From Hyaloscypha bicolor E (taxonomy: Eukaryota > Ascomycota > Leotiomycetes > Helotiales > Hyaloscyphaceae): 64,000 bases of DNA. The stretch is taken from contig NW_020194518.1 of assembly GCF_002865645.1 (NCBI RefSeq), forward strand, positions 62,001-126,000, given 5' to 3'. Of this stretch, positions 1-64,000 are shown piece by piece (position 1 is the stretch's first letter; the number at the start of each line of letters is the position of its first letter). The position numbers were made by a program, and so were the translations under genes. The notes under the pieces were generated by a model. The model did not search any database. It was not told the origin of the DNA and worked only from the letters and a program-made list of their open reading frames with translations.

Positions 1-640
1 TTATAAATATCGTTTCGGCGTTCTTCGCAACCGCCGTGGCGATAGAAAATAAACCCAAGACGAACATCGCAGGCAACATTGACCATCTTCTGCCCCATAT
101 TTCAGATATAGGTGCCCAGCACAAAGGCCCAAAAGCAAATCCGAGACTGTTGGCAGACATTATTAGTACAAAATTCGATAAAGATCTGCTCCGCGCAACT
201 TACATATACAACGAGATTGTCAGAACTGTGACCTCTCTACTCACTCCGATGTATTGAGAAACAGCGTTCTCCCCAGGAGCGATAATACTCGATCCCAAAC
301 TTGCAGCTAACGCAAGCATCCCAAGCTGAAAAGTTATCCAACTCTTGTAACCTTTACTCCAATTCCTTGGATTCGCGGAGTCTGTATCTCCATCCCAATC
401 AACTATATTAGGATCTTTCTTCTCCTTCTCCTTGGTGTCCCCTAATGGTAACGTATTCTCTTCATCGTTCGGCGGAGTAGATGGTGTCCATGTCTGGTCG
501 GTATCGGAATCCTCCGTCTGGCTTGCCCGCGGTGACATCCTTTCGCGCAACGAATCGCGGCCTTTCGAGATCATTGTCTTGGCTTCCTGCCACTTGGCAG
601 GCGATTGAAGACATTTTATATAACTTCCTTGATGCGTCAC
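1..640 (-). CDS. MFS multidrug-type transporter, N-terminal part (cut by window edge)
   Basis: Proton-coupled drug/small-molecule exporter of the DHA1-like major facilitator family, expected in the plasma membrane. Two exons are visible: 640-204 and 146-1, joined by a 57-nt intron (203-147) with a GTAAGT donor, a TACTAAT branch site and a CAACAG acceptor. The protein has a hydrophilic acidic N-terminus of about 75-97 residues with the DWDGDTDSANPRNWSKGYKS stretch typical of the family. TM1 and TM2 follow, then the loop motif GPLCWAPISEIWGRRW (motif A). About ten more membrane segments lie beyond position 1. The start is uncertain: ATG at 640 is the first in frame, but a TATATAAAA-like box lies just downstream of it (about 615-623) and favours ATG at 574. 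The substrate cannot be told. Confidence 0.85.
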
Positions 641-2274
641 TCATGTGGACAATCTTCGGACTAGGACTGAAAAGTAGAAGAGAGAAAGGATGTAGCGGAT
701 CGAGCGGCTTCAAGAGCGCTAGGACGATCTCATCCGCGTGGGGCCCGGCATCGGCAATCGCCTTGCTGCCTGGCTCCCCTGTCTTTGGGGCTAAGTACGG
801 AGTTGAACAAGCTTTTTTAGAGTAACTTGCTCAGGTACGGAATAACATTATCGGAGATTCATAATGCAAGAACCATTATTGAGCATATTTCGATTTGCTG
901 TGTCGATATTTTGCGTGGCGTAATGCGTAGTCGAGCTTACGTTTCTCGTTAGAAAGTAGCCGAGATTACGCGAGAGTGGATAGGGGGTACCTAACAATCG
1001 CATCGGACTGTTTTACGATACGGAACGACAGATGCATGATATTGTTGAATCCACTCCATTCCACTGTTTACCGCCTTATGTAAGTTTCGTTGATGTGCTT
1101 TGGAAACCTCAGGGAACGGAAATAGGGCAGCGTTACTCCCTTATCGAGGATGCATCGCGAGATCGAACCAAGTCGCTTTGATTGTTCTCTCTATTCCTCT
1201 GCCTGCCTTTTAGTGTTTGCTCCCAGCAAGGTTGGGAGATATTGAATTCTCAAGCATCTGAGCATTTTGGTGGGATCAGCGGTATTGGAAGTGGAGTTGA
1301 GTAATCAACCTCGTGGAAAGTTGCGTCCTGTGTTTCATAGACCTTCTGAAATTTGAAAGGAGTGCCACCTACCATATTAGAGATTTCAACACTTACAACG
1401 ATGATAATGGTGCCATGGTTTCATGATCCTCCCAACGAGGGTTGAACTTCTGATCTCCTCACTGTCCGAAGAGGAGTTTAACTTTCTTTGACAATATCTT
1501 CTGTGACAGTACTTCGTTGCGACCAACTTCATACACATGCACAACATTAGATTCAACAGATCTCAATTAATCTAGAGACTTACCCCGTACGTCTCGATGA
1601 CGGGGAAGCCGAGCTAAAGTACGCTGTCATACTTAGCATGGATCTAACTACCTACACTCTGGGACCATAAATACCTGATCATCGCAGGAGGGGCACTGTA
1701 TTAGGAATCACTAAAACTGTAATTGATCTACTTCTCCCTATTGATCTTTTCTCCAGTCATATTGGCCGCGCTTTAGGCAGCCCTCGAAGCTCGAGAACAT
1801 CACACCCGTGTTAATGCCATCTCTCCAGGTTTCCTGCTAACCTGCCTCCTCAGTCCCATCGTTGGAAGGGCAGGCGGAGTGCCGATCGAAGCTTGGAATG
1901 CACTCGAATAATAACAGGAAAGAAGCCCCAAGTTTGGTGAAGTAGGAGATGTTGCTGTGCTGATCACCAGTCCCAGGACGAGTTTGGTACATGGTGCGAA
2001 TTTGTTTGTCGATGGGTGAGTTGGGCTAAAATAGAGAAAATGGCTGATGTACTAATGAATTCTTAAGGGGCTTCAGGATCGGCGCGGCGTGAGATCTCGG
2101 ATATTATTAATGGCTTGCTGGAGGGAGAAACATGGAAGGGAGGCGGGAATCAACAGCGAGTGTTCTCTTGGAGACTGGATTTTTTGATTTCTGGTAGTAT
2201 GAGCCTCGAGAAATACAACGTACATATTACCAACACACTCCAGTCTTGAGTGTCTCAACATGGCCACTGCTGAT
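641..2274. other. Gene-free interval, 1.6 kb
   Basis: No convincing reading frame, repeat or RNA gene was found on either strand. It holds the promoter of the transporter and the 3' region of the transaldolase. Confidence 0.6.
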
Positions 2275-3572
2275 TCATTGATTCATCATCGCCTCAAGCT
2301 TTGTCTGCATCTCACAGAAGATATTAATAGCCTAGATGAACAATCAGCCATAACCTCTCAGACATCAGCCAACTTACCTGCGTCAATTTACGCTCTCCTT
2401 CTCCTTTTCCACTCAGGGTGAAAGCAATTCGGTACTCAGCTTCATTCGTAAAAGAAAGCATCGGAGGTACCTCAATCTCACCATCGAACAAGGAAGCCTT
2501 GGTCTTCTCAGAAGCTGGTGTTCGAACCAATTCTTGAAGTAATTGAGGTGAGATCGTGATGTGATCAACACCATCTAGGGCCATGATCTCGTCGATGGAT
2601 GTCAGACTGGCTGGAAGGACCTTAGTTTTGACCTTATTAGCACTGTACAAGCGATGTGCATGAACACATAGGTCCATAGATTTGTTGCGGTCAACGAATC
2701 TTGTAGAATGTGAGCCGCTGCCTTGGAACGGGTAACGAAACTCACCCTTCCTCAAAATGGACCTTCAGTTCGTTCACGTAAGGAGCGATATATTCGCATC
2801 CCACATCGCCAGCCATCCAAGCCTGCTCAATGGTGAAGAGGGTCGTTGCTAACGTGGCTATACCAGACGATTCGAGTAAACGGCATGCCTCGAGGCCTTC
2901 CCACGTGCTGGGTATCTTGATGCACACTCGGCTTGGATCAAAGGTGTTGTCCAGAAGCTTGAAATGTTCCACGATTCCTGCAATACATTAGCTGGTTTTC
3001 GCATACCGAGTTCCTCGAAGTGAACTGTACTTTCGGCATTCTTAACAGTCTTCACAGTGTCATACGAGTAGTAGGGGTTAGTCTGAACATGAACAAATCC
3101 AGTGACATGCTTCGAGATTTCGAGTTGCAGTTTGACCATCTATCGAAACAAAATCAGAATACTATATCTGGCGCTACTTCATTGCTCTGGGAAGAATTAC
3201 AGAAATCTCCACAAAGAGTTCTTTCACTGGAGTATTGGGGTATTTTGATCCCAGGGCAGTGGCCAAAGGTCTGGATTCGCGAAGAGTTGTCTTATGCTTG
3301 GGTTTTTGAAGCTCAAAGTAAGCAATTGCCTGAATATTTCGCACTCAGTGAGTAGTTATTCAAAATAACGTTGGGTTAAGTTTGAGATGCAATACCTGAT
3401 TCGAGGTGCAGTCAGCAAATTGAACTGGTTTCCCAATATTCTCGGCGACTAGGACTTGTCAGTGTAAGCTACGAGAATATTTCAGGGGACAACCACCGTC
3501 TGCATCCATGGTATCACAGTCCACAATTGTGCGTTCCCGTAGGACCTCCAGCAAGTTCTGTGGAGGAGCCAT
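2275..3572 (-). CDS. Transaldolase (seven exons)
   Basis: Transaldolase of the non-oxidative pentose phosphate pathway, moving a dihydroxyacetone unit between sugar phosphates through a Schiff-base lysine in the cytosol. Exons are 3572-3497, 3448-3396, 3329-3201, 3139-3031, 2977-2746, 2699-2378 and 2331-2275. All junctions keep frame and give 325 residues, the usual family length. Visible family segments are MDADVAENIGKPVQFADCTS, the HVQTNPYYSYDT strand, KIPSTWEGLEACRLL with the Schiff-base lysine, TTLFTIEQAW, the YIAPYVNELK phosphate-side motif and LPASLTSIDEIMALDGVDH. The exon 4/5 junction restores NAERIVEHFKLLD. The gene sits between a transporter and a decayed PrpF gene, so it may be a paralogue with a catabolic or metabolite-cluster role rather than the housekeeping copy; that is inference. 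Confidence 0.9.
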
Positions 3573-4066
3573 CGCGTCACAGCTCCGTGAGCGCTGCTGG
3601 ATGGTCAAGGTACTGCAGAAATGCAGAATGAGGACGTCTCAGACACTCGTACAGGAGTATTGGAGCCAAAGACTGTGTGGGTAACTGAACCGAAATGTAG
3701 TAACAGCAGTGAGTATTTTCCTCAAGTGCGTCAATGTCGGTCTGTTCCAAGTATTCCTCCTCCTTTCTTATCAAGGAAGGTGAGGCGAACGCGGGGATTC
3801 TCCACCAGCTCGCTTCACTTTCCTTGCTCAAATCCTTCTCTACCAATTGGCAATCAGAGTGAGATTCAGAAGCTTTCACTATAACAAAATAACCAGTCTA
3901 TTGGAAAGTTTAATTTGTTTGGTAAGGAGGACTTCTCCGTTCCTACTTGTGGATCCCTATATTTAGAATGAATCTTTCGAGGCACCTAATCTCCATTGGG
4001 CCGGAGACTCTCACAGTATTCTCTACCAGCAGGTGTGGATTCGTGGAATCCTCTCAACATTCTAGT
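3573..4066. other. Intergenic, transaldolase promoter side
   Basis: A 100-codon minus-strand ORF (3879-3577) ends five bases before the transaldolase ATG. It has no recognisable domain and is probably 5' leader or chance. Nothing else was seen. Confidence 0.5.
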
Positions 4067-5240
4067 CTAGACTGTAAGGCCATTTCGTTTCAAATATACA
4101 AACCCATCCATGCGCCGTTTAGCAGTCCTGAACACCGTAGCATGTGTCAAAGAACCCCTGTCATCAAACTTGGCACCAACCGTTATCTTACCACTTGAGT
4201 GGCCTATTGTACTCACATCCGAATCTACCCTCTCACCAGAGACATTCGCATGAACCGTCAAGCCTTTGAGGTTGGCCGCAGCAGCTGTAGCCAAGGCTAC
4301 AGTGATAGGGGCAGCACGATGAGGCTGGCCCACGGATAAAGCCCTCACTACCAGATCTATCGTATTCCCCTGGATCGTCTCGCCAGACAGAAGTTTGTGT
4401 GAGGCTGACCATGAGACCATAGCAATCTTTGGTATCGAACCTGGTGTTGAGGCTTCGTCTTTGCAGATTCCCATAGCCACGGCTGCCTTCCTTCTGATGG
4501 ATTCGAGTGTCTTGTGAAGGGTTGGATGTGCATCGACCCCATCCGGAAGTATTGTACCCGCGATACCAACACCCTCGGCTTGTATAAAAATGCAAGGACT
4601 CCCAACATCGACGCAAGTAGCCTCCACTCCTTCACAGGTATCTGTGATATTCCCAGTCGGAAGCATCTTGCCAGTCTTCAAGCCTCTACACACCATTAGC
4701 ATGAGATAACCCTACCAAGGCCAGCCAATGCTGACGCTATATTGATAAACGCCGGCTTGATCTTCGCAGCTGTCCCGGCCACACCATCAATCGCAAACCC
4801 TCCACTCGAGGCAGCCTCTCCATCCACAACTGGAAATGTGGAATAAATAATCTTCCCCATATTCGTATTATGTATCCTGACCGTAGCCATACCCTCCTTT
4901 CGCTGAACCAAGCCACTATCAACAGCGAACGGCCCAATGGTACTCGTCACGTTCCCACAATTGCTCGAGTAATCAATCGATATCCAAGTTCTTCACCCCA
5001 ATCGCAGCGAACGTATAATCGACACCAGCTTCTGCAACTGTAGACGGCCCTACAACGCAGACTTTCCTCCACCCATGCCATCTAGTTGTCTGCCATTGGG
5101 GCCGGGAGAGCCAATGATTCCGCGGAAAATTGGTGGCCATGCTGCTCGGTCTGCCAGGAGGTGCTCTTCGCGGAAAATTATGGCTCGAGAGGTGCTTCCG
5201 CTATATTAGGATGCTGGAAGGCGATTCTGCTTTTAGGCAG
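4067..5240 (-). pseudogene. Decayed PrpF-family isomerase (methylaconitate isomerase type)
   Basis: PrpF/DUF453 proteins isomerise methylaconitate or tautomerise oxalomesaconate using two cysteines in a diaminopimelate-epimerase-like fold. Family landmarks can be followed on the minus strand: a YRGGTSRA-like start near 5205, REEHLLADR, GSPGPNGRQLDGMGGG, KVCVVGPSTVAEAGVDY, the SSNCGNVTSTIGPFAVDSGL active-site loop, GKMLPTGN, and the C-terminal RTAKRRMDGFVYLKR end. The gene is broken. There is a TAA at 5206-5208 inside the GGTS motif. A few residues and the reading frame are lost at about 5061-5074. A GATT tandem duplication (forward 4971-4978) shifts frame just before NCGN. A frame change near 4670-4700 may be a very short intron (about 33 nt) or a further deletion. 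The 3' half (4702-4067) is still open. Confidence 0.8.
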
Positions 5241-5602
5241 CGTTGGAGAGTGTCTGAGAGAGGGGACAGGTCGTGGTAGAGAAGCGTGGAGGGATAGTGC
5301 TGCTAGAGAACGAAATCGAACTAGGCTGTCTACGGCTGTCTAGATTCGTCTCGAGCTCAAATTAGCTCACTTTGACCGAGAACTACTCAGCAACCACAGA
5401 TCCTTTCGCCACCAAAACTTGATCTTAAGAAACTGAGAGTAATTCTAATTTCTTCAACCGAGTTCAACGCGTATAGATAAGGCTGATATCGTTCAGCATG
5501 CGACTCAAAAGATACCTCTTCTAATGCTCAACGATTCTCGCTTATTCCGCTAATCTCGAATTTGATTAGCCTCGGAAGGACATTGAGACGCGTTCTACAG
5601 TA
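5241..5602. other. Intergenic left flank of transposon
   Basis: No gene seen. It ends in the TA dinucleotide (5601-5602) that is duplicated by insertion of the adjacent transposon. Confidence 0.6.
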
Positions 5603-5671
5603 ATAGTCGGACTTGACGTCGCGCTAAAGGGGCCCTTCCCTTTAGTCGGGGAAAGCGAGTTGTCCCGCACC
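5603..5671 (+). repeat. Left terminal inverted repeat, 69 bp
   Basis: Matches the reverse complement of the right end with one substitution (C/T at about 5620). It contains an internal near-palindrome around AAAGGGGCCCTTCCCTTT. Confidence 0.93.
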
Positions 5672-5775
5672 GATCCCAAAATTTTCCAATTTGTATGGAA
5701 CACCCATAGTAAAAATCAATTATTTTGATCACCACCAGCCCAAATCACCCTGAAAATCAGTCAAATTCAACAGCA

Positions 5776-8010
5776 ATGGCTCGCCTAAGTAACCTCCCCA
5801 ATAATGCACTCCTCCGCGATATACCAGAGAGAGATAAGTTCCGTAAAGCTATTTAATTCCTCAAGGCTAACCCAGAAGAGACTCCTGCGACTGCGGCACG
5901 TGCGTGTTGCGTACGAAATGAAGATATAGTAAAGAAAGCGTGGCAGAGAGAGAGGAAGAAGATAGGAATAGCGAGAGTATAATAGGGAGGCCAGAACAAG
6001 ATCTTATATCCTGATTAATACGAGGCATTGATTCAGTACGCGGTATTATACGCGATCAATAGAGGGAAAGGAGCTACAAAGCAAATGATATATAACTGTA
6101 TAATGTGGATGCGAACGGAGGATAATAAGACAGCTCCATCTTGGAAATGGTTCTCTCAATAGCTAAAGAGTACTCCAGAACTCCATACGATTAAGACGAA
6201 GCCTATTGCGAGCCACTATATCGATCTCCATACCGAATAGAGCCTCCGCAATTAGTTTGAGACTGAATATCGTCCGGTATTAGAAGAAACTGGCATATGC
6301 CATGGGGATCGGATATATAATATGGACGAGAAAGGAGTACGAATTTGTATGCCTGCAGGAGAGGAAGTAGTGGTTCTAATTAGAATCAAGGAGATATATA
6401 CAGGAATACCAGAAAATCGCATGTCTCTTATAATAATTAAGTATATATCTGTAAATGGCAAGGCAATTCCTCCGGTAGTAATTATCCCTGGAATTATGAT
6501 TATGGTTTCTTGGTTCTACGAAAATATGACTGGTTATAAGGTTATTATAGTCTCTCCTATAAGATATACGAACGAGGGCATTTATATGGTTTGGTTAGAC
6601 CATTTTATCAAGCATAATAACTGCGGTCCTAATAAGGAATGGCGTATTCTCTTGATTAACGGAGCAACTTGCCATTAAGCGGACGATTTTATCCTAAAAG
6701 CTACGTTTAATAAGATACGAATCGTCCAATTCCCCTCTTACCAAACCTACCTACTTTAACCATGCGATATTAGTATTTTTAGGGAATGGAAACACTACTA
6801 GCAGGTTAATATTATGAATGCAATTCGCTCGTACGAGCCGGAATACAATATCCAGTACTTCTTTCGCGATCTTCCTGGAATACGGGAGAAGACATTTACT
6901 ATTCGTACGATTAAATACGCCTTTCAGAACGCTGGAATTTGGCCTGTCAGTTTCAAAGCAGTACGGAGAAAGCTCAAGAAGTATAGTAAAAAGAGAAGGA
7001 AAGACACTGGCCTTTAATTTCTAGAGTTTGGATCTGAATCGGAAACTGAATCGGATACAGAAAACGCAGAAAACGTACGATTTACCACGCCTGCTCCTGC
7101 TCCTGTTTACGAATACCAATTACCTACCCTTCCAAAACCTCCTTCTTCATATAACGAATGCGTTCTACGGCTCGATAATCTCAACGACAAGATTCTGGAT
7201 ACTTTAAGCTCCTCCCCTCGCAAAGAGTATTCAGTTACGATCAAGGCTACCAAGAACCACCTAATACTTGGAAGTTTACAAGAGCTGGATGCCCAGAATA
7301 CTCGCAAGGCACAGGTTAAACGTCATAAGGCTAAGCTAAACGCACGGCTTAGTTTCCAAAGGGGGGGGTGGTTAAATGCATCTGATGCTCTGGAAAAGAA
7401 GAAGATTAAAGTGAGGAATGCAGCAGAGGAGGAGCTAAAGAAGGCTAAAAGACAGCTCGCAAAGGCTGAATTAGCTGAAAAGGAAGCTCTCAAAAGAGTA
7501 GGAATCGCCGTACGAGCGGCAGAGAGAGAGAGGAAGAAGAGAGTGAGAGATCTGGAGGTACAAGCAAGGAAGCAAGTCCTTGGAACCGATACAATTATCC
7601 CTCCCGAGCTCCTAATACCAATTCGCGATCCCCAAACCGAACCTACGGAAAGCGAGCTTAAAGCCATTCGAATTAAGTACCAATCACTTTACGATAAGGT
7701 AGCTAAGGAGCAAGCTGAATTCGATCGTATACAGGCCGAAGATCCCGCAATCTTTACCGATATCCCTATCGATCCTGCAATACTCGCATCTGAACAAGCT
7801 CACCGGGTAAAGGGGAACCCTCTTAGTCAATTATATATACGGGCAATATCAGAGGAGTCTAGGGGATCAGATAAGGAGGTAGAGGAGGCACGAGAGGGTA
7901 TAAATGGTGGGGTTAGTAGGGAGGAGGTGGTTCTGTATTCTTCACCACCTAGATCAGTAATATCGACTGATTCAATAGCTCAAAATGCAGATTTTGTAGC
8001 ATTAGAGTAA
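5776..8010 (+). pseudogene. Transposase of pogo/Fot1 type, nonsense-mutated
   Basis: One continuous frame of 744 codons beginning ATGGCTCGCC. In order it shows an N-terminal helix-turn-helix-like region (about codons 15-70), a CENP-B-like stretch, a DDE catalytic core and a lysine/glutamate-rich coiled coil (about codons 540-680). The first catalytic aspartate is in MDEKG (6325). The second is changed to Asn in LLINGATCH (6658-6660). The third is in PCDISIF (6766). In-frame stops lie at 5854, 5980, 5983, 6016, 6160, 6238, 6253, 6676, 6757, 6799 and 7015. Most are TAA/TAG where Gln (CAA/CAG) or Trp (TGG) is expected, the pattern produced by C-to-T changes on either strand. From 7018 to 8010 the frame is open for 330 codons. 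Confidence 0.88.
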
Positions 8011-8104
8011 TGAGAGATTATATCCTTAATTGCGCATTAATTTAAGGGTTATTTGGTTGTATGGTGCAATTCAAGTGTCTGCGATTGCATAGAAATTTTG
8101 GTGT

Positions 8105-8191
8105 GGTGCGGGACAACTCGCTTTCCCGGGACAACTCGCTTTCCCCGACTAAAGGGAAGGGCCCCTTTAGCGCAACGTCAAGTCCGACTAT
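8105..8191 (-). repeat. Right terminal inverted repeat, 87 bp with 18-bp duplication
   Basis: Inverted copy of the left repeat. It is 18 bp longer because the inner GGGAAAGCGAGTTGTCCC block is present twice in tandem. Confidence 0.93.
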
Positions 8192-8193
8192 TA

Positions 8194-9118
8194 CTTCCGT
8201 ACTGTAGCAGACCCAGCGTCTAGCAACAGCATTGCGCTATCTACGGGGCACATACTCTGAAGTCACATGACTTTATGTTGCGAGATCCGCAGCAAGTATG
8301 AATTTGACGGTTTTGGGTATGAACTCTATGTCTCTAAGGAAGAGCTTGGCATCTCTGACATAGCTCGCCCCCAGGTACGTGAATCGAGTGTCTTTAAGGG
8401 ACTCGCAGTCTTCGATAATATGGTACGAATACACTATCTAGTAAGCCTGTTCATAGCCGCACCATGGATCATCTGTGCGCTTGATAGTATTGAGGATCCG
8501 TGCAGCCCGATTTTCTCTGTTCTCATCTAGATCAGAACAGCTACCTCGGCTCTGTGGGAGAGAAATTTGTAGAGTTTGTTGGCATGCCGATCGAGGGCCA
8601 TGCCAATACCTTGCCACCGTTTCTTGTAAAGCATGCCAGTAATACCGTTTCTCCATTTCTACTTCTAGTACTCTCTTGTAAAAGTGTTGATTATTCTCTT
8701 ACAAGAGGAGAGAAGTTGGGGGTGCCATGTCAACTTCATGACGTCTTGGCATCGACCAGTGGCGGTAGTGGTGTTGTCGGGTTTGCTATGGTGTTCTTGG
8801 GCCTCCAGCCGGTGGTTTGCTTGGCCAGGAGAACTTGGAGGTTTTATCTGTACGCAAAAGGTTGAGAGAAGATATTAGGATATTGATCTAGTCGTCGATC
8901 ACATTTCTTTCTCCAGTTCTTGTAATAATCCTCGCTATGCAGGTCCCAAAAATATCCATCTCAGAATCCTTTTCAACCCCTTCCCAATAATATACCAGTG
9001 TGCTCCCAAACCGAACTCCAGGTCCATTGAACCGCTTCTATGCAGAATTCACCTCATTACCATCTCCAACCGGCCGGCCTAACATACCAACTTCGACAGG
9101 AGCGAACCATGCTCCTTG
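8194..9118. other. Gene-free interval right of transposon
   Basis: Short ORFs occur on both strands (for example 8267-8530 and 8656-8438), but none resembles a known protein and no splice model joins them. It is possibly old mobile-element debris. Confidence 0.4.
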
Positions 9119-10583
9119 CTATACGATCATCCACCAGACCATGCCGACGAAACAGGCTAGTACAACTGTAGTGACGAAGCCAGCTCCGACTCTATCGGCT
9201 TCTGTAGCTGGAGTAATTGCTGTGGGACTGACACTTGTTGTTCCAGCTGAGTAATCTCCTTTGCTGGTACCGCCAGTGGAGTTCGTCACGGGCCCGCGGA
9301 CTTGAGCTATCAGGTTGCTCTGGATGACCTCGAGAGCAGCCATCTCCTGCCCAACTCCAGTAGTGCCGTCCCAAGCTGTGCCTGATTGCCATTTCAAACC
9401 GCACATTCTCCCGTTGTTGCCGCCACTACATTGCTGAGCCGCAGCTTGTGCGCTGGGTGTAAGTTTGGCCATGATGGCATCGTATGTAAACGGGGCCATC
9501 TTTGTGGTTGCTGCCATCCATCGAGCGAGATAGGCCTTGAATGAATGTTGATCAACATCACATTTTCCGTTGTTCTCGCAAGCCACCTCCTGCATGATGT
9601 TATTTGCTGGAAAGAAAACATCGAGCCCCTTTACCATGCCGTTGACTCTTTCTTGCCATTTTGAGCTTCCGTTCGTGTAGTTGTACATGTTGGCAGCCCC
9701 AAGTAAGAAGGCACCAGCATTGTAAGTCCATTGTAGGTGGTTCACGTTGGAACAGTTGATGGTCAGGTCAGAACCATCGTAGACATAGTAGCTGTTGTCC
9801 AAAAGCCCAACTCCGGTCATCCAGTCCCATGTTTTTTCTGCCCACTGAGCATAAGTATCGTTGCCAGTGTATTTTGCCAAACGGGCAGCAAGGTTGAAGA
9901 AACAACCGTTGGAGATCGAATTCTTGTAAGTATAGCCGTTGTTGAATGTAAAGATCTGCCATCTGAGACCTCCATTACATGATGTATCATCCCAGCGAAC
10001 CACTTGCGTGTTGAAGACGGCTTGTGCAAGCGCGAGCCATTGAGGTTGATCCGGAGAAGGGTTGGGAAAATTAACCTCAGCAGCAGACATCGCTGCCAAT
10101 CCCCAAAATCCTTGATCATCATTCCCCTCTGTCTTCGTTTGATTGGGGGTCATATAATCGTTGTTCGGTCCAACCTGGAAAAGCATTGCTTGGGTTGTAA
10201 TGTCATTATACGTTGTATCCCCAGTATAATACCAGTAATCGATCATCGCTCCAAACCTGGTGCAAGAAATGTCAGCAAGTCAAACAGAAATTCCACGAAA
10301 TGAACTCACATAGCACCAGCTTCCCACCAATAGTATGGGCCTGGGAGATTTCCGGGTATGTTACCGGTGGTGTTACCATTGTAGAAGCTCATCATGTCGA
10401 ATGCGATTGTTCTCGCGGCGGATTTTATAGAGTCTGGAAAATTGTTAGATTTGAATATTATTTTTAGAGGAGTCTGAGTGACGACGTACCTATAGAGCCC
10501 AAGTCAAGGTTTATGGCTTGCGCCACTCGACCATCGGCCAACAACGCTATTGCCACACTGGCCGTGACCTTGGGTAACCTCAT
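9119..10583 (-). CDS. DCW1: GH76 endo-alpha-1,6-mannanase, Dcw1/Dfg5 family, GPI-anchored
   Basis: Cell-surface GH76 protein of the Dcw1/Dfg5 family, thought to transfer GPI-anchored mannoproteins onto cell-wall glucan. Exons are 10583-10490, 10433-10310 and 10256-9119; the junctions restore [20 protein letters not shown] and [16 protein letters not shown]. An N-terminal signal peptide is followed by the (alpha/alpha)6-barrel motifs [41 protein letters not shown] and [12 protein letters not shown]. The DDQ aspartate pair is the catalytic site of the family. A Ser/Thr-rich tail and a hydrophobic end fit GPI attachment. The length, about 451 residues, is normal. Confidence 0.93.
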
Positions 10584-11891
10584 CGCGACACTAGAATCGT
10601 CTCGAAGGAGGAATGTGATTCCCCAGGAAATTTAGAGATACTGGCGGTATCCCCGGAGCGATGACGTTGATGTTGCTCGGCAGCAATCTGTGTCAACGAG
10701 CCCCTAATCCAAAACTTGGGATAAAGTATACACTCTTTGAATGATATATTCCCCTCCGACTCTGGAACTCTTAAGAATATACTTTGGGTTCCAATCTGTA
10801 ATCGTTGTTGAACGAGTGTTCCGCAAGCGGATCGTTGATGGTAGTGTGGAAAACTGAAAAGTGACGTCTGGATGCGCCAAGCAACGAAGGACGAAGGACG
10901 AAGGACCAAAACGAAAGTAGAGTGATAAAATGGAAGAGAAATGCCAGACAATCTTTGCTCGTTATTGCATTGAAAGCATGCACGGAAGAAAGAACGAAGA
11001 TGGCAGATGGAGTCCTTGCTCTTGAGGAGGAAGGCGCAAACCTGGTGTTTTTGGCGGGCCTTGCATCATGAACTAACTCTGCTCGAAAGAATGGTCTAAA
11101 AAATACGAACCAAGATCTCGCACCCAGGAAGAATAGTTACAAAAGTATGAAACTTCTCAAAAAGAACGTTGAATCTGGGCAATTGAAGCTTGGGACGATA
11201 TGAGGAGCGTACAATGTCGTAGAAGAATAAAATCCACCATCATGCCTACTCTGCCCAAGACTTACGAGGACTGGAGGCAGTAATGAAGTTCTGGAAAGAA
11301 GGGGACGGATCCCCTTTGCGCAATGTACTGGAATGGAGCTGGACATCATGACATAGTCGATACTAAATTTGGAGTCTTTCTGGGAGGGGTGAAGAAGGAT
11401 GAAGGGCTGACTCGCAGGCGACCTCGGTGAGTGCCAGACCCCTGCACAATAACTGGATTATTAACCCTTTGCGCAACTTTGATGCACAGCCTGTCCGAAG
11501 AGGCAGGCTGAGCTGAGATTTCCAGGTCGCGAATGCGTTCACGTGATGTGGGCGGCGAGAATGAATGCGTATGCTGTGGCTCATGGAAAGAGTAGGCAGC
11601 TATTTTATATATCCGTCGAAGCTTTTGTGATATCCCTACGATCTCCAAATCAAACACGGAAGACCATTTTGTCAACGAAACCCTTCCCATTCGTTGGCAG
11701 CAACAACTTTGTTTGGACCTTCCCGCCGTTTCGCCTCCAAAACCCAGCTCAAACCATCCTCATGTAGCGCACCTCATCTCCCTTCAACTCACAAGACCAC
11801 CTCTTCAATCTTCGCAACTCCCACAACCAAACTCTGAAAGCGACTTCCATCTCCTGCAACAACACTCCTCGAACTTATCAATACTTTCGCA
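10584..11891. other. Divergent intergenic region between GH76 and SNARE genes
   Basis: 1.3 kb holding both promoters. A few overlapping ORFs exist (for example 11690-11346), but none looks coding. The stretch directly upstream of 11892 is rich in CT and CA, as in fungal 5' leaders. Confidence 0.5.
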
Positions 11892-12886
11892 ATGGCAAGC
11901 ACCGGAGATCGCCCATATGACCCATACATTCCCTCTGAGCCAGCGGCTGGCGGAGCTGGCGCTCAACCCGCACCAGGCAATCAAAGAACGGCGGCGTTAC
12001 AAGCAGTAAGTGACTATCCCTTCTGCAGATGACAGACATACCGCTGGACCAACTCTTGACCGATGGACTGTGGATTTGATGCGACCTTTGCTCAACCCGA
12101 CGACTCCGCGCCAAGACAGCGACACGATGCACACCAGAATCAGCGAAGCAATTGGGTTCGGGGATCCGGAGAACCAGGCTGTGAGATAGCTATGCCTGCC
12201 GATTGAATCCGAGATGGAATTATGATGGGGGAGTCGATTACAGATGGTTCGAGTTCCTCCGTTGCCATCATGTATAGGTGTGCCAAACCGCGACCGTCAG
12301 CACACGAGAGCAATCCATCGCGAAGCAGGAATCCGGAGGCTTGGGCTTAATTGAGCAGGATATCTACCCAGGACAAGAACGCCGGATACAACATCCGCAT
12401 CACTTGCCTTCCGCCCAGATCTAGGCTGGTCGCAGCAAATGCCAGCAACGATCAATCTCGTCCAACCACATGGATACCAGGACCGCGTTCGCAAGTATGT
12501 TTAGGAATCTTTCTAACACCTCCTTGTCTAGCAAATCGATGATACTGTTGGTGTAATGCGAGAGAACATCAACAAGGTCTCACAGCGTGGAGAACGCCTC
12601 GACTCCCTCCAAGATAAGACCGATAACCTCGCTGTATCAGCTCAAGGATTCCGCCGTGGTGCCAACAGAGTTCGTAAGCAAATGTGGTGGAAAGGTCTGT
12701 ACAAGTTCAACCGCCAGTTGTCACTGTACTAACATTATGGCAGACATGAAGATGCGAATGTGTTTGATTGGAGGCATCGTCATCTTGCTCATCGTCATCA
12801 TTGTTCCAACTGGTATGCAAATGCCGTCCTTGCTTGTAAATCACTATACTAATCCCTTCATTATAGTTGTCGCCACACACAAGTAG
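11892..12886 (+). CDS. SNC1: Synaptobrevin-like v-SNARE (Snc1/2 type)
   Basis: R-SNARE of exocytic vesicles that pairs with plasma-membrane t-SNAREs. Exons are 11892-12005, 12532-12694, 12744-12812 and 12867-12886, giving 121 residues. The N-terminus is proline/glycine-rich. The SNARE motif runs from [20 protein letters not shown] through [20 protein letters not shown], with the zero-layer arginine present. The juxtamembrane RKQMWWKDMKMRM is followed by one C-terminal membrane anchor. Intron 1 is unusually long for this window (526 nt). Introns 2 and 3 are 49 and 54 nt with ACTAAC/ACTAAT branch sites. The last exon encodes only VVATHK and the stop. Confidence 0.93.
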
Positions 12887-16712
<3,826 letters not shown>

Positions 16713-17970
16713 AGGAATAACATCACATGGGGGACATGGTTTGAAAAGTCTTTTTCGCGCTGGCGTCTTTTGTGAGTTCTGTAAATACTCGCTTGAACGA
16801 GGTAGAAATGAACATATTGAATCACTCATGTCCTTAGTGGTGGGAGGCCTCTGCAGTGCAGTCCTGACTTGCAACAAAATTCAACATAGAGATTCACTCT
16901 TCACTTCGGGGTTGAACCCATTGTACCTAAACTTTTGGAATATTGGAGTTTGGCCGATGAGGTGAGCATCTGCAAGTGCAGATTGCTCTTCAACGCAGCA
17001 CAGTGTCAACTTTCCCTAAAGAAGTCCTGGTACGCTTCTGCATCTTCTAAGAACTTCCTTTCCGCTACAAATACCTGCAATTGGAAGACCTGTGACCTGG
17101 GCGATCATTCCAACACGATCCTGAGAGTAACTCAGGAGTACAGATTTCGCTTACTGCACAAAACCAAGTAATAAATAGCATTGCCATCCCGAACCCAACA
17201 ACCCAAATTAACGTCGAAAATTACAATTGAACGTTCTGAATGCCAATAAGAACTAGAGTCCTCGCTGTACTTAGGTTTTTTGGCGCTTTGATTTATATCT
17301 TGCTTTTTACCTTCGTATAATTGTAACAAGTGATCCCGCAATTCCGTTTTCATAGGAGACTCACTCGATGCTTTCTCCGAATACAAAAACATTGGTGTAT
17401 GTATATGTGCATGTGTATGTGAGAAGGAGATTCTCCAATGCCCCGAAGTCCGACCCTTAAAGCTCCATATTTTAGCGCGTATCGCTAAATTTTAGTGCAT
17501 TTCGTCCGATTCGAGGATTATTTAATCGCAGATTCAACCTCTCCCCCGACATTCCGCGATTCTACCCCGCCTCTTTTATCAGCACTCAACTCTTCCAAGA
17601 TCCCATAGTGTCCTCTGATTTACCAGCTCGCCGTTATAGTTACACCGAATCCCCGAGCTCTGCTTAGGCGGATTGACAACGATCGTAATTCCCAAGACTA
17701 CCAAGTGGAACCTTTCTCCGAAATTGGATGATTGGTACGGGATGGGTAAGTGGATGGGCAAGGTACATAGAGATGCACAACGTCGTTTAAATGTTGGCCG
17801 AGCCGTAGTTCTGCACTTGAAGATATATCTCTTCCTTTTTCCTTCTTCAGATCTCATAACAATGTCTTGCAAAGATTCAACTTCACATTATCAAATAGAT
17901 TGCAAGTTGAAGAGCTTCATTTGACAATTCCCAATTCGAGCGAGAAAGGGAGCAGAGTGGCAGCACTCAA
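16713..17970. other. Gene-free interval, 1.26 kb
   Basis: 3' region of ARG5,6 and upstream of the glycosidase pseudogene. Only short unsupported ORFs were found. Confidence 0.5.
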
Positions 17971-20114
17971 ATGAGGTTCGAAACACTACTCTCCTTGGCT
18001 CTGGCCACGCGATTTGTAGTAGTCCACTCTATCGATCGTCAGGCAGTTGTGAGAAAATTCAATCCTGTTCGATATGGGAGTTCAAATTCCACACCTATGC
18101 AGGTTGGCAATGGCAACTTTGCTTTCGGAGTTGATGTCACTGGGCCGCAGACCTTCTACCCTTTCGGCACATTTTCATCGTGGGGCTGGCACAACTTTTC
18201 GTTTCCAAACGCCACAGCTCAGAACTCGCCGTCTGCCTTCACAGGCTTGGACTGGTACTGTCATCACTTCAGATTTCCAAATAGTGGTAAGGATCGCTAA
18301 CTGCTTCATGTGGACTCATGGGCGCCTGGTAAACTATGATCAGCCAAACCCAGCGGAGCCTGTGATTTCAAGTTGGCTCACTCAAAACCCACAACGACTT
18401 AACCTTGGCCGAGTGGGATTCTGGTTCGACCCCAGTCTCAATATCACCAAAAAGAGCCTCTCCAACAAGTCTCAGACACTGGACCTCTATTCTGGACTCA
18501 TAACATCCCAATTCACGGTCCTGGGATCAGATGTACAGGTCCAAGTCGCCGCAGATCCAGATTCCGATACTGTATCCATCCAAATTGATTCAGAACTAAT
18601 TCAATCTGGCAAATTTGAAGTGTTTTTCGATTTCCCATATTCAGATGTGAACAAGTTCGATGTGCCATTCGTTGGAATCTGGAACTCGACTTCGAATTCG
18701 TTGCATAAGACCTCCCTCCAACAGAGCGAAAATCAGGCGAAGATTCGTCATGATATTGGCTCGACGACATACTATACATCAATCAAGTGGGAGACAGATG
18801 CGTCCATCAGTCGTCCTCCCAACTCAACGCATTGATATGTCCTCGTACCCGTGGAGGATGGCGATTCAAGCCTCGACCTGACGGTGAACTTCTCTCCCAC
18901 ACCACGACGGGACTTTCCAGATGCAGAATCAATGGCTGGCTCGTCTTCCGATTGGTGGAGTGACTATTGGAAATCTGGAGCCTTCGCAGATCTCACAGGA
19001 TCAGATAACGCGAATGCTAAGGAACTTCAACGCCGAATCATTCTCTCACAATACAACCTTGCAGTGAACGAAGCCTGCAAAGACACGCCCCAAGAATCAG
19101 GCTTGGTCAACAATGGGTGGTATGGGAAGTTCTACATGGAGATGGTCTTCTGGCATCTAGGACATTGGGTAATATGAGGCAAGTGGTCTTTGCTAGGTCG
19201 TTCGGTTCCCGGTATCTTTGAAAAGTTTCTTCCCAGCTCGATAGATCGAGCTCGTTACCAGGGGTATACGGGGGCTCGCTGGAAAGATGAGCGACCCAAC
19301 AGGAAGATCAGTACCAGGAGATATCAACTCTCTTCTAATTTGGCAGCAGCCACATCCCTTCTACTTCGCCGAGCGTGAATACCGACAGTTCCCAAGCCAG
19401 GGGACGCTCAAGAAATGGCACAAGATCTTAACACAATCGGCAGAATTCATGGCTTCATACGCATGGTGGAACACCACAACAAAAGTCTATGACCTCGGGC
19501 CTCCCATGTACCCCGGCTCTGAGTCTACCAACCCGAACGTCACCATAAATCCAACTTTCGAGCTCGCATACTGGCGCTTCGGACTTTCCGTAGCTACTAC
19601 CTGGAAAACTCGCCAACACCTCCCTGTTCCAGCAAACTAGACACACGTACTCAACAACCTCGCACCCCTACCAGACTTCAACGGCACCTACCCAGTCTAC
19701 GAAGGAATCCCAAACATGTGGGTAGATCCGCAATCCTACTACGACCACCCCGCCATGTCCGGCACCTATGGCCTGCTGCCTCCCTCCGCAGGGTTCAACC
19801 TCACAATCATGCAAAACACAGCGAAAAAGATCTCTCAGGTGTAGGATTTCACGCGGCTATTTAGATGGGACTTCCTGATGTTGGCGATGAATAGTGTGAG
19901 GTTAGGGGACAAGGAGGTAGCGGTGAAGTATCTCCTTAATATCAAATTTCCGTTTAATGATGTGGGGATGCCAATCGGTGGGCCTAGGGTTGCCACGCCG
20001 TATTTCCCGAGTGCAAGTAGCTTGTTATCGGCAGTTGCTACGATGGCTGGTGGTTGGGATGGGATGAAAGGGAGTGGGCCACAATTTCCTGATGGGTGGG
20101 ATGTCAAAGTTTGA
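17971..20114 (+). pseudogene. Broken secreted six-hairpin glycosidase
   Basis: The translated pieces join into one long secreted protein like fungal six-hairpin (alpha/alpha-barrel) glycosidases. There is a signal peptide, an N-terminal beta-sandwich part and a barrel with WQQPHPFYFAEREYR, YDLGPPMYPGSE and GGPRVATPYFP. Lesions: a broken acceptor near 18307-18310 (CATG where CAG would restore the W-THGRLVNYD join from the donor at 18254); TGA at 18833-18835 where Arg is expected; TGA at 19175-19177 and TAG at 19638-19640 and 19842-19844 where Trp is expected; and a frame change at about 19281-19285 consistent with loss of two bases. All four nonsense codons fit C-to-T or G-to-A transitions. 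The exact CAZy family is not certain. Confidence 0.8.
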
Positions 20115-20249
20115 GGGGTTTACAAGGGGGTTATGATGAAGTGTTGTCGAAAAGTTGTCATGTGGCATCTCAGGTTCGTAGAAGCAGATGAAACGAATTC
20201 AAGAATAAACCAAAAGCCAAAAATTGTGGTATCCAAGCTGCTTAAAATA

Positions 20250-22041
20250 TCATCTAACGACCTCATCCTGCACGACCTCCACAAGCCCCCCTCTCTCCTT
20301 AAAACTCCTTTTCCCCTCAATATGCCACCACCCCACAACCCCAGCAAAAACTACACCATACACAACACAAACATAGTTCATATTTCCCAGCTTCACCGGC
20401 ATAACAGGAGGAAAGCTGTACATAACAAACGTAAACACCGTCCAACCCAGCAACACCCAATTCGCCACCTTACCAACCCAACCCAACCAAAACGGTCCAT
20501 GCCTAACATTCTCCCTCCCTTTAACCAACAAGCAAAAAATGGGAATGGAATAAGAGACATAAAGCAGCACAATACACGCAGCAGCCATACTATTAAACGC
20601 CGTCACGCTCCCCAGATATAGAAACCCCAGCACAGAGACGATGAGACAAGATACGAGATGGGCGTTAAACGGGACACCCAGTTTATCGTCTACCTGAGAG
20701 AGGAATCCGGAAAACGGGAGGCCATTATCCCTCGCAAAAGACCAGCAAAGTCTCGACTGCCACGTATGAGAAGCAACTAAACAGCCCATCCCCGTCACCA
20801 GAATCAATCCCTCCAAAGCAACAGCCGCGCCTCTACTCCTTACCGCCTGATAAAACAGCTCAAGAATCGGGACTCCGGTCTTAGTATCGAGCAACGCTTG
20901 CAAGTCCTGGATACTGAAGAACATTGCTACACTATATGTCCAAGAGGTTACACAGCCAATGGCGACGGTGCCGAGGATCGCGATCGGGATCATGCGTGAG
21001 GGATTGGCGACTTCTTCCGCGAGGTGCGTGGCGCAGTCTAGACATGCAAAGGCCCAGTTTGTGTTTATGAGGCCAACAATGAATGCAATAGAGGGGGAGG
21101 ACCAGCCGGTGTTGTTTGTGAAGGTTGCGAAGACGAAAGAGGGCGGTTGGTGGGTGGGTGCGACGGAGGGGATGGTGATGAGGATTGTGAGGAATGAGAG
21201 GAGGCTGATGTAGAGGGTTAGGGTGGCGATGGTGGGGAGCAGGCGGCCGTGGGTGTTGAAGAGGAAGGAGAGGGTGTTGATGGCGAGCTAGGTAACGGGG
21301 GAGTCAGCAATTGCTCAACATGGGATTGTTTCAGGAGGGGACATTGTCTTAAGAAAATCTCATGAAACAGTCGCAAATAGGAAAGGGTTTCTCCCCCAAC
21401 ACCTACGTAGGCGAGGAGGATGTGCCAGCGTTGGATTGTCCTGTGCTCTGGTCATTATACGAAGAATAAGCGAGGCAAAAGGGGAAGAGACGAACATTTC
21501 GGGACGAAACAGCTTCACGCAGCCCATTACTGCACTTCCTAGTCCCAACGCCACACTGGCGGAAGTAAAGATACTCCCAGCCCATGCAAACCATCCAGTC
21601 AGATAACTTGCGAACTTCGCAAATTTCGGAGGAGCAAGTTCATATGCCCAGAAATATTGCCCTCCTGCATTCGGCATCGCGCTCGCCAGTTCTGCGAGGG
21701 AGATTCCAACACTGGCAGATATAAGCGTTATTAAGATGATGCCGTAGATGATGAGAACTGGCCCGCCTGAGTTGATGCCTGTTACCAAAGCGGTTGAAAT
21801 TCCGAACCAGGAATTTGTCAGGGAGAAACCGACGCCGAGGACAGACCAGACGGAGAAGTTGCGCTTCATATCTTGGACGTAGCCCATATCTACTTGAAAT
21901 TAGGCACAATTTTCAACATTGGATATTGGTTTGATGGGACAGACCCGCGAGGAGTGCAGCGTCAGAGTCGGGGTTACTGCTCTTCGCATCATTGCTAGGT
22001 GGTCTGTTGACTGCCATTTTGGCCTCGTTGGATGGTGCCAT
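20250..22041 (-). CDS. Amino-acid/GABA/choline-type permease (APC superfamily)
   Basis: Twelve-segment APC-superfamily permease, resembling fungal GABA and choline permeases (Uga4/Hnm1 group). Exons are 22041-21945, 21889-21496, 21440-21407 and 21287-20250, giving 520 residues with every junction in phase. Family motifs are the hydrophilic N-terminus, MKRNFSVWSVLGVGFSLTNS, ISLAELASAMPNAGGQYFWA, LINTNWAFACLDCATHLAEE and the late LLYVSYSIPIFCLLVKGREN. Intron 2 uses a weak GTTCGT donor. Intron 3 (21406-21288) is 119 nt and nearly identical to an intron of the esterase gene at 42 kb; see that repeat entry. Substrate is unknown. It is the only intact gene between the broken glycosidase and the SDR. 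Confidence 0.92.
21288..21406 (-). repeat. Introner-like element copy A (intron 3 of the permease)
   Basis: A spliceosomal intron of 119 nt. It begins GTAGGTGTTGGGGGAGAAAC and ends GACTCCCCCGTTACCTAG. By eye it matches the intron at 42241-42357 at roughly 90 percent over its whole length, while the surrounding exons are unrelated. The GGGGGAG near the donor and CTCCCCC near the acceptor are complementary and would fold the ends together. Confidence 0.88.
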
Positions 22042-22943
22042 TTTTGTTGGATATTGAGAAGTGAACCATAGAGATATTCTCAATGACCTTCTTAGGTACT
22101 GTACGTTCTTCAGATATCTTTGAGATCGCGGGGGAACTAAATGCGGGACGTCCCTCCACGGGAATGACGGAAGGAGAACCAAACTTTGGCACTAATTGAA
22201 TGCAGGCAATTATTCCGAGCAGGAGAAAAGATTGAATCAGATGCTGTAAATATGCTAGGAGAAGGGAAGAATGAGACTTATGGGGGATAATTGAAAATGC
22301 TCATATTATGAAATGCCTGATTCGTTGCAACAATCCGCTTATTGGCAACTCACTTATAGACTTTGATTCCGCGATAAGAATTTCGTCACAGCCAAGAGCA
22401 ACAAGAAAAGATAGCTTTTGTTGTGCAGGCTCAGCCAACGATAAATATCATTAACCACCACCCCTTAGCCTTGGTAGTGGGGGACAAGTCCCTATCAAAA
22501 ACCGTTGCCGAGAGAGCCAAGGGCAGACGGCTTAGGACATTTGAAGTCATTTCGCATCCAAACGACCAGTCACAGCGAAAAGCGAAATTTCTTCTGTGCC
22601 AAGAGACAAAATGGGCTTAAAAAGTTTCTTTCCTCCAAGCACCGATCCCTGTGGAGAAGTGACGTCGGCAGCCAAGCACTTGCTCGGCATTTGAAGGCGA
22701 TTGTAAGTCTTATCTCCCGAGTGGTCCAGTCCAGTGGGGCTAAAAGTCCTTCACTGGGTACACGGCCAGTGGAGAATAGTTCATTGCATTGCAAATCAGA
22801 ACTATCCATGACCTTTCCGAACGCCTTCGCAAAAGGGACATGCCGAAGCTCAAAATCGCGAAGTCGTTCTATGTGCAGAATTAATATCAATGCTAGACCG
22901 CCCAAAAGTCCAATTCATCCACCATTGGAGGATTTTCATTCAT
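22042..22943. other. Intergenic between permease promoter and SDR 3' end
   Basis: No supported gene. Short ORFs at 22423-22975 have no recognisable features. Confidence 0.5.
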
Positions 22944-24275
22944 TTACTCATGCGGGACACCAGTGCCTCGGATAGCATCGACTTGCTCGGAGAGAAGGGC
23001 ATTGTTCTTTGGTGCAGTAAGTGGAATGCCTTCGGGAGTAACATAGGCTTTCGTTAGACCACCATCGACTACGAAATCCTATGCGATTTTAGTCTTCTTT
23101 TCGAGAATTCAAGGGAACCACAAATACGAACCTGGCCGTTGACAAAGCTCGCCTCATCGCTTGCCAAGAACAACACAGCTTGAGCCTGCTCGATAGCCTC
23201 ACCGAATCTACCCGTTGGGAAGTGAATCTCTCGTCGGTGTCTCTTAGGTAGATCGTCACCAAGCCAGTCCTGAAGCAAAGGAGTGTTCAAAGGAGCTGGG
23301 CAGAGAGCGTTGAAGCGGAAGCCTTCTTTAGCATGGACAATGGCAAGTTCTCTGGTCAAGGCTAAAACTGCACCCTTGCTTGCTGTATATGCAAGTTGAG
23401 GAGTAGCGGAGCCGACCAATGCAACAACTGAAGCAGTATTGATGATAGATCCTTTAGTCTTGTTGTGCTTGCGCAGGGCGATAATCGCGTGCTTGCAACC
23501 GAACCACACACCCTTGACGTTGATGGCTTGAGTGAGATCCCAGATCTTCTCAGGGGTATCAAGAGCATCAGCGTCGTCAGCGTGCATGATACCAGCATTG
23601 TTGAACATGATATCAACACCACCCCAGGAATCGAGATGCTCGACTAGAGCTTTGATATCGGCTTCCTTAGAGACATCACAGACCTTTAATTTGTCAGTTG
23701 CACATCGTTATATTCAACGCCAGGATGATTACCTGAATCTCAACCTTGTGGGCAGATGGTACCAACTGTTTAAGTTTGGCAGAAGCTTTCTCGAGAGCTG
23801 GAGCAGAGATGTCTGCCATTAGGACATTGGCACCTTCTTTGGCGAAGAGAATGCATGTTTCGAGGCCGATACCACTTATGTAGAGGTCAGCGAGCTTTCA
23901 TGATATCATCTTGAAGAAAAGGGATCGTCTATGGTGGAAGACAAAGTGTTTCGCAACTGCACTGAACTTTCCAAGTTGTGGAGCCCACTTGTATGGGTAT
24001 ACATTGCGTTGAATAAACGGAGGTGACGCAAAACATATCACGTGTACGGTCGATGACTTGCCAATAGCCCTTCGAGTGGAGATATTCGACACTTGCCAGC
24101 GCGAAAGAGACCAAAGCATGCGGTACTAGCAGGAGCGAAGTGAAGAGAGAACGTACCCAGCAGCTCCAGTGACTATAGCATTTTTGTGGTGGAGTCTTCC
24201 CATGCCAAAGCTGTTGATAGTGTGGACTTTGCCACTGCTATTGCTGCGGGAACTGTTCGCGGTGTCGTCACCCAT
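22944..24275 (-). CDS. Short-chain dehydrogenase/reductase
   Basis: Classical SDR with a Rossmann fold, using NAD(P) to oxidise or reduce an alcohol/ketone. Exons are 24275-24157, 23874-23733, 23683-23132 and 23078-22944, giving 315 residues with all phases consistent. Motifs in order are VTGAAGGIGLET (cofactor loop, split by intron 1), NNAGIM, the catalytic serine region NTASVVALVGS, YTASKGA with the catalytic Tyr and Lys, the LNTPLL segment and a C-terminal DFVVDGGLTKAYVTPEG tail. The first 30 residues form a polar extension before the fold. Intron 1 is long (282 nt) and intron 3 has a GTTCGT donor. The substrate cannot be inferred. Confidence 0.92.
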
Positions 24276-25428
24276 CTTGGATTTGAAAGTTTCTTGTAAT
24301 TCTCAAAGGTGTTCTGAAGTGGAAAATCAGCTCTTGCTTGCTCCAACGCGACTCTCCCGTGATATCATGACCGAACAAAGAAAGAAAGAAAGCTGATCCG
24401 GAATGCTCGCTTATGAGGCCGCTTGTGCCAATGGAGCACCAGGAGTTGAGACGAAACTTACGAAGCTTGCTGGGATGAAAGCGATAAGAAGCGACAATGA
24501 TCATAGAGAGATGGAACGAGGACAGACCGAGCAGAGGAAGGAGAAGAAGAAGGCAAATTACGGCAAAATTGTTGATGACACAGACACCATCTGGTGTGGA
24601 GGAGATGTGTCAGTTGGTCCGAGAACGGTGCTGCTCGTTATCTAAGCTCGCTCCCGAGAGGAAGAGCTCGAGTGCCGGCAGCACCGCTTCCTTCTTGACC
24701 GCTCATGCATCACCGGGCGGCGCAAAAGGGGAGATCACGAGCCATCAGCGAGACTGCTACTGGACAATTCCGTGCTCAGCTTTTGTTGCACTGGTCGGTT
24801 GCTATGTGTCAACATGTGGCACGCAGCGAGTATCAACGGACGACCACGGGCAACGGGTCACGCGTCGGGCTTTGACCAGCCAGGCCTTATCCGAATCCGT
24901 ATCGAAATGCCGAAGATGGGAGGGCATTCACGAGCAGGGCTTTGGGCCACCTGCTGGCGCTGTGCGGCGTTGCATAGAGCTTTGTCACGAGACTGAAGGA
25001 GCTTGACGCTGCACAAATACACCAAGATCTGGAGATTCGGAGTCCTTTGTATTCGTACGACCAAGATCCAGGATGACAAAGGTGCGGCGTGCGGGCTGGG
25101 AATGCTCGTCGCCAATTGGCCTTCCGTCCGTGCTGACCGGGGTAGCTCCAGCCTTCCCAGTACCCTGTTAGCCTCTCTCTCTCTCTCTTATCGTAGCTCG
25201 TCCCCTCGTCGTCCCTCTGTCCTCGATGACATACGACCGGGGACTCGTTGACAGAACAGCTTCGTAAGGGGCACACACGGATTTTCGAGACTCTCTACAG
25301 CTTTCGAGGATCGATTCTTGCCAAATCGACCAACTCTAGGGAGCTGGAAGTTCTTGCCGAGCCTCACCTTCTCGAGTCTCCAAACTGTATCTCCCCCACT
25401 CGCCCGCTCCACCGAGCCGCAGGACATC
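24276..25428. other. Divergent promoter region between SDR and GS-like genes
   Basis: 1.15 kb with no supported gene. It contains an AAAG tetranucleotide run near 24377-24392 and a CT dinucleotide run at 25173-25188 in the GS-like leader. Confidence 0.5.
25173..25188 (+). repeat. (CT)8 microsatellite
   Basis: Eight CT units in the 5' leader/promoter of the glutamine-synthetase-like gene. Pyrimidine tracts are common near fungal transcription starts. Confidence 0.85.
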
Positions 25429-27049
25429 ATGTCAGAGAAGAAGGGGGACGAGGTCACAATCGGGTCCTTGCCCAAGCTTCTCGAAAACGACACCAAGGTC
25501 AAGCTTGCAGGTGTTGATGTCGATGGAATACTGCGAGGGAAGTTGATCTCGAAGAAGAAGTTCCTGGGAATTGCCAAGGAGGGCTTCGGATTCTGCTCGG
25601 TCATCTTCGGATGGGATATGCACGACCAGACCTACTTCAGAGAATTGAAGATCAGCAACGCAGATAATGGATACCACGACCTCATTGCTATTCCAGATCT
25701 CAGCAGCTTCCGGAGGATACCATGGGAAGATGATGTGCCATTCTTCCTAGTCAGCTTCTTTGACCCGGACTCAAGAAAGCCTGTAAGTGCATGCCCGAGA
25801 GGTCTTCTTAAGACTACGGTCGACAAGCTGCACGAGAAGGGTTATGGTGCAATGGCTGGAGGTATGTTCTTCCAAGTGGTCGTGCATATCAAGCCCGGCT
25901 AATACATCCCAGCCGAATACGAATTCTTCCAATTCAAGGCACCACCCGCCGATTCGAATGCACCCCTTTCTGAACGGAACAACTCCTCTACAGTGACATT
26001 CCTTCGAGAGAATCCAGTCAACACCCTCCCTTCCCTGACCGAGGGCATGTTTGGGTACAGTCTGACAAGGCCCGTACATAATCAAGAATACTATTATGGC
26101 ATTTTCGACGCTTGCGAGAAGTTCAATTGTGGAATAGAAGGATGGCATACGGAAAGTGGCCCTGGAGTTTTCGAAGCGGCGTTATCGTTCGGTGAGATCC
26201 AACAAATGGCAGACAAAGCTGGGTTATTCAAGTGAGTAGCACATTGGTAACTTGGAAGGAAGTCTAACAACCCCAGATACGTTGTTAAGTCGGTCGCTAC
26301 TAAATATGGGATCACTCCTTGCTTCATGGCAAAGCCAAGGCAAGGCTTACCAGGAAACAGCGGGCATATGCACATTTCGATCGTCGACAAAAATGGGAAG
26401 AACCTCTTCGCACGGGAAGAGAAAGATACTGAAGCAAAATATAAAGATATCGAGAATCTGTCAGACATGGGGCGATATTTCCTTGCTGGTTTGCTCGAGG
26501 GCCTGCCGGATATCATGCCTATAGTTGCGCCAACAATTAACTCCTACAAACGTTTGGTCGAGAATTTCTGGGCTCCTGTAACTGTATCTTGGGGCCTCGA
26601 GCATCGGGCAGCCTCAATTCGACTAATCGCGCCACCAACCTCGAAACCAGGAGCGACGAGATTCGAAGTTCGCGTTCCAGGCGCTGATGCGAACCCGTTT
26701 TACGTGCTTTCTGCGATATTGGCCCTAGGCTGGAGAGGCGTGGAAAAGAAATTGGAGATCAAGCAGGCGCCCCTTGGGAAGGGCCAGGACGTTGGCGGCA
26801 AGGCGGATCCTGGGGTAAGGCTCGCGAAAAGCTTGAAGGAAGCAACGGAGAGATTTATGAGACCCAAAAGCATAGCAAGGGAGGTTTTTGGGGATGAATT
26901 CGTCGAACATTATGCGGGAACAAGAGAGCATGAGATACGACTCTGGGATGAAGCTGTGACGGATTGGTGAGTTCTTCCAACGGTCTCTTTGAAGCATATT
27001 GTATTAACTCATGAATAGGGAAGTACGAAGATACATAGAGACGGTGTGA
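25429..27049 (+). CDS. Glutamine-synthetase-family gamma-glutamyl ligase
   Basis: ATP-dependent ligase of the prokaryote-like glutamine synthetase family (PuuA/FluG C-terminal type), likely joining glutamate to an amine or ammonia. Exons are 25429-25861, 25913-26231, 26277-26966 and 27019-27049, giving 490 residues. The N-terminal beta-grasp part has VDVDGILRGKLISKKKFLG. The barrel shows EGWHTESGPGVFEAAL, MAKPRQGLPGNSGHMHIS (substrate/ATP site), INSYKRL, WGLEHRAASIRL and FEVRVPGADANPFYVLSAI. The start was chosen at 25429, where homology-like sequence begins. An in-frame ATG at 25318 would add 37 residues of no clear character. It is distinct from the main eukaryotic glutamine synthetase, so the substrate is open. 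Confidence 0.93.
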
Positions 27050-28275
27050 TGCAATTACCTCCTGCATTTTAGCGTCGCGCTTCTTTAGAAACTATACCGT
27101 TTATGCATTGCCGGTACGTACTATATACAGCAATTTGCTGGAGATTTGCTGTAGTGAGGAGCTCGTGCTCGAGCTCGCCACCAAAGCAAGCTCCATAAAC
27201 TTACTCCGCGTGAACATTTCAAATCATGAAAGTCACCTCTGGCGAGTCCCGAAGCTTTCACAATTGACAAGACACGAAAAAGGCTGCCAAGTTGCCAGCA
27301 AATACACACATATAGAACTAACGCAATGTAAATCATTGGAAACTTCATTCCCACGAGTCCCATGACAAAACACTCGGGCTCGGCAACAAAAAGCACCATT
27401 CATCAGTAAGAATCTAGAGCACGCCTCATCCCAGCCTTCGGATCCTCCCCACTCCGAAAGAGGCGCCCGCCGATCCTCTTCATTCTCACAGCCACCAGCC
27501 TACTAAGGCGAACTATCAGGAAGCTTAAAGTTAAGCTTAGCGATGTGGAACCAGAATGGGAACAAACGCTTCCGTGACGAGGGGCTTCGTGTTGTGCGCC
27601 TGGCACTAATTGGCTGCTTGGACTCTTCAATTTCTCGCTTGGGAGTTTTTGTGTTTCTTTTGTATATTTTTGTCTCTCCCCCGACGTCATGAAGACGGGA
27701 GAGCCGGGTACTCGAAAGCTAAGGGAGGCGGGCACTCTTCAAATGTAGATGCCTACCCTGCGATGATGCTTCAAGTCTCTGAAGGGAACGTAAGCTGAGA
27801 AGCTCCAGCATATGCAGGGTAGCCCCTTCTCCGCATGACTTTGCCCCAATCCATCCAAAATATGTACTTCTTCCTCGAATCATGAAGCTAGCCTGAATTC
27901 GGGGACATGGAAATTGGAATAGATTCTCCAGCTTCCCTGACTTCCCGGGCTGCGCATCTTTGCACGGGACTACGAGCTTCCAGGCCAAGGGGCTAATGTC
28001 TCTCGATAGTGCTGAATGGCAACATGCCAGGCACATTGTGAATGACCAGGCCTGAACGGCGTCTTAGTCCTCTTCGGAAAAGTCTCTGCGGTTTCTATAT
28101 TGCGGTTCACGACGGCGTGGGTAATCCCCCGCTCTTCTAAGTGTCATTCATCTCTTCTAGCATTTGCTATATTAGAGCTGCTCCCGTTGTCCCCTTCCTG
28201 TTTTCCGTCTCGACATCCTCATTCTCTACCCACACTCCGCAACACAACAACACTATCTTTATATACTTCCTCAAA
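27050..28275. other. Gene-free interval, 1.2 kb
   Basis: Contains the promoter of the ferritin-like gene. No coding pattern or repeat recognised. Confidence 0.5.
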
Positions 28276-29317
28276 ATGCGTTACTCATCCCTTCTCCCCG
28301 TGCTTGCAGCTGGCCTCACTGCCGCCGCTCCAGTCGAGCAGCGTGATGTTGCCATAGACTTCAACCCTCCAGGGGGCGATGTTACCATCCTCAACTATGC
28401 TCTTACGCTCGAGTATCTCGAGCGAAATTTTTATCAAGAAGGTCTGGCCAACTATACTCAAGCCGACTTTGTCGCTGCTGGGTTTCCGGATCCCTTCTAT
28501 GCCAACTTGTGTGAGATCTACTATGACGAGAAGGTTAGTCTTCTGTGAAATTTTGGGTTGGGATTGTGCTGGTGCTAATGGAGCATAGACTCACGTCTCG
28601 TTCCTCGCTGGTGCTCTTGGCACCGCTGCTGTCCATGAAGCTACATACTCTTTCCCCTCAACCACCCCTGCTTCGTTCGTTGCTCTCTCCTCCGTCCTCG
28701 AGGGGGTGGGTGTTTCTGCCTACCTTGGTGCTGCTGCTGCAATTGTCGACAAGAGTTACCTTACAGTCGCCGGCTCCATCCTGACCGTCGAGTCCCGCCA
28801 CTCCTCCTACATCCGCGCCGCCCTCAAGGAGTCTCCCTTCCCCAAGCCATTCGACACCCCCCTCGACTTCAACGACGTCTACTCCCTCGCCGCACAATTC
28901 ATCACTGGCTTCGCCCCCGGCGATCCCGCCCTTCCATTCAAGGCCTTCCCAGCCCTCACCCTCCAACCATCGCAATACCCATACACCGCCGGCTCCAGCC
29001 CTGTAACCTTCACCCACGCATACAAGAACGCCCTTGCCGCGAACCTGATCTCTGGCGACGAGCCAGTGTATGCTGTCTTCTTCTCTGGTCTTGACACCTA
29101 CTATGTCAAGACATACGTCACCAAAGGAAACAGCGGCGACTTGAAGGTTACGAGCCTTCCCGGCGCGACTGCAACGATGCTGGCGCCTACTGGACAGGTG
29201 TATGTCGTGCTCAGCACGGCGGATGGTGTGAGCAGCAAGGTTTCGGATGAGAATACCATCTCAGGTGTTGGTGTTCTCGAGGTTAACCCTGTTGGACAGA
29301 GGACTGGTGTCTTTTAA
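28276..29317 (+). CDS. Secreted ferritin-like domain protein (Rds1/desiccation type)
   Basis: Member of the fungal ferritin-like family related to Rds1 and plant desiccation protein PCC13-62. Exons are 28276-28533 and 28589-29317, giving 328 residues. The signal peptide [20 protein letters not shown] is followed by a Kex2-like Gln-Arg. The helical domain begins at [20 protein letters not shown], in which Glu residues could bind metal as in ferritins, and continues through [10 protein letters not shown] and [16 protein letters not shown]. The C-terminal quarter is a beta-rich extension. Related proteins are stress- or stationary-phase-induced in fungi; no enzyme activity is established for the group. 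Confidence 0.9.
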
Positions 29318-29719
29318 AAGAGACTGTGATGAGTGGTGCAAAGTGAAAAAGAAATAGGAAATAATGTACAGTACTCGGATGAAATGAAATGGGATAGTAA
29401 TGATAATTTGTCACCATGACTTATCTTGCCCTTCCTCATCTGTGACGTGTTTGGTGACTTTCTATTCGTTGAATGAATAACTTCATGTTGAAAGATTGTC
29501 ATCGTAGTTGGAGGAATGGAAAAATATAGAGGTTTTCACACTTCACGTGCACTGAAGCTCACGTCAAAGAACGCATTGTCCAGCACTGGCTGAGATATCC
29601 CCTATTTTTGTCACTGCTTGCAAGAAGTCGCGAGGATAAGAAATTCAGATGAAACCCAAAAGGCCATCGCAAAATTAAAAGATATCCTTGCTAAACACCT
29701 ACCTGCTGTCCAAACCTAC
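29318..29719. other. Convergent 3' regions
   Basis: 402 bp between the converging ferritin-like and RidA-like genes. Nothing recognised. Confidence 0.5.
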
Positions 29720-30305
29720 CTAAACCATCGCAATAACATCCAACGCAATCCTCGAACTATACTCCAGCTTCGAGACCTCCACCACAGTCCTCGCCGGCTT
29801 ACTCTCAAAATACGCCTTGTAAACCATCTCAAAGATATCTCGATATCCACTCGGCAGATCAGCCAAAATATACACCGTGACCTTCACAACTTGCTGGAAC
29901 GAACTTCCTCCCGCAACCAGAATGGCAGAGATATCATGCATGCACTGCTCAATGGCATCAACAGGCTGCATGATGCGTATCACGCCTCCATCGCGCCGTT
30001 GGTCGCGTGACATCTGCCCGGAGATGAAGAGCAGGGAGGGTGTGCGGATTGCTTGGGACTGAGGGGTGTTAGATAGAACTGGCTAAATGAAGCAGGAAAG
30101 AGCGTGCGTGGAATGCCGTTGCTGGGATATTGTTAGTTGGTTGGTGAGGGGCGACGTCTGAGGGAGGAGACGAACGTGCTGGTGCTCGGGGAGCTTTCAC
30201 TTCGGTGATGCCTTCGGGGCGGGCGAGCTCGGGCTCGGGGATCGCGCTTGAGGCGCCATCTTCGAGATCTTGCGGTAGTAGGGGAGTTTGTTCGATGGTC
30301 GTCAT
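29720..30305 (-). CDS. RidA/YjgF-family protein with 14-nt microexon
   Basis: RidA-type enamine/imine deaminase fold. Exon 1 30305-30176, intron 1 (54 nt, GT-AG), exon 2 30121-30108 (14 nt), intron 2 (49 nt, GC-AG), exon 3 30058-29720, giving 160 residues. The microexon is needed: skipping it breaks the frame, while including it yields APAPTAFHSQAIRTPSLLF, equivalent to the APAPAGPYSQA motif of RidA. Later motifs are FISGQMSRD, VDAIEQCMHD, VVKVTVYILAD and RTVVEVSKLEYSSRIALDVIA. The arginine of the RTVVEV segment is the substrate-binding residue of the family. The N-terminal 40 residues are an extension. The HSQ instead of YSQ change and the GC donor could also be early decay. Confidence 0.78.
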
Positions 30306-30897
30306 TGTGGTGAAGGCTCAGAGCGAGCGCGGATATTTGGGATGAAGCTGTTCTTAGCAAGTGGAGGGTGGACAGGATCGAAAAGGGAACCGTGCCATTC
30401 TGCAGGCCCACCCCCACACTATTTGCTTTTTCTCCGCCTTCAGAGCTTCTGCTCTGGTGAACTTTCCAGGCAGGTGGCCTGTTGTTCGTAGTTTGAACTA
30501 CTAGCGGAATTTCGAGGTATCTGGAAGCTCAAAACGCTGCGGAGAGCATCAGAAAAATAACAACCAGCTCCGTCCACAGCTTCTGGCCGAGGAGCAATGA
30601 TCGATTGGACTCGAAAAGCCGGCAAACGGCGCGATGCCCCTCAACAGAAGTTGCATTCAGGCCAATGAGCGCTGAATTCGACCTCGGGGCCGCAAAATCC
30701 GGGGAGGGGCAGGAGCCTCGGCCTGTTGGGATGCCGACGGTGAGAACAATGTGGGGGAATTGCTTCCTTGCAATCTCAACTTTGACCTTCTGGTGAGGCC
30801 AAGTGTCATTCATAGTCTTTCTTTTGTTGCCAGGAAGGACTGGGACAATTGGCAGTTCGTTTGGCCAATTGAAAAGAGGGGAGAAACGTCTCCTGAG
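30306..30897. other. Divergent promoter region, RidA-like / fatty-acid transporter
   Basis: About 590 bp with no supported gene. Confidence 0.5.
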
Positions 30898-33086
30898 ATG
30901 GCTCTCGGTTAGTCAGAAGCCTATTTTGAGGCCGAAATGTCGACCAAGGACGACGAAGCTGTTGAGACCAATTCCGAAGGATTTTATTACGCTCCGGTCT
31001 AACAATTGGTGATTCAGAACCGTTAGCTAACATGATGCCTGTCAATAGTTACAGCAGCAGCCGTTGCTGCCAGCACAGTCTTGGGAGGAATGTACCTTGA
31101 CGGAAAGTACGCATTGAGGAAAGATATATATGCCTTAAGACGAGAAAAAGCTATCATAAAGTTGTACATGAAAGCTGGTGAGTACCCAAATTTTGATAAA
31201 GGAATTTCTCTGACATTGTGTTTCGAATAGTTGCTCAGAAACGAATATCTCTTTACTACTTCTTCGAAAACGCCGTCAAGCGAGTTCCAAACAACGAGTG
31301 TATCTGGAGCAGAGAAGGCTGCTATACCTGGACCCAGACCTACGACCGAGCTAACCAATACGCTCAATGGTTCTTATCACAAGGAGTGAAGCCTCACGAT
31401 TATGTTGCCTTTTATCTGACGAATTCCCCAGACTTTATATTTGCTTGGCTAGGACTTTGGGCCATTGGGGCAGCCCCTGCTATGATCAACTATAACCTTA
31501 CTGGAAAAGCACTGATTCATTGTTTGAAAGTCAGTGGAGCAACTGTGCTGTTGGTAGATGAAGATCCGACCTTGGTGGCAAGAATTGAAGAAGCACGAGC
31601 TCAAATTGAGCGGGAGTTGGGGATGCAGATCCGTGTCGTCGATTCAGAAATCAAGAAGGGAATCAGCAGTCAAGAGACTGAGAGAGCACCAGATGTTTAC
31701 CGGGAAGTGGTGCAAGGTAATTGGCCTATGGCAATGTTTTATACCAGTGGGACGACTGGGATGCCCAAAGGAGTTCCTTTTCAAATGGATAGAGGATTCC
31801 CGCAAGGAGGATCGGTAAATATATTTCCTCATAACAAAAACTTACCGTGGATGTTAAATGCTAACTCCACAGTAGAAAGCCGCAGGCTACAGTTGGATTG
31901 AAGACGATGACAGATGGTACCAATGCATGCCTATGTACCACGGTACTGGAGGAGTGATGGCGATCGCGGTCATGATGATAGGTGTCACGCTCTGCATCGG
32001 CAAAAGATTCAGCACCTCAAAATTCTGGAGCGAGGTGCACGATTCAAGAGCAACATGGATCACATATGTTGGAGAAACCGCTCGCTATCTTCTCGCAACT
32101 CCTCCTTCACCCCTTGACCGCGATCACCAGGTCCGATGTATGTATGGAAACGGACTACGTCCCGACGTGTGGCTCAAATTCCGAGATCGATTCGGAGTCC
32201 CTGAAGTTCTCGAGTTCTTCAATTCATCTGAGGGCGTCTTTGGATTAGCGGTTCATTGCAGAGGGGATTATTTCGCTACCTGTGTGGGACATCACGGTGC
32301 GATCTTGAGGCACCAATATAGAAATGTTATTGTGCCTGTCCTTATCGACCAGGCTTCTGGAGCAATTGCCAGAGACCCGAATACGGGTTTTGCTTATCGA
32401 CAACCATACGAGAAAGGTGGAGAGATTATTGTCCAAGTTCCAGATGTCAAGAATTTTGCTGGTTATTACAATAATCCAGAAGCAACGATGAAGAAATTCG
32501 AGAGAGATGTGTTCAAGAAGGGTGATCTGTGGTATAGGAGTGGGGACGCGCTACGAAGAACTCCTGATGGCCGCTGGTTTTTCATGGATCGACTAGGAGA
32601 TACTTTCAGATGGAAAGGGGAAAATGTGAGCACTGCCGAAGTTGCGGAGGTACTTGGGAAATATCCCGGCGTTGTCGAGGCTAACGTGTACGGTGTATCA
32701 CTGCCCTCACACGACGGCAGAGCTGGTTGTGCGGCTGTTTATATTGATCCCTCTGTTAAGAAGCATTTCGATTTCGCTGGCTTCTTGAAGTAAGCTTCGG
32801 CGAGCCATTTCCTCATTTAATAAGAAGTACTAACAGACCAAGGCACTCGAGGACACACCTTCCTAGATACGCCGTACCACTGTTCCTCCGGATCGTCAGA
32901 GAAATGACGCCAATTCACAACAACAAGCAGAACAAGGTTCCAATGCGAGAAGAAGGCGTCGATCCAGCTAAGGTAAAGCCGCATGATAAGGTGTTGTGGA
33001 TTGACGAAAAGGGAAGGGGACATACATATGTCGACTTCCATGTAGACCACTGGGAAGATTTAAAGCTCGGGAGAGCTCAACTATAG
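30898..33086 (+). CDS. FAT1: Fatty-acid transporter / very-long-chain acyl-CoA synthetase
   Basis: FATP/Fat1-type enzyme that couples fatty-acid uptake to CoA activation at membranes or peroxisomes. Exons are 30898-30907, 31049-31177, 31231-31814, 31876-32789 and 32837-33086, giving 628 residues with consistent phases. Exon 1 is only 10 nt (ATGGCTCTCG) and gives MALVTAAAVAASTVLGG, a membrane-anchor-like start. Motifs are CIWSREGCYTWTQTYDRANQ, the AMP-binding loop FYTSGTTGMPKGVPF, CMPMYHGTGGVM, and the FATP signature around WYRSGDALRRTPDGRWFFMD and TFRWKGENVSTAEVA. The end HLPRYAVPLFLRI...NNKQNKVPMREEGVDP is also typical. The first intron (141 nt) follows a donor GTTAGT. Confidence 0.93.
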
Positions 33087-33278
33087 AGATCTCGAATCAG
33101 AAATATACAATGATATGGCACATAAACCAAGTCTATACACAAGATATCTCATTCCATACACCAGAATGCTACCCAGGTTTTCCCAAACTCCAGATCCAAA
33201 CGCCAGATCAACAGACCATTACAGCCTGCTAAAGGAGAGCACAGGATATATAACCAGAAATTATCCAGTCTAACCACG

Positions 33279-35318
33279 CTACCGATAATTTCCTAACTCA
33301 TAATGTGGCCCCGAATTCATATTTGCACTCAGCCCAGCGACCTCAACAGGATGTTGATTCGACCCCTGAACCTCATATCTCGGCGCAGCATCCGCCAATT
33401 CGTGAGCATGCGGATGCCCGGAAACCTCGTACCTCGCATGCTCAGGATGCAATTCATGCATATACGGCTGGCCATGAGCTACAGCTGTATTGTGTGCATC
33501 CATTTCCGTCGTCCCCAGTAAGACCGCACTTTGCGCCTCCATCTCCAACTGGCCAGCCAATGCAGGACGTTCCTTCTCATCCAAGGGCGAAACAGGACTC
33601 ACTACACCCATACCCGGCGAGGGCTTTCTCACCACACTCAGATTCTTGCTCAGATTGTTCGCCGTATAAGTACTCGTGCCCGCCAACTCCGCTTTATCGA
33701 ATTCATTGTTATTGTTCGCGTTGGCGTTGTATTGGGGGGCAGGAAGTGGAGGTTGCTTGGGTACCCTCCTGCGACGATAACGCCAGCCCACAACGAGTAT
33801 GAAGATCACAATTATCACAAGCCCAACAGCGCCGCCTATTATGGCGGCCATGGGAATGTGCTTGGGCTTCGGGAGGTATGGGTCAGTGAGTCCGCCGGTA
33901 TTGGTTGGGAAGATGCCGGACAATCCTGTGTAGCTTCCGCCGTAGAGGTTTGTTGTCACTGTGTTGGTTCCTTATTAGTCATATTCCCTAGCAAGTGGGA
34001 AGGATGGGAAACAGCGGATTTCATCATACCTGATGCCGTGATTCCTTTGGGGGTGACCAGCCCTTTCCCTGCACTGCAGTAGTATTCAAAGACTCCCAAG
34101 GCGCTGGACACGGCTTCACTGGCAGTTGTACCACACTCCACCTTGGCCTCTGCAACGAATTAGCAACAAGTTTCTTTGGAGGGAAGAGAGCCGGGAGAGA
34201 GCCGGGAGCATGTCTTATGCTTCCGACCAGTGAAATAAGGAGCTCGGAATATGGAACAAAGAAATAGGTTGTTTACCGCTGATGATTGCACTCGTTAATG
34301 CTTGGGAGTTCTGGTCTTTGATACAGGCGCAAGAAACAAATCCTAATGGAGCAGAAGGGCAATCGCCAAGGGAATCTCCGAGTGACATGACTGGATATGA
34401 TATTGCGAATTGGGCACATGTTGCGAGTGAAGAGTATTGAGGAAGGTCGGTGATGTAGTATGTCACGTCTCCGGGGAGGTATGACGGACTAGGGAAAGCA
34501 GTTGTTCCTGCTTCCATCCCACAGTAGCCTGCGAAAACTGCTTGAGCCGAGGTGGTGTCCGCTGTATGCGTTGTGCCGCAATAATGACCAATATAAGTAT
34601 TAATTTGTTCGCTGATGAAAAGGGCATTTTGGTCTTTGTTGCAAGCACAACTTGCCTGTTGGTGTTAATTTGGAGTTGAGGAATTGGGCCTGGGACATGG
34701 CCCGACGGAAGTGCTTACAAGAAAAGAAGCCGCAGGTGGGCAATTAGTATCGGTCAGAGATTGGACAGCATAGGATAACGCTGATTGAGCACATCCTCCC
34801 AATTCTGAATACGCCGGAAGATCAGTGATATACTGTGTAACTGGACCTCCTGTTGGAACCGCAGCTGGAGTTGCCTGATTGCAATATGCATCGAAGACTT
34901 TATCTGCACTGGTCACGTCCTCCGCGGCCGTACTCCCACAATAATGAAGGACATATGTAGATATGCTGCCAATGACAGCTGCGGAGTTCTGATCTTGCGT
35001 GCAGGCGCACGACTCTAGAGCCGTGACTGAGGGCGCACATGATTTCTGTGTGAGGCCTTGAACGACGGCAGATACAGCGGACCCTGCGCAAGGTGCTATT
35101 TTCAAGTCAGGATGGTAGTTCTTCAAAATGACAGACGGCCGGGAAAATGAATCAAAATATATGGGTACAAGGAACGCCGTTTTGAGCCAGAGTATTCAGT
35201 GAAAGTACTGACCAAGGGCAGAGAAGACTGCGAGATCAGTGATATATACTGTTGCAGAGGAGGTAACCACAACGAACACAGCAAGCTGGAGAAAAGACTG
35301 GAAGAAGAGGTGCCTCAT
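33279..35318 (-). CDS. Single-pass cell-surface protein with three six-cysteine (CFEM-like) repeats
   Basis: I do not recognise a named family. Exons are 35318-35213, 35095-34719, 34655-34277, 34149-34030 and 33958-33279, giving 553 residues with all phases consistent. A signal peptide is followed by three tandem repeats of about 90 residues, each starting YITDLxxYS(x)L and carrying six cysteines in the order C..C..CAC..C..C (for example ESCACTQDQNS, ASCACNKDQNA, VSCACIKDQNS). They resemble CFEM-type domains but lack two of the eight cysteines. A Gly/Ser/Thr segment, one strong membrane helix (AAIIGGAVGLVIIVIFILVV) and a basic stop-transfer RYRRRR follow. The tail is about 170 residues, His/Pro/Ala-rich, with repeated ARYEVSGHPHAHEL / PRYEVQGSNQHPVE units. 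The layout suggests a surface sensor or adhesion protein; that is inference. Confidence 0.85.
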
Positions 35319-36974
35319 GGTGGCTGGAGGTCGCTATCAAACCGGCAAAATTGATGAAGTAGAAAAAGAAGAGATGAATGACGAACAGTGACCACCGCGC
35401 CGCCGAATATTCGGAACCTGGGCTGCAGCCACTTGACTGCCTCCCGTTGACTGTGGCTGGCTTCTGAAGTCGGTGGGAGATGCCTTACCCCTGTCCGGCA
35501 TGACTTGATACGAAAGAGCTCCAAAAGGAGAAACCCCGCGCTGAACTCCATCCCTCCATTCACGGCCCTGTCACGGCGCCACAGCGAGCTTGAAACGTCT
35601 GAGGAGATTTGGAAAAACAAAAGGGGTGTGCCAAGATCTCAGTGTCCTGGGACATTTCTGTAGCCTTGCAGATATTTATTTATTCTTAGTAACTTTTCAC
35701 GCAGCCCCCAACAGTCACCACCAATGGCAAGCCCAAGAAATTATTTTGTGTAACATAAAGATGGGCAACATTAAGCAAAGCTAAGAACAGGGCTTAGCGT
35801 CAAATTTCATTCACGTCATTCGCTGAGATGATCCCTCTTCGTTCCATTTTTTTCATGGAGACGGGATAACTTCCAATCTGCTTACTGAAGCAGAGTCTGG
35901 CTAAAGGACAAGCTAACAGAGCCTCTGCGACGTAGTCGCAGAGGGACTAATGTTCATTTTAGCGTGTCTTGGCGACATAGGGGGTTTCCGGCCAATAGCT
36001 AAGCGTAGAAACCCCCAAACCACCGTAACCACCGCATTTAGAATAGACCGGGGAGTGTTTGGTGATCAGGTATCTAGGGAGGCTAGGTAGCGCTTACAAA
36101 ATACAAATACACAAAGTTATCCTCCTAATATAAGTTTATACAGAGTTATACCAAGCTAAAGTGCACTAGTAAAGGCAGCTCGACGCCTCCGCTTGACAAA
36201 TGTTGGCGTCGCCTATTTGGGTACGGGGAGGCATAGTTACTACTATGCCTGGTGGTTCAGCCGGTGTTAATTTGGATGTCGGTCCCTGCGACTACCTACC
36301 AGATTGGGATAACTTCGTGGGTGAACTTTCATATTTACTTCTTGAGTCTGGAGTGTGGACGCTGGTCCTGGCTCGAAAACTTACAGAAAAGCGTTTACTG
36401 GCATTCTGAGGCCGAGGAGTAGCTGAACTTCACGATCATATTTCGGATCATCGTTTGTCCATTCCGCCCAATTCGACCTCCAAGTCGCTCCAAAAGGTGC
36501 TCTCCAGACTGGGACCTGCCCTCTCCAATGCGCCTCTGTCCCGAGTCAAATGATCTCAAGTGAGTAACCAGAGATGTAACGATCTCGAAAAGGCGCTTCC
36601 AGCTCGAGTCTACCTCAGGAGGAGGGATTGTGAGGTTCTACCTCTGAATCAGTTCGAATGACAATAATAGATGTACCAAATAACACTACACCCAATACAC
36701 GACTCGCTCCAGGAGAATTTTGAATCAGGATCTGGGGACATAGCCGACTTGAGCACTTCCAATTGTCAATAGCGTATACTTCTACATGGTCATTGAGCCT
36801 CGAAGGTTGTCTGCAGAGATTATGATACACAGGGATTTTGAGTCCCAGTTAGGTCAGAATCAGGCCTTACCACGAGAGACCCCTTCACCAGACTGAATGT
36901 CAAACATGAGGCTGTTCCCCAGCCTTGAATCTTCCGGGCGCCAGCACATGCCTTGTTCCGACCAAGAACGAAGA
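35319..36974. other. Gene-free interval with inverted repeats, 1.65 kb
   Basis: Promoter of the repeat protein and 3' region of YIF1. Two inverted repeats lie at 35922-36016 (separate entry). The short ORF at 36200-36409 has no recognisable features. Confidence 0.5.
35922..36016. repeat. Two adjacent hairpin-forming inverted repeats
   Basis: CCTCTGCGAC-GTA-GTCGCAGAGG (35922-35944) is a perfect 10-bp stem with a 3-base loop. GGGGGTTTC (35980-35988) is complementary to GAAACCCCC (36008-36016). Nothing around them matches a complete mobile element, though a solo LTR or MITE remnant is possible. Confidence 0.7.
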
Positions 36975-38051
36975 TTAAATCCGTGTGAGAATCCACATGA
37001 ATAAGAGCTGTAGAGGGTACGAGTATAAGAAGAGAAATTGGGTCCTTCGGCTCTTTTGTGACCGTGCTACTGTTTGCATTGTCCCTCTCTCGTCGTTCGA
37101 GTTTTCCGGAAGTAGGACATATTTTAAAGAACGTAACTAGTGTCGAGTTAGGACTCGTCCAACAAACAATGCTCAGCACGTGCTTACCAAAAACAGAGCG
37201 TTGGCCAAGAAGGTGTAGGAGAAAATTGTCCATCCAATCCACCCGCCTGTACCTTTTCCTCCATTCGAAATCTCGCTGACAAGTATCGTTGCAATTACTC
37301 CAACGAATTTGTAGCCAGAATAGGCAACAAGATCAAGCAACTGGGAATCATTCGAAATAGACAATAAGTAGCACCCGAACTTCAAAAGTAGAATCTCGAT
37401 GCCGACAACGAAAAATGCGTATGTGGCGGTGTATCCAAGCAACTCTGGGTTGAATGCTCCTTGTAAACCTGCCATCATTGTGGAAAGGAGGATGTAGGTG
37501 ACGAGAGCCATCAATGGGATGTACATATCCGGACTGTTGAGGTCGTCTCTTGGCGGTAGAAACCATCCTTCCTGACCACTTGGACCAATAGTCTGCTTGC
37601 GGGACCAGGGCTTGTGTCTCCAAGGGAATAGGACCAGGAAGAGCTTGTTGACCACATATGAATTCGAGACATTGAAATAGTGTTTGAGGGCGGAGAAATT
37701 AACGTATCGGTTGAACTAGACTTATCATCAGCATCATCTTCATTACACAGCTCCCTCTCTACTGACATTTTGTTCCACGTATTCTGTGCCATGTTTTAAA
37801 GCTGTTTGCCCAACCTGGAATCCCATCTGCGCCGTAGGGTCTGCCATAAAACCTCCATATGCGCCGAATGCGCTGCCTCCTCCCTGAGGGCCTTGCTGCT
37901 GGTAGGGGTTTCCATAGCCTGACGTTTGATGTTGCGGCGCTGGTGGAGGAGGTGATCTAAGTTGAGGAACAGTAGAAACATGCTGAGGTACAGGGTGGTG
38001 AAGCGGTGGAGATGTCGCCGGTGCAGGGTGCCCATAATTTGTTCGCTGCAT
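36975..38051 (-). CDS. YIF1: YIF1, ER-Golgi transport membrane protein
   Basis: Yip1-interacting factor, a multi-span protein of ER-to-Golgi COPII vesicles that works with Yip1 and Rab GTPases. Exons are 38051-37767, 37715-37188 and 37136-36975, giving 324 residues. The N-terminal 70 residues are Pro/Gln/Gly-rich. Family motifs are FMADPTAQMGFQVGQTALKHG, ALKHYFNVSNSYVVNKLFLVLFPW (spans a splice), LNSPDMYIPLMALVTYILL, QLLDLVAYSGYKFVGVI and the end LRSLKYVLLPENSNDERG / RRTQFLFLYSYPLQLLFMW. Both introns are 51 nt and end in TAG. It is arranged head to head with the SRP receptor gene, with 282 bp between start codons. Confidence 0.95.
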
Positions 38052-38333
38052 CTTTGCAAATTATCGATAGTGGACACAGCAAAGATGCTGGCAGAGGGGT
38101 GCGGACTAAGTACCGAGGACGGGAAGAGAGATCTGGCTAGTTCAAAGAGACGCGCTTTTGTCGCGAACACCATGAATGTGTCCAGTTCTTGAAGGTTATG
38201 GCTCGCGAGGTCCTAAAATGCTGACTAATTTTTCGATAAGAAACCCTGGCTGGCTTCTTATCAGATGAAGGCAAACATTTCAAGCCCTCAAGAGTGACAC
38301 CTCTTCCAAAATATTGCGCATTAAGTTCTCGAA

Positions 38334-40586
38334 ATGCTCGACTCTTTTGAGATTCTCACCACTTCTGGTGTTGTGCTGTGGTCCAGATCATATGCGCCAA
38401 CAAGCCCGTCTATCATCAATAGTCTCATTACGAATGTCTTTATTGAAGAACGAACGCTTCCAGGAGCTGGGATAGCCGATGACATCTCTGCAGCAAACAA
38501 TCCTCCTTACAAGCACGACCAGCATACATTGAAATGGACAACTGTGAAGGAGCTGGGTTTAATATTTGTGGTAGGTTGTGACAATCCAACCTCGAGCTCT
38601 CCTCCACCAGTATCCTTACCTAACTGAAGGTAGGCTGTTTACCGGTCACTTCTACACCTATCCTGGATTGACAAACTTGTCGACAATATCAAGACGCTAT
38701 TTATTGACCTATATGGAGACCAATTGAAGAAGCCACATACTACATTGGTTGAATGCCACTTTGACGAATATTTTGATCAACAGATACGTGAACTCGAGAA
38801 GACAGCACTGAATCAGGACACAAGAGTCGCTGAATCTGCTGCTCTGGTGGAAGAATCTCCTCCTTCAATCTCACAAAGCTTCGGGGATGAGCGTCCTCCT
38901 TTGCCTGGAATTCTATCAAGAGGTTCGCGGCTGATTTGACGACTTAGTACAGAACTGACTTGGTACAGGACAATCAAAGAACACCTTCAAGGACCTAACA
39001 TCAAACGAGTCAACGCCTATTGCTACACCAGATACGTCTCGTCCAAGCACACCCGCAGGTCATATCCTCACCGGAAAGGCTGGACCTGGAGGAAAAGGTT
39101 CGCGAAGAGCTCGCAAGGCCGCTAATGCGCCCTCGGCCCACGCATCATCAGGCGAAGAGTCGTACGCGAAGAAGAATAGAGCAGGAAAGGCTGCTGCGCC
39201 AAAGAAGGGCAGAAAATGGGATGCCGAGGGGTTAGCAGACGAGGACAGTGGCACCCCGCTAGATTATTCTGCACCAGCAAATGGTGCCACATCCGGAGAC
39301 GAGGAAGTAAAGGATCGGTCGGGAGCTGTTGAAGAAGTCGATTCGAAGTCATGGGGCTCTAAAACCGGTGGGCGGTTTGTTCTTAAGGATCTAGACGACC
39401 AAGTCCAGTCTATCTTAGCCTCTGCAGATGCGAAGAAGTCAGACACGGCAGCAGCACCAAGTGGTATAGTGGGCTCTAGCTTGAGTGCGATTGGTGGACT
39501 TTTCAGGAATGTTGTGGGAGGAAAGACTTTGACGAAAGAAGATTTGGACAAGGCTATGAAGGGTATGGAAGATCATCTTCTGCGAAAAAACGTTGCTCGT
39601 GAAGCTGCTATCCGATTGTGCGAGGGAGTGGAAAGGGAGCTCATTGGAGTGAAGACGGGGAATTTTGAGAGTAAGTGTCTCTGGAACTCTTCGTGGGGTC
39701 AATACTAACTTTCAAACAGGCGTCCAAGCCAAAATTCAGACCGCAATGGAATCTTCGTTGCAGAAGATACTAACACCTACCTCTTCGCTCGACCTTCTTC
39801 GAGAAATTGATGCTGTCACCTCCCCGTCTGCAGTTTCGCTGCAAAAACCAAGACCATATGTCATCTCAATTGTCGGGGTGAACGGAGTCGGCAAATCTAC
39901 GAACCTGTCAAAGATCTGTTTCTTCCTTCTGCAAAACAAATACAAAGTCTTGATTGTTGCTGGGGATACGTTCAGATCAGGCGCAGTTGAGCAACTAGCT
40001 GTACACGTTTGTAACCTGAAAGATCTCACCGCTAGAGAAGGAGGAGGAGTCGAACTATACGAAAAGGGGTATGGAAAGGATGCAGCCAATGTTGCAAAGG
40101 ATGCCATAGCTGTGGCAGCACAGAAGGGATACGACGTCGTCTTGATCGATACTGCCGGCCGACGACATAATGACCAGGTAATTTTGTATGAGCCTTATTT
40201 GACCCATTTCACTGACCATATTAGCGTCTCATGTCTTCCCTTGAGAAGTTCGCCAAATTTGCCAATCCAGACAAGATTCTTATGGTTGGAGAAGTAAGTG
40301 CTGTTATTAGTAAATCATCCTTCCCTGCTAATGTCCATAGGCTTTGGTAGGAACAGACTCCGTTGCTCAAGCAAGAAATTTCAATGCAGCATTTGGAAGT
40401 GGTCGATCACTTGATGGATTCATTATCTCAAAATGTGATACCGTTGGAGATATGGTTGGCACTTTGGTCAGCATGGTCCACGCAACGAATGTGCCAGTCC
40501 TCTTCGTTGGTGTTGGCCAACATTACACGGACTTGAGAAACTTGTCTGTGAAATGGGCAGTCGAGAAGTTATTAAGTAGTAACTAG
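38334..40586 (+). CDS. SRP101: Signal recognition particle receptor, alpha subunit
   Basis: SR-alpha docks SRP-ribosome complexes at the ER by a GTPase twin reaction with SRP54. Exons are 38334-38570, 38634-38922, 38969-39670, 39720-40177, 40225-40293 and 40341-40586, giving 666 residues. The N-terminal SRX (longin-like) domain begins MLDSFEILTTSGVVLWSRSY and binds SR-beta. A charged Lys/Arg/Ser linker follows, then the N domain from about residue 330. The G domain has GVNGVGKSTNLSKICFFLL (G1), AGDTFRSGAVEQL, DTAGRRHNDQ (G3), SKCDTVGD (G4) and FVGVGQHYTDLRNL (closing motif). The DKILMVGEALVGTDSVAQ segment spans the last intron. Confidence 0.96.
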
Positions 40587-41344
40587 TAAGATTCATCTAC
40601 TGCGATGTATTGCACTTAATGGTGATCTAGAATCTTTTAAGGACGGCTTTGACCTCGGCCGAGTGACTCTGCATTGTGAGATAGTTAAGATTTGGGGCAG
40701 GTGAGGTGGTAAAACGAGGGCCAGATCGAATTCAGATTATCGCTCGCAGAGGGTGCCGGCTATTTCTCATCTGGGTGAAAGTCTCTGTTACAACACCGCT
40801 CGATGGATCAGCCTCCTCCCGGCTAAATGCAGGTCAGGTCGCTAGGGGATGTCCTATATATTTCCTTTACTTAATCCTCTTCTTTTAAGCCCCAATTTGT
40901 CCTTTTAAGTACCGGAAATTCTGAAACCGCTCGATCAGTATTGAAAGACATACGCTACGAAATTGATGAGGCTTGTAAAAACTTGGTTGTGTGCTAGTGC
41001 TTCCGGGTAAGCCTCTGAAGGGGCGGATTATTTTTAAGTATGTATATTCTAAAAGTTAAAGCGCTGCCTGGATGGAAATATGCTTCACAGTTGTTCTTTT
41101 TTGGCTCTTGCAATTTTCCACGAGCTCGCCTGACAACCTGATGCATCTTTCATCCACGCAATGTCTAGAATGAAATCAAATAGTAGATTGTCTGATATTC
41201 TTGACGGAGTGCTGATAGCTTTTTTAGACTACACACCTCAGTGTTCTCATAACCAATGTATCAAGTCGTAACAAAGGAAAGACCTCGTTTCCAACCTCTA
41301 GAGAGCAGCCGCCTCCAAATCCGGGTCCATCCTCGAACTTCAAA
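40587..41344. other. Intergenic, 758 bp
   Basis: Nothing recognised apart from the esterase promoter. Confidence 0.5.
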
Positions 41345-42626
41345 ATGGACCCCAACCTCATCCTCAAAAAAGCACCACCTCTGCACCAAGCCTGGCTCGC
41401 TCACGAAGAAGCCTTCAATCTCCTCGCCGCCAAACCCGTCATCACAGACCCGAATGTCAGTCAGAAACTCTACAGCGAGACCTGCAAAGCAGTTAATGCA
41501 GAACTGCTCGCCGACAGAGACAAATATCTAACCGAGCACATCGCCACTTTGGAGATGAAATTGGAACCCAATCCAGGCTCAGCTAATGCTCATTCCATTC
41601 CTATCAGAAAATACTTCCCCATTTCATCCAGTCCCGTGACGAAGAACATTGTCGTCTATTTCCACGGTGGAGGACTTTACGTCGGCGATCTAGACAGTGA
41701 AGACTTGACATGTCGTCGAATATGTAAAGCTCTTAATTGCACGGTGTACTCGTCTAGCTACCGCAAGATGCCGCAGTTCACAGCTGATGACGCACTCTCT
41801 GATGCTCTGTGCACTTTTAAAGAGGTCGCCAGTCACAAGAAAGAGGGTAAACTTGTAGTGATAGGGAGCTCGTCTGGTGGACGTAAGTGTTGAGAAGAAA
41901 TTCTCTTAATATTTCTTGCTGTCTCCTGCTTTTCTCCCGAGACAAACTATACCGACCAATTACTGACTTTTCCCTTACGCAGAACTTGCGGGCCAAATTT
42001 CACAGCATTATCGAACTCTTAAGAGCGATTTGATCGATGGGGTGTTGTTGAGAGGGCCAGTAACCTGTAATTCCACGGAAGGTGGCAAGTATTTACCTGA
42101 TCGATTCAAAGATGTGCATACCTCAATGTCGAAAGCGTTTCATACCTCGTTGTTGAGCGGTGCTGCACTGAACAATGAGAACCGGACAACGACAGTGCTG
42201 CCATTGGAAGCGGATGATTTGAGCGGGATGCCGAGACATTGTAAGTGTTGGGGGAGAAACCTTTCCTATTTGCGACTGTTCCACGAGATTTTCTTAAGTC
42301 AATGTCCTCTCCCAAAACAATCCCAATTAAGCAATTACTGACTCCCCCGTTACCTAGGGATCCAGGTCTCAACAAATGATATTTATTACTCTGATGGCGT
42401 TTGCTATGCAGAGGCGTTGAGAGAGGCAGGTGTTGAGGTTAACTTGGATGTTGTGGAGGGATGGCCGCATACATTTTGGTTGAAGGCTCCATATTTGGAG
42501 AGAGCGGTGCAAGCGGAGAGTGATATGATTGAGGGATTGCGGCAGTTGTTGGAATGTGACGTTCAGAAGGTGAAGGTAGTACAGGCGGAGGAGAAGCTTA
42601 TGTCTGTCCTGAGCGACAGACTGTGA
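41345..42626 (+). CDS. Alpha/beta hydrolase, hormone-sensitive-lipase-type esterase
   Basis: Carboxylesterase of the HSL (type IV) family. Exons are 41345-41882, 41983-42240 and 42358-42626, giving 354 residues. The oxyanion-hole motif VVYFHGGGLYVGD and the nucleophile elbow IGSSSGGQ (usually GDSAGG, here GSSSGG) are present. The acid/base part appears as STNDIYYSDGVCYAEALREA and EGWPHTFW, giving a plausible Ser-Asp-His triad. Both introns belong to the introner-like group described separately; the second (42241-42357) is nearly identical to an intron of the permease gene at 21 kb. Removing both introns is required for an open frame, which confirms they are spliced. Substrate is unknown. Confidence 0.92.
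41883..41982 (+). repeat. Diverged introner-like element copy C (esterase intron 1)
   Basis: A 100-nt intron starting GTAAGTGTTGAGAAGAAA and ending CAATTACTGACTTTTCCCTTACGCAG-like. Its first 18 and last 25 or so bases resemble copies A and B, while the middle has diverged. GTAAG at the donor is complementary to CTTAC next to the acceptor. Confidence 0.6.
42241..42357 (+). repeat. Introner-like element copy B (esterase intron 2)
   Basis: A 117-nt intron starting GTAAGTGTTGGGGGAGAAAC and ending ACTCCCCCGTTACCTAG. It differs from copy A (21406-21288) at only about a dozen positions by eye. The insertion phase differs too: phase 1 here, phase 0 in the permease. Confidence 0.88.
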
Positions 42627-42924
42627 GAAAGTTTCTGGACGCAACCTTCGCAATTCGTACGCAATTCATAAGCACCAGGAAACCTTCATTAGACACAGCC
42701 GGGAGGGGTTTAGAGAGAACCAAGTTTCCTCGACGACAGAGTGGGAAGTGCACACTTGTGAGACCTTCATGTGGAGGAGAGTACTGATTATCGATTCTTG
42801 CGTCTTGGTCAAAACACAACAATCAAAGTAGATTCCAGCCAAAATGCCAACATTGTTCGATTCTTCTATCGGACCGCTATTTACAGTAGTACAGATAACA
42901 TAGGGAAAGATGCTCTGTGGTTGT

Positions 42925-43719
42925 CTACAGCAACGAGAGGTCGCCAAATTTTTCCTATTAAACAGTTAGTTGGACCTGGTGCGACTCACGTAATCCAAAC
43001 AATTCAAACATACCTTGTAGCCTGGTACTGACCAGCGCCCCTTGGAAACGAGTTGAGATGTCTTCTCGTCGATGTCTGGGCGAGCAGCAGCGACTTCGTC
43101 CTAAACGCAAATAACCGTTAGCCCCATCCTTCGTGAAGTGTGCCGTCCCGGTAACACATACCACAGTGAGCTCATCAAACGGCCTCGCCTCCTCAATATT
43201 CTTCAACGTTGCCTCCAAATCCTCCAGCTCCAAATCAACACGTCCCTTGGTCTCCTCGGCATTCTTCACAGCCTGTGCCTCAAAAGCCTCAATCGCCTTA
43301 ATCTGTCTCCCAACATCGTATGTCGCGGGCTTGAACGAATTGAAATGCTTCTCAATCTCGTCAACAACGGCTTGGTTCTTCAGAATCGAACGGTAGTGTG
43401 CGAAGTCGACTTTGGAGGACTGCTCGGAGAGTTGGGTTACTCGGCGACGGGCATCCTCGTTGCGCTTCTTGAAGGCCTGGAGGGAGGTGACGGTTTGGCC
43501 GCGAAGACCGAGGGAGGTGGTGACTTTAACCCAGTCGAGCTTGAGCGCTGCACTTCGCTGGAGAGAAGATACGTTAGCTATGATCGGAGGAGAGAGAGAT
43601 GAACGCTTCGGCTAGCCTCCGTGAGGTACGAAGTGTTCCGCGCTTCTGACGGGCACAGCAGAAGTATCGACCTAACGGCTGGAAGGTAATTGGGCGATTG
43701 AACTTACTCCGGCTGCCAT
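42925..43719 (-). CDS. ATP7: ATP synthase subunit d, mitochondrial
   Basis: Peripheral-stalk subunit d of mitochondrial F1Fo ATP synthase. Exons are 43719-43708 (12 nt, MAAG only), 43557-43162, 43100-43014 and 42954-42925, giving 174 residues, the normal length. Family sequence includes [60 protein letters not shown] and the end [18 protein letters not shown], which spans the last splice. The first intron is long (150 nt), a common arrangement in fungal nuclear genes for mitochondrial proteins. No cleaved presequence is evident, as in yeast Atp7. Confidence 0.95.
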
Positions 43720-44172
43720 TGTGATGAGGTTGAGACGATTGAGGAGTGGAGAGTTGGGTCTGCTGAAGTTCTGGCGTCAAATTCCTGGAGCTTTGCCGAA
43801 AGCTAATAGTCACGTGATCGCGAGGAAGGTTAAGGTTCACAAATGGAATTTACGAGTGCCTTACGGATTGGTGGATTTGGTTTTGATGAGACCGTTTTCG
43901 ATGGCTTGCGATTTGGCTTGGTTTACATTTCCAGAGGATTGGAGTTCTTCAAGGAGCCGATTTCCAGTCAAACAGTCCTCAGCAGCAAAGGATCACATCA
44001 GACAAGATCGAAAGCACTCTCTTAACAATTTCTGGAGATGCAATCCATTTTTGCATTTCAGAATATGTGTTTTCTCCCCGGATGTAGGGCATGTCCTAGC
44101 ATCTACCATCACAGCTTCCCCATCAGCCAGGTACCCCACTGCAAGCCAGATTAACCTCACTGGTTACGGACC
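43720..44172. other. Intergenic between ATP7 promoter and EGD2 3' end
   Basis: 453 bp. A plus-strand ORF reading through this region is the shadow of EGD2. Nothing else seen. Confidence 0.5.
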
Positions 44173-45029
44173 CTATATGCTGAGAGCCATAATAGAGTTG
44201 ACTATGTCGTTGTCGTTCTCCTTCAATGCCTTGATAGCCTTGTTCCTCGAGACGCTTGCTTGGGTCATGACCAACTCAATATCCTTGTCCTCGAGACCAG
44301 TAGCATCGACCTCCTCTCCATCATCCTCGTCATCGTCCTTCTTGTCATCACCCGTATCAATGGCCTTGCCCTTGCCATGGTCGTGACCTGAGTGATCATG
44401 GCCCGAGTGGTCGTGTCCAGAGTGGTCGTGAGCCTCAGCAGCAGCCAGTTGTTGAGCAGCGGAAGCTTGGGCTTGGGAGTTGAGATCCTCAATCTTGGCC
44501 TCACCAAAGACACTTAAGAGAGTCAGAAGCTGTTTCATCATTTCAAATATAGACAAGATTGCTCACATGTATGTGTTGCTGGTGGGGGACTTGTAGACCT
44601 CAGGTTGGTTGATGACGAAGAGGATCTGTTTTGAGCATACAGATTAGCCAAAGCGCCCTTCGAAGTACCTTAAGGATTGTAGTCGAGAGCCAGGCTCTGC
44701 AGAATATTCTGCTTCCGGAACATTTTCCTACAGCCTTGGTGATGTTGTTTCCATGCCATGCCTCTTGAATATTGAAAATAGAGACCACTCACGTTCTTTG
44801 GTCTTCTCAGAGTGACTCTGGTGATTCCAGGAACTCTAGTGAGGCCGAGCTTAGCAATTGACTTGCGCGCCTTCTTCTCGTTGCGGGAGTGGACGATTGC
44901 TCCTCCTGCAGGAAGGCCGCTCTCGCCCGTCTCAACCTCAGAGTCAGAGCTCTCGGATCCCTCATCCTCGGCGGTGACATTCTTCGTGGGCTCATCATCT
45001 GGGAGCTCTTCGATACGCGGGTTCGACAT
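44173..45029 (-). CDS. EGD2: Nascent polypeptide-associated complex subunit alpha
   Basis: NAC-alpha pairs with NAC-beta at the ribosome exit tunnel and guards nascent chains. Exons are 45029-44793, 44625-44567 and 44512-44173, giving 211 residues. An acidic N-terminus leads into the NAC domain ([55 protein letters not shown]). The C-terminal UBA domain is [20 protein letters not shown] plus [10 protein letters not shown]. Between them lies a His/Asp/Gly repeat ([20 protein letters not shown]), longer than I expect for this linker. Intron 1 is 167 nt. It contains a 59-nt segment (about 44727-44669) with its own AG and GT borders, which would be out of frame if included. Confidence 0.95.
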
Positions 45030-45644
45030 GCTGGGCGGTACGTCTGCGGTCGAAAAAGTTAGCAGACTGACGTTGTCCGATCTTTGTGAAGATTTCAATA
45101 TTTTGTCGTGTGCGCAAGGGTTGACCTTGTAGACTAGGCAGATTTTCAACTGCACTTCCGGACTTCGAAATTTGTTCTAACTGAAATTCCATGGGAACTC
45201 ACCTAGAAGTATGGACAGTGGAGTAGGAGGAGATGTTCTGGCCCTGATGTTGTCAGGAAGCTCTTTGTGCAGTGGGGTGCGTTCGCTAAAATATCCTAGG
45301 TTGCCGAATATCGAGTTTCTCCAGAAGATGAAGAGCATAGAAGGCAAATTTCACAATAACTAACCCTGTATTTTTGAAAATGACTGTAGCTACGATTTTG
45401 ATTTACGTGAGATATTAAAATCGATGGGTAAATCTTGAACTCATTTTCTTCACTCGGAGCACAGTCAGTTCCTTCACAGCCCAAAATCACAGCAATTATT
45501 TCTAGGAAGCACTTCATTGTCTTTTGAAGTCCATATGCTCGTGACGCCTGTCAAATTTGACGTAGGATACAAAGCTCCCTGAGAAGCAAAGGAATCCAGC
45601 AACCCAATGCAGTCATGCTCGCGATCCCAAACCCATCACCGCAT
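45030..45644. other. Intergenic / 5' leader of EGD2 and 3' end of eL14
   Basis: 615 bp without a supported gene. Confidence 0.5.
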
Positions 45645-46139
45645 CTACACAGCCTTGATCTTGGCCAACGACTTTCGGACCTCGAAACGTGCTTGCTTCC
45701 TCAATCTCATAACCTTGAACCGCTCGAAATCCGTCAATTGTCGTCTCCGCTCCTTTTGGCTGCGCTTCTTGGCCCACGCGCTCTCCTGCCACTTCGCTTC
45801 AATACCGGCCTTCTCCCATTGCGCCTTTACCGCACCAGTTCGTGCACCCCGGGGCAGCTTCTCGAGAACAAGAGGTGTGAGGATGAGTTGTGCGAGAGGA
45901 ATCGATTGACGGGGGACAGCAGTCTTGGTATTTGTTGATGGACCATCGATGAGAGCCTGTGAGTGAGTTAGTATCCCACCCCCAATTTTTTCGACTCGTG
46001 CGATGCCACATACGCGCTTGTGATCGATGATCTCAACGATAGCTGCGAGCTTTCCATCTGAAGGACCTCCGTGAATGAGACAGACACGGCCGACCTCGAC
46101 CAGTCTCCAAGATGATGCCTTGATCTCTGCGTCACCCAT
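45645..46139 (-). CDS. RPL14: 60S ribosomal protein eL14
   Basis: Large-subunit ribosomal protein. Exons are 46139-46014 and 45956-45645, giving 145 residues. [20 protein letters not shown] and the KOW-like [20 protein letters not shown] segment are typical; the C-terminus is strongly basic ([20 protein letters not shown]). The 57-nt intron is a multiple of three and contains no stop, so an unspliced message would insert 19 residues. The spliced form is the one matching the family. Upstream sequence to about 46260 probably holds a leader. Confidence 0.95.
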
Positions 46140-46520
46140 TGTGATTGATTCTGGAGGATGCCTGTCAGCTTGAAGACTCGTGACTGGCGATAGAGTTGTG
46201 GAAACGTACTGGGCGCTGGTGTCGAGGATTTGTCGTTTTGCTTGGTTGAAGAGACGCTCCTGCGATTTCCCAAAATTCGTGTGTGGTTTACCGAGCCCTG
46301 GCCTCGCTAGAATTTCTTCCGTGTGGCGCTAATGTGACACCAGTCCAAATGTGGGCAGGCGCGCCTTGAATCCAAGCTCAAAATCGAGAAACTTTTGAAG
46401 TTCTTGCAACAACACCTTGACGTCCTCACGATTACATTTGACAGGTCGAACCTCAACGTGCTCCCTTTGATTTTCCTGCCGTCTGGACGAATTTATAGGG
46501 CCTTGTTCTCGGCAGCAGTT

Positions 46521-47002
46521 ATGTCGGATTTTTGGAAGCTAATTGTGAGTATGCCCAGCTCCTCTTTTCCATCCCGAAGATCCCTCCCTACTCCTAATGA
46601 TGATATAATTTGCGATCGACCTAGCATGGTGGCACTCTCGCCGGAGTCGCTATATCGTGCTCGTGGATGACATTCAATCTTACATATTCTGAACATTTCC
46701 TCCCAAAGAAGCTTCTATCACCGCAGCATCTTCGAGTAATTCCGGCTGACCTCTTTAAGCAATGGTCTAGGGCTCGCAGAACCTCCGCATCTACCTATCT
46801 TCACGAATCTGTCTTCCATTCTTTCGAAACCGACGTTGCTATACCAACCTCACTGATACTAAAGATAGAATCCTGTATAGGGTGTCATTTGTGGATAAAT
46901 GGTAAGCAACCTCATATTTCTTCTTTCAGCTCTATGCTGCCACAATTCCCTGCTATGATTACAACAAACGCACTGAAAATAGTGAACTTTTTGAAGTCAT
47001 GA
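46521..47002 (+). CDS. Possible small two-exon gene of unknown function
   Basis: I do not recognise this protein. ATG at 46521 begins MSDFWKLI and is followed at once by a consensus GTGAGT donor. An 80-nt intron with TCCTAATGAT branch and CGACCTAG acceptor (46545-46624) leads to an open exon to 47002, giving 133 residues. The product has one hydrophobic stretch (GTLAGVAISCSWMTFNLTY), suggesting a small membrane protein, and otherwise has no motifs. It could instead be chance, because the C-terminal third looks unconstrained. Confidence 0.3.
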
Positions 47003-47704
47003 ACATTCTAACCAAGATCACTGAGCTCTTTCCAATTGTCACCTATATTCTTCACAAAAGATTTTGGGAGAGCAATCGACTAACTTCTTCATATAGGAAG
47101 TCCATTACTCCACAAATGCGAGTCCTCCTCGTGGGATGGGACTTCTCGCAGTGAACAAAAGCAGCACGAATTTTCAATGTCCCAAGGCAAGTAAACATTT
47201 ATCTCTGAGGAATTTCAATATTCTAGACCCTTAAGGATATTTGAAGGGGCGTGGGCTTTGAATGTACCATAACTCGAAGTATTTGAAATGTTCGATTTGA
47301 CTTGGAACAGTGGAGAATAAGTCCTTTTTTATGTCTCAACTGCGAGGGCTATTTCCCTTTATCAGATGCATGGGTCTGATGTTTTCCTGCCTTTAGTATA
47401 TCAATTAAATGCAATGGAGTTTGAAAGTCTCATCATGTAATCATTCTTTTATCGCTAATTTCTGTCATCTGGAGGTCCTCGCCCCAACAGAACAATGTTT
47501 TCTTTGGCCTGGTCATTGCCTGGCTCTCGAAGCTTGTCTTTCTTTGCCCTCATCTCGCGCACTTCAGGCAGACGGCATCCAGTCAGCATCCCAGCAAATT
47601 GGGAGAAAATATCAACGCAATCAAACCAAACATGCAAAAGCAACGCACACTCTCACCGCACTGCCTAATCACCACACTTTTCACCATTCCACTATTTCCC
47701 TCAC
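47003..47704. other. Intergenic, 702 bp
   Basis: 3' side of the methyltransferase gene. Nothing recognised. Confidence 0.5.
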
Positions 47705-50700
47705 TCACTCAACCCACTCCGCATCATCCTCCACCCCATCAGTCGCATCCAAATCCTTTTTGATGCTCTCAAACAACGCCTTCGCGACGCAAGGCGGCAC
47801 CGCATTCCCAATCTGCTTCTTGACATAGCTGCCCTTGAAAATATGGCATTGTGGGAAGCCCTGCAAAGTCGCATATTCTCTCAAGGTGAAATCTCTCTTT
47901 CCCGATGGATGGTAATTCCCACCACCACTAGTAGTCATTGCTCGGGGAAGGATTTTACTAGCGTCCCAGGGTATCAAGGTCTTGTTGGGTGCGAATGTGA
48001 CTGCAGCGTGGTCATGGAGTGGGTCGGGGTGGAATGGATTCGGAGGAGGGATCGTCGAGAGGGCGGATTGAACTGAAGTAAAGGGCTTCAGAGGTGGATT
48101 GCCTCCACCGAGTTCAGAGTGTGTTGCGGCTGGCATCCTTGGGAGAATTTCGCCAGGGCTAATCAAAGGGGTCAGTCTCGGTCAAGGCTTGGAGTTTTGG
48201 AACAAGACCTACCAACAGGCAATGATGATCAGTCTCATTCGTCGCTGCGGCAGACCCTGGTGGCTTGTTAGCGGGTGCTTTAGGAGATAAAAGATGGCAG
48301 AGAGACAAACCCATTGAGCCAAAGGAATGATTGCCCATCGGATGGAGAAATCATGAGCCGTAAACATTTGGATTAGTGCATTGAAGTAGAACCTGAATCG
48401 CGGATGATTAATCCCAAACGTTTGTTCAAGTGTAACGATCCTCGGCCTAGTAACCTCAATCACAGCCTGCACAGCAAACAAACTTGCGGTGTTCATTTCA
48501 TCATCAACACCATTGATCGTATGAGCAGGCGAGAAGAACTGGCAGGGTGGAGACAAATGTAGAATGTCTACTTTGACAAGATGTGGATAGCGCTTCGCGA
48601 AGTCAACGAATTCGTGGGCAGGCTCGCGAAAGCATCTTGCGTAAGGGAAGTTGGCCTCCCAGGTCTCGCACGCTCGCTTCCAGAAGTCGAATCCCCAGAT
48701 GACGCGAAGACCTGCCATAGCAGCTCCTCGAGTTGCACCACCAGCTCCGCAGAACGAGTCACCGTAGGTCAACCTCTGACCAGCGGTTCTCATGCTTCGT
48801 GGCCGTACGGTGCGAGAGTTTGTTCGTATTGAGCCTTTGCGAGGAGGTGTTGCCAAGTCGGATTGGGTGAGATCAATAGCAACAGATAACCTTGATGAAA
48901 GGTCTATAACCTTTGGGTTGGTCCTGGATCCCGTTTTCTGACCAGGCTGCAGACTCATTCTTGACATCTCCTCCCTGGTTTCCTTCACGGATTCCTCTTC
49001 TGCACGTCTCATTTTCTTCTGACCTTGTCCACGGCTAGGGACCCGCCTCGAAGAGGAAGCTCCTAGCTGGCTATGCTTTCGCTTGGGGACTTTGGGATGG
49101 GAACAGCTTTCTCTGACGAAGTTCCGGAGGTCCTCTTCGTCAGAAGAGTCGTCGATTGAATGAACGTGCACGAGAGAAAATTCATCAGCTTCTTCTGAGC
49201 TTCTGATGCTGACAATACTCCCTTGGCGACTCTCTGCAAGAAAGATGGCCCCCCCTTTGTCAATAGTAGGTTGGTAGGCACCGCCAAGAATAGTTTCACC
49301 CCGCCACTTGAATCGACGAGCTGCGTCTGGGGTAGAATATCCCTTGGTGCACTCATCCAGGATGAGACGCTCCAAGGATCGTTCTTCAAAAGTGTTATGA
49401 TATCTGTTGATTGCAGAGGCGTATCGGCAGGTGTACTTCCAGCGAGCAGTTAAACCACCAGTTTCGAGCGCCGCATCTTTAGTGTTGAACTCATTGAAGT
49501 CTAAATTCCTATTGATGGGGAATTTCTCGTTTGTGTATCGCACGTTCCGAAGTTGGACGACCTCGGTGAGCGGAGTTTCAACAATAGCTTGCGCCAGCGG
49601 GTCTCTGTGATCGTCGAGATCAACTTCAAGGAAAAGAAGACACTCATTCATCTTCTTCTCGAGCATCCCGTTCATATCTCGAGTTCTCTGAAGTCGATGC
49701 CCACGTAATGTCACCGCCTTCGTCTGAGTGTTGAGTACGACATCCTTGATGCGCAGAAAGCTACCATCACTCAACTCGACTGTCTTATTTGGGATGAGCG
49801 TGCTGCCAATGTGCTTGAGAGACTCTTTTCTCACAAACGGGAAGACAATTTCGGTATTTCGGGGGTCGATCTTCACTGCTCTAGAAGGTTTTCTGCCATC
49901 TTGTGGTCTTGCCTCTCCAAAATAAGCCTCTTCAATCTGCAGCACTTGATCATCAAGTTGTAGCAAGTCGTCTTCGATTTCCTCAAGATCAATCAGCTCA
50001 TCGTCGGCGGTGGGGAGTCTTCTCAAACTTCGAGTCAGTGCATTCGGTGGTTCATCTCCGTCTTTGTCATCGTCATCTAGCAAGATATATTGCTGGAGTT
50101 GGCCAGCTCCGCTCTTTGGGACGAGAGAATAAGATCCGTTGTCCCTAGATCGCCCTTTTCTGTTTGGGCGTTCCGCTGTTTTTCCTTCGGCTTCTCCACC
50201 AGAGTCATTGGCCAGAAGTTCAATCGGTTCTCCAGCAGTTCCGCCCATTGATGTATTGATCCATGACTGCTCTGTAGGCGAAAGCGAAAGAGTACATGAT
50301 CTCTCACGCTCTTTCGATGCGCTGCTCATCGACGAGATTCTGGAAGCATGACTGGGCTTGTTGGGCTGAATTGGCGTCATATTCTCTGATCGAGGTGTCT
50401 TAGGACTCCAATCAAGACTTCGAAACTGTGAAACGATAGAAGCTTTGGGTAACTTCGAAGTGCAACGTTTATCCAGAGATTCCGAGATATGTTGAACGGC
50501 AGGGGTGGTTTGACGAGAGGTATTTCCCGGAGTAGATGCTGGCTTGGCGACTTGCGAAGAAGATGAGTAAGAGGGTCCTATTCATGGAAAGTTAACAAGT
50601 GCTGTAACGAAATGATGAACCGCAAGCTCCAGCGTGTGAAATCCGATCCACTCAGAACTCTTCATGAAGCAGCTGCAGCCAGCTCGATGTGATGTGATGA

Positions 50701-50840
50701 TAAAGGATTCTGATCGAAGAGATGACAACAGAAACTGGAAGGTGAATCATACCATGATAATGGATTATCAAATCGTCATCTACTGCCACATCATCTTCAT
50801 CATCAATGACGATGATAGATCGATGCCGGAGTGGAGCCAT
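47705..50840 (-). CDS. rid: RID/DmtA-type cytosine-5 DNA methyltransferase
   Basis: Fungal-specific cytosine methyltransferase of the RID/Masc1 group, required for repeat-induced point mutation in Neurospora and for related premeiotic repeat methylation in Ascobolus. Exons are 50840-50753, 50577-48311, 48256-48213 and 48158-47705, giving 950 residues with phases consistent. The acidic N-terminus has IIVIDDEDDVAVDDD, followed by a low-complexity region and a BAH-like part around DGSFLRIKDVVLNTQTKAVT. Catalytic motifs are SFCGAGGATRGAAMAG (I), LSPPCQFFSPAHT (IV, catalytic Cys), TLEQTFG (VI, the EQT variant typical of RID where most enzymes have ENV), WGLPQRRMRLI (VIII, formed by splicing out a 54-nt stop-free intron) and KQIGNAVPP (X). 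It looks intact. Confidence 0.94.
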
Positions 50841-52931
50841 CGCGATGTGAAAGATCTGTGCAGGTTTCAATTAGTTTGCGGTTATGTAATGTTGGAGGTT
50901 TTCTCTTGATATGGGGTTCGCTCCTCAGTGTCTAGACACTAAAAGGCAATATAGGATAGAGTGTATGAGGGAATAATGACGGGAAGTGGAGAACCTTAAA
51001 GTGAGATATTCACCGGCTCGGATCGAGGATGCAGGAAGTACCTACAAGATTTTAATTCCTTCTATGCTCTCACAGAACGGAAATTTGTTTTGGCATTAGG
51101 GTTCGCTCTTCTGCGTCACCCTTACAACTGCAGTTTGGAGGAAAGTATTCCGACAAGAAATTAGTCGAAGGTAGGCGCCTTGACTGGAGGCTTCCGCAAC
51201 AAGGAATTTGACTAGATAAATGTGGTACTCTGAGATGTGACAGATCTGTGAAAGATTCAATGCCTCCTGGAACGTGGTAGTCAGAAACTCGGCGTAGTAT
51301 TGGGATTCGCTCCTTGATGTCTTTGTGGTTAACGGGATCTGGAGGCGAGGGCACCGGAAGGTATGGAAGTCAGGGGATGTATCTTGGAATGAGGCTCCTT
51401 CGATTAATAATTCACCAACTAGGCTCAATTGCAGAGGCGGTCAGCTTGTACGATTGCCCCGCAGTTGGAATATCCCGCAGATGATATCGGAAACCTTGGG
51501 AATTTCTGGAGAGTTATAATTGCTTAATTAAGGGACCTCATTCAAGCTTTGTTAGGGTCCACGCCTCTCATTGCTCACTTTCTGACGAAGATCTGGTTAT
51601 AATATCACGATTTATGCTCTTCACAACATCAACAGACCTGAGACAATAGTTTCTGAGGCTGCTTTTCTTGACGTTAGAAAGTGTTTCTTGAAGGCTGACA
51701 ATGGTCTAGTCTATCAATAGATCCTGGGTGTCTGCAGGTATTCAACACAGATAAAAAGACGACAGTAGTGTTGTTTCTTGTCAGCCTTTGTCCTTTGATT
51801 CAAAAGGAGACTGATATCCTAATGAAATAATGCTGTGCTCAGAGCCATGAGGGAAAATGACGCTACATTTGACAAGACAATAATTGTGGTGTTTAAATAC
51901 GCTGCTGCCTAGCTCCTGACTAAGTAATGACTTGATGATTGGTTAACATCAGTAACTGAAACATGATAGAGATAGTTTGTCTTCATTGTAGACATGTGAC
52001 AGAAAATGATGAGAACTTGAAGCAAGACTTCTTTAGAGGCGAGGACTGACCGAAATAAGAGATCTATCTATGGCAATGGCAGTAAATGATTGCTTAACCA
52101 TTAACCTCTGCCTTCCGTGTTCGATCAAGCATAATTTTGCCAGGCTAGCCATGTTGAAGGAAATGGGATTTGAGGACATTGCAATTTGTTGCGGAGAAGC
52201 TTCATATCGGAACACGGGCAATCAAGTTACGTTAGCGCCATTCCTTATCGATTGGCCAATCGGAACCTCTTACATCAACGCACCAGGAGAACACCATAGG
52301 AATTGTTTAACTGTGAAATAATTTTACAGAATGTTATAACAGAAATCTCAAGCCCAGGAATTCTCTATTTTCCTATTAGCAGACTGCAGCATCAGCTTGT
52401 TCTGGAATGTCATCCTAACCGTTTAGCTGCACCCCACATTCCACTTTTGGTGGAACCGAGCCTAGCCACGAACATAAAAAGTTCGCAACGCGAAGTGGGA
52501 TGAATTCTAACTACTTCAAAATGTGGCCAATAATTCCCGGCAACGCTACGCAACTTCACACTCGACTTGAGAACCACCCCCCTCCGGAGAAGAAGAAGCC
52601 CCTTGGTTGAGAATGCTTCACCCTTTCCGCCATTAAACCCACCCCGTTATCAGTTAATCCGAGACGCGTCTCGAACAGAAAATTCTTCAACAGCAACACT
52701 GACGTAAGTTGCTGCTCTCTTCTGTCTTCAGCAGTGTTTTGCGCATGGTCTTCTGTGGTTATGATGATAGAAAACTTTATTATTAAGATGTTAGACTTCC
52801 TATTCAACGTTGCGGATGAAAATTTTGCCTGAACCACACACATCTCTATCCCTCATTTCAAGCAGCTACATTCCTGAACACACTGACACGGTGATAGGAA
52901 CTCCTAGAACTCAAAATCACCTGCTGTCGCA
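50841..52931. other. Gene-free interval, 2.1 kb
   Basis: Divergent region between the RID-like gene and ADE4. Only short unsupported ORFs (for example 52070-52321) were found. No clear repeat structure. Confidence 0.5.
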
Positions 52932-54758
52932 ATGTGTGGCATTCTAGGACTTATCCTCGGCCATATCGACGATCCCAGCTCGACGACTGCTGCTGCCGAC
53001 CTTCATGATGCTCTCTATTATCTCCAGCATAGAGGACAAGACGCGTGTGGCATAGCTACTTGTGCTTCGGGAGGCCGCATATACCAGTGTAAGGGAAATG
53101 GCATGGCTGCAAAGGTATTCAACGATGGTAGCCGGGTCCAAGATCTTCCCGGTTTTATGGGCCTGGGCCATTTGAGATACCCTACTGCTGGGAGCAGTGC
53201 CAGCGCCGAGGCACAGCCGTTCTATGTCAACAGCCCATACGGGATCACATTCGCTCATAATGGAAATCTGATCAATGCCGAAGACCTCCGAAAGTTCTTG
53301 GACAGGGACGCACACAGACATGTCAATACTGATAGCGACAGTGAGTTGATGCTCAACGTTTTTGCCAATGAGCTCAACGAGACTGGAAAAGCTCGTGTCA
53401 ACGAAGAAGACCTGTTCAGCAGCTTGGAGCGGATGTACGGGAGATGCACTGGTGGTTGGGCCTGTACTGCAATGCTAGCTGGTTTTGGTATTCTTGGTTT
53501 CCGGGATCCGTACGGCATTCGACCACTCGTTCTCGGATCTCGACCATCGGGAAGTTTAGCTGGAGCTACCGATTTCATGATGGCCTCTGAATCAGTTGCT
53601 TTGCGCCAACTAGGTTTCTCCAATATTGTGGACATCCTGCCCGGCCAAGCTGTCATCATTCGAAAAGGCGCCGCGCCCGTCTTTCGCCAAGTTGTTCCTC
53701 AGCTTGCGTACTCACCAGATATCTTTGAGTTTGTTTATTTTGCGCGGCCTGATACTATCATTGATGGCATTAGCGTTCATCACAGTCGGCAAAATATGGG
53801 ATACAAGCTCGCAGACACCATAGTCCGTACGCTTGACGAGGAAACCGTCAAAGAGATCGATGTGGTCATCCCAATTCCCGAGACTTCCAACACATCAGCA
53901 GCAAGCCTCTCTGAGCGACTTAAGATTCCGTACGTTCAAGGATTCGTCAAGAACCGTTATGTGTTCAGAACTTTTATTATGCCAGGCCAAGGTGCTCGAC
54001 AGAAATCTGTGCGTCGAAAGCTGAGTACCATCCCTTCCGAATTTGAAGGCCGCACTGTACTTCTTGTCGACGATAGCATCGTCCGAGGTACAACCAGCAG
54101 AGAAATTGTTAGCATGGCCCGAGAAGCTGGTGCAAAGAAAGTTATTTTCGCTTCTTGCTCTCCTCCTATCACGCACGCCCACATTTACGGAATCGATCTC
54201 GCCTCCCCCCAGGAGCTCATAGCACACAACCGAGATCGTAAGGCAATTGCGGAGCACATCGGTGCCGAAGAGGTCATTTATCAGTCGCTTGAGGATCTGA
54301 AAGCAGCCTGTGCTGAGCTCTCTCCCCGGGGCCCAGCTCAGGAGTTTGAAATTGGTGTGTTCTGCGGTAAATACGTTACTCCAGTGACAGCTGGATATTT
54401 TGAGCACCTGGAAAGACTTCGAGGCGAGAATCGAAAGATGAAGGTCCTGGAGAAGGCAAAGGAAGCCATTATACACGGAGTTGCCGGCGAAACGGAGGTG
54501 GCAATGGTCACACAAGGTGCTAAGGTAAATGTGAATGGCCAAGTTGTGCCAGAAATCAATGGTACCGTCAAAACTGTAAACGGAGATGCGAATGGACATG
54601 CCAGACGCAAACGCGAGAGAGAGGAATCTGGTACACCTCCAGTCAGAGACCGCCACGATATCAGGTATGTTCGTTCCAACATTTTTAAGGGAGTAGAAGC
54701 TGACAGTAATAACAGTTTGCACAACTTTGCTACTGATCCTCACAGAGGGTATGAGTGA
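52932..54758 (+). CDS. ADE4: Amidophosphoribosyltransferase
   Basis: First committed step of purine synthesis, PRPP plus glutamine to phosphoribosylamine. Exons are 52932-54664 and 54716-54758, giving 591 residues. The mature N-terminus would be Cys2 ([11 protein letters not shown]), the glutaminase nucleophile. Then come [49 protein letters not shown] and the PRPP loop [18 protein letters not shown]. The 51-nt intron (54665-54715) is a multiple of three without a stop, so the frame also reads through it; splicing gives the expected DISLHNF-like end. No frame damage. Confidence 0.96.
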
Positions 54759-56470
54759 AATTCGGGTTGGAGAATTGACGCTGTACTGGATATCGTACAC
54801 ATAAAAGTGGCGGTCTCCTTGACTTTTCATGGAGTTTAGCTTTGCATGTACTGTAGAATCTTTGCCCTTTTAAGATACTCTCCAAGCAGATCCTGTGATC
54901 CCTTTCCGAAAATTCTCCCATCATAAGCTTTGCATATGGTCCAAGCAGGTATTTCCAAATGTTGTCTCCCTTCCTTCAAGAGATGAATTACACTGCCTTG
55001 TAAAGTCCTTTTTTGGCACGGCGCAGGACCAAGCTGCGCTGATGCCACTCAAAATCTCTGTGATAGCCCGAAGGGGAAGTGTAAAAGGAGGCGATGCACG
55101 GACCTTCGCTTAATTAGCGAGTTACTAGCGCGAGGCTAAGACGACCTCGAACGTAGATCAGCCTTGTTGTTCATCATCGTCATTGACTGCTTCCCTTCTT
55201 CCTCAACATTTTCCACCATTCCATCCAAATCGCCTTCGGCAGAAAGGCAAATATCATGCGAAGGGTACTCCGCTGTGAACTGTTGGGTTTCTGCTGATTG
55301 CTTTGAGTTGTGTGACAGCTCGAGATCTGCAACTTCAAAACTCCGTTTTCGACTCGGTTTTACCCCTGTCCTCGGGTAGACACGGTATCCTTTCCAGATT
55401 TTGTCAGTTTAGGTCAACTTCCTCTCTTCTATAGAGACGATTAGTCGGTGTATCTGGGCTTGAAATCACAATACCTTGTGGTCACTTCAAACCTTGGAGG
55501 CGACCTAGGTTCTAGGGTGTTTCCTTCGAGCAAGCTCTCTGACAGTAGGGCTCATTCGAGTCCATAAGGTAAGCAGATTGTCATGTTTGTTTTAGTGTTA
55601 CCTTTCATTCCAGAGATGGATAGCATGCCCTGAATGTCCTCGGCTAACTTGAGTATCAGTAGAAGAAGCGCTTTCCAATCTCCCCTGCTTGTCTCTGCGT
55701 TCGGCAATCATTCCTCGGGCTTTAGCAACCCTCGTTGCACCTCGATCGAACCACTATCACAAACAACTCTTTTTCGCTTCCAAAATTAACTTCCTCACTA
55801 CTCCAACTACACCCGCCTTGTATTCAGTAAACTTCGATCAGGAACTCTTTCCGGCAACCTTCCAGCCTGCCTGATTATCGTTCCTCTTATCTGGGTCCCA
55901 AAGAACAAGTACCAGCAGTTCGATGTTTGGGAACTCGCTTTCCAGTCTCCCTTGTCAATTTCCGCCAAGATCTTCAACGCACCTTCCTAGAATCACCAAA
56001 TTTATAAAAGGTCTTTCACTTACTCACCCATCTTATGCTGTCAATTCTCACTGCTTTCGGCTTAAAGTATAAATCTTTCGGGTTGAGGTACAAATCTTGC
56101 CTGCAATCGCCATTTTAGGCTTAATGTGCAGTTCCCGTGCATTTGGGCTTCACAGATCTTGACAGTTCCTGCCATATTCAGCTTGGTGCGCAGTTCTCGC
56201 CTCCTTGGGCTTAATCAATCCTGACGGTACCCGCCATTTCCAGCTTGCGGTATCCACACCGGGATTCGCCTTTAACTTCGCTCCTCTTCTCCCCCTCTCC
56301 CACCGGCAACTCCTCTCTTCTTTATTCTCTGCCTGTCCCCTCCTGGCGTCCACTCCACCTTCGCATCACGATTTGCCGCAACTTCTTTATTCTTCGTCCG
56401 GCTACTGGCGCCCACTCCAACTTCACACCGCCTCTTCCGTACCAGTCTGGTTAATTGTGGTCCCTTCAAA
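54759..56470. other. Intergenic, 1.7 kb
   Basis: No supported gene. It contains the degenerate 62-bp direct repeats (56109-56255) just upstream of the glycosylase gene. Confidence 0.5.
56109..56255 (+). repeat. Degenerate direct repeat, about 62-bp unit
   Basis: Units begin at 56109 (GCCATTTTAGGCTTAATGTG), 56171 (GCCATATTCAGCTTGGTGCG) and about 56232 (GCCATTTCCAGCTTGCGG, partial). Units 1 and 2 share GCAGTTC.CG, TTGGGCTT and ATC.TGAC.GT in register. A weaker earlier copy may start near 56047. Confidence 0.75.
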
Positions 56471-58431
56471 ATGCCTCGAGTTACTCGTGCTACTGCCGAG
56501 CGTGAGGCAGCGTTCCTGGAGGAAAGCCTTGGTGCAGAAAGCCTCTCATCTCCTCTTGCAACACCCTTGGCAGGCAACGGATGTGAGTTTTGGAACCAGG
56601 TCATGGAACTCATCACTAATTTAATCGATCAGACAAGAATGGACAATCAACCCTTCTCGAAATCAAGGCTTCGAAAGGCATAGGTTCTGGTGCAATACTG
56701 CCGAGTCCCACACCAAGTTTCCCTGCCAAGAGGAAACGGGAGACAAGAAAAACCGTCCCTGAGCCCATTACGGGTGGATGGGACGTCCTTCCTCATGGAC
56801 TTGGCAAGAAGGGTGATCTGGCTGATAGATCGAACATTGACCAGGTATTATCTAATGAGGCCCAACCTACACGAGCTGGCAAGCGTCCCAGACAAGGAGA
56901 CATTGCAAGGGGCGCTGATTCCTTGATGCTCGAGGCCAATGGAGACAGAGTCAAGTCGGAGCATTCTACCAATGATGCCAATCTCACACAGTTCCTGATG
57001 AAGGTCGACGGTGCCGAAAATCGTGATGACCAGAAGTCAACGCCAAAAACTCCAGTTCGTAGCGGACGTGGTCGTCGCCGTGCGGCCAACACTGTCAAGA
57101 TCGTAGGTGAGGATGGAGATATCAAGGACGAGGCTTTCCAAGAGGACAAGCCGAAGAAGAAACGAACTCCTCGCATGAGGAAAGTTTTCGACACCTCAAA
57201 AGATGTTCTCGACAAGGTCGATGAGCTGATTGACGCTTCTGGAAATGCATCCAAGAAGAGAAAAAAGAAACACCCCTACGGTCTTACACCAGGCTATTCG
57301 CCATTTCTGGGACATGCCATGCCTACTCCTGACGCTTGCGAGGAGGTTAATCGGTTGCTTTCAGAGCTTCATGGTGCTGTTGAACAGCCAAAAGTGGTCC
57401 CACCACCATCCATGGACATTGCCGGATGTGGCGAAGTTCCTGACCTTCTTGATGCTATACTCAGAACAAGATTGAGTGCATCAACCACGGCCAACAATGC
57501 AAACTTGTCCTTGAAGGGTTTGATCGATAAATTCGGTTTGCGAGCCTCTGGTGTTGGCAAAGAAAGCGTGAATTGGGATGCAGTTCATGAAGCCGATCTC
57601 TCGGCCGTCATCGAGTCAATCAAGTCCGGCGGGTTGGCGAAGACGAAGGGCACTGATATAAAGAAGATCCTTGAAATGGTCTATGAGCGGAACCGTAGTC
57701 GTCGTGACGAGTTGCTTAAGGAGAAAGAGACTGGTGAGCCGGCAGATGCCCTCGGAGCAAACCATGAGACGCGAAGACAAAAGGATGTAGAGCTCACAAG
57801 GTTCGATGAGTCATTGCTTACAATGGATCATGTTTTCGAGATGACAACGGATGAGGCCATGGAGGAGATAACCAAGTTACCTGGCATTGGCGTCAAGACG
57901 GCTTCGTGTGCTATCCTGTTCTGCATGAAGCGTCCAAGCTTTGCTGTCGACACTCATGTTTGGCGCCACTGCAAGTGGCTTGGATGGGTTCCTGAGAAGG
58001 CCACGAGGGACCAGACATTCAGTCATTGCGAAGTTCGGGTGCCGGACCATCTGAAATATTCTCTACACCAGTTGTTCCTCCGTCACGGTAAGACTTGCGG
58101 CAGATGCAGAGCAAATACCAGTGCTGGAACGAAAGAGTGGGACGAGGCCAATTGTCCGATTGAGCACCTTGTTTCCCGTAACGAGGCGAGAAAGCAGCCT
58201 GGAGGAAGTCCAAACAAGAAGACGAAACCCATTGTTGGAAAGAAGGGAGCAAAGGGCAAGAAAGGCAAGAAGAGTGATTATGACGAAACTGAGGAGAGCG
58301 AAGCTGAAGTTGAAGGCGACGTCCCAAGTGAGGAGAGCGAGGCTGGAGATGATACTGCTGGCGAGGAGAATGAAGTTGAGGTTGAAGATGGCGGAGAGGC
58401 TGAGCAAATTGATGGTGATGAGAAGATCTGA
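56471..58431 (+). CDS. HhH-GPD DNA glycosylase (endonuclease III superfamily)
   Basis: Base-excision-repair enzyme of the helix-hairpin-helix-GPD family. Exons are 56471-56582 and 56633-58431, giving 636 residues. A long basic, unstructured N-terminus (rich in Lys/Arg, PFPAKRKRE-like) precedes the glycosylase part at about residues 230-530. The hairpin LPGIGVKTASCAILFCM has the Lys position used by bifunctional glycosylase/lyases, and the catalytic Asp lies in FAVDTHVWRHCKWLGW. A following HGKTCGRCRANTS...NCP gives three cysteines, not the four-Cys iron-sulfur motif of classical Nth. The C-terminal 110 residues are first very basic, then very acidic. Its substrate base is unknown. Confidence 0.92.
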
Positions 58432-59236
58432 GGTAATGTCGATCGAATCGACGGTGACGAAAGCTTGTCATGGATTTATTTGAGCTATGTGCCTTCTGCG
58501 CTGTGCCTGCATGGTTTCGACGTTGAATTAGCATGGACTTAGTGCTGCATTGGCTTTTATGGAAGGCAAAACAAGATTGAGATGTACTATAAAGCGCTAG
58601 GTCATTGAGTTCTCGTCGAGCTTATGCGATATAATATTCTACATTCTGACCATGGAGCCAATGCTCCGTTGTGGCCTGGGGCATCCTGAATTTAAAAGAC
58701 TCATCGTTCCAGAAAACTCAGAACATTGTAAACTCGTACCTGTCGACGTAACAGTGGAACATTGTGATCTTGTCAAAATTTCCCCAAAACTCTCAGCTAC
58801 AAGGCTTGGATCACTACTAATATATTTCAAGACTTTCCGCAACGGCTTCACTGAAATCTCAGTCGTCCGTATCAAAATCGATGTTTTCTCTAAAATGCAT
58901 CTTTTGCCCCCAAATCCGCATAGCGCTCGCTGCCTAAAGCAGGCATACGAGGGGTGGGAGGGCCGAGGGAGCTCAGGCTGAAGTGAAAGTTGGCGCTAGC
59001 AGGGATTCTCCTTCCCCAGATCTCAAAATTATCGACGCGTGAGGCTCAACGTTTCCTTTAAATACCTTTTCAGGTCTGCCCGCTTCAGCACGTTGTCCTT
59101 ACCTCAGATGCGATTATAGCAGGCACAAAGCTCATCTCTTTGTAATTTTTTGCGATTGACGATTTGCGAGTAGTGTACACAACGGTGGTGGAGCGTGACA
59201 CGCAGTGAGCTCCAGCTCGAATCACGAATTGCCAGG
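58432..59236. other. Intergenic, 805 bp
   Basis: No supported gene. A plus-strand ORF at 58652-58981 has no recognisable features. Confidence 0.5.
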
Positions 59237-61171
59237 ATGCCATTACTCGAAGAAGGAGGAACGCCCCTTGGCTTGGTGGACGAACTGGACGAGAGGCAGC
59301 TGTGAGTATCATATCGCTGCAATCGCATGCAGGACAAGACTGACGTTGTTAAGGATGTTGTTTCTCATTTTTGGCTCGATCGGCGGGGTCATCTTCGTGC
59401 TCTGGTGGATGTTCACTGTGAGCAAATGGTTTCAAGCTTGGGAGGACGAGCCCATTATCAGGTACTCGATTGATGTACCCAAACCTGCGGGGGATGGCAC
59501 AGCGCTAGAAAACCCATCAATCAAGGTAGGGAGTCTGCCCGATTTACAGTCAGTTCTAACCCATTGCAGGCTCCTGGTTCAACAGCAATACAGTGTTATG
59601 CGCCGGCGACTGGCGAGTTCCTTGGACTCGTAAATCCTGCAACTCCTGAGGGCATCGACCGCGCAATTGAAAAGGCACAATCAGCACAGGAAAGATGGGC
59701 CCGCACAACGTTCTCCCAACGCCGACAAGTCCTTCGATGCCTACAGAACTACATAATTGAGAACCAAGACGATATTTGCAGGATATGTTGTCTGGATTCT
59801 GGCAAGACAATGATCGATGCTGAGCTTGGAGAGATTTTAGTGACGGTGGAGAAGCTTCGCTGGACGATATTGCACGGAGAGAAGGCTTTGACCGCATCTC
59901 GAAGACCGACAAACCTTCTTATGGCGTATAAGAAGAATGTGGTCCGTTATGAACCCCTCGGTGTGGTTGCTGCGCTTGTCTCTTGGAATTATCCTTTCCA
60001 CAACCTAGTCGGGCCAATTATCTCCGCCATTTTCGCAGGCAACGGTATCGTTGTCAAGGTGTCCGAAAATACCGCTTGGAGTGCTACTTACTTCTCGTTG
60101 ATCGTCAAAGGCGCTCTTCACGTTTGCGGTCAGAACTCCAACTTGGTTCAAGTTGTGTCTACCTGGCCTTCAACCGCAAATTACTTGACATCACATCCAT
60201 CAATTTCTCATATCACTTTCATCGGAAGCAGACCAGTGGCCAAACTTGTCGCTGCATCAGCAGCAAAATCTCTTACCCCGGTCTTGGCCGAGCTAGGTGG
60301 CAAAGATGCTGCCATCGTCCTGGATACCGCTCACAAAGACATACCCCGGATCGTCGAAATCCTGCTTCGAGGCACTTTCCAGGCAGCAGGACAAAATTGT
60401 ATTGGCATCGAACGTGTCATTGCCACTCCAAAAGTCTATGACAAACTCATTCTCGAATTGGAGCCTCGCATCAAGGCCATTCGAGTTGGCTCTGGTCTCG
60501 ACGCACCAAAAGATGACCAGGTTGACATGGGCGCTATGATTTCCGATTCGTCATTTGACAGACTTGAGAAACTCATTGAATCGGCAGTCAAGGACGGTGC
60601 ACGTCTTCTCGTTGGTGGAAAGAGACTAAATCATCCAAAATACCACTCCGGCCACTATTTCCAACCCACCCTCCTGGTAGATGTCACCCAGGAAATGGAC
60701 ATTGCGAATGAAGAATGCTTCGGACCAATCTGTGTACTCATACAAGCCAAGACTACCCAAGAAGCCTGCAAGATAGCCAATTCAGCACCGTTCGGTCTTG
60801 GAGCTTCTGTTTTCGGTAATCGAGGTACTGAAAATGAAGCATGCATCACGCATCTTAAGACAGGAATGGTTGCCATCAATGACTTCGCTGCCTACTACGC
60901 CGTTCAGTTGCCCTTTGGAGGTGTACGGGGAAGCGGATACGGACGATTTGCGGGAGAGGAGGGTCTGAGAGGATTGTGCAATATAAAGGCAGTCTGTGAC
61001 GATAGGTGGGGCTGGGCGGGGATCAAGACGGCTATCCCGAAGCAGATCAGGTATCCGATCCCAGAGACGGAGAAAGGGTTTCGGTTTACGAAGGCGGTGG
61101 TTGAGATTGGCTATGGATCGGGGATTAAGGGGCGGTTTGCGGGTTTGCGAAAGATTCTCAAGAATAGCTGA
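59237..61171 (+). CDS. MSC7: Membrane-anchored aldehyde dehydrogenase, Msc7-like
   Basis: NAD(P)-dependent aldehyde dehydrogenase of the fungal Msc7 (YHR039C) group. Exons are 59237-59301, 59354-59525 and 59570-61171, giving 612 residues. The short N-terminus MPLLEEGGTPLGLVDELDER leads to one membrane helix (MLFLIFGSIGGVIFVLWWM), then the dehydrogenase. Motifs are VSWNYPFHNLVGPI, FIGSRPVAK, the catalytic Glu in LAELGGKDA, the catalytic Cys in QAAGQNCIGIERV and EECFGPICV. The C-terminal tail FAGLRKILKNS is basic. Physiological substrate is unknown. Confidence 0.95.
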
Positions 61172-61536
61172 TAGTGTGTATAATCGCGGGGTTAAAGTTG
61201 TTACTCTATAGCTAGACACCATAATGTAATGAATGTTTGATGAGTGGATGAATTCTTTCTTTGCAGACACCTTGTGAGTTTGGGGGTTTGAAGCAGAAAA
61301 ACTTTAGAGCTCACCTTATGACAGACCAAAACCAAAGCTCTCGGCGACAAGGAGCACACCGAATATCCAGAAGTTTGTCAATACGGTAACAAGTACTCCT
61401 ACAAGGATAAAATTCCCCTTCGCTGGGTTCAATGATGCTCTTGTCACGTGATTACACACCTTGATGAGCCTCTGAAACCGCGTCGCCCGCGAGATCGCGT
61501 CCTCTACCATCTACGAAGCCGCCCAAACAACCAACC
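61172..61536. other. Intergenic between ALDH and elongin C
   Basis: 365 bp. A 64-codon minus-strand ORF (61510-61316) with a hydrophobic tail overlaps the elongin C promoter and was not accepted as a gene. Confidence 0.5.
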
Positions 61537-62454
61537 ATGGCGAGCTCGAGCCAGAAACAAGGCTCGAGCAAGTACGTGACCCTCATCTCCAGCGATGGCT
61601 TTGAGTTCGTCGTCCTGCGAGAAGCTGCGTGCATCAGCAAAGCAATCAAGAAGATGTTGGCTGGTGAGTCGAGTTCAACAGTCCACACAGCCATGGCACA
61701 GCTTCTGATACTACTTGAAAACAGGGAGCTTCTTGGAAACGAAACGTGGCGATCGATGTCATTTTGAGGAAATCAAGTACGTCTTTCCGACATTTCATCA
61801 ATATTTCGAGCGCCCGGTCTACGAATCTACGATTATTCGAGAGGAGCAAGCTTGAGATGTAGCATGATCTGTTAGAGGGAAAGCTTGTCGATGATTATAT
61901 CAAAGTCCTCGCATACAGACCCTCTTTCTCGTCCGCGAGCAAAGTAGCGACGCTGGATGACGCTCATACACTTGATCTGAGGCGTGCTTTCTCCCTCTTC
62001 TGGTTCGAAGGATCCACCTCTGTTTCGCGGAGACAGTTCGAGGAGGCAAGAGAACAGCAGTGATGATTTACAATACGATAAAGGCTGTCTGATAGGCCCA
62101 AATCTCCAGCATTCTGGAGAGGGGTACCGCATGAAGACTAAGTTGATCTGAAAGCGCGTTCTTCTCGCCCCGCAGGCTACTGCCCAAATCTCTTGCAAAA
62201 TTTTCGTTTAGCGATGATTTCTATCTGTTTTACAATAGTCTACTAATATTCTGCTACAACAGTGGTATCGTCCTGGAAAAAGTCGCCGAGTACTTCTGCT
62301 ACAACCACAAGAATCGGAATCGAGAAGACGTACCTGACATGGAGATCCCGCCTGAACTTTGCTTGGAATTATTGATGGCGGCGGATTATTTAGACAGTGA
62401 GTGAAGGTTATGTCGCAGGCTCTTTCCTCGGCTAATGCTTGATATCTAGCATGA
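61537..62454 (+). CDS. ELC1: Elongin C (Skp1-like BTB/POZ fold)
   Basis: Adaptor of cullin ubiquitin ligases and transcription-linked RNA polymerase II degradation. Exons are 61537-61663, 61725-61776, 62263-62396 and 62450-62454, giving 105 residues. The sequence follows SKYVTLISSDGFEFVVLREA, AIKKMLAGSFLETKRGD, CHFEEINGIVLEKVAEYFCY and MEIPPELCLELLMAADYLD. Intron 2 is exceptionally long for this window (486 nt). The last exon contributes only two bases of a codon plus the stop. Confidence 0.93.
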
Positions 62455-63345
62455 GGAACGTAGCTGTGGCATGTAACGGCGTTAATGGAACACATAGGTA
62501 CAGGTAGACCGGCGCATGGTGGCTTCTTCGACGCATTCTACCAAATGGAAAGAGATGAATCTGACTCCCAGCCATGCTATCAACGTGCTTGTCCAAAAGG
62601 ACACAACTCCATCTGAGCATATGCGTTCTACCTCTTTTTTCTATAGGTTGAAACGTCTATAGATGATGGTAGAGCTATCATCCCTACAATTCAGCTTGTC
62701 TCTATAACATCAACGAACACAGGCTTTATTCCAGGGGAGACATACCCCTACTCAAAGCCAAAAGAGCAACTGATTGAAGAAGTCTTCAACATCGCTATTA
62801 CGACCCCAGTGTCCATGATCATCACCCAAAGCTCATCATTCTTTGCCGGGAAGAATGTGTTTCAGTGCTGAGGGCCCGTGCCAAAGGCTCCACCTTCAAA
62901 TTACCTCGGGTCGTTTACTTGAGTTTTGTGCAGACTTTCATGTGTGATACTTTCTAGTACAGTTCTGGAATTTATTTCATGTGTAGTGTTGTGGTGAAGG
63001 AGATCAGACGAAATTCTGATGTTTTATTCGCTCGCGAAGTTTTGATACATCTGACAGCCGCGCTTTGGACAACTCAAACACCCTTCGGATGTATCATGAG
63101 ATGAAACCCCCCTTGACAGGCATTTGTAGCCGTATTACTCCATAATTAATATTTTATGCACTATCTTATAAGATCATCAAGATCACCTTGATCTTCGATC
63201 TTTAATCGTCCCTTCTTTCAATACTGACGCTGGTTGATCATCTACTTCTTGTATAAATATTGGAAAAATTTCCCTTCGCCGCTACTTCAAGGACCTCCAC
63301 CTTCACAGGCCCAAGACACTCTCTCACGTTTGATCATTCGCTATC
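62455..63345. other. Intergenic, 891 bp
   Basis: No supported gene. A TATAAATA box at 63252-63259, about 95 bp before the ATG, fits the downstream secreted-protein gene. Confidence 0.55.
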
Positions 63346-63874
63346 ATGAAGTCATTATCCATCATTGTGCTTTCATTGCTGGCCTCAGCTCAAGCTTCAG
63401 TTTTAAGCACAACCAATATCGCAACTGTTCTCGCCGGCGTCACAGCTCCAAGCACGCTCACCATCTCCGCAGAAGCTATGGCCGCGATCGCGAAGCTTGG
63501 AACTGGAGGAGCCAATGCTGCCACCCTCAGTGCAGCTGATACGGCAGCCATTTCTGCATGTACTGCAGCAGGGCGAGCCAACAACACTGCCAGTAAAGCA
63601 AATCTTAGTGACGGCACAGGCTCAGCGGGGGCTATAGCATTGTAAGTTGGCCTTCTCAATGTACTGAGCACCTATTGACAATATGGCTAGTGTTACGAAC
63701 AAGATTACAACGCACGCGTGCGAGAGTGCTGGGCAGCAGATTGCGCTGGTAACAGCTGGAACAGCAGCTAGCGATACGGATATCAACCTGTTAATATCGA
63801 ATGTTGGCGTTTTGAATGTGAATACGAAAGCCGCTGGTATCACGAGCAAGAGGGCGATGGAATTCATGGTATAG
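63346..63874 (+). CDS. Small alanine-rich secreted protein, unknown function
   Basis: No known domain recognised. Exons are 63346-63641 and 63691-63874 (49-nt intron, GTAAGT donor, GCTAG acceptor), giving 159 residues. A clear signal peptide (MKSLSIIVLSLLASAQASVL) is followed by an Ala/Thr/Ser-rich mature protein of about 140 residues with two cysteines (AISACTAAG and THACESAGQ), which could form a single disulfide. Small size, secretion signal and low complexity fit a cell-wall or effector-like secreted protein; that is inference only. Confidence 0.85.
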
Positions 63875-64000
63875 AGATATGTAATAGGTAATCAAAACAA
63901 ATCTCTCCAGCGTTGACCTCACTGAACGCTGTGAACATTGAGGTGGTTCTTATAGTGTGTGGGGGAAGATCGATGTCCTCGGGTGACTCATATCATTCAA

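Follow-up and report, generated by a model that had tools for sequence, protein, structure and literature searches.

Near-identical introns in two unrelated genes of Hyaloscypha bicolor E belong to a family of internally symmetrical introner-like elements whose subfamilies seem to favour different insertion-point bases

How two unrelated genes come to carry almost the same intron is a question raised by contig NW_020194518.1 of Hyaloscypha bicolor E, of which we analysed a stretch of 64,000 nucleotides (the window). One gene encodes a predicted amino acid permease and the other a predicted alpha/beta hydrolase, here called the esterase (Table 1). The original prediction held that the two introns match at about 90 percent from boundary to boundary and that intron copying, rather than segmental duplication, had placed them there. 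Introner-like elements are reportedly known from Dothideomycetes through the work of van der Burgt in 2012.

Alignment of the two introns bore out both the extent and the degree of the match, with exact coordinates and 89.9% identity; the 119 aligned columns contain 10 mismatches and 2 gap openings. The global alignment score was 186, compared to a mean of -14.6 (SD 9.2, maximum 22) in 1000 mononucleotide shuffles. Outside GT and AG the alignment breaks down, in line with the claim that the match ends at the splice sites, and the insertion phases differ as proposed when read by eye, with phase 0 in the permease (TAC|CTC) and phase 1 in the esterase (CAT T|GG). Automated calls gave the permease phase 1 where reading by eye gives 0, and family-wide phases are therefore left unclaimed. 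A further 12 introns predicted in the window had no matches besides themselves.

Excision of each segment leaves an unbroken frame (...MPRH-W-IQVS in the esterase, ...WHILLAY-LAINTL in the permease), and the proteins predicted after splicing gave hits to Abhydrolase_3 (E 2.5e-37) and AA_permease_2 (E 1.7e-40), respectively; retention of the esterase segment introduces an in-frame stop. From the frame, the splice signals and the homologous proteins, we infer that both segments are spliced. At both insertion points distant paralogues continue through without interruption, and in three hosts (Hsp70, phosphoketolase and the esterase) the insertions are seamless compared to intronless PDB relatives. 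An element nested in an older intron was ruled out, as the element ends are the splice sites themselves. A known RNA family was also rejected, the sole Rfam match in the window being located elsewhere.

Table 1. Positions of the two element copies, their predicted signals and their host genes in the window
Feature	Position	Strand	Remarks
Host gene 1, alpha/beta hydrolase	41345..42626	+	exons 41345-41882, 41983-42240, 42358-42626
Host gene 2, amino acid permease	20253..21899	-	partial model without 5' end; exon after element 21287-20253
Introner-like element copy 1, 119 nt	21288..21406	-	predicted intron of the permease gene, phase 0, junction C|C, subfamily A
Introner-like element copy 2, 117 nt	42241..42357	+	predicted second intron of the esterase gene, phase 1, junction T|G, subfamily B
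Predicted branch box CTGAC, copy 1	21303..21307	-	same basis as copy 2; position by eye
Predicted branch box CTGAC, copy 2	42338..42342	+	branch A 16 nt before the last base of the intron
Near-terminal inverted repeat, copy 1	5' arm 21391..21405, 3' arm 21289-21303	-	z -3.72
Near-terminal inverted repeat, copy 2	5' arm 42242..42256, 3' arm 42342-42356	+	weak stem, z -1.18

Searching the genome with the esterase intron (42241-42357) yielded 40 scored matches out of 54 candidates, query included, at 80-100% identity and approximately full length, and at least 75 element places were found in the 82 Mb genome, with about 94 estimated. Copies measure 110-133 nt and carry the donor, the branch box and the acceptor. 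All 65 sequenced places finish with YAG and 61 begin with GT; the exceptions are L020, which has GC, and L037, L042 and L058, which are altered on the 5' side. A CTRAY branch box is present in 62 of the 65 copies, in 55 of them at the distance found in copy 2 (branch A 16 nt before the last base). The highest pairwise identity, 98.3%, is between copies in unrelated genes. The family is one of introner-like elements of the fungal, internally symmetrical kind.

That the copies arose by segmental or gene duplication, or represent a conserved RNA gene within old introns, is extremely improbable. Some hosts are indeed paralogous (10 similar protein pairs among the 65 hosts, next to one pair from the same gene), but flank identity across the 65 copies equals chance beyond one or two bases, which excludes duplication for most copies and rules out segmental duplication, and no Rfam family was found at either intron at the gathering threshold. 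In a multicopy family with such flanks, intron copying, as originally put forward, stands. Where copies occupy homologous sites in paralogues, they are 77-95% identical beside exons that are 32-61% identical. In three homologous transporter genes, the copies lie at most one nucleotide from the same codon, and because they are 91-95% identical though their neighbouring exons are only 32-61% identical, they are probably parallel gains, as judged from these sequences.

The elements are symmetrical in themselves. Self-symmetry exceeds a z of 2 in 51 of 61 copies compared to 1 of 35 ordinary introns, and it declines with divergence. When copy 1 is aligned with its reverse complement, 64.5% of the 124 columns agree, which amounts to an imperfect terminal inverted repeat, and 4 of the 6 members tested for folding reach a z of -3 or lower, est2 and L011 being weak. 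At each of two positions in the stem, 51 of 57 copies have a G-U pair, and pairing of the repeat is therefore better in the sense RNA than in DNA. Regarding orientation, the spliced sense frame is at least as long as the antisense one in 51 of 65 copies, flank frames agree at 42 of 65, and codon usage leaves 12 of 65 places without a sense assignment.

We consider it on balance probable that these copies form one introner-like family, a mobile spliceosomal intron that inserts seamlessly, is removed from the mRNA and returns in an RNA-dependent way. The unit, an intron some 118 nt long, would carry GTAGGT as its donor, CTGAC as its branch box and YAG as its acceptor, and in the sense RNA its two ends would be joined by the near-terminal inverted repeat. 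A new copy would be inserted into a coding exon exactly from GT to AG, with exon bases neither added nor lost and without target-site duplication, and would be spliced out of the mRNA as an intron. The likeliest route would be a return of the excised intron RNA via an RNA-dependent path, e.g. reverse splicing into a transcript or into transcribed single-stranded DNA, with reverse transcription or repair as the next step. In two papers (PMC8469720, PMC9860276), a reverse-splicing origin of fungal introners is argued from seamless insertion and missing transposon signs. Counting against this explanation are the 12 copies without a sense assignment and the imperfect terminal repeat, of the kind that a DNA element would carry.

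The bases at the junction are markedly biased. T|G or C|A is found at 35 of 61 copies, whereas the background is 14% and predicted introns of the ordinary kind have it in 6 of 35 cases. A pyrimidine (C or T) occupies position -1 in 54 of the 61 copies, and AG precedes the intron in 2 of them. T|GG was observed 16 times where 1.3 were expected and CC|A 8 times where 1.1 were expected, figures uncorrected for 112-2304 tests. As T|GG and CC|A represent a single site seen on either strand, this excess is unexpected for a purely RNA-level target, which weighs against the RNA-dependent route. It would suit DNA transposition, whereby an enzyme inserts a short non-autonomous TIR element at double-stranded T|GG (= CC|A) without target duplication, the terminal splice sites make the element harmless and selection retains only sense copies in genes; the inverted repeat and a subfamily-specific preference, as from an evolving enzyme, are in its favour too. 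Still, we find DNA transposition unlikely. A consistent duplication is absent, since no offset gave consistent repeats in the copy flanks (GCCGGT on both sides of L020 is the lone exception), and whole-genome searches showed no copy to lie outside genes, 12 of the 65 places read having no sense assignment by codon usage. Furthermore, the G-U pairs make the repeat fit sense RNA better, and T|G and C|A occur mostly in separate subfamilies, so that a single enzyme acting on both strands is unnecessary.

In tree-based tests, the -1 and +1 bases track the element phylogeny and bases 2 and beyond do not. Since only the bases at the junction follow the tree, the subfamilies seem to favour different insertion-point bases. 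A linear Mantel test of flank identity versus element identity was null at -1 and +1, with its lowest p (0.042) at -9. We rely on the tree-based tests because old, divergent copies dominate the Mantel test, a preference set after both results had been seen; a mutual-information test of groups versus bases, for which the groups were cut after the tip labels had been seen, was left uncounted. A more specific reading, possible though short of probable, is that each subfamily has its own junction: T|G in B and in a group with a CAG acceptor, C|A in another group and pyrimidine|pyrimidine in the young A. Only the base touching the element end would then be chosen, and the choice of target would be set by the mobile intron or an evolving partner enzyme. 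The shared spliceosome alone would hardly explain such preference, which is a further point against the preferred explanation, and integration at the DNA level may occur, because T|GG and CC|A make up one double-stranded site.

Junction bases that track the tree, and paralogues with copies at homologous sites, could also point to intron DNA copied by template switching or gene conversion via short flank homology. This is quite improbable, as bases 2 and beyond are independent of the tree, flanks differ among near-identical copies of subfamily A, and strong divergence separates the exons next to copies at homologous sites. Moreover, elements did not match their own targets in sequence more than shuffled pairs did. 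Guide-like pairing was likewise without excess, two end-microhomology means in this comparison standing without a shuffle control. Watson-Crick pairing across the junction was rarer than expected at -1/+1 (6 versus 19.2) and commoner at -6/+6 (27 versus 14.9, p 0.0005) and -5/+5 (22 versus 15.5, p 0.036); for these two excesses we offer no explanation.

Compared to known systems, the family shares several traits with the introner-like elements of Dothideomycetes (Collemare 2015, PMC4457414): almost identical spliceosomal introns occur in genes that are unrelated, they fall into subfamilies and decay, gains in parallel are seen (probable ones here), and a secondary structure is predicted. Hundreds of copies are reported there, compared to the at least 75 found here. 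For the elements of Capnodiales/Dothideomycetes a preference for AG/GY is cited, whereas here, comparing by description, a pyrimidine precedes the intron at T|G or C|A. The symmetrical sister stwintrons and cropped sister introns of Hypoxylaceae (Fekete 2021, PMC8469720) likewise are internally symmetrical, seamless and without duplication, function on the coding strand only (a function predicted here) and lose symmetry by decay, and the 93-nt cropped introns are nearest in form to the present elements. For those, however, a nested-intron origin and no insertion bias are described, whereas each copy here is one intron and the insertion bias is marked; stwintron nesting, in which an internal intron interrupts an outer splice element, is absent by eye. 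In Xylariales stwintrons (Fekete 2025, PMC12403724), a near-terminal RNA stem joins the terminal Gs, as is predicted here, but its elements are of 10 nt, whereas the arms here measure about 15 nt each, contain G-U pairs and belong to a single intron. Introners across eukaryotes (Gozashti 2022, PMC9860276) also show similarity up to the splice boundaries and copies in genes; the ascomycete families reported there have neither terminal repeats nor duplications, whereas the present family, likewise without duplication, has an imperfect inverted repeat and a junction preference. DNA-transposon introners have target-site duplications, not consistently seen here, and terminal inverted repeats, present here but imperfect.

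It has long been asked how spliceosomal introns spread, and a junction preference that differs between subfamilies offers a direct handle on whether element, strand or enzyme is the determinant. Repeated insertion at homologous codons in paralogous genes would moreover mean that a shared intron position need not imply shared ancestry.

Two introns of the window, in a permease and an esterase gene (Table), had been proposed to be near-identical introner-like elements in unrelated genes, and they proved 89.9% identical end to end over 119 columns, with a similarity that stops at the splice sites and an alignment score far beyond all 1000 shuffles. Both lie within coding sequence, and taking them out restores an amino acid permease (AA_permease_2) and an alpha/beta hydrolase (Abhydrolase_3), respectively. 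The first esterase intron measures 100 nt, the median of ordinary predicted introns being 63 nt. It is single copy in the genome search and aligns in register with the 3' half of the element (69.6% over 46 nt, E ~0.01); judged by sequence, it is perhaps a decayed family member.

Copies of the family were found in at least 75 distinct places in the genome (82.04 Mb, 76 contigs): at least 74 from the merged results of BLAST with two queries and of two pattern scans, and one more from a third BLAST query. The scan patterns read backwards, as controls, gave 0 matches in the genome. The 3' scan marked 48 places and the 5' scan 45, with 23 common to both, an overlap that suggests roughly 94 recognisable copies. 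Sequence was read for 65 of the first 74 places; 61 copies begin with GT, all 65 end in TAG or CAG, and 62 carry a CTRAY branch box close to the 3' end. Outside the element, pairwise identity per position averages ~0.25, the exceptions being -1 (0.42), -2 (0.30) and +1 (0.29). Twelve control introns (the first of the esterase and 11 other predicted window introns) gave self-matches only, absence of a match being no proof of rarity. Among the four copies with a non-GT start, L020 is the sole one looking as if a short duplication had occurred, and L037 and L058 look as if shrinking to ordinary intron size. Searches of the 82 Mb assembly for 5.8S rRNA and for the ITS start motif detected neither, so that rDNA is apparently missing or undetected.

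Positions of the features discussed (window or contig:position)
Feature	Position	Strand	Remarks
Permease intron	21406-21288	-	119 nt, subfamily A
Esterase first intron	41883-41982
Esterase intron 2	42241-42357	+	117 nt, subfamily B
Rfam RF01515 match	46593-46694	+	Aspergillus fumigatus snoRNA Afu_514, E 6.2e-07
Copy from third BLAST query	C69:396801
Copy L020	C5:268971		GC replaces GT; hexamer GCCGGT on both sides
Copy L037	C1:2242544		3' part kept, 5' side altered; intron ~84 nt by eye
Copy L058	C52:376690		3' part kept, 5' side altered; intron ~71 nt by eye
Copy L042	C58:392240		3' part kept, 5' side altered
Distant permease paralogue	C46:1727908		33% identity; site uninterrupted
Distant permease paralogue	C62:1468967		28% identity; site uninterrupted
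Distant esterase paralogue	C4:1045228		29% identity; site uninterrupted

Where this can be judged, copies are sense-oriented and within coding sequence, a claim that does not extend to every copy. With at most 250 nt of flank per side, the spliced sense frame equalled or exceeded the antisense one in openness in 51 of 65 copies, antisense being favoured in 14 (Wilcoxon p 2e-7). The best frames of the two flanks, left and right, agreed in 42 (21.7 expected), and keeping the element would disrupt the automatically chosen frame in all 65. A codon-usage model trained on 30 places picked for open sense frames favoured sense in 53 copies (29/30 training places, 24/35 remaining ones); the permease is among the other 12, yet its host was verified by protein homology. 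Further identified hosts are Hsp70/SSB, a phosphoketolase, a PEBP protein, a Tle1-like domain protein, a methyltransferase and two MFS transporters, and all-against-all blastp among the 65 host pieces detected 10 pairs of similar sequences plus one same-gene pair.

In all three hosts compared with relatives of solved structure, in which the chain continues across the site, no residue is gained or lost at the junction (KTKK-D-MS in Hsp70, GHGAPAILAS-LWLEG in phosphoketolase, MPRH-W-IQV in the esterase), and distant same-genome paralogues are uninterrupted at the permease and esterase sites (Table). No consistent direct repeats between the flanks occur at any offset. Of the 61 GT-start copies, 23 have T|G and 12 have C|A as the exon bases touching the intron (-1|+1), together 35/61 compared to 14.1% of flank dinucleotides (p 4e-15) and 6/35 ordinary predicted introns (Fisher p 1e-4), or 35/57 with four homologous-site paralogues removed. 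This bias is more marked among copies below 90% identity to the consensus (27/37) than among closer ones (8/24). T|GG (16 observed, 1.3 expected) and CC|A (8 observed, 1.1 expected) are reverse complements. A pyrimidine precedes 54/61 copies compared to 17/35 ordinary predicted introns, which differs from the classical exon end, AG. Watson-Crick complementarity between -6 and +6 is also in excess in these flanks (27 vs 14.9).

Tree tests at -1 and +1 suggest that subfamilies differ in junction preference. A FastTree tree of 58 copies (four odd and three unaligned ones left out) served to test each flanking base, its parsimony changes being set against 2000 shuffles of the labels. The bases at -1 (p 0.0005) and +1 (0/2000 shuffles) follow this tree; nothing below 0.05 was obtained for -2 to -6, +2 to +6, twelve farther control positions or automated phase. 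An IQ-TREE tree of 54 copies, without the four paralogues, gave p 0.0025 at -1 and 0.0005 at +1, with null results at positions 2 and 3, and a Mantel test of flanks against elements was null. The groups, of modest bootstrap support, hold 50 of the 58 copies: T|G marks 7/7 of group B with the esterase copy (bootstrap 67), 5/6 of the CAG-acceptor group (76) and 4/7 of group D; C|A marks 6/8 of the C|A group (20) and 3/4 of group E (78); group A, with the permease copy, has a +1 pyrimidine in 15/16, and the pair L024/L025 has neither T|G nor C|A. Near-identical group A copies differ in flank bases, which argues against simple flank carry-over.

The elements are self-symmetrical, matching their own reverse complements with a median z of 3.5 (z >2 in 51/61), compared to 0.14 (1/35) for ordinary predicted introns; this symmetry declines the further a copy has diverged from the consensus (r 0.69). 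In the predicted near-terminal stem, the terminal Gs would be unpaired and brought close together; of six members folded, four reached a z of -3 or lower, and the esterase copy (-1.18) and L011 (-1.65) gave weak values. Two stem pairs are G-U in 51/57 copies each, thus pairing better as sense RNA than as a DNA repeat. Another is broken (A-C) in 14/58 copies, among them those of the CAG-acceptor group, whose members are highly similar; spread thus does not require this pair. Covariation support is weak because most stem positions are nearly invariant.

New copies would probably arise by an RNA route, favoured by the exact GT-AG units, sense orientation where judged, lack of consistent duplication and lack of a demonstrated non-genic copy, and argued for other fungal introners in PMC8469720 and PMC9860276. 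DNA transposition is rather unlikely; the two-strand reading of the site (T|GG / CC|A) and the subfamily junction differences favour DNA-level integration or evolving specificity. The kind of element is already known; no description of this family was found in the open literature searched, and it may already be catalogued. Subfamily-specific junction preference was not found in the parts consulted of PMC4457414, PMC8469720 and PMC9860276; the preference cited for Capnodiales in PMC8469720 is AG/GY, whereas here it is T|G or C|A.

Several copies occupy homologous sites. The genes that host L004, L010 and L018 are homologous transporters (the L018 host matches MFS_1, the L010 host shares 50% identity with it across 94 residues, and the L004 host was aligned by eye). 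By eye, L004 and L018 share a codon position, L010 being offset by one nucleotide; the three elements are 91-95% identical and the adjoining exons 32-61%. In another gene family, L005, L021 and L023 have a common site after VDQLW and are 77-91% identical. The elements being less diverged than the neighbouring exons, these sequences imply parallel gains by repeated insertion, as reported for Dothideomycetes in PMC4457414; an origin by gene conversion stays formally conceivable. Two places carry two copies each within ~1 kb, apparently in one gene: L005 with L053 (C24) and L003 with L023 (C73). The hosts of L005, L003, L023 and L021 (C23) are mutually homologous and constitute a gene family collecting these introns.
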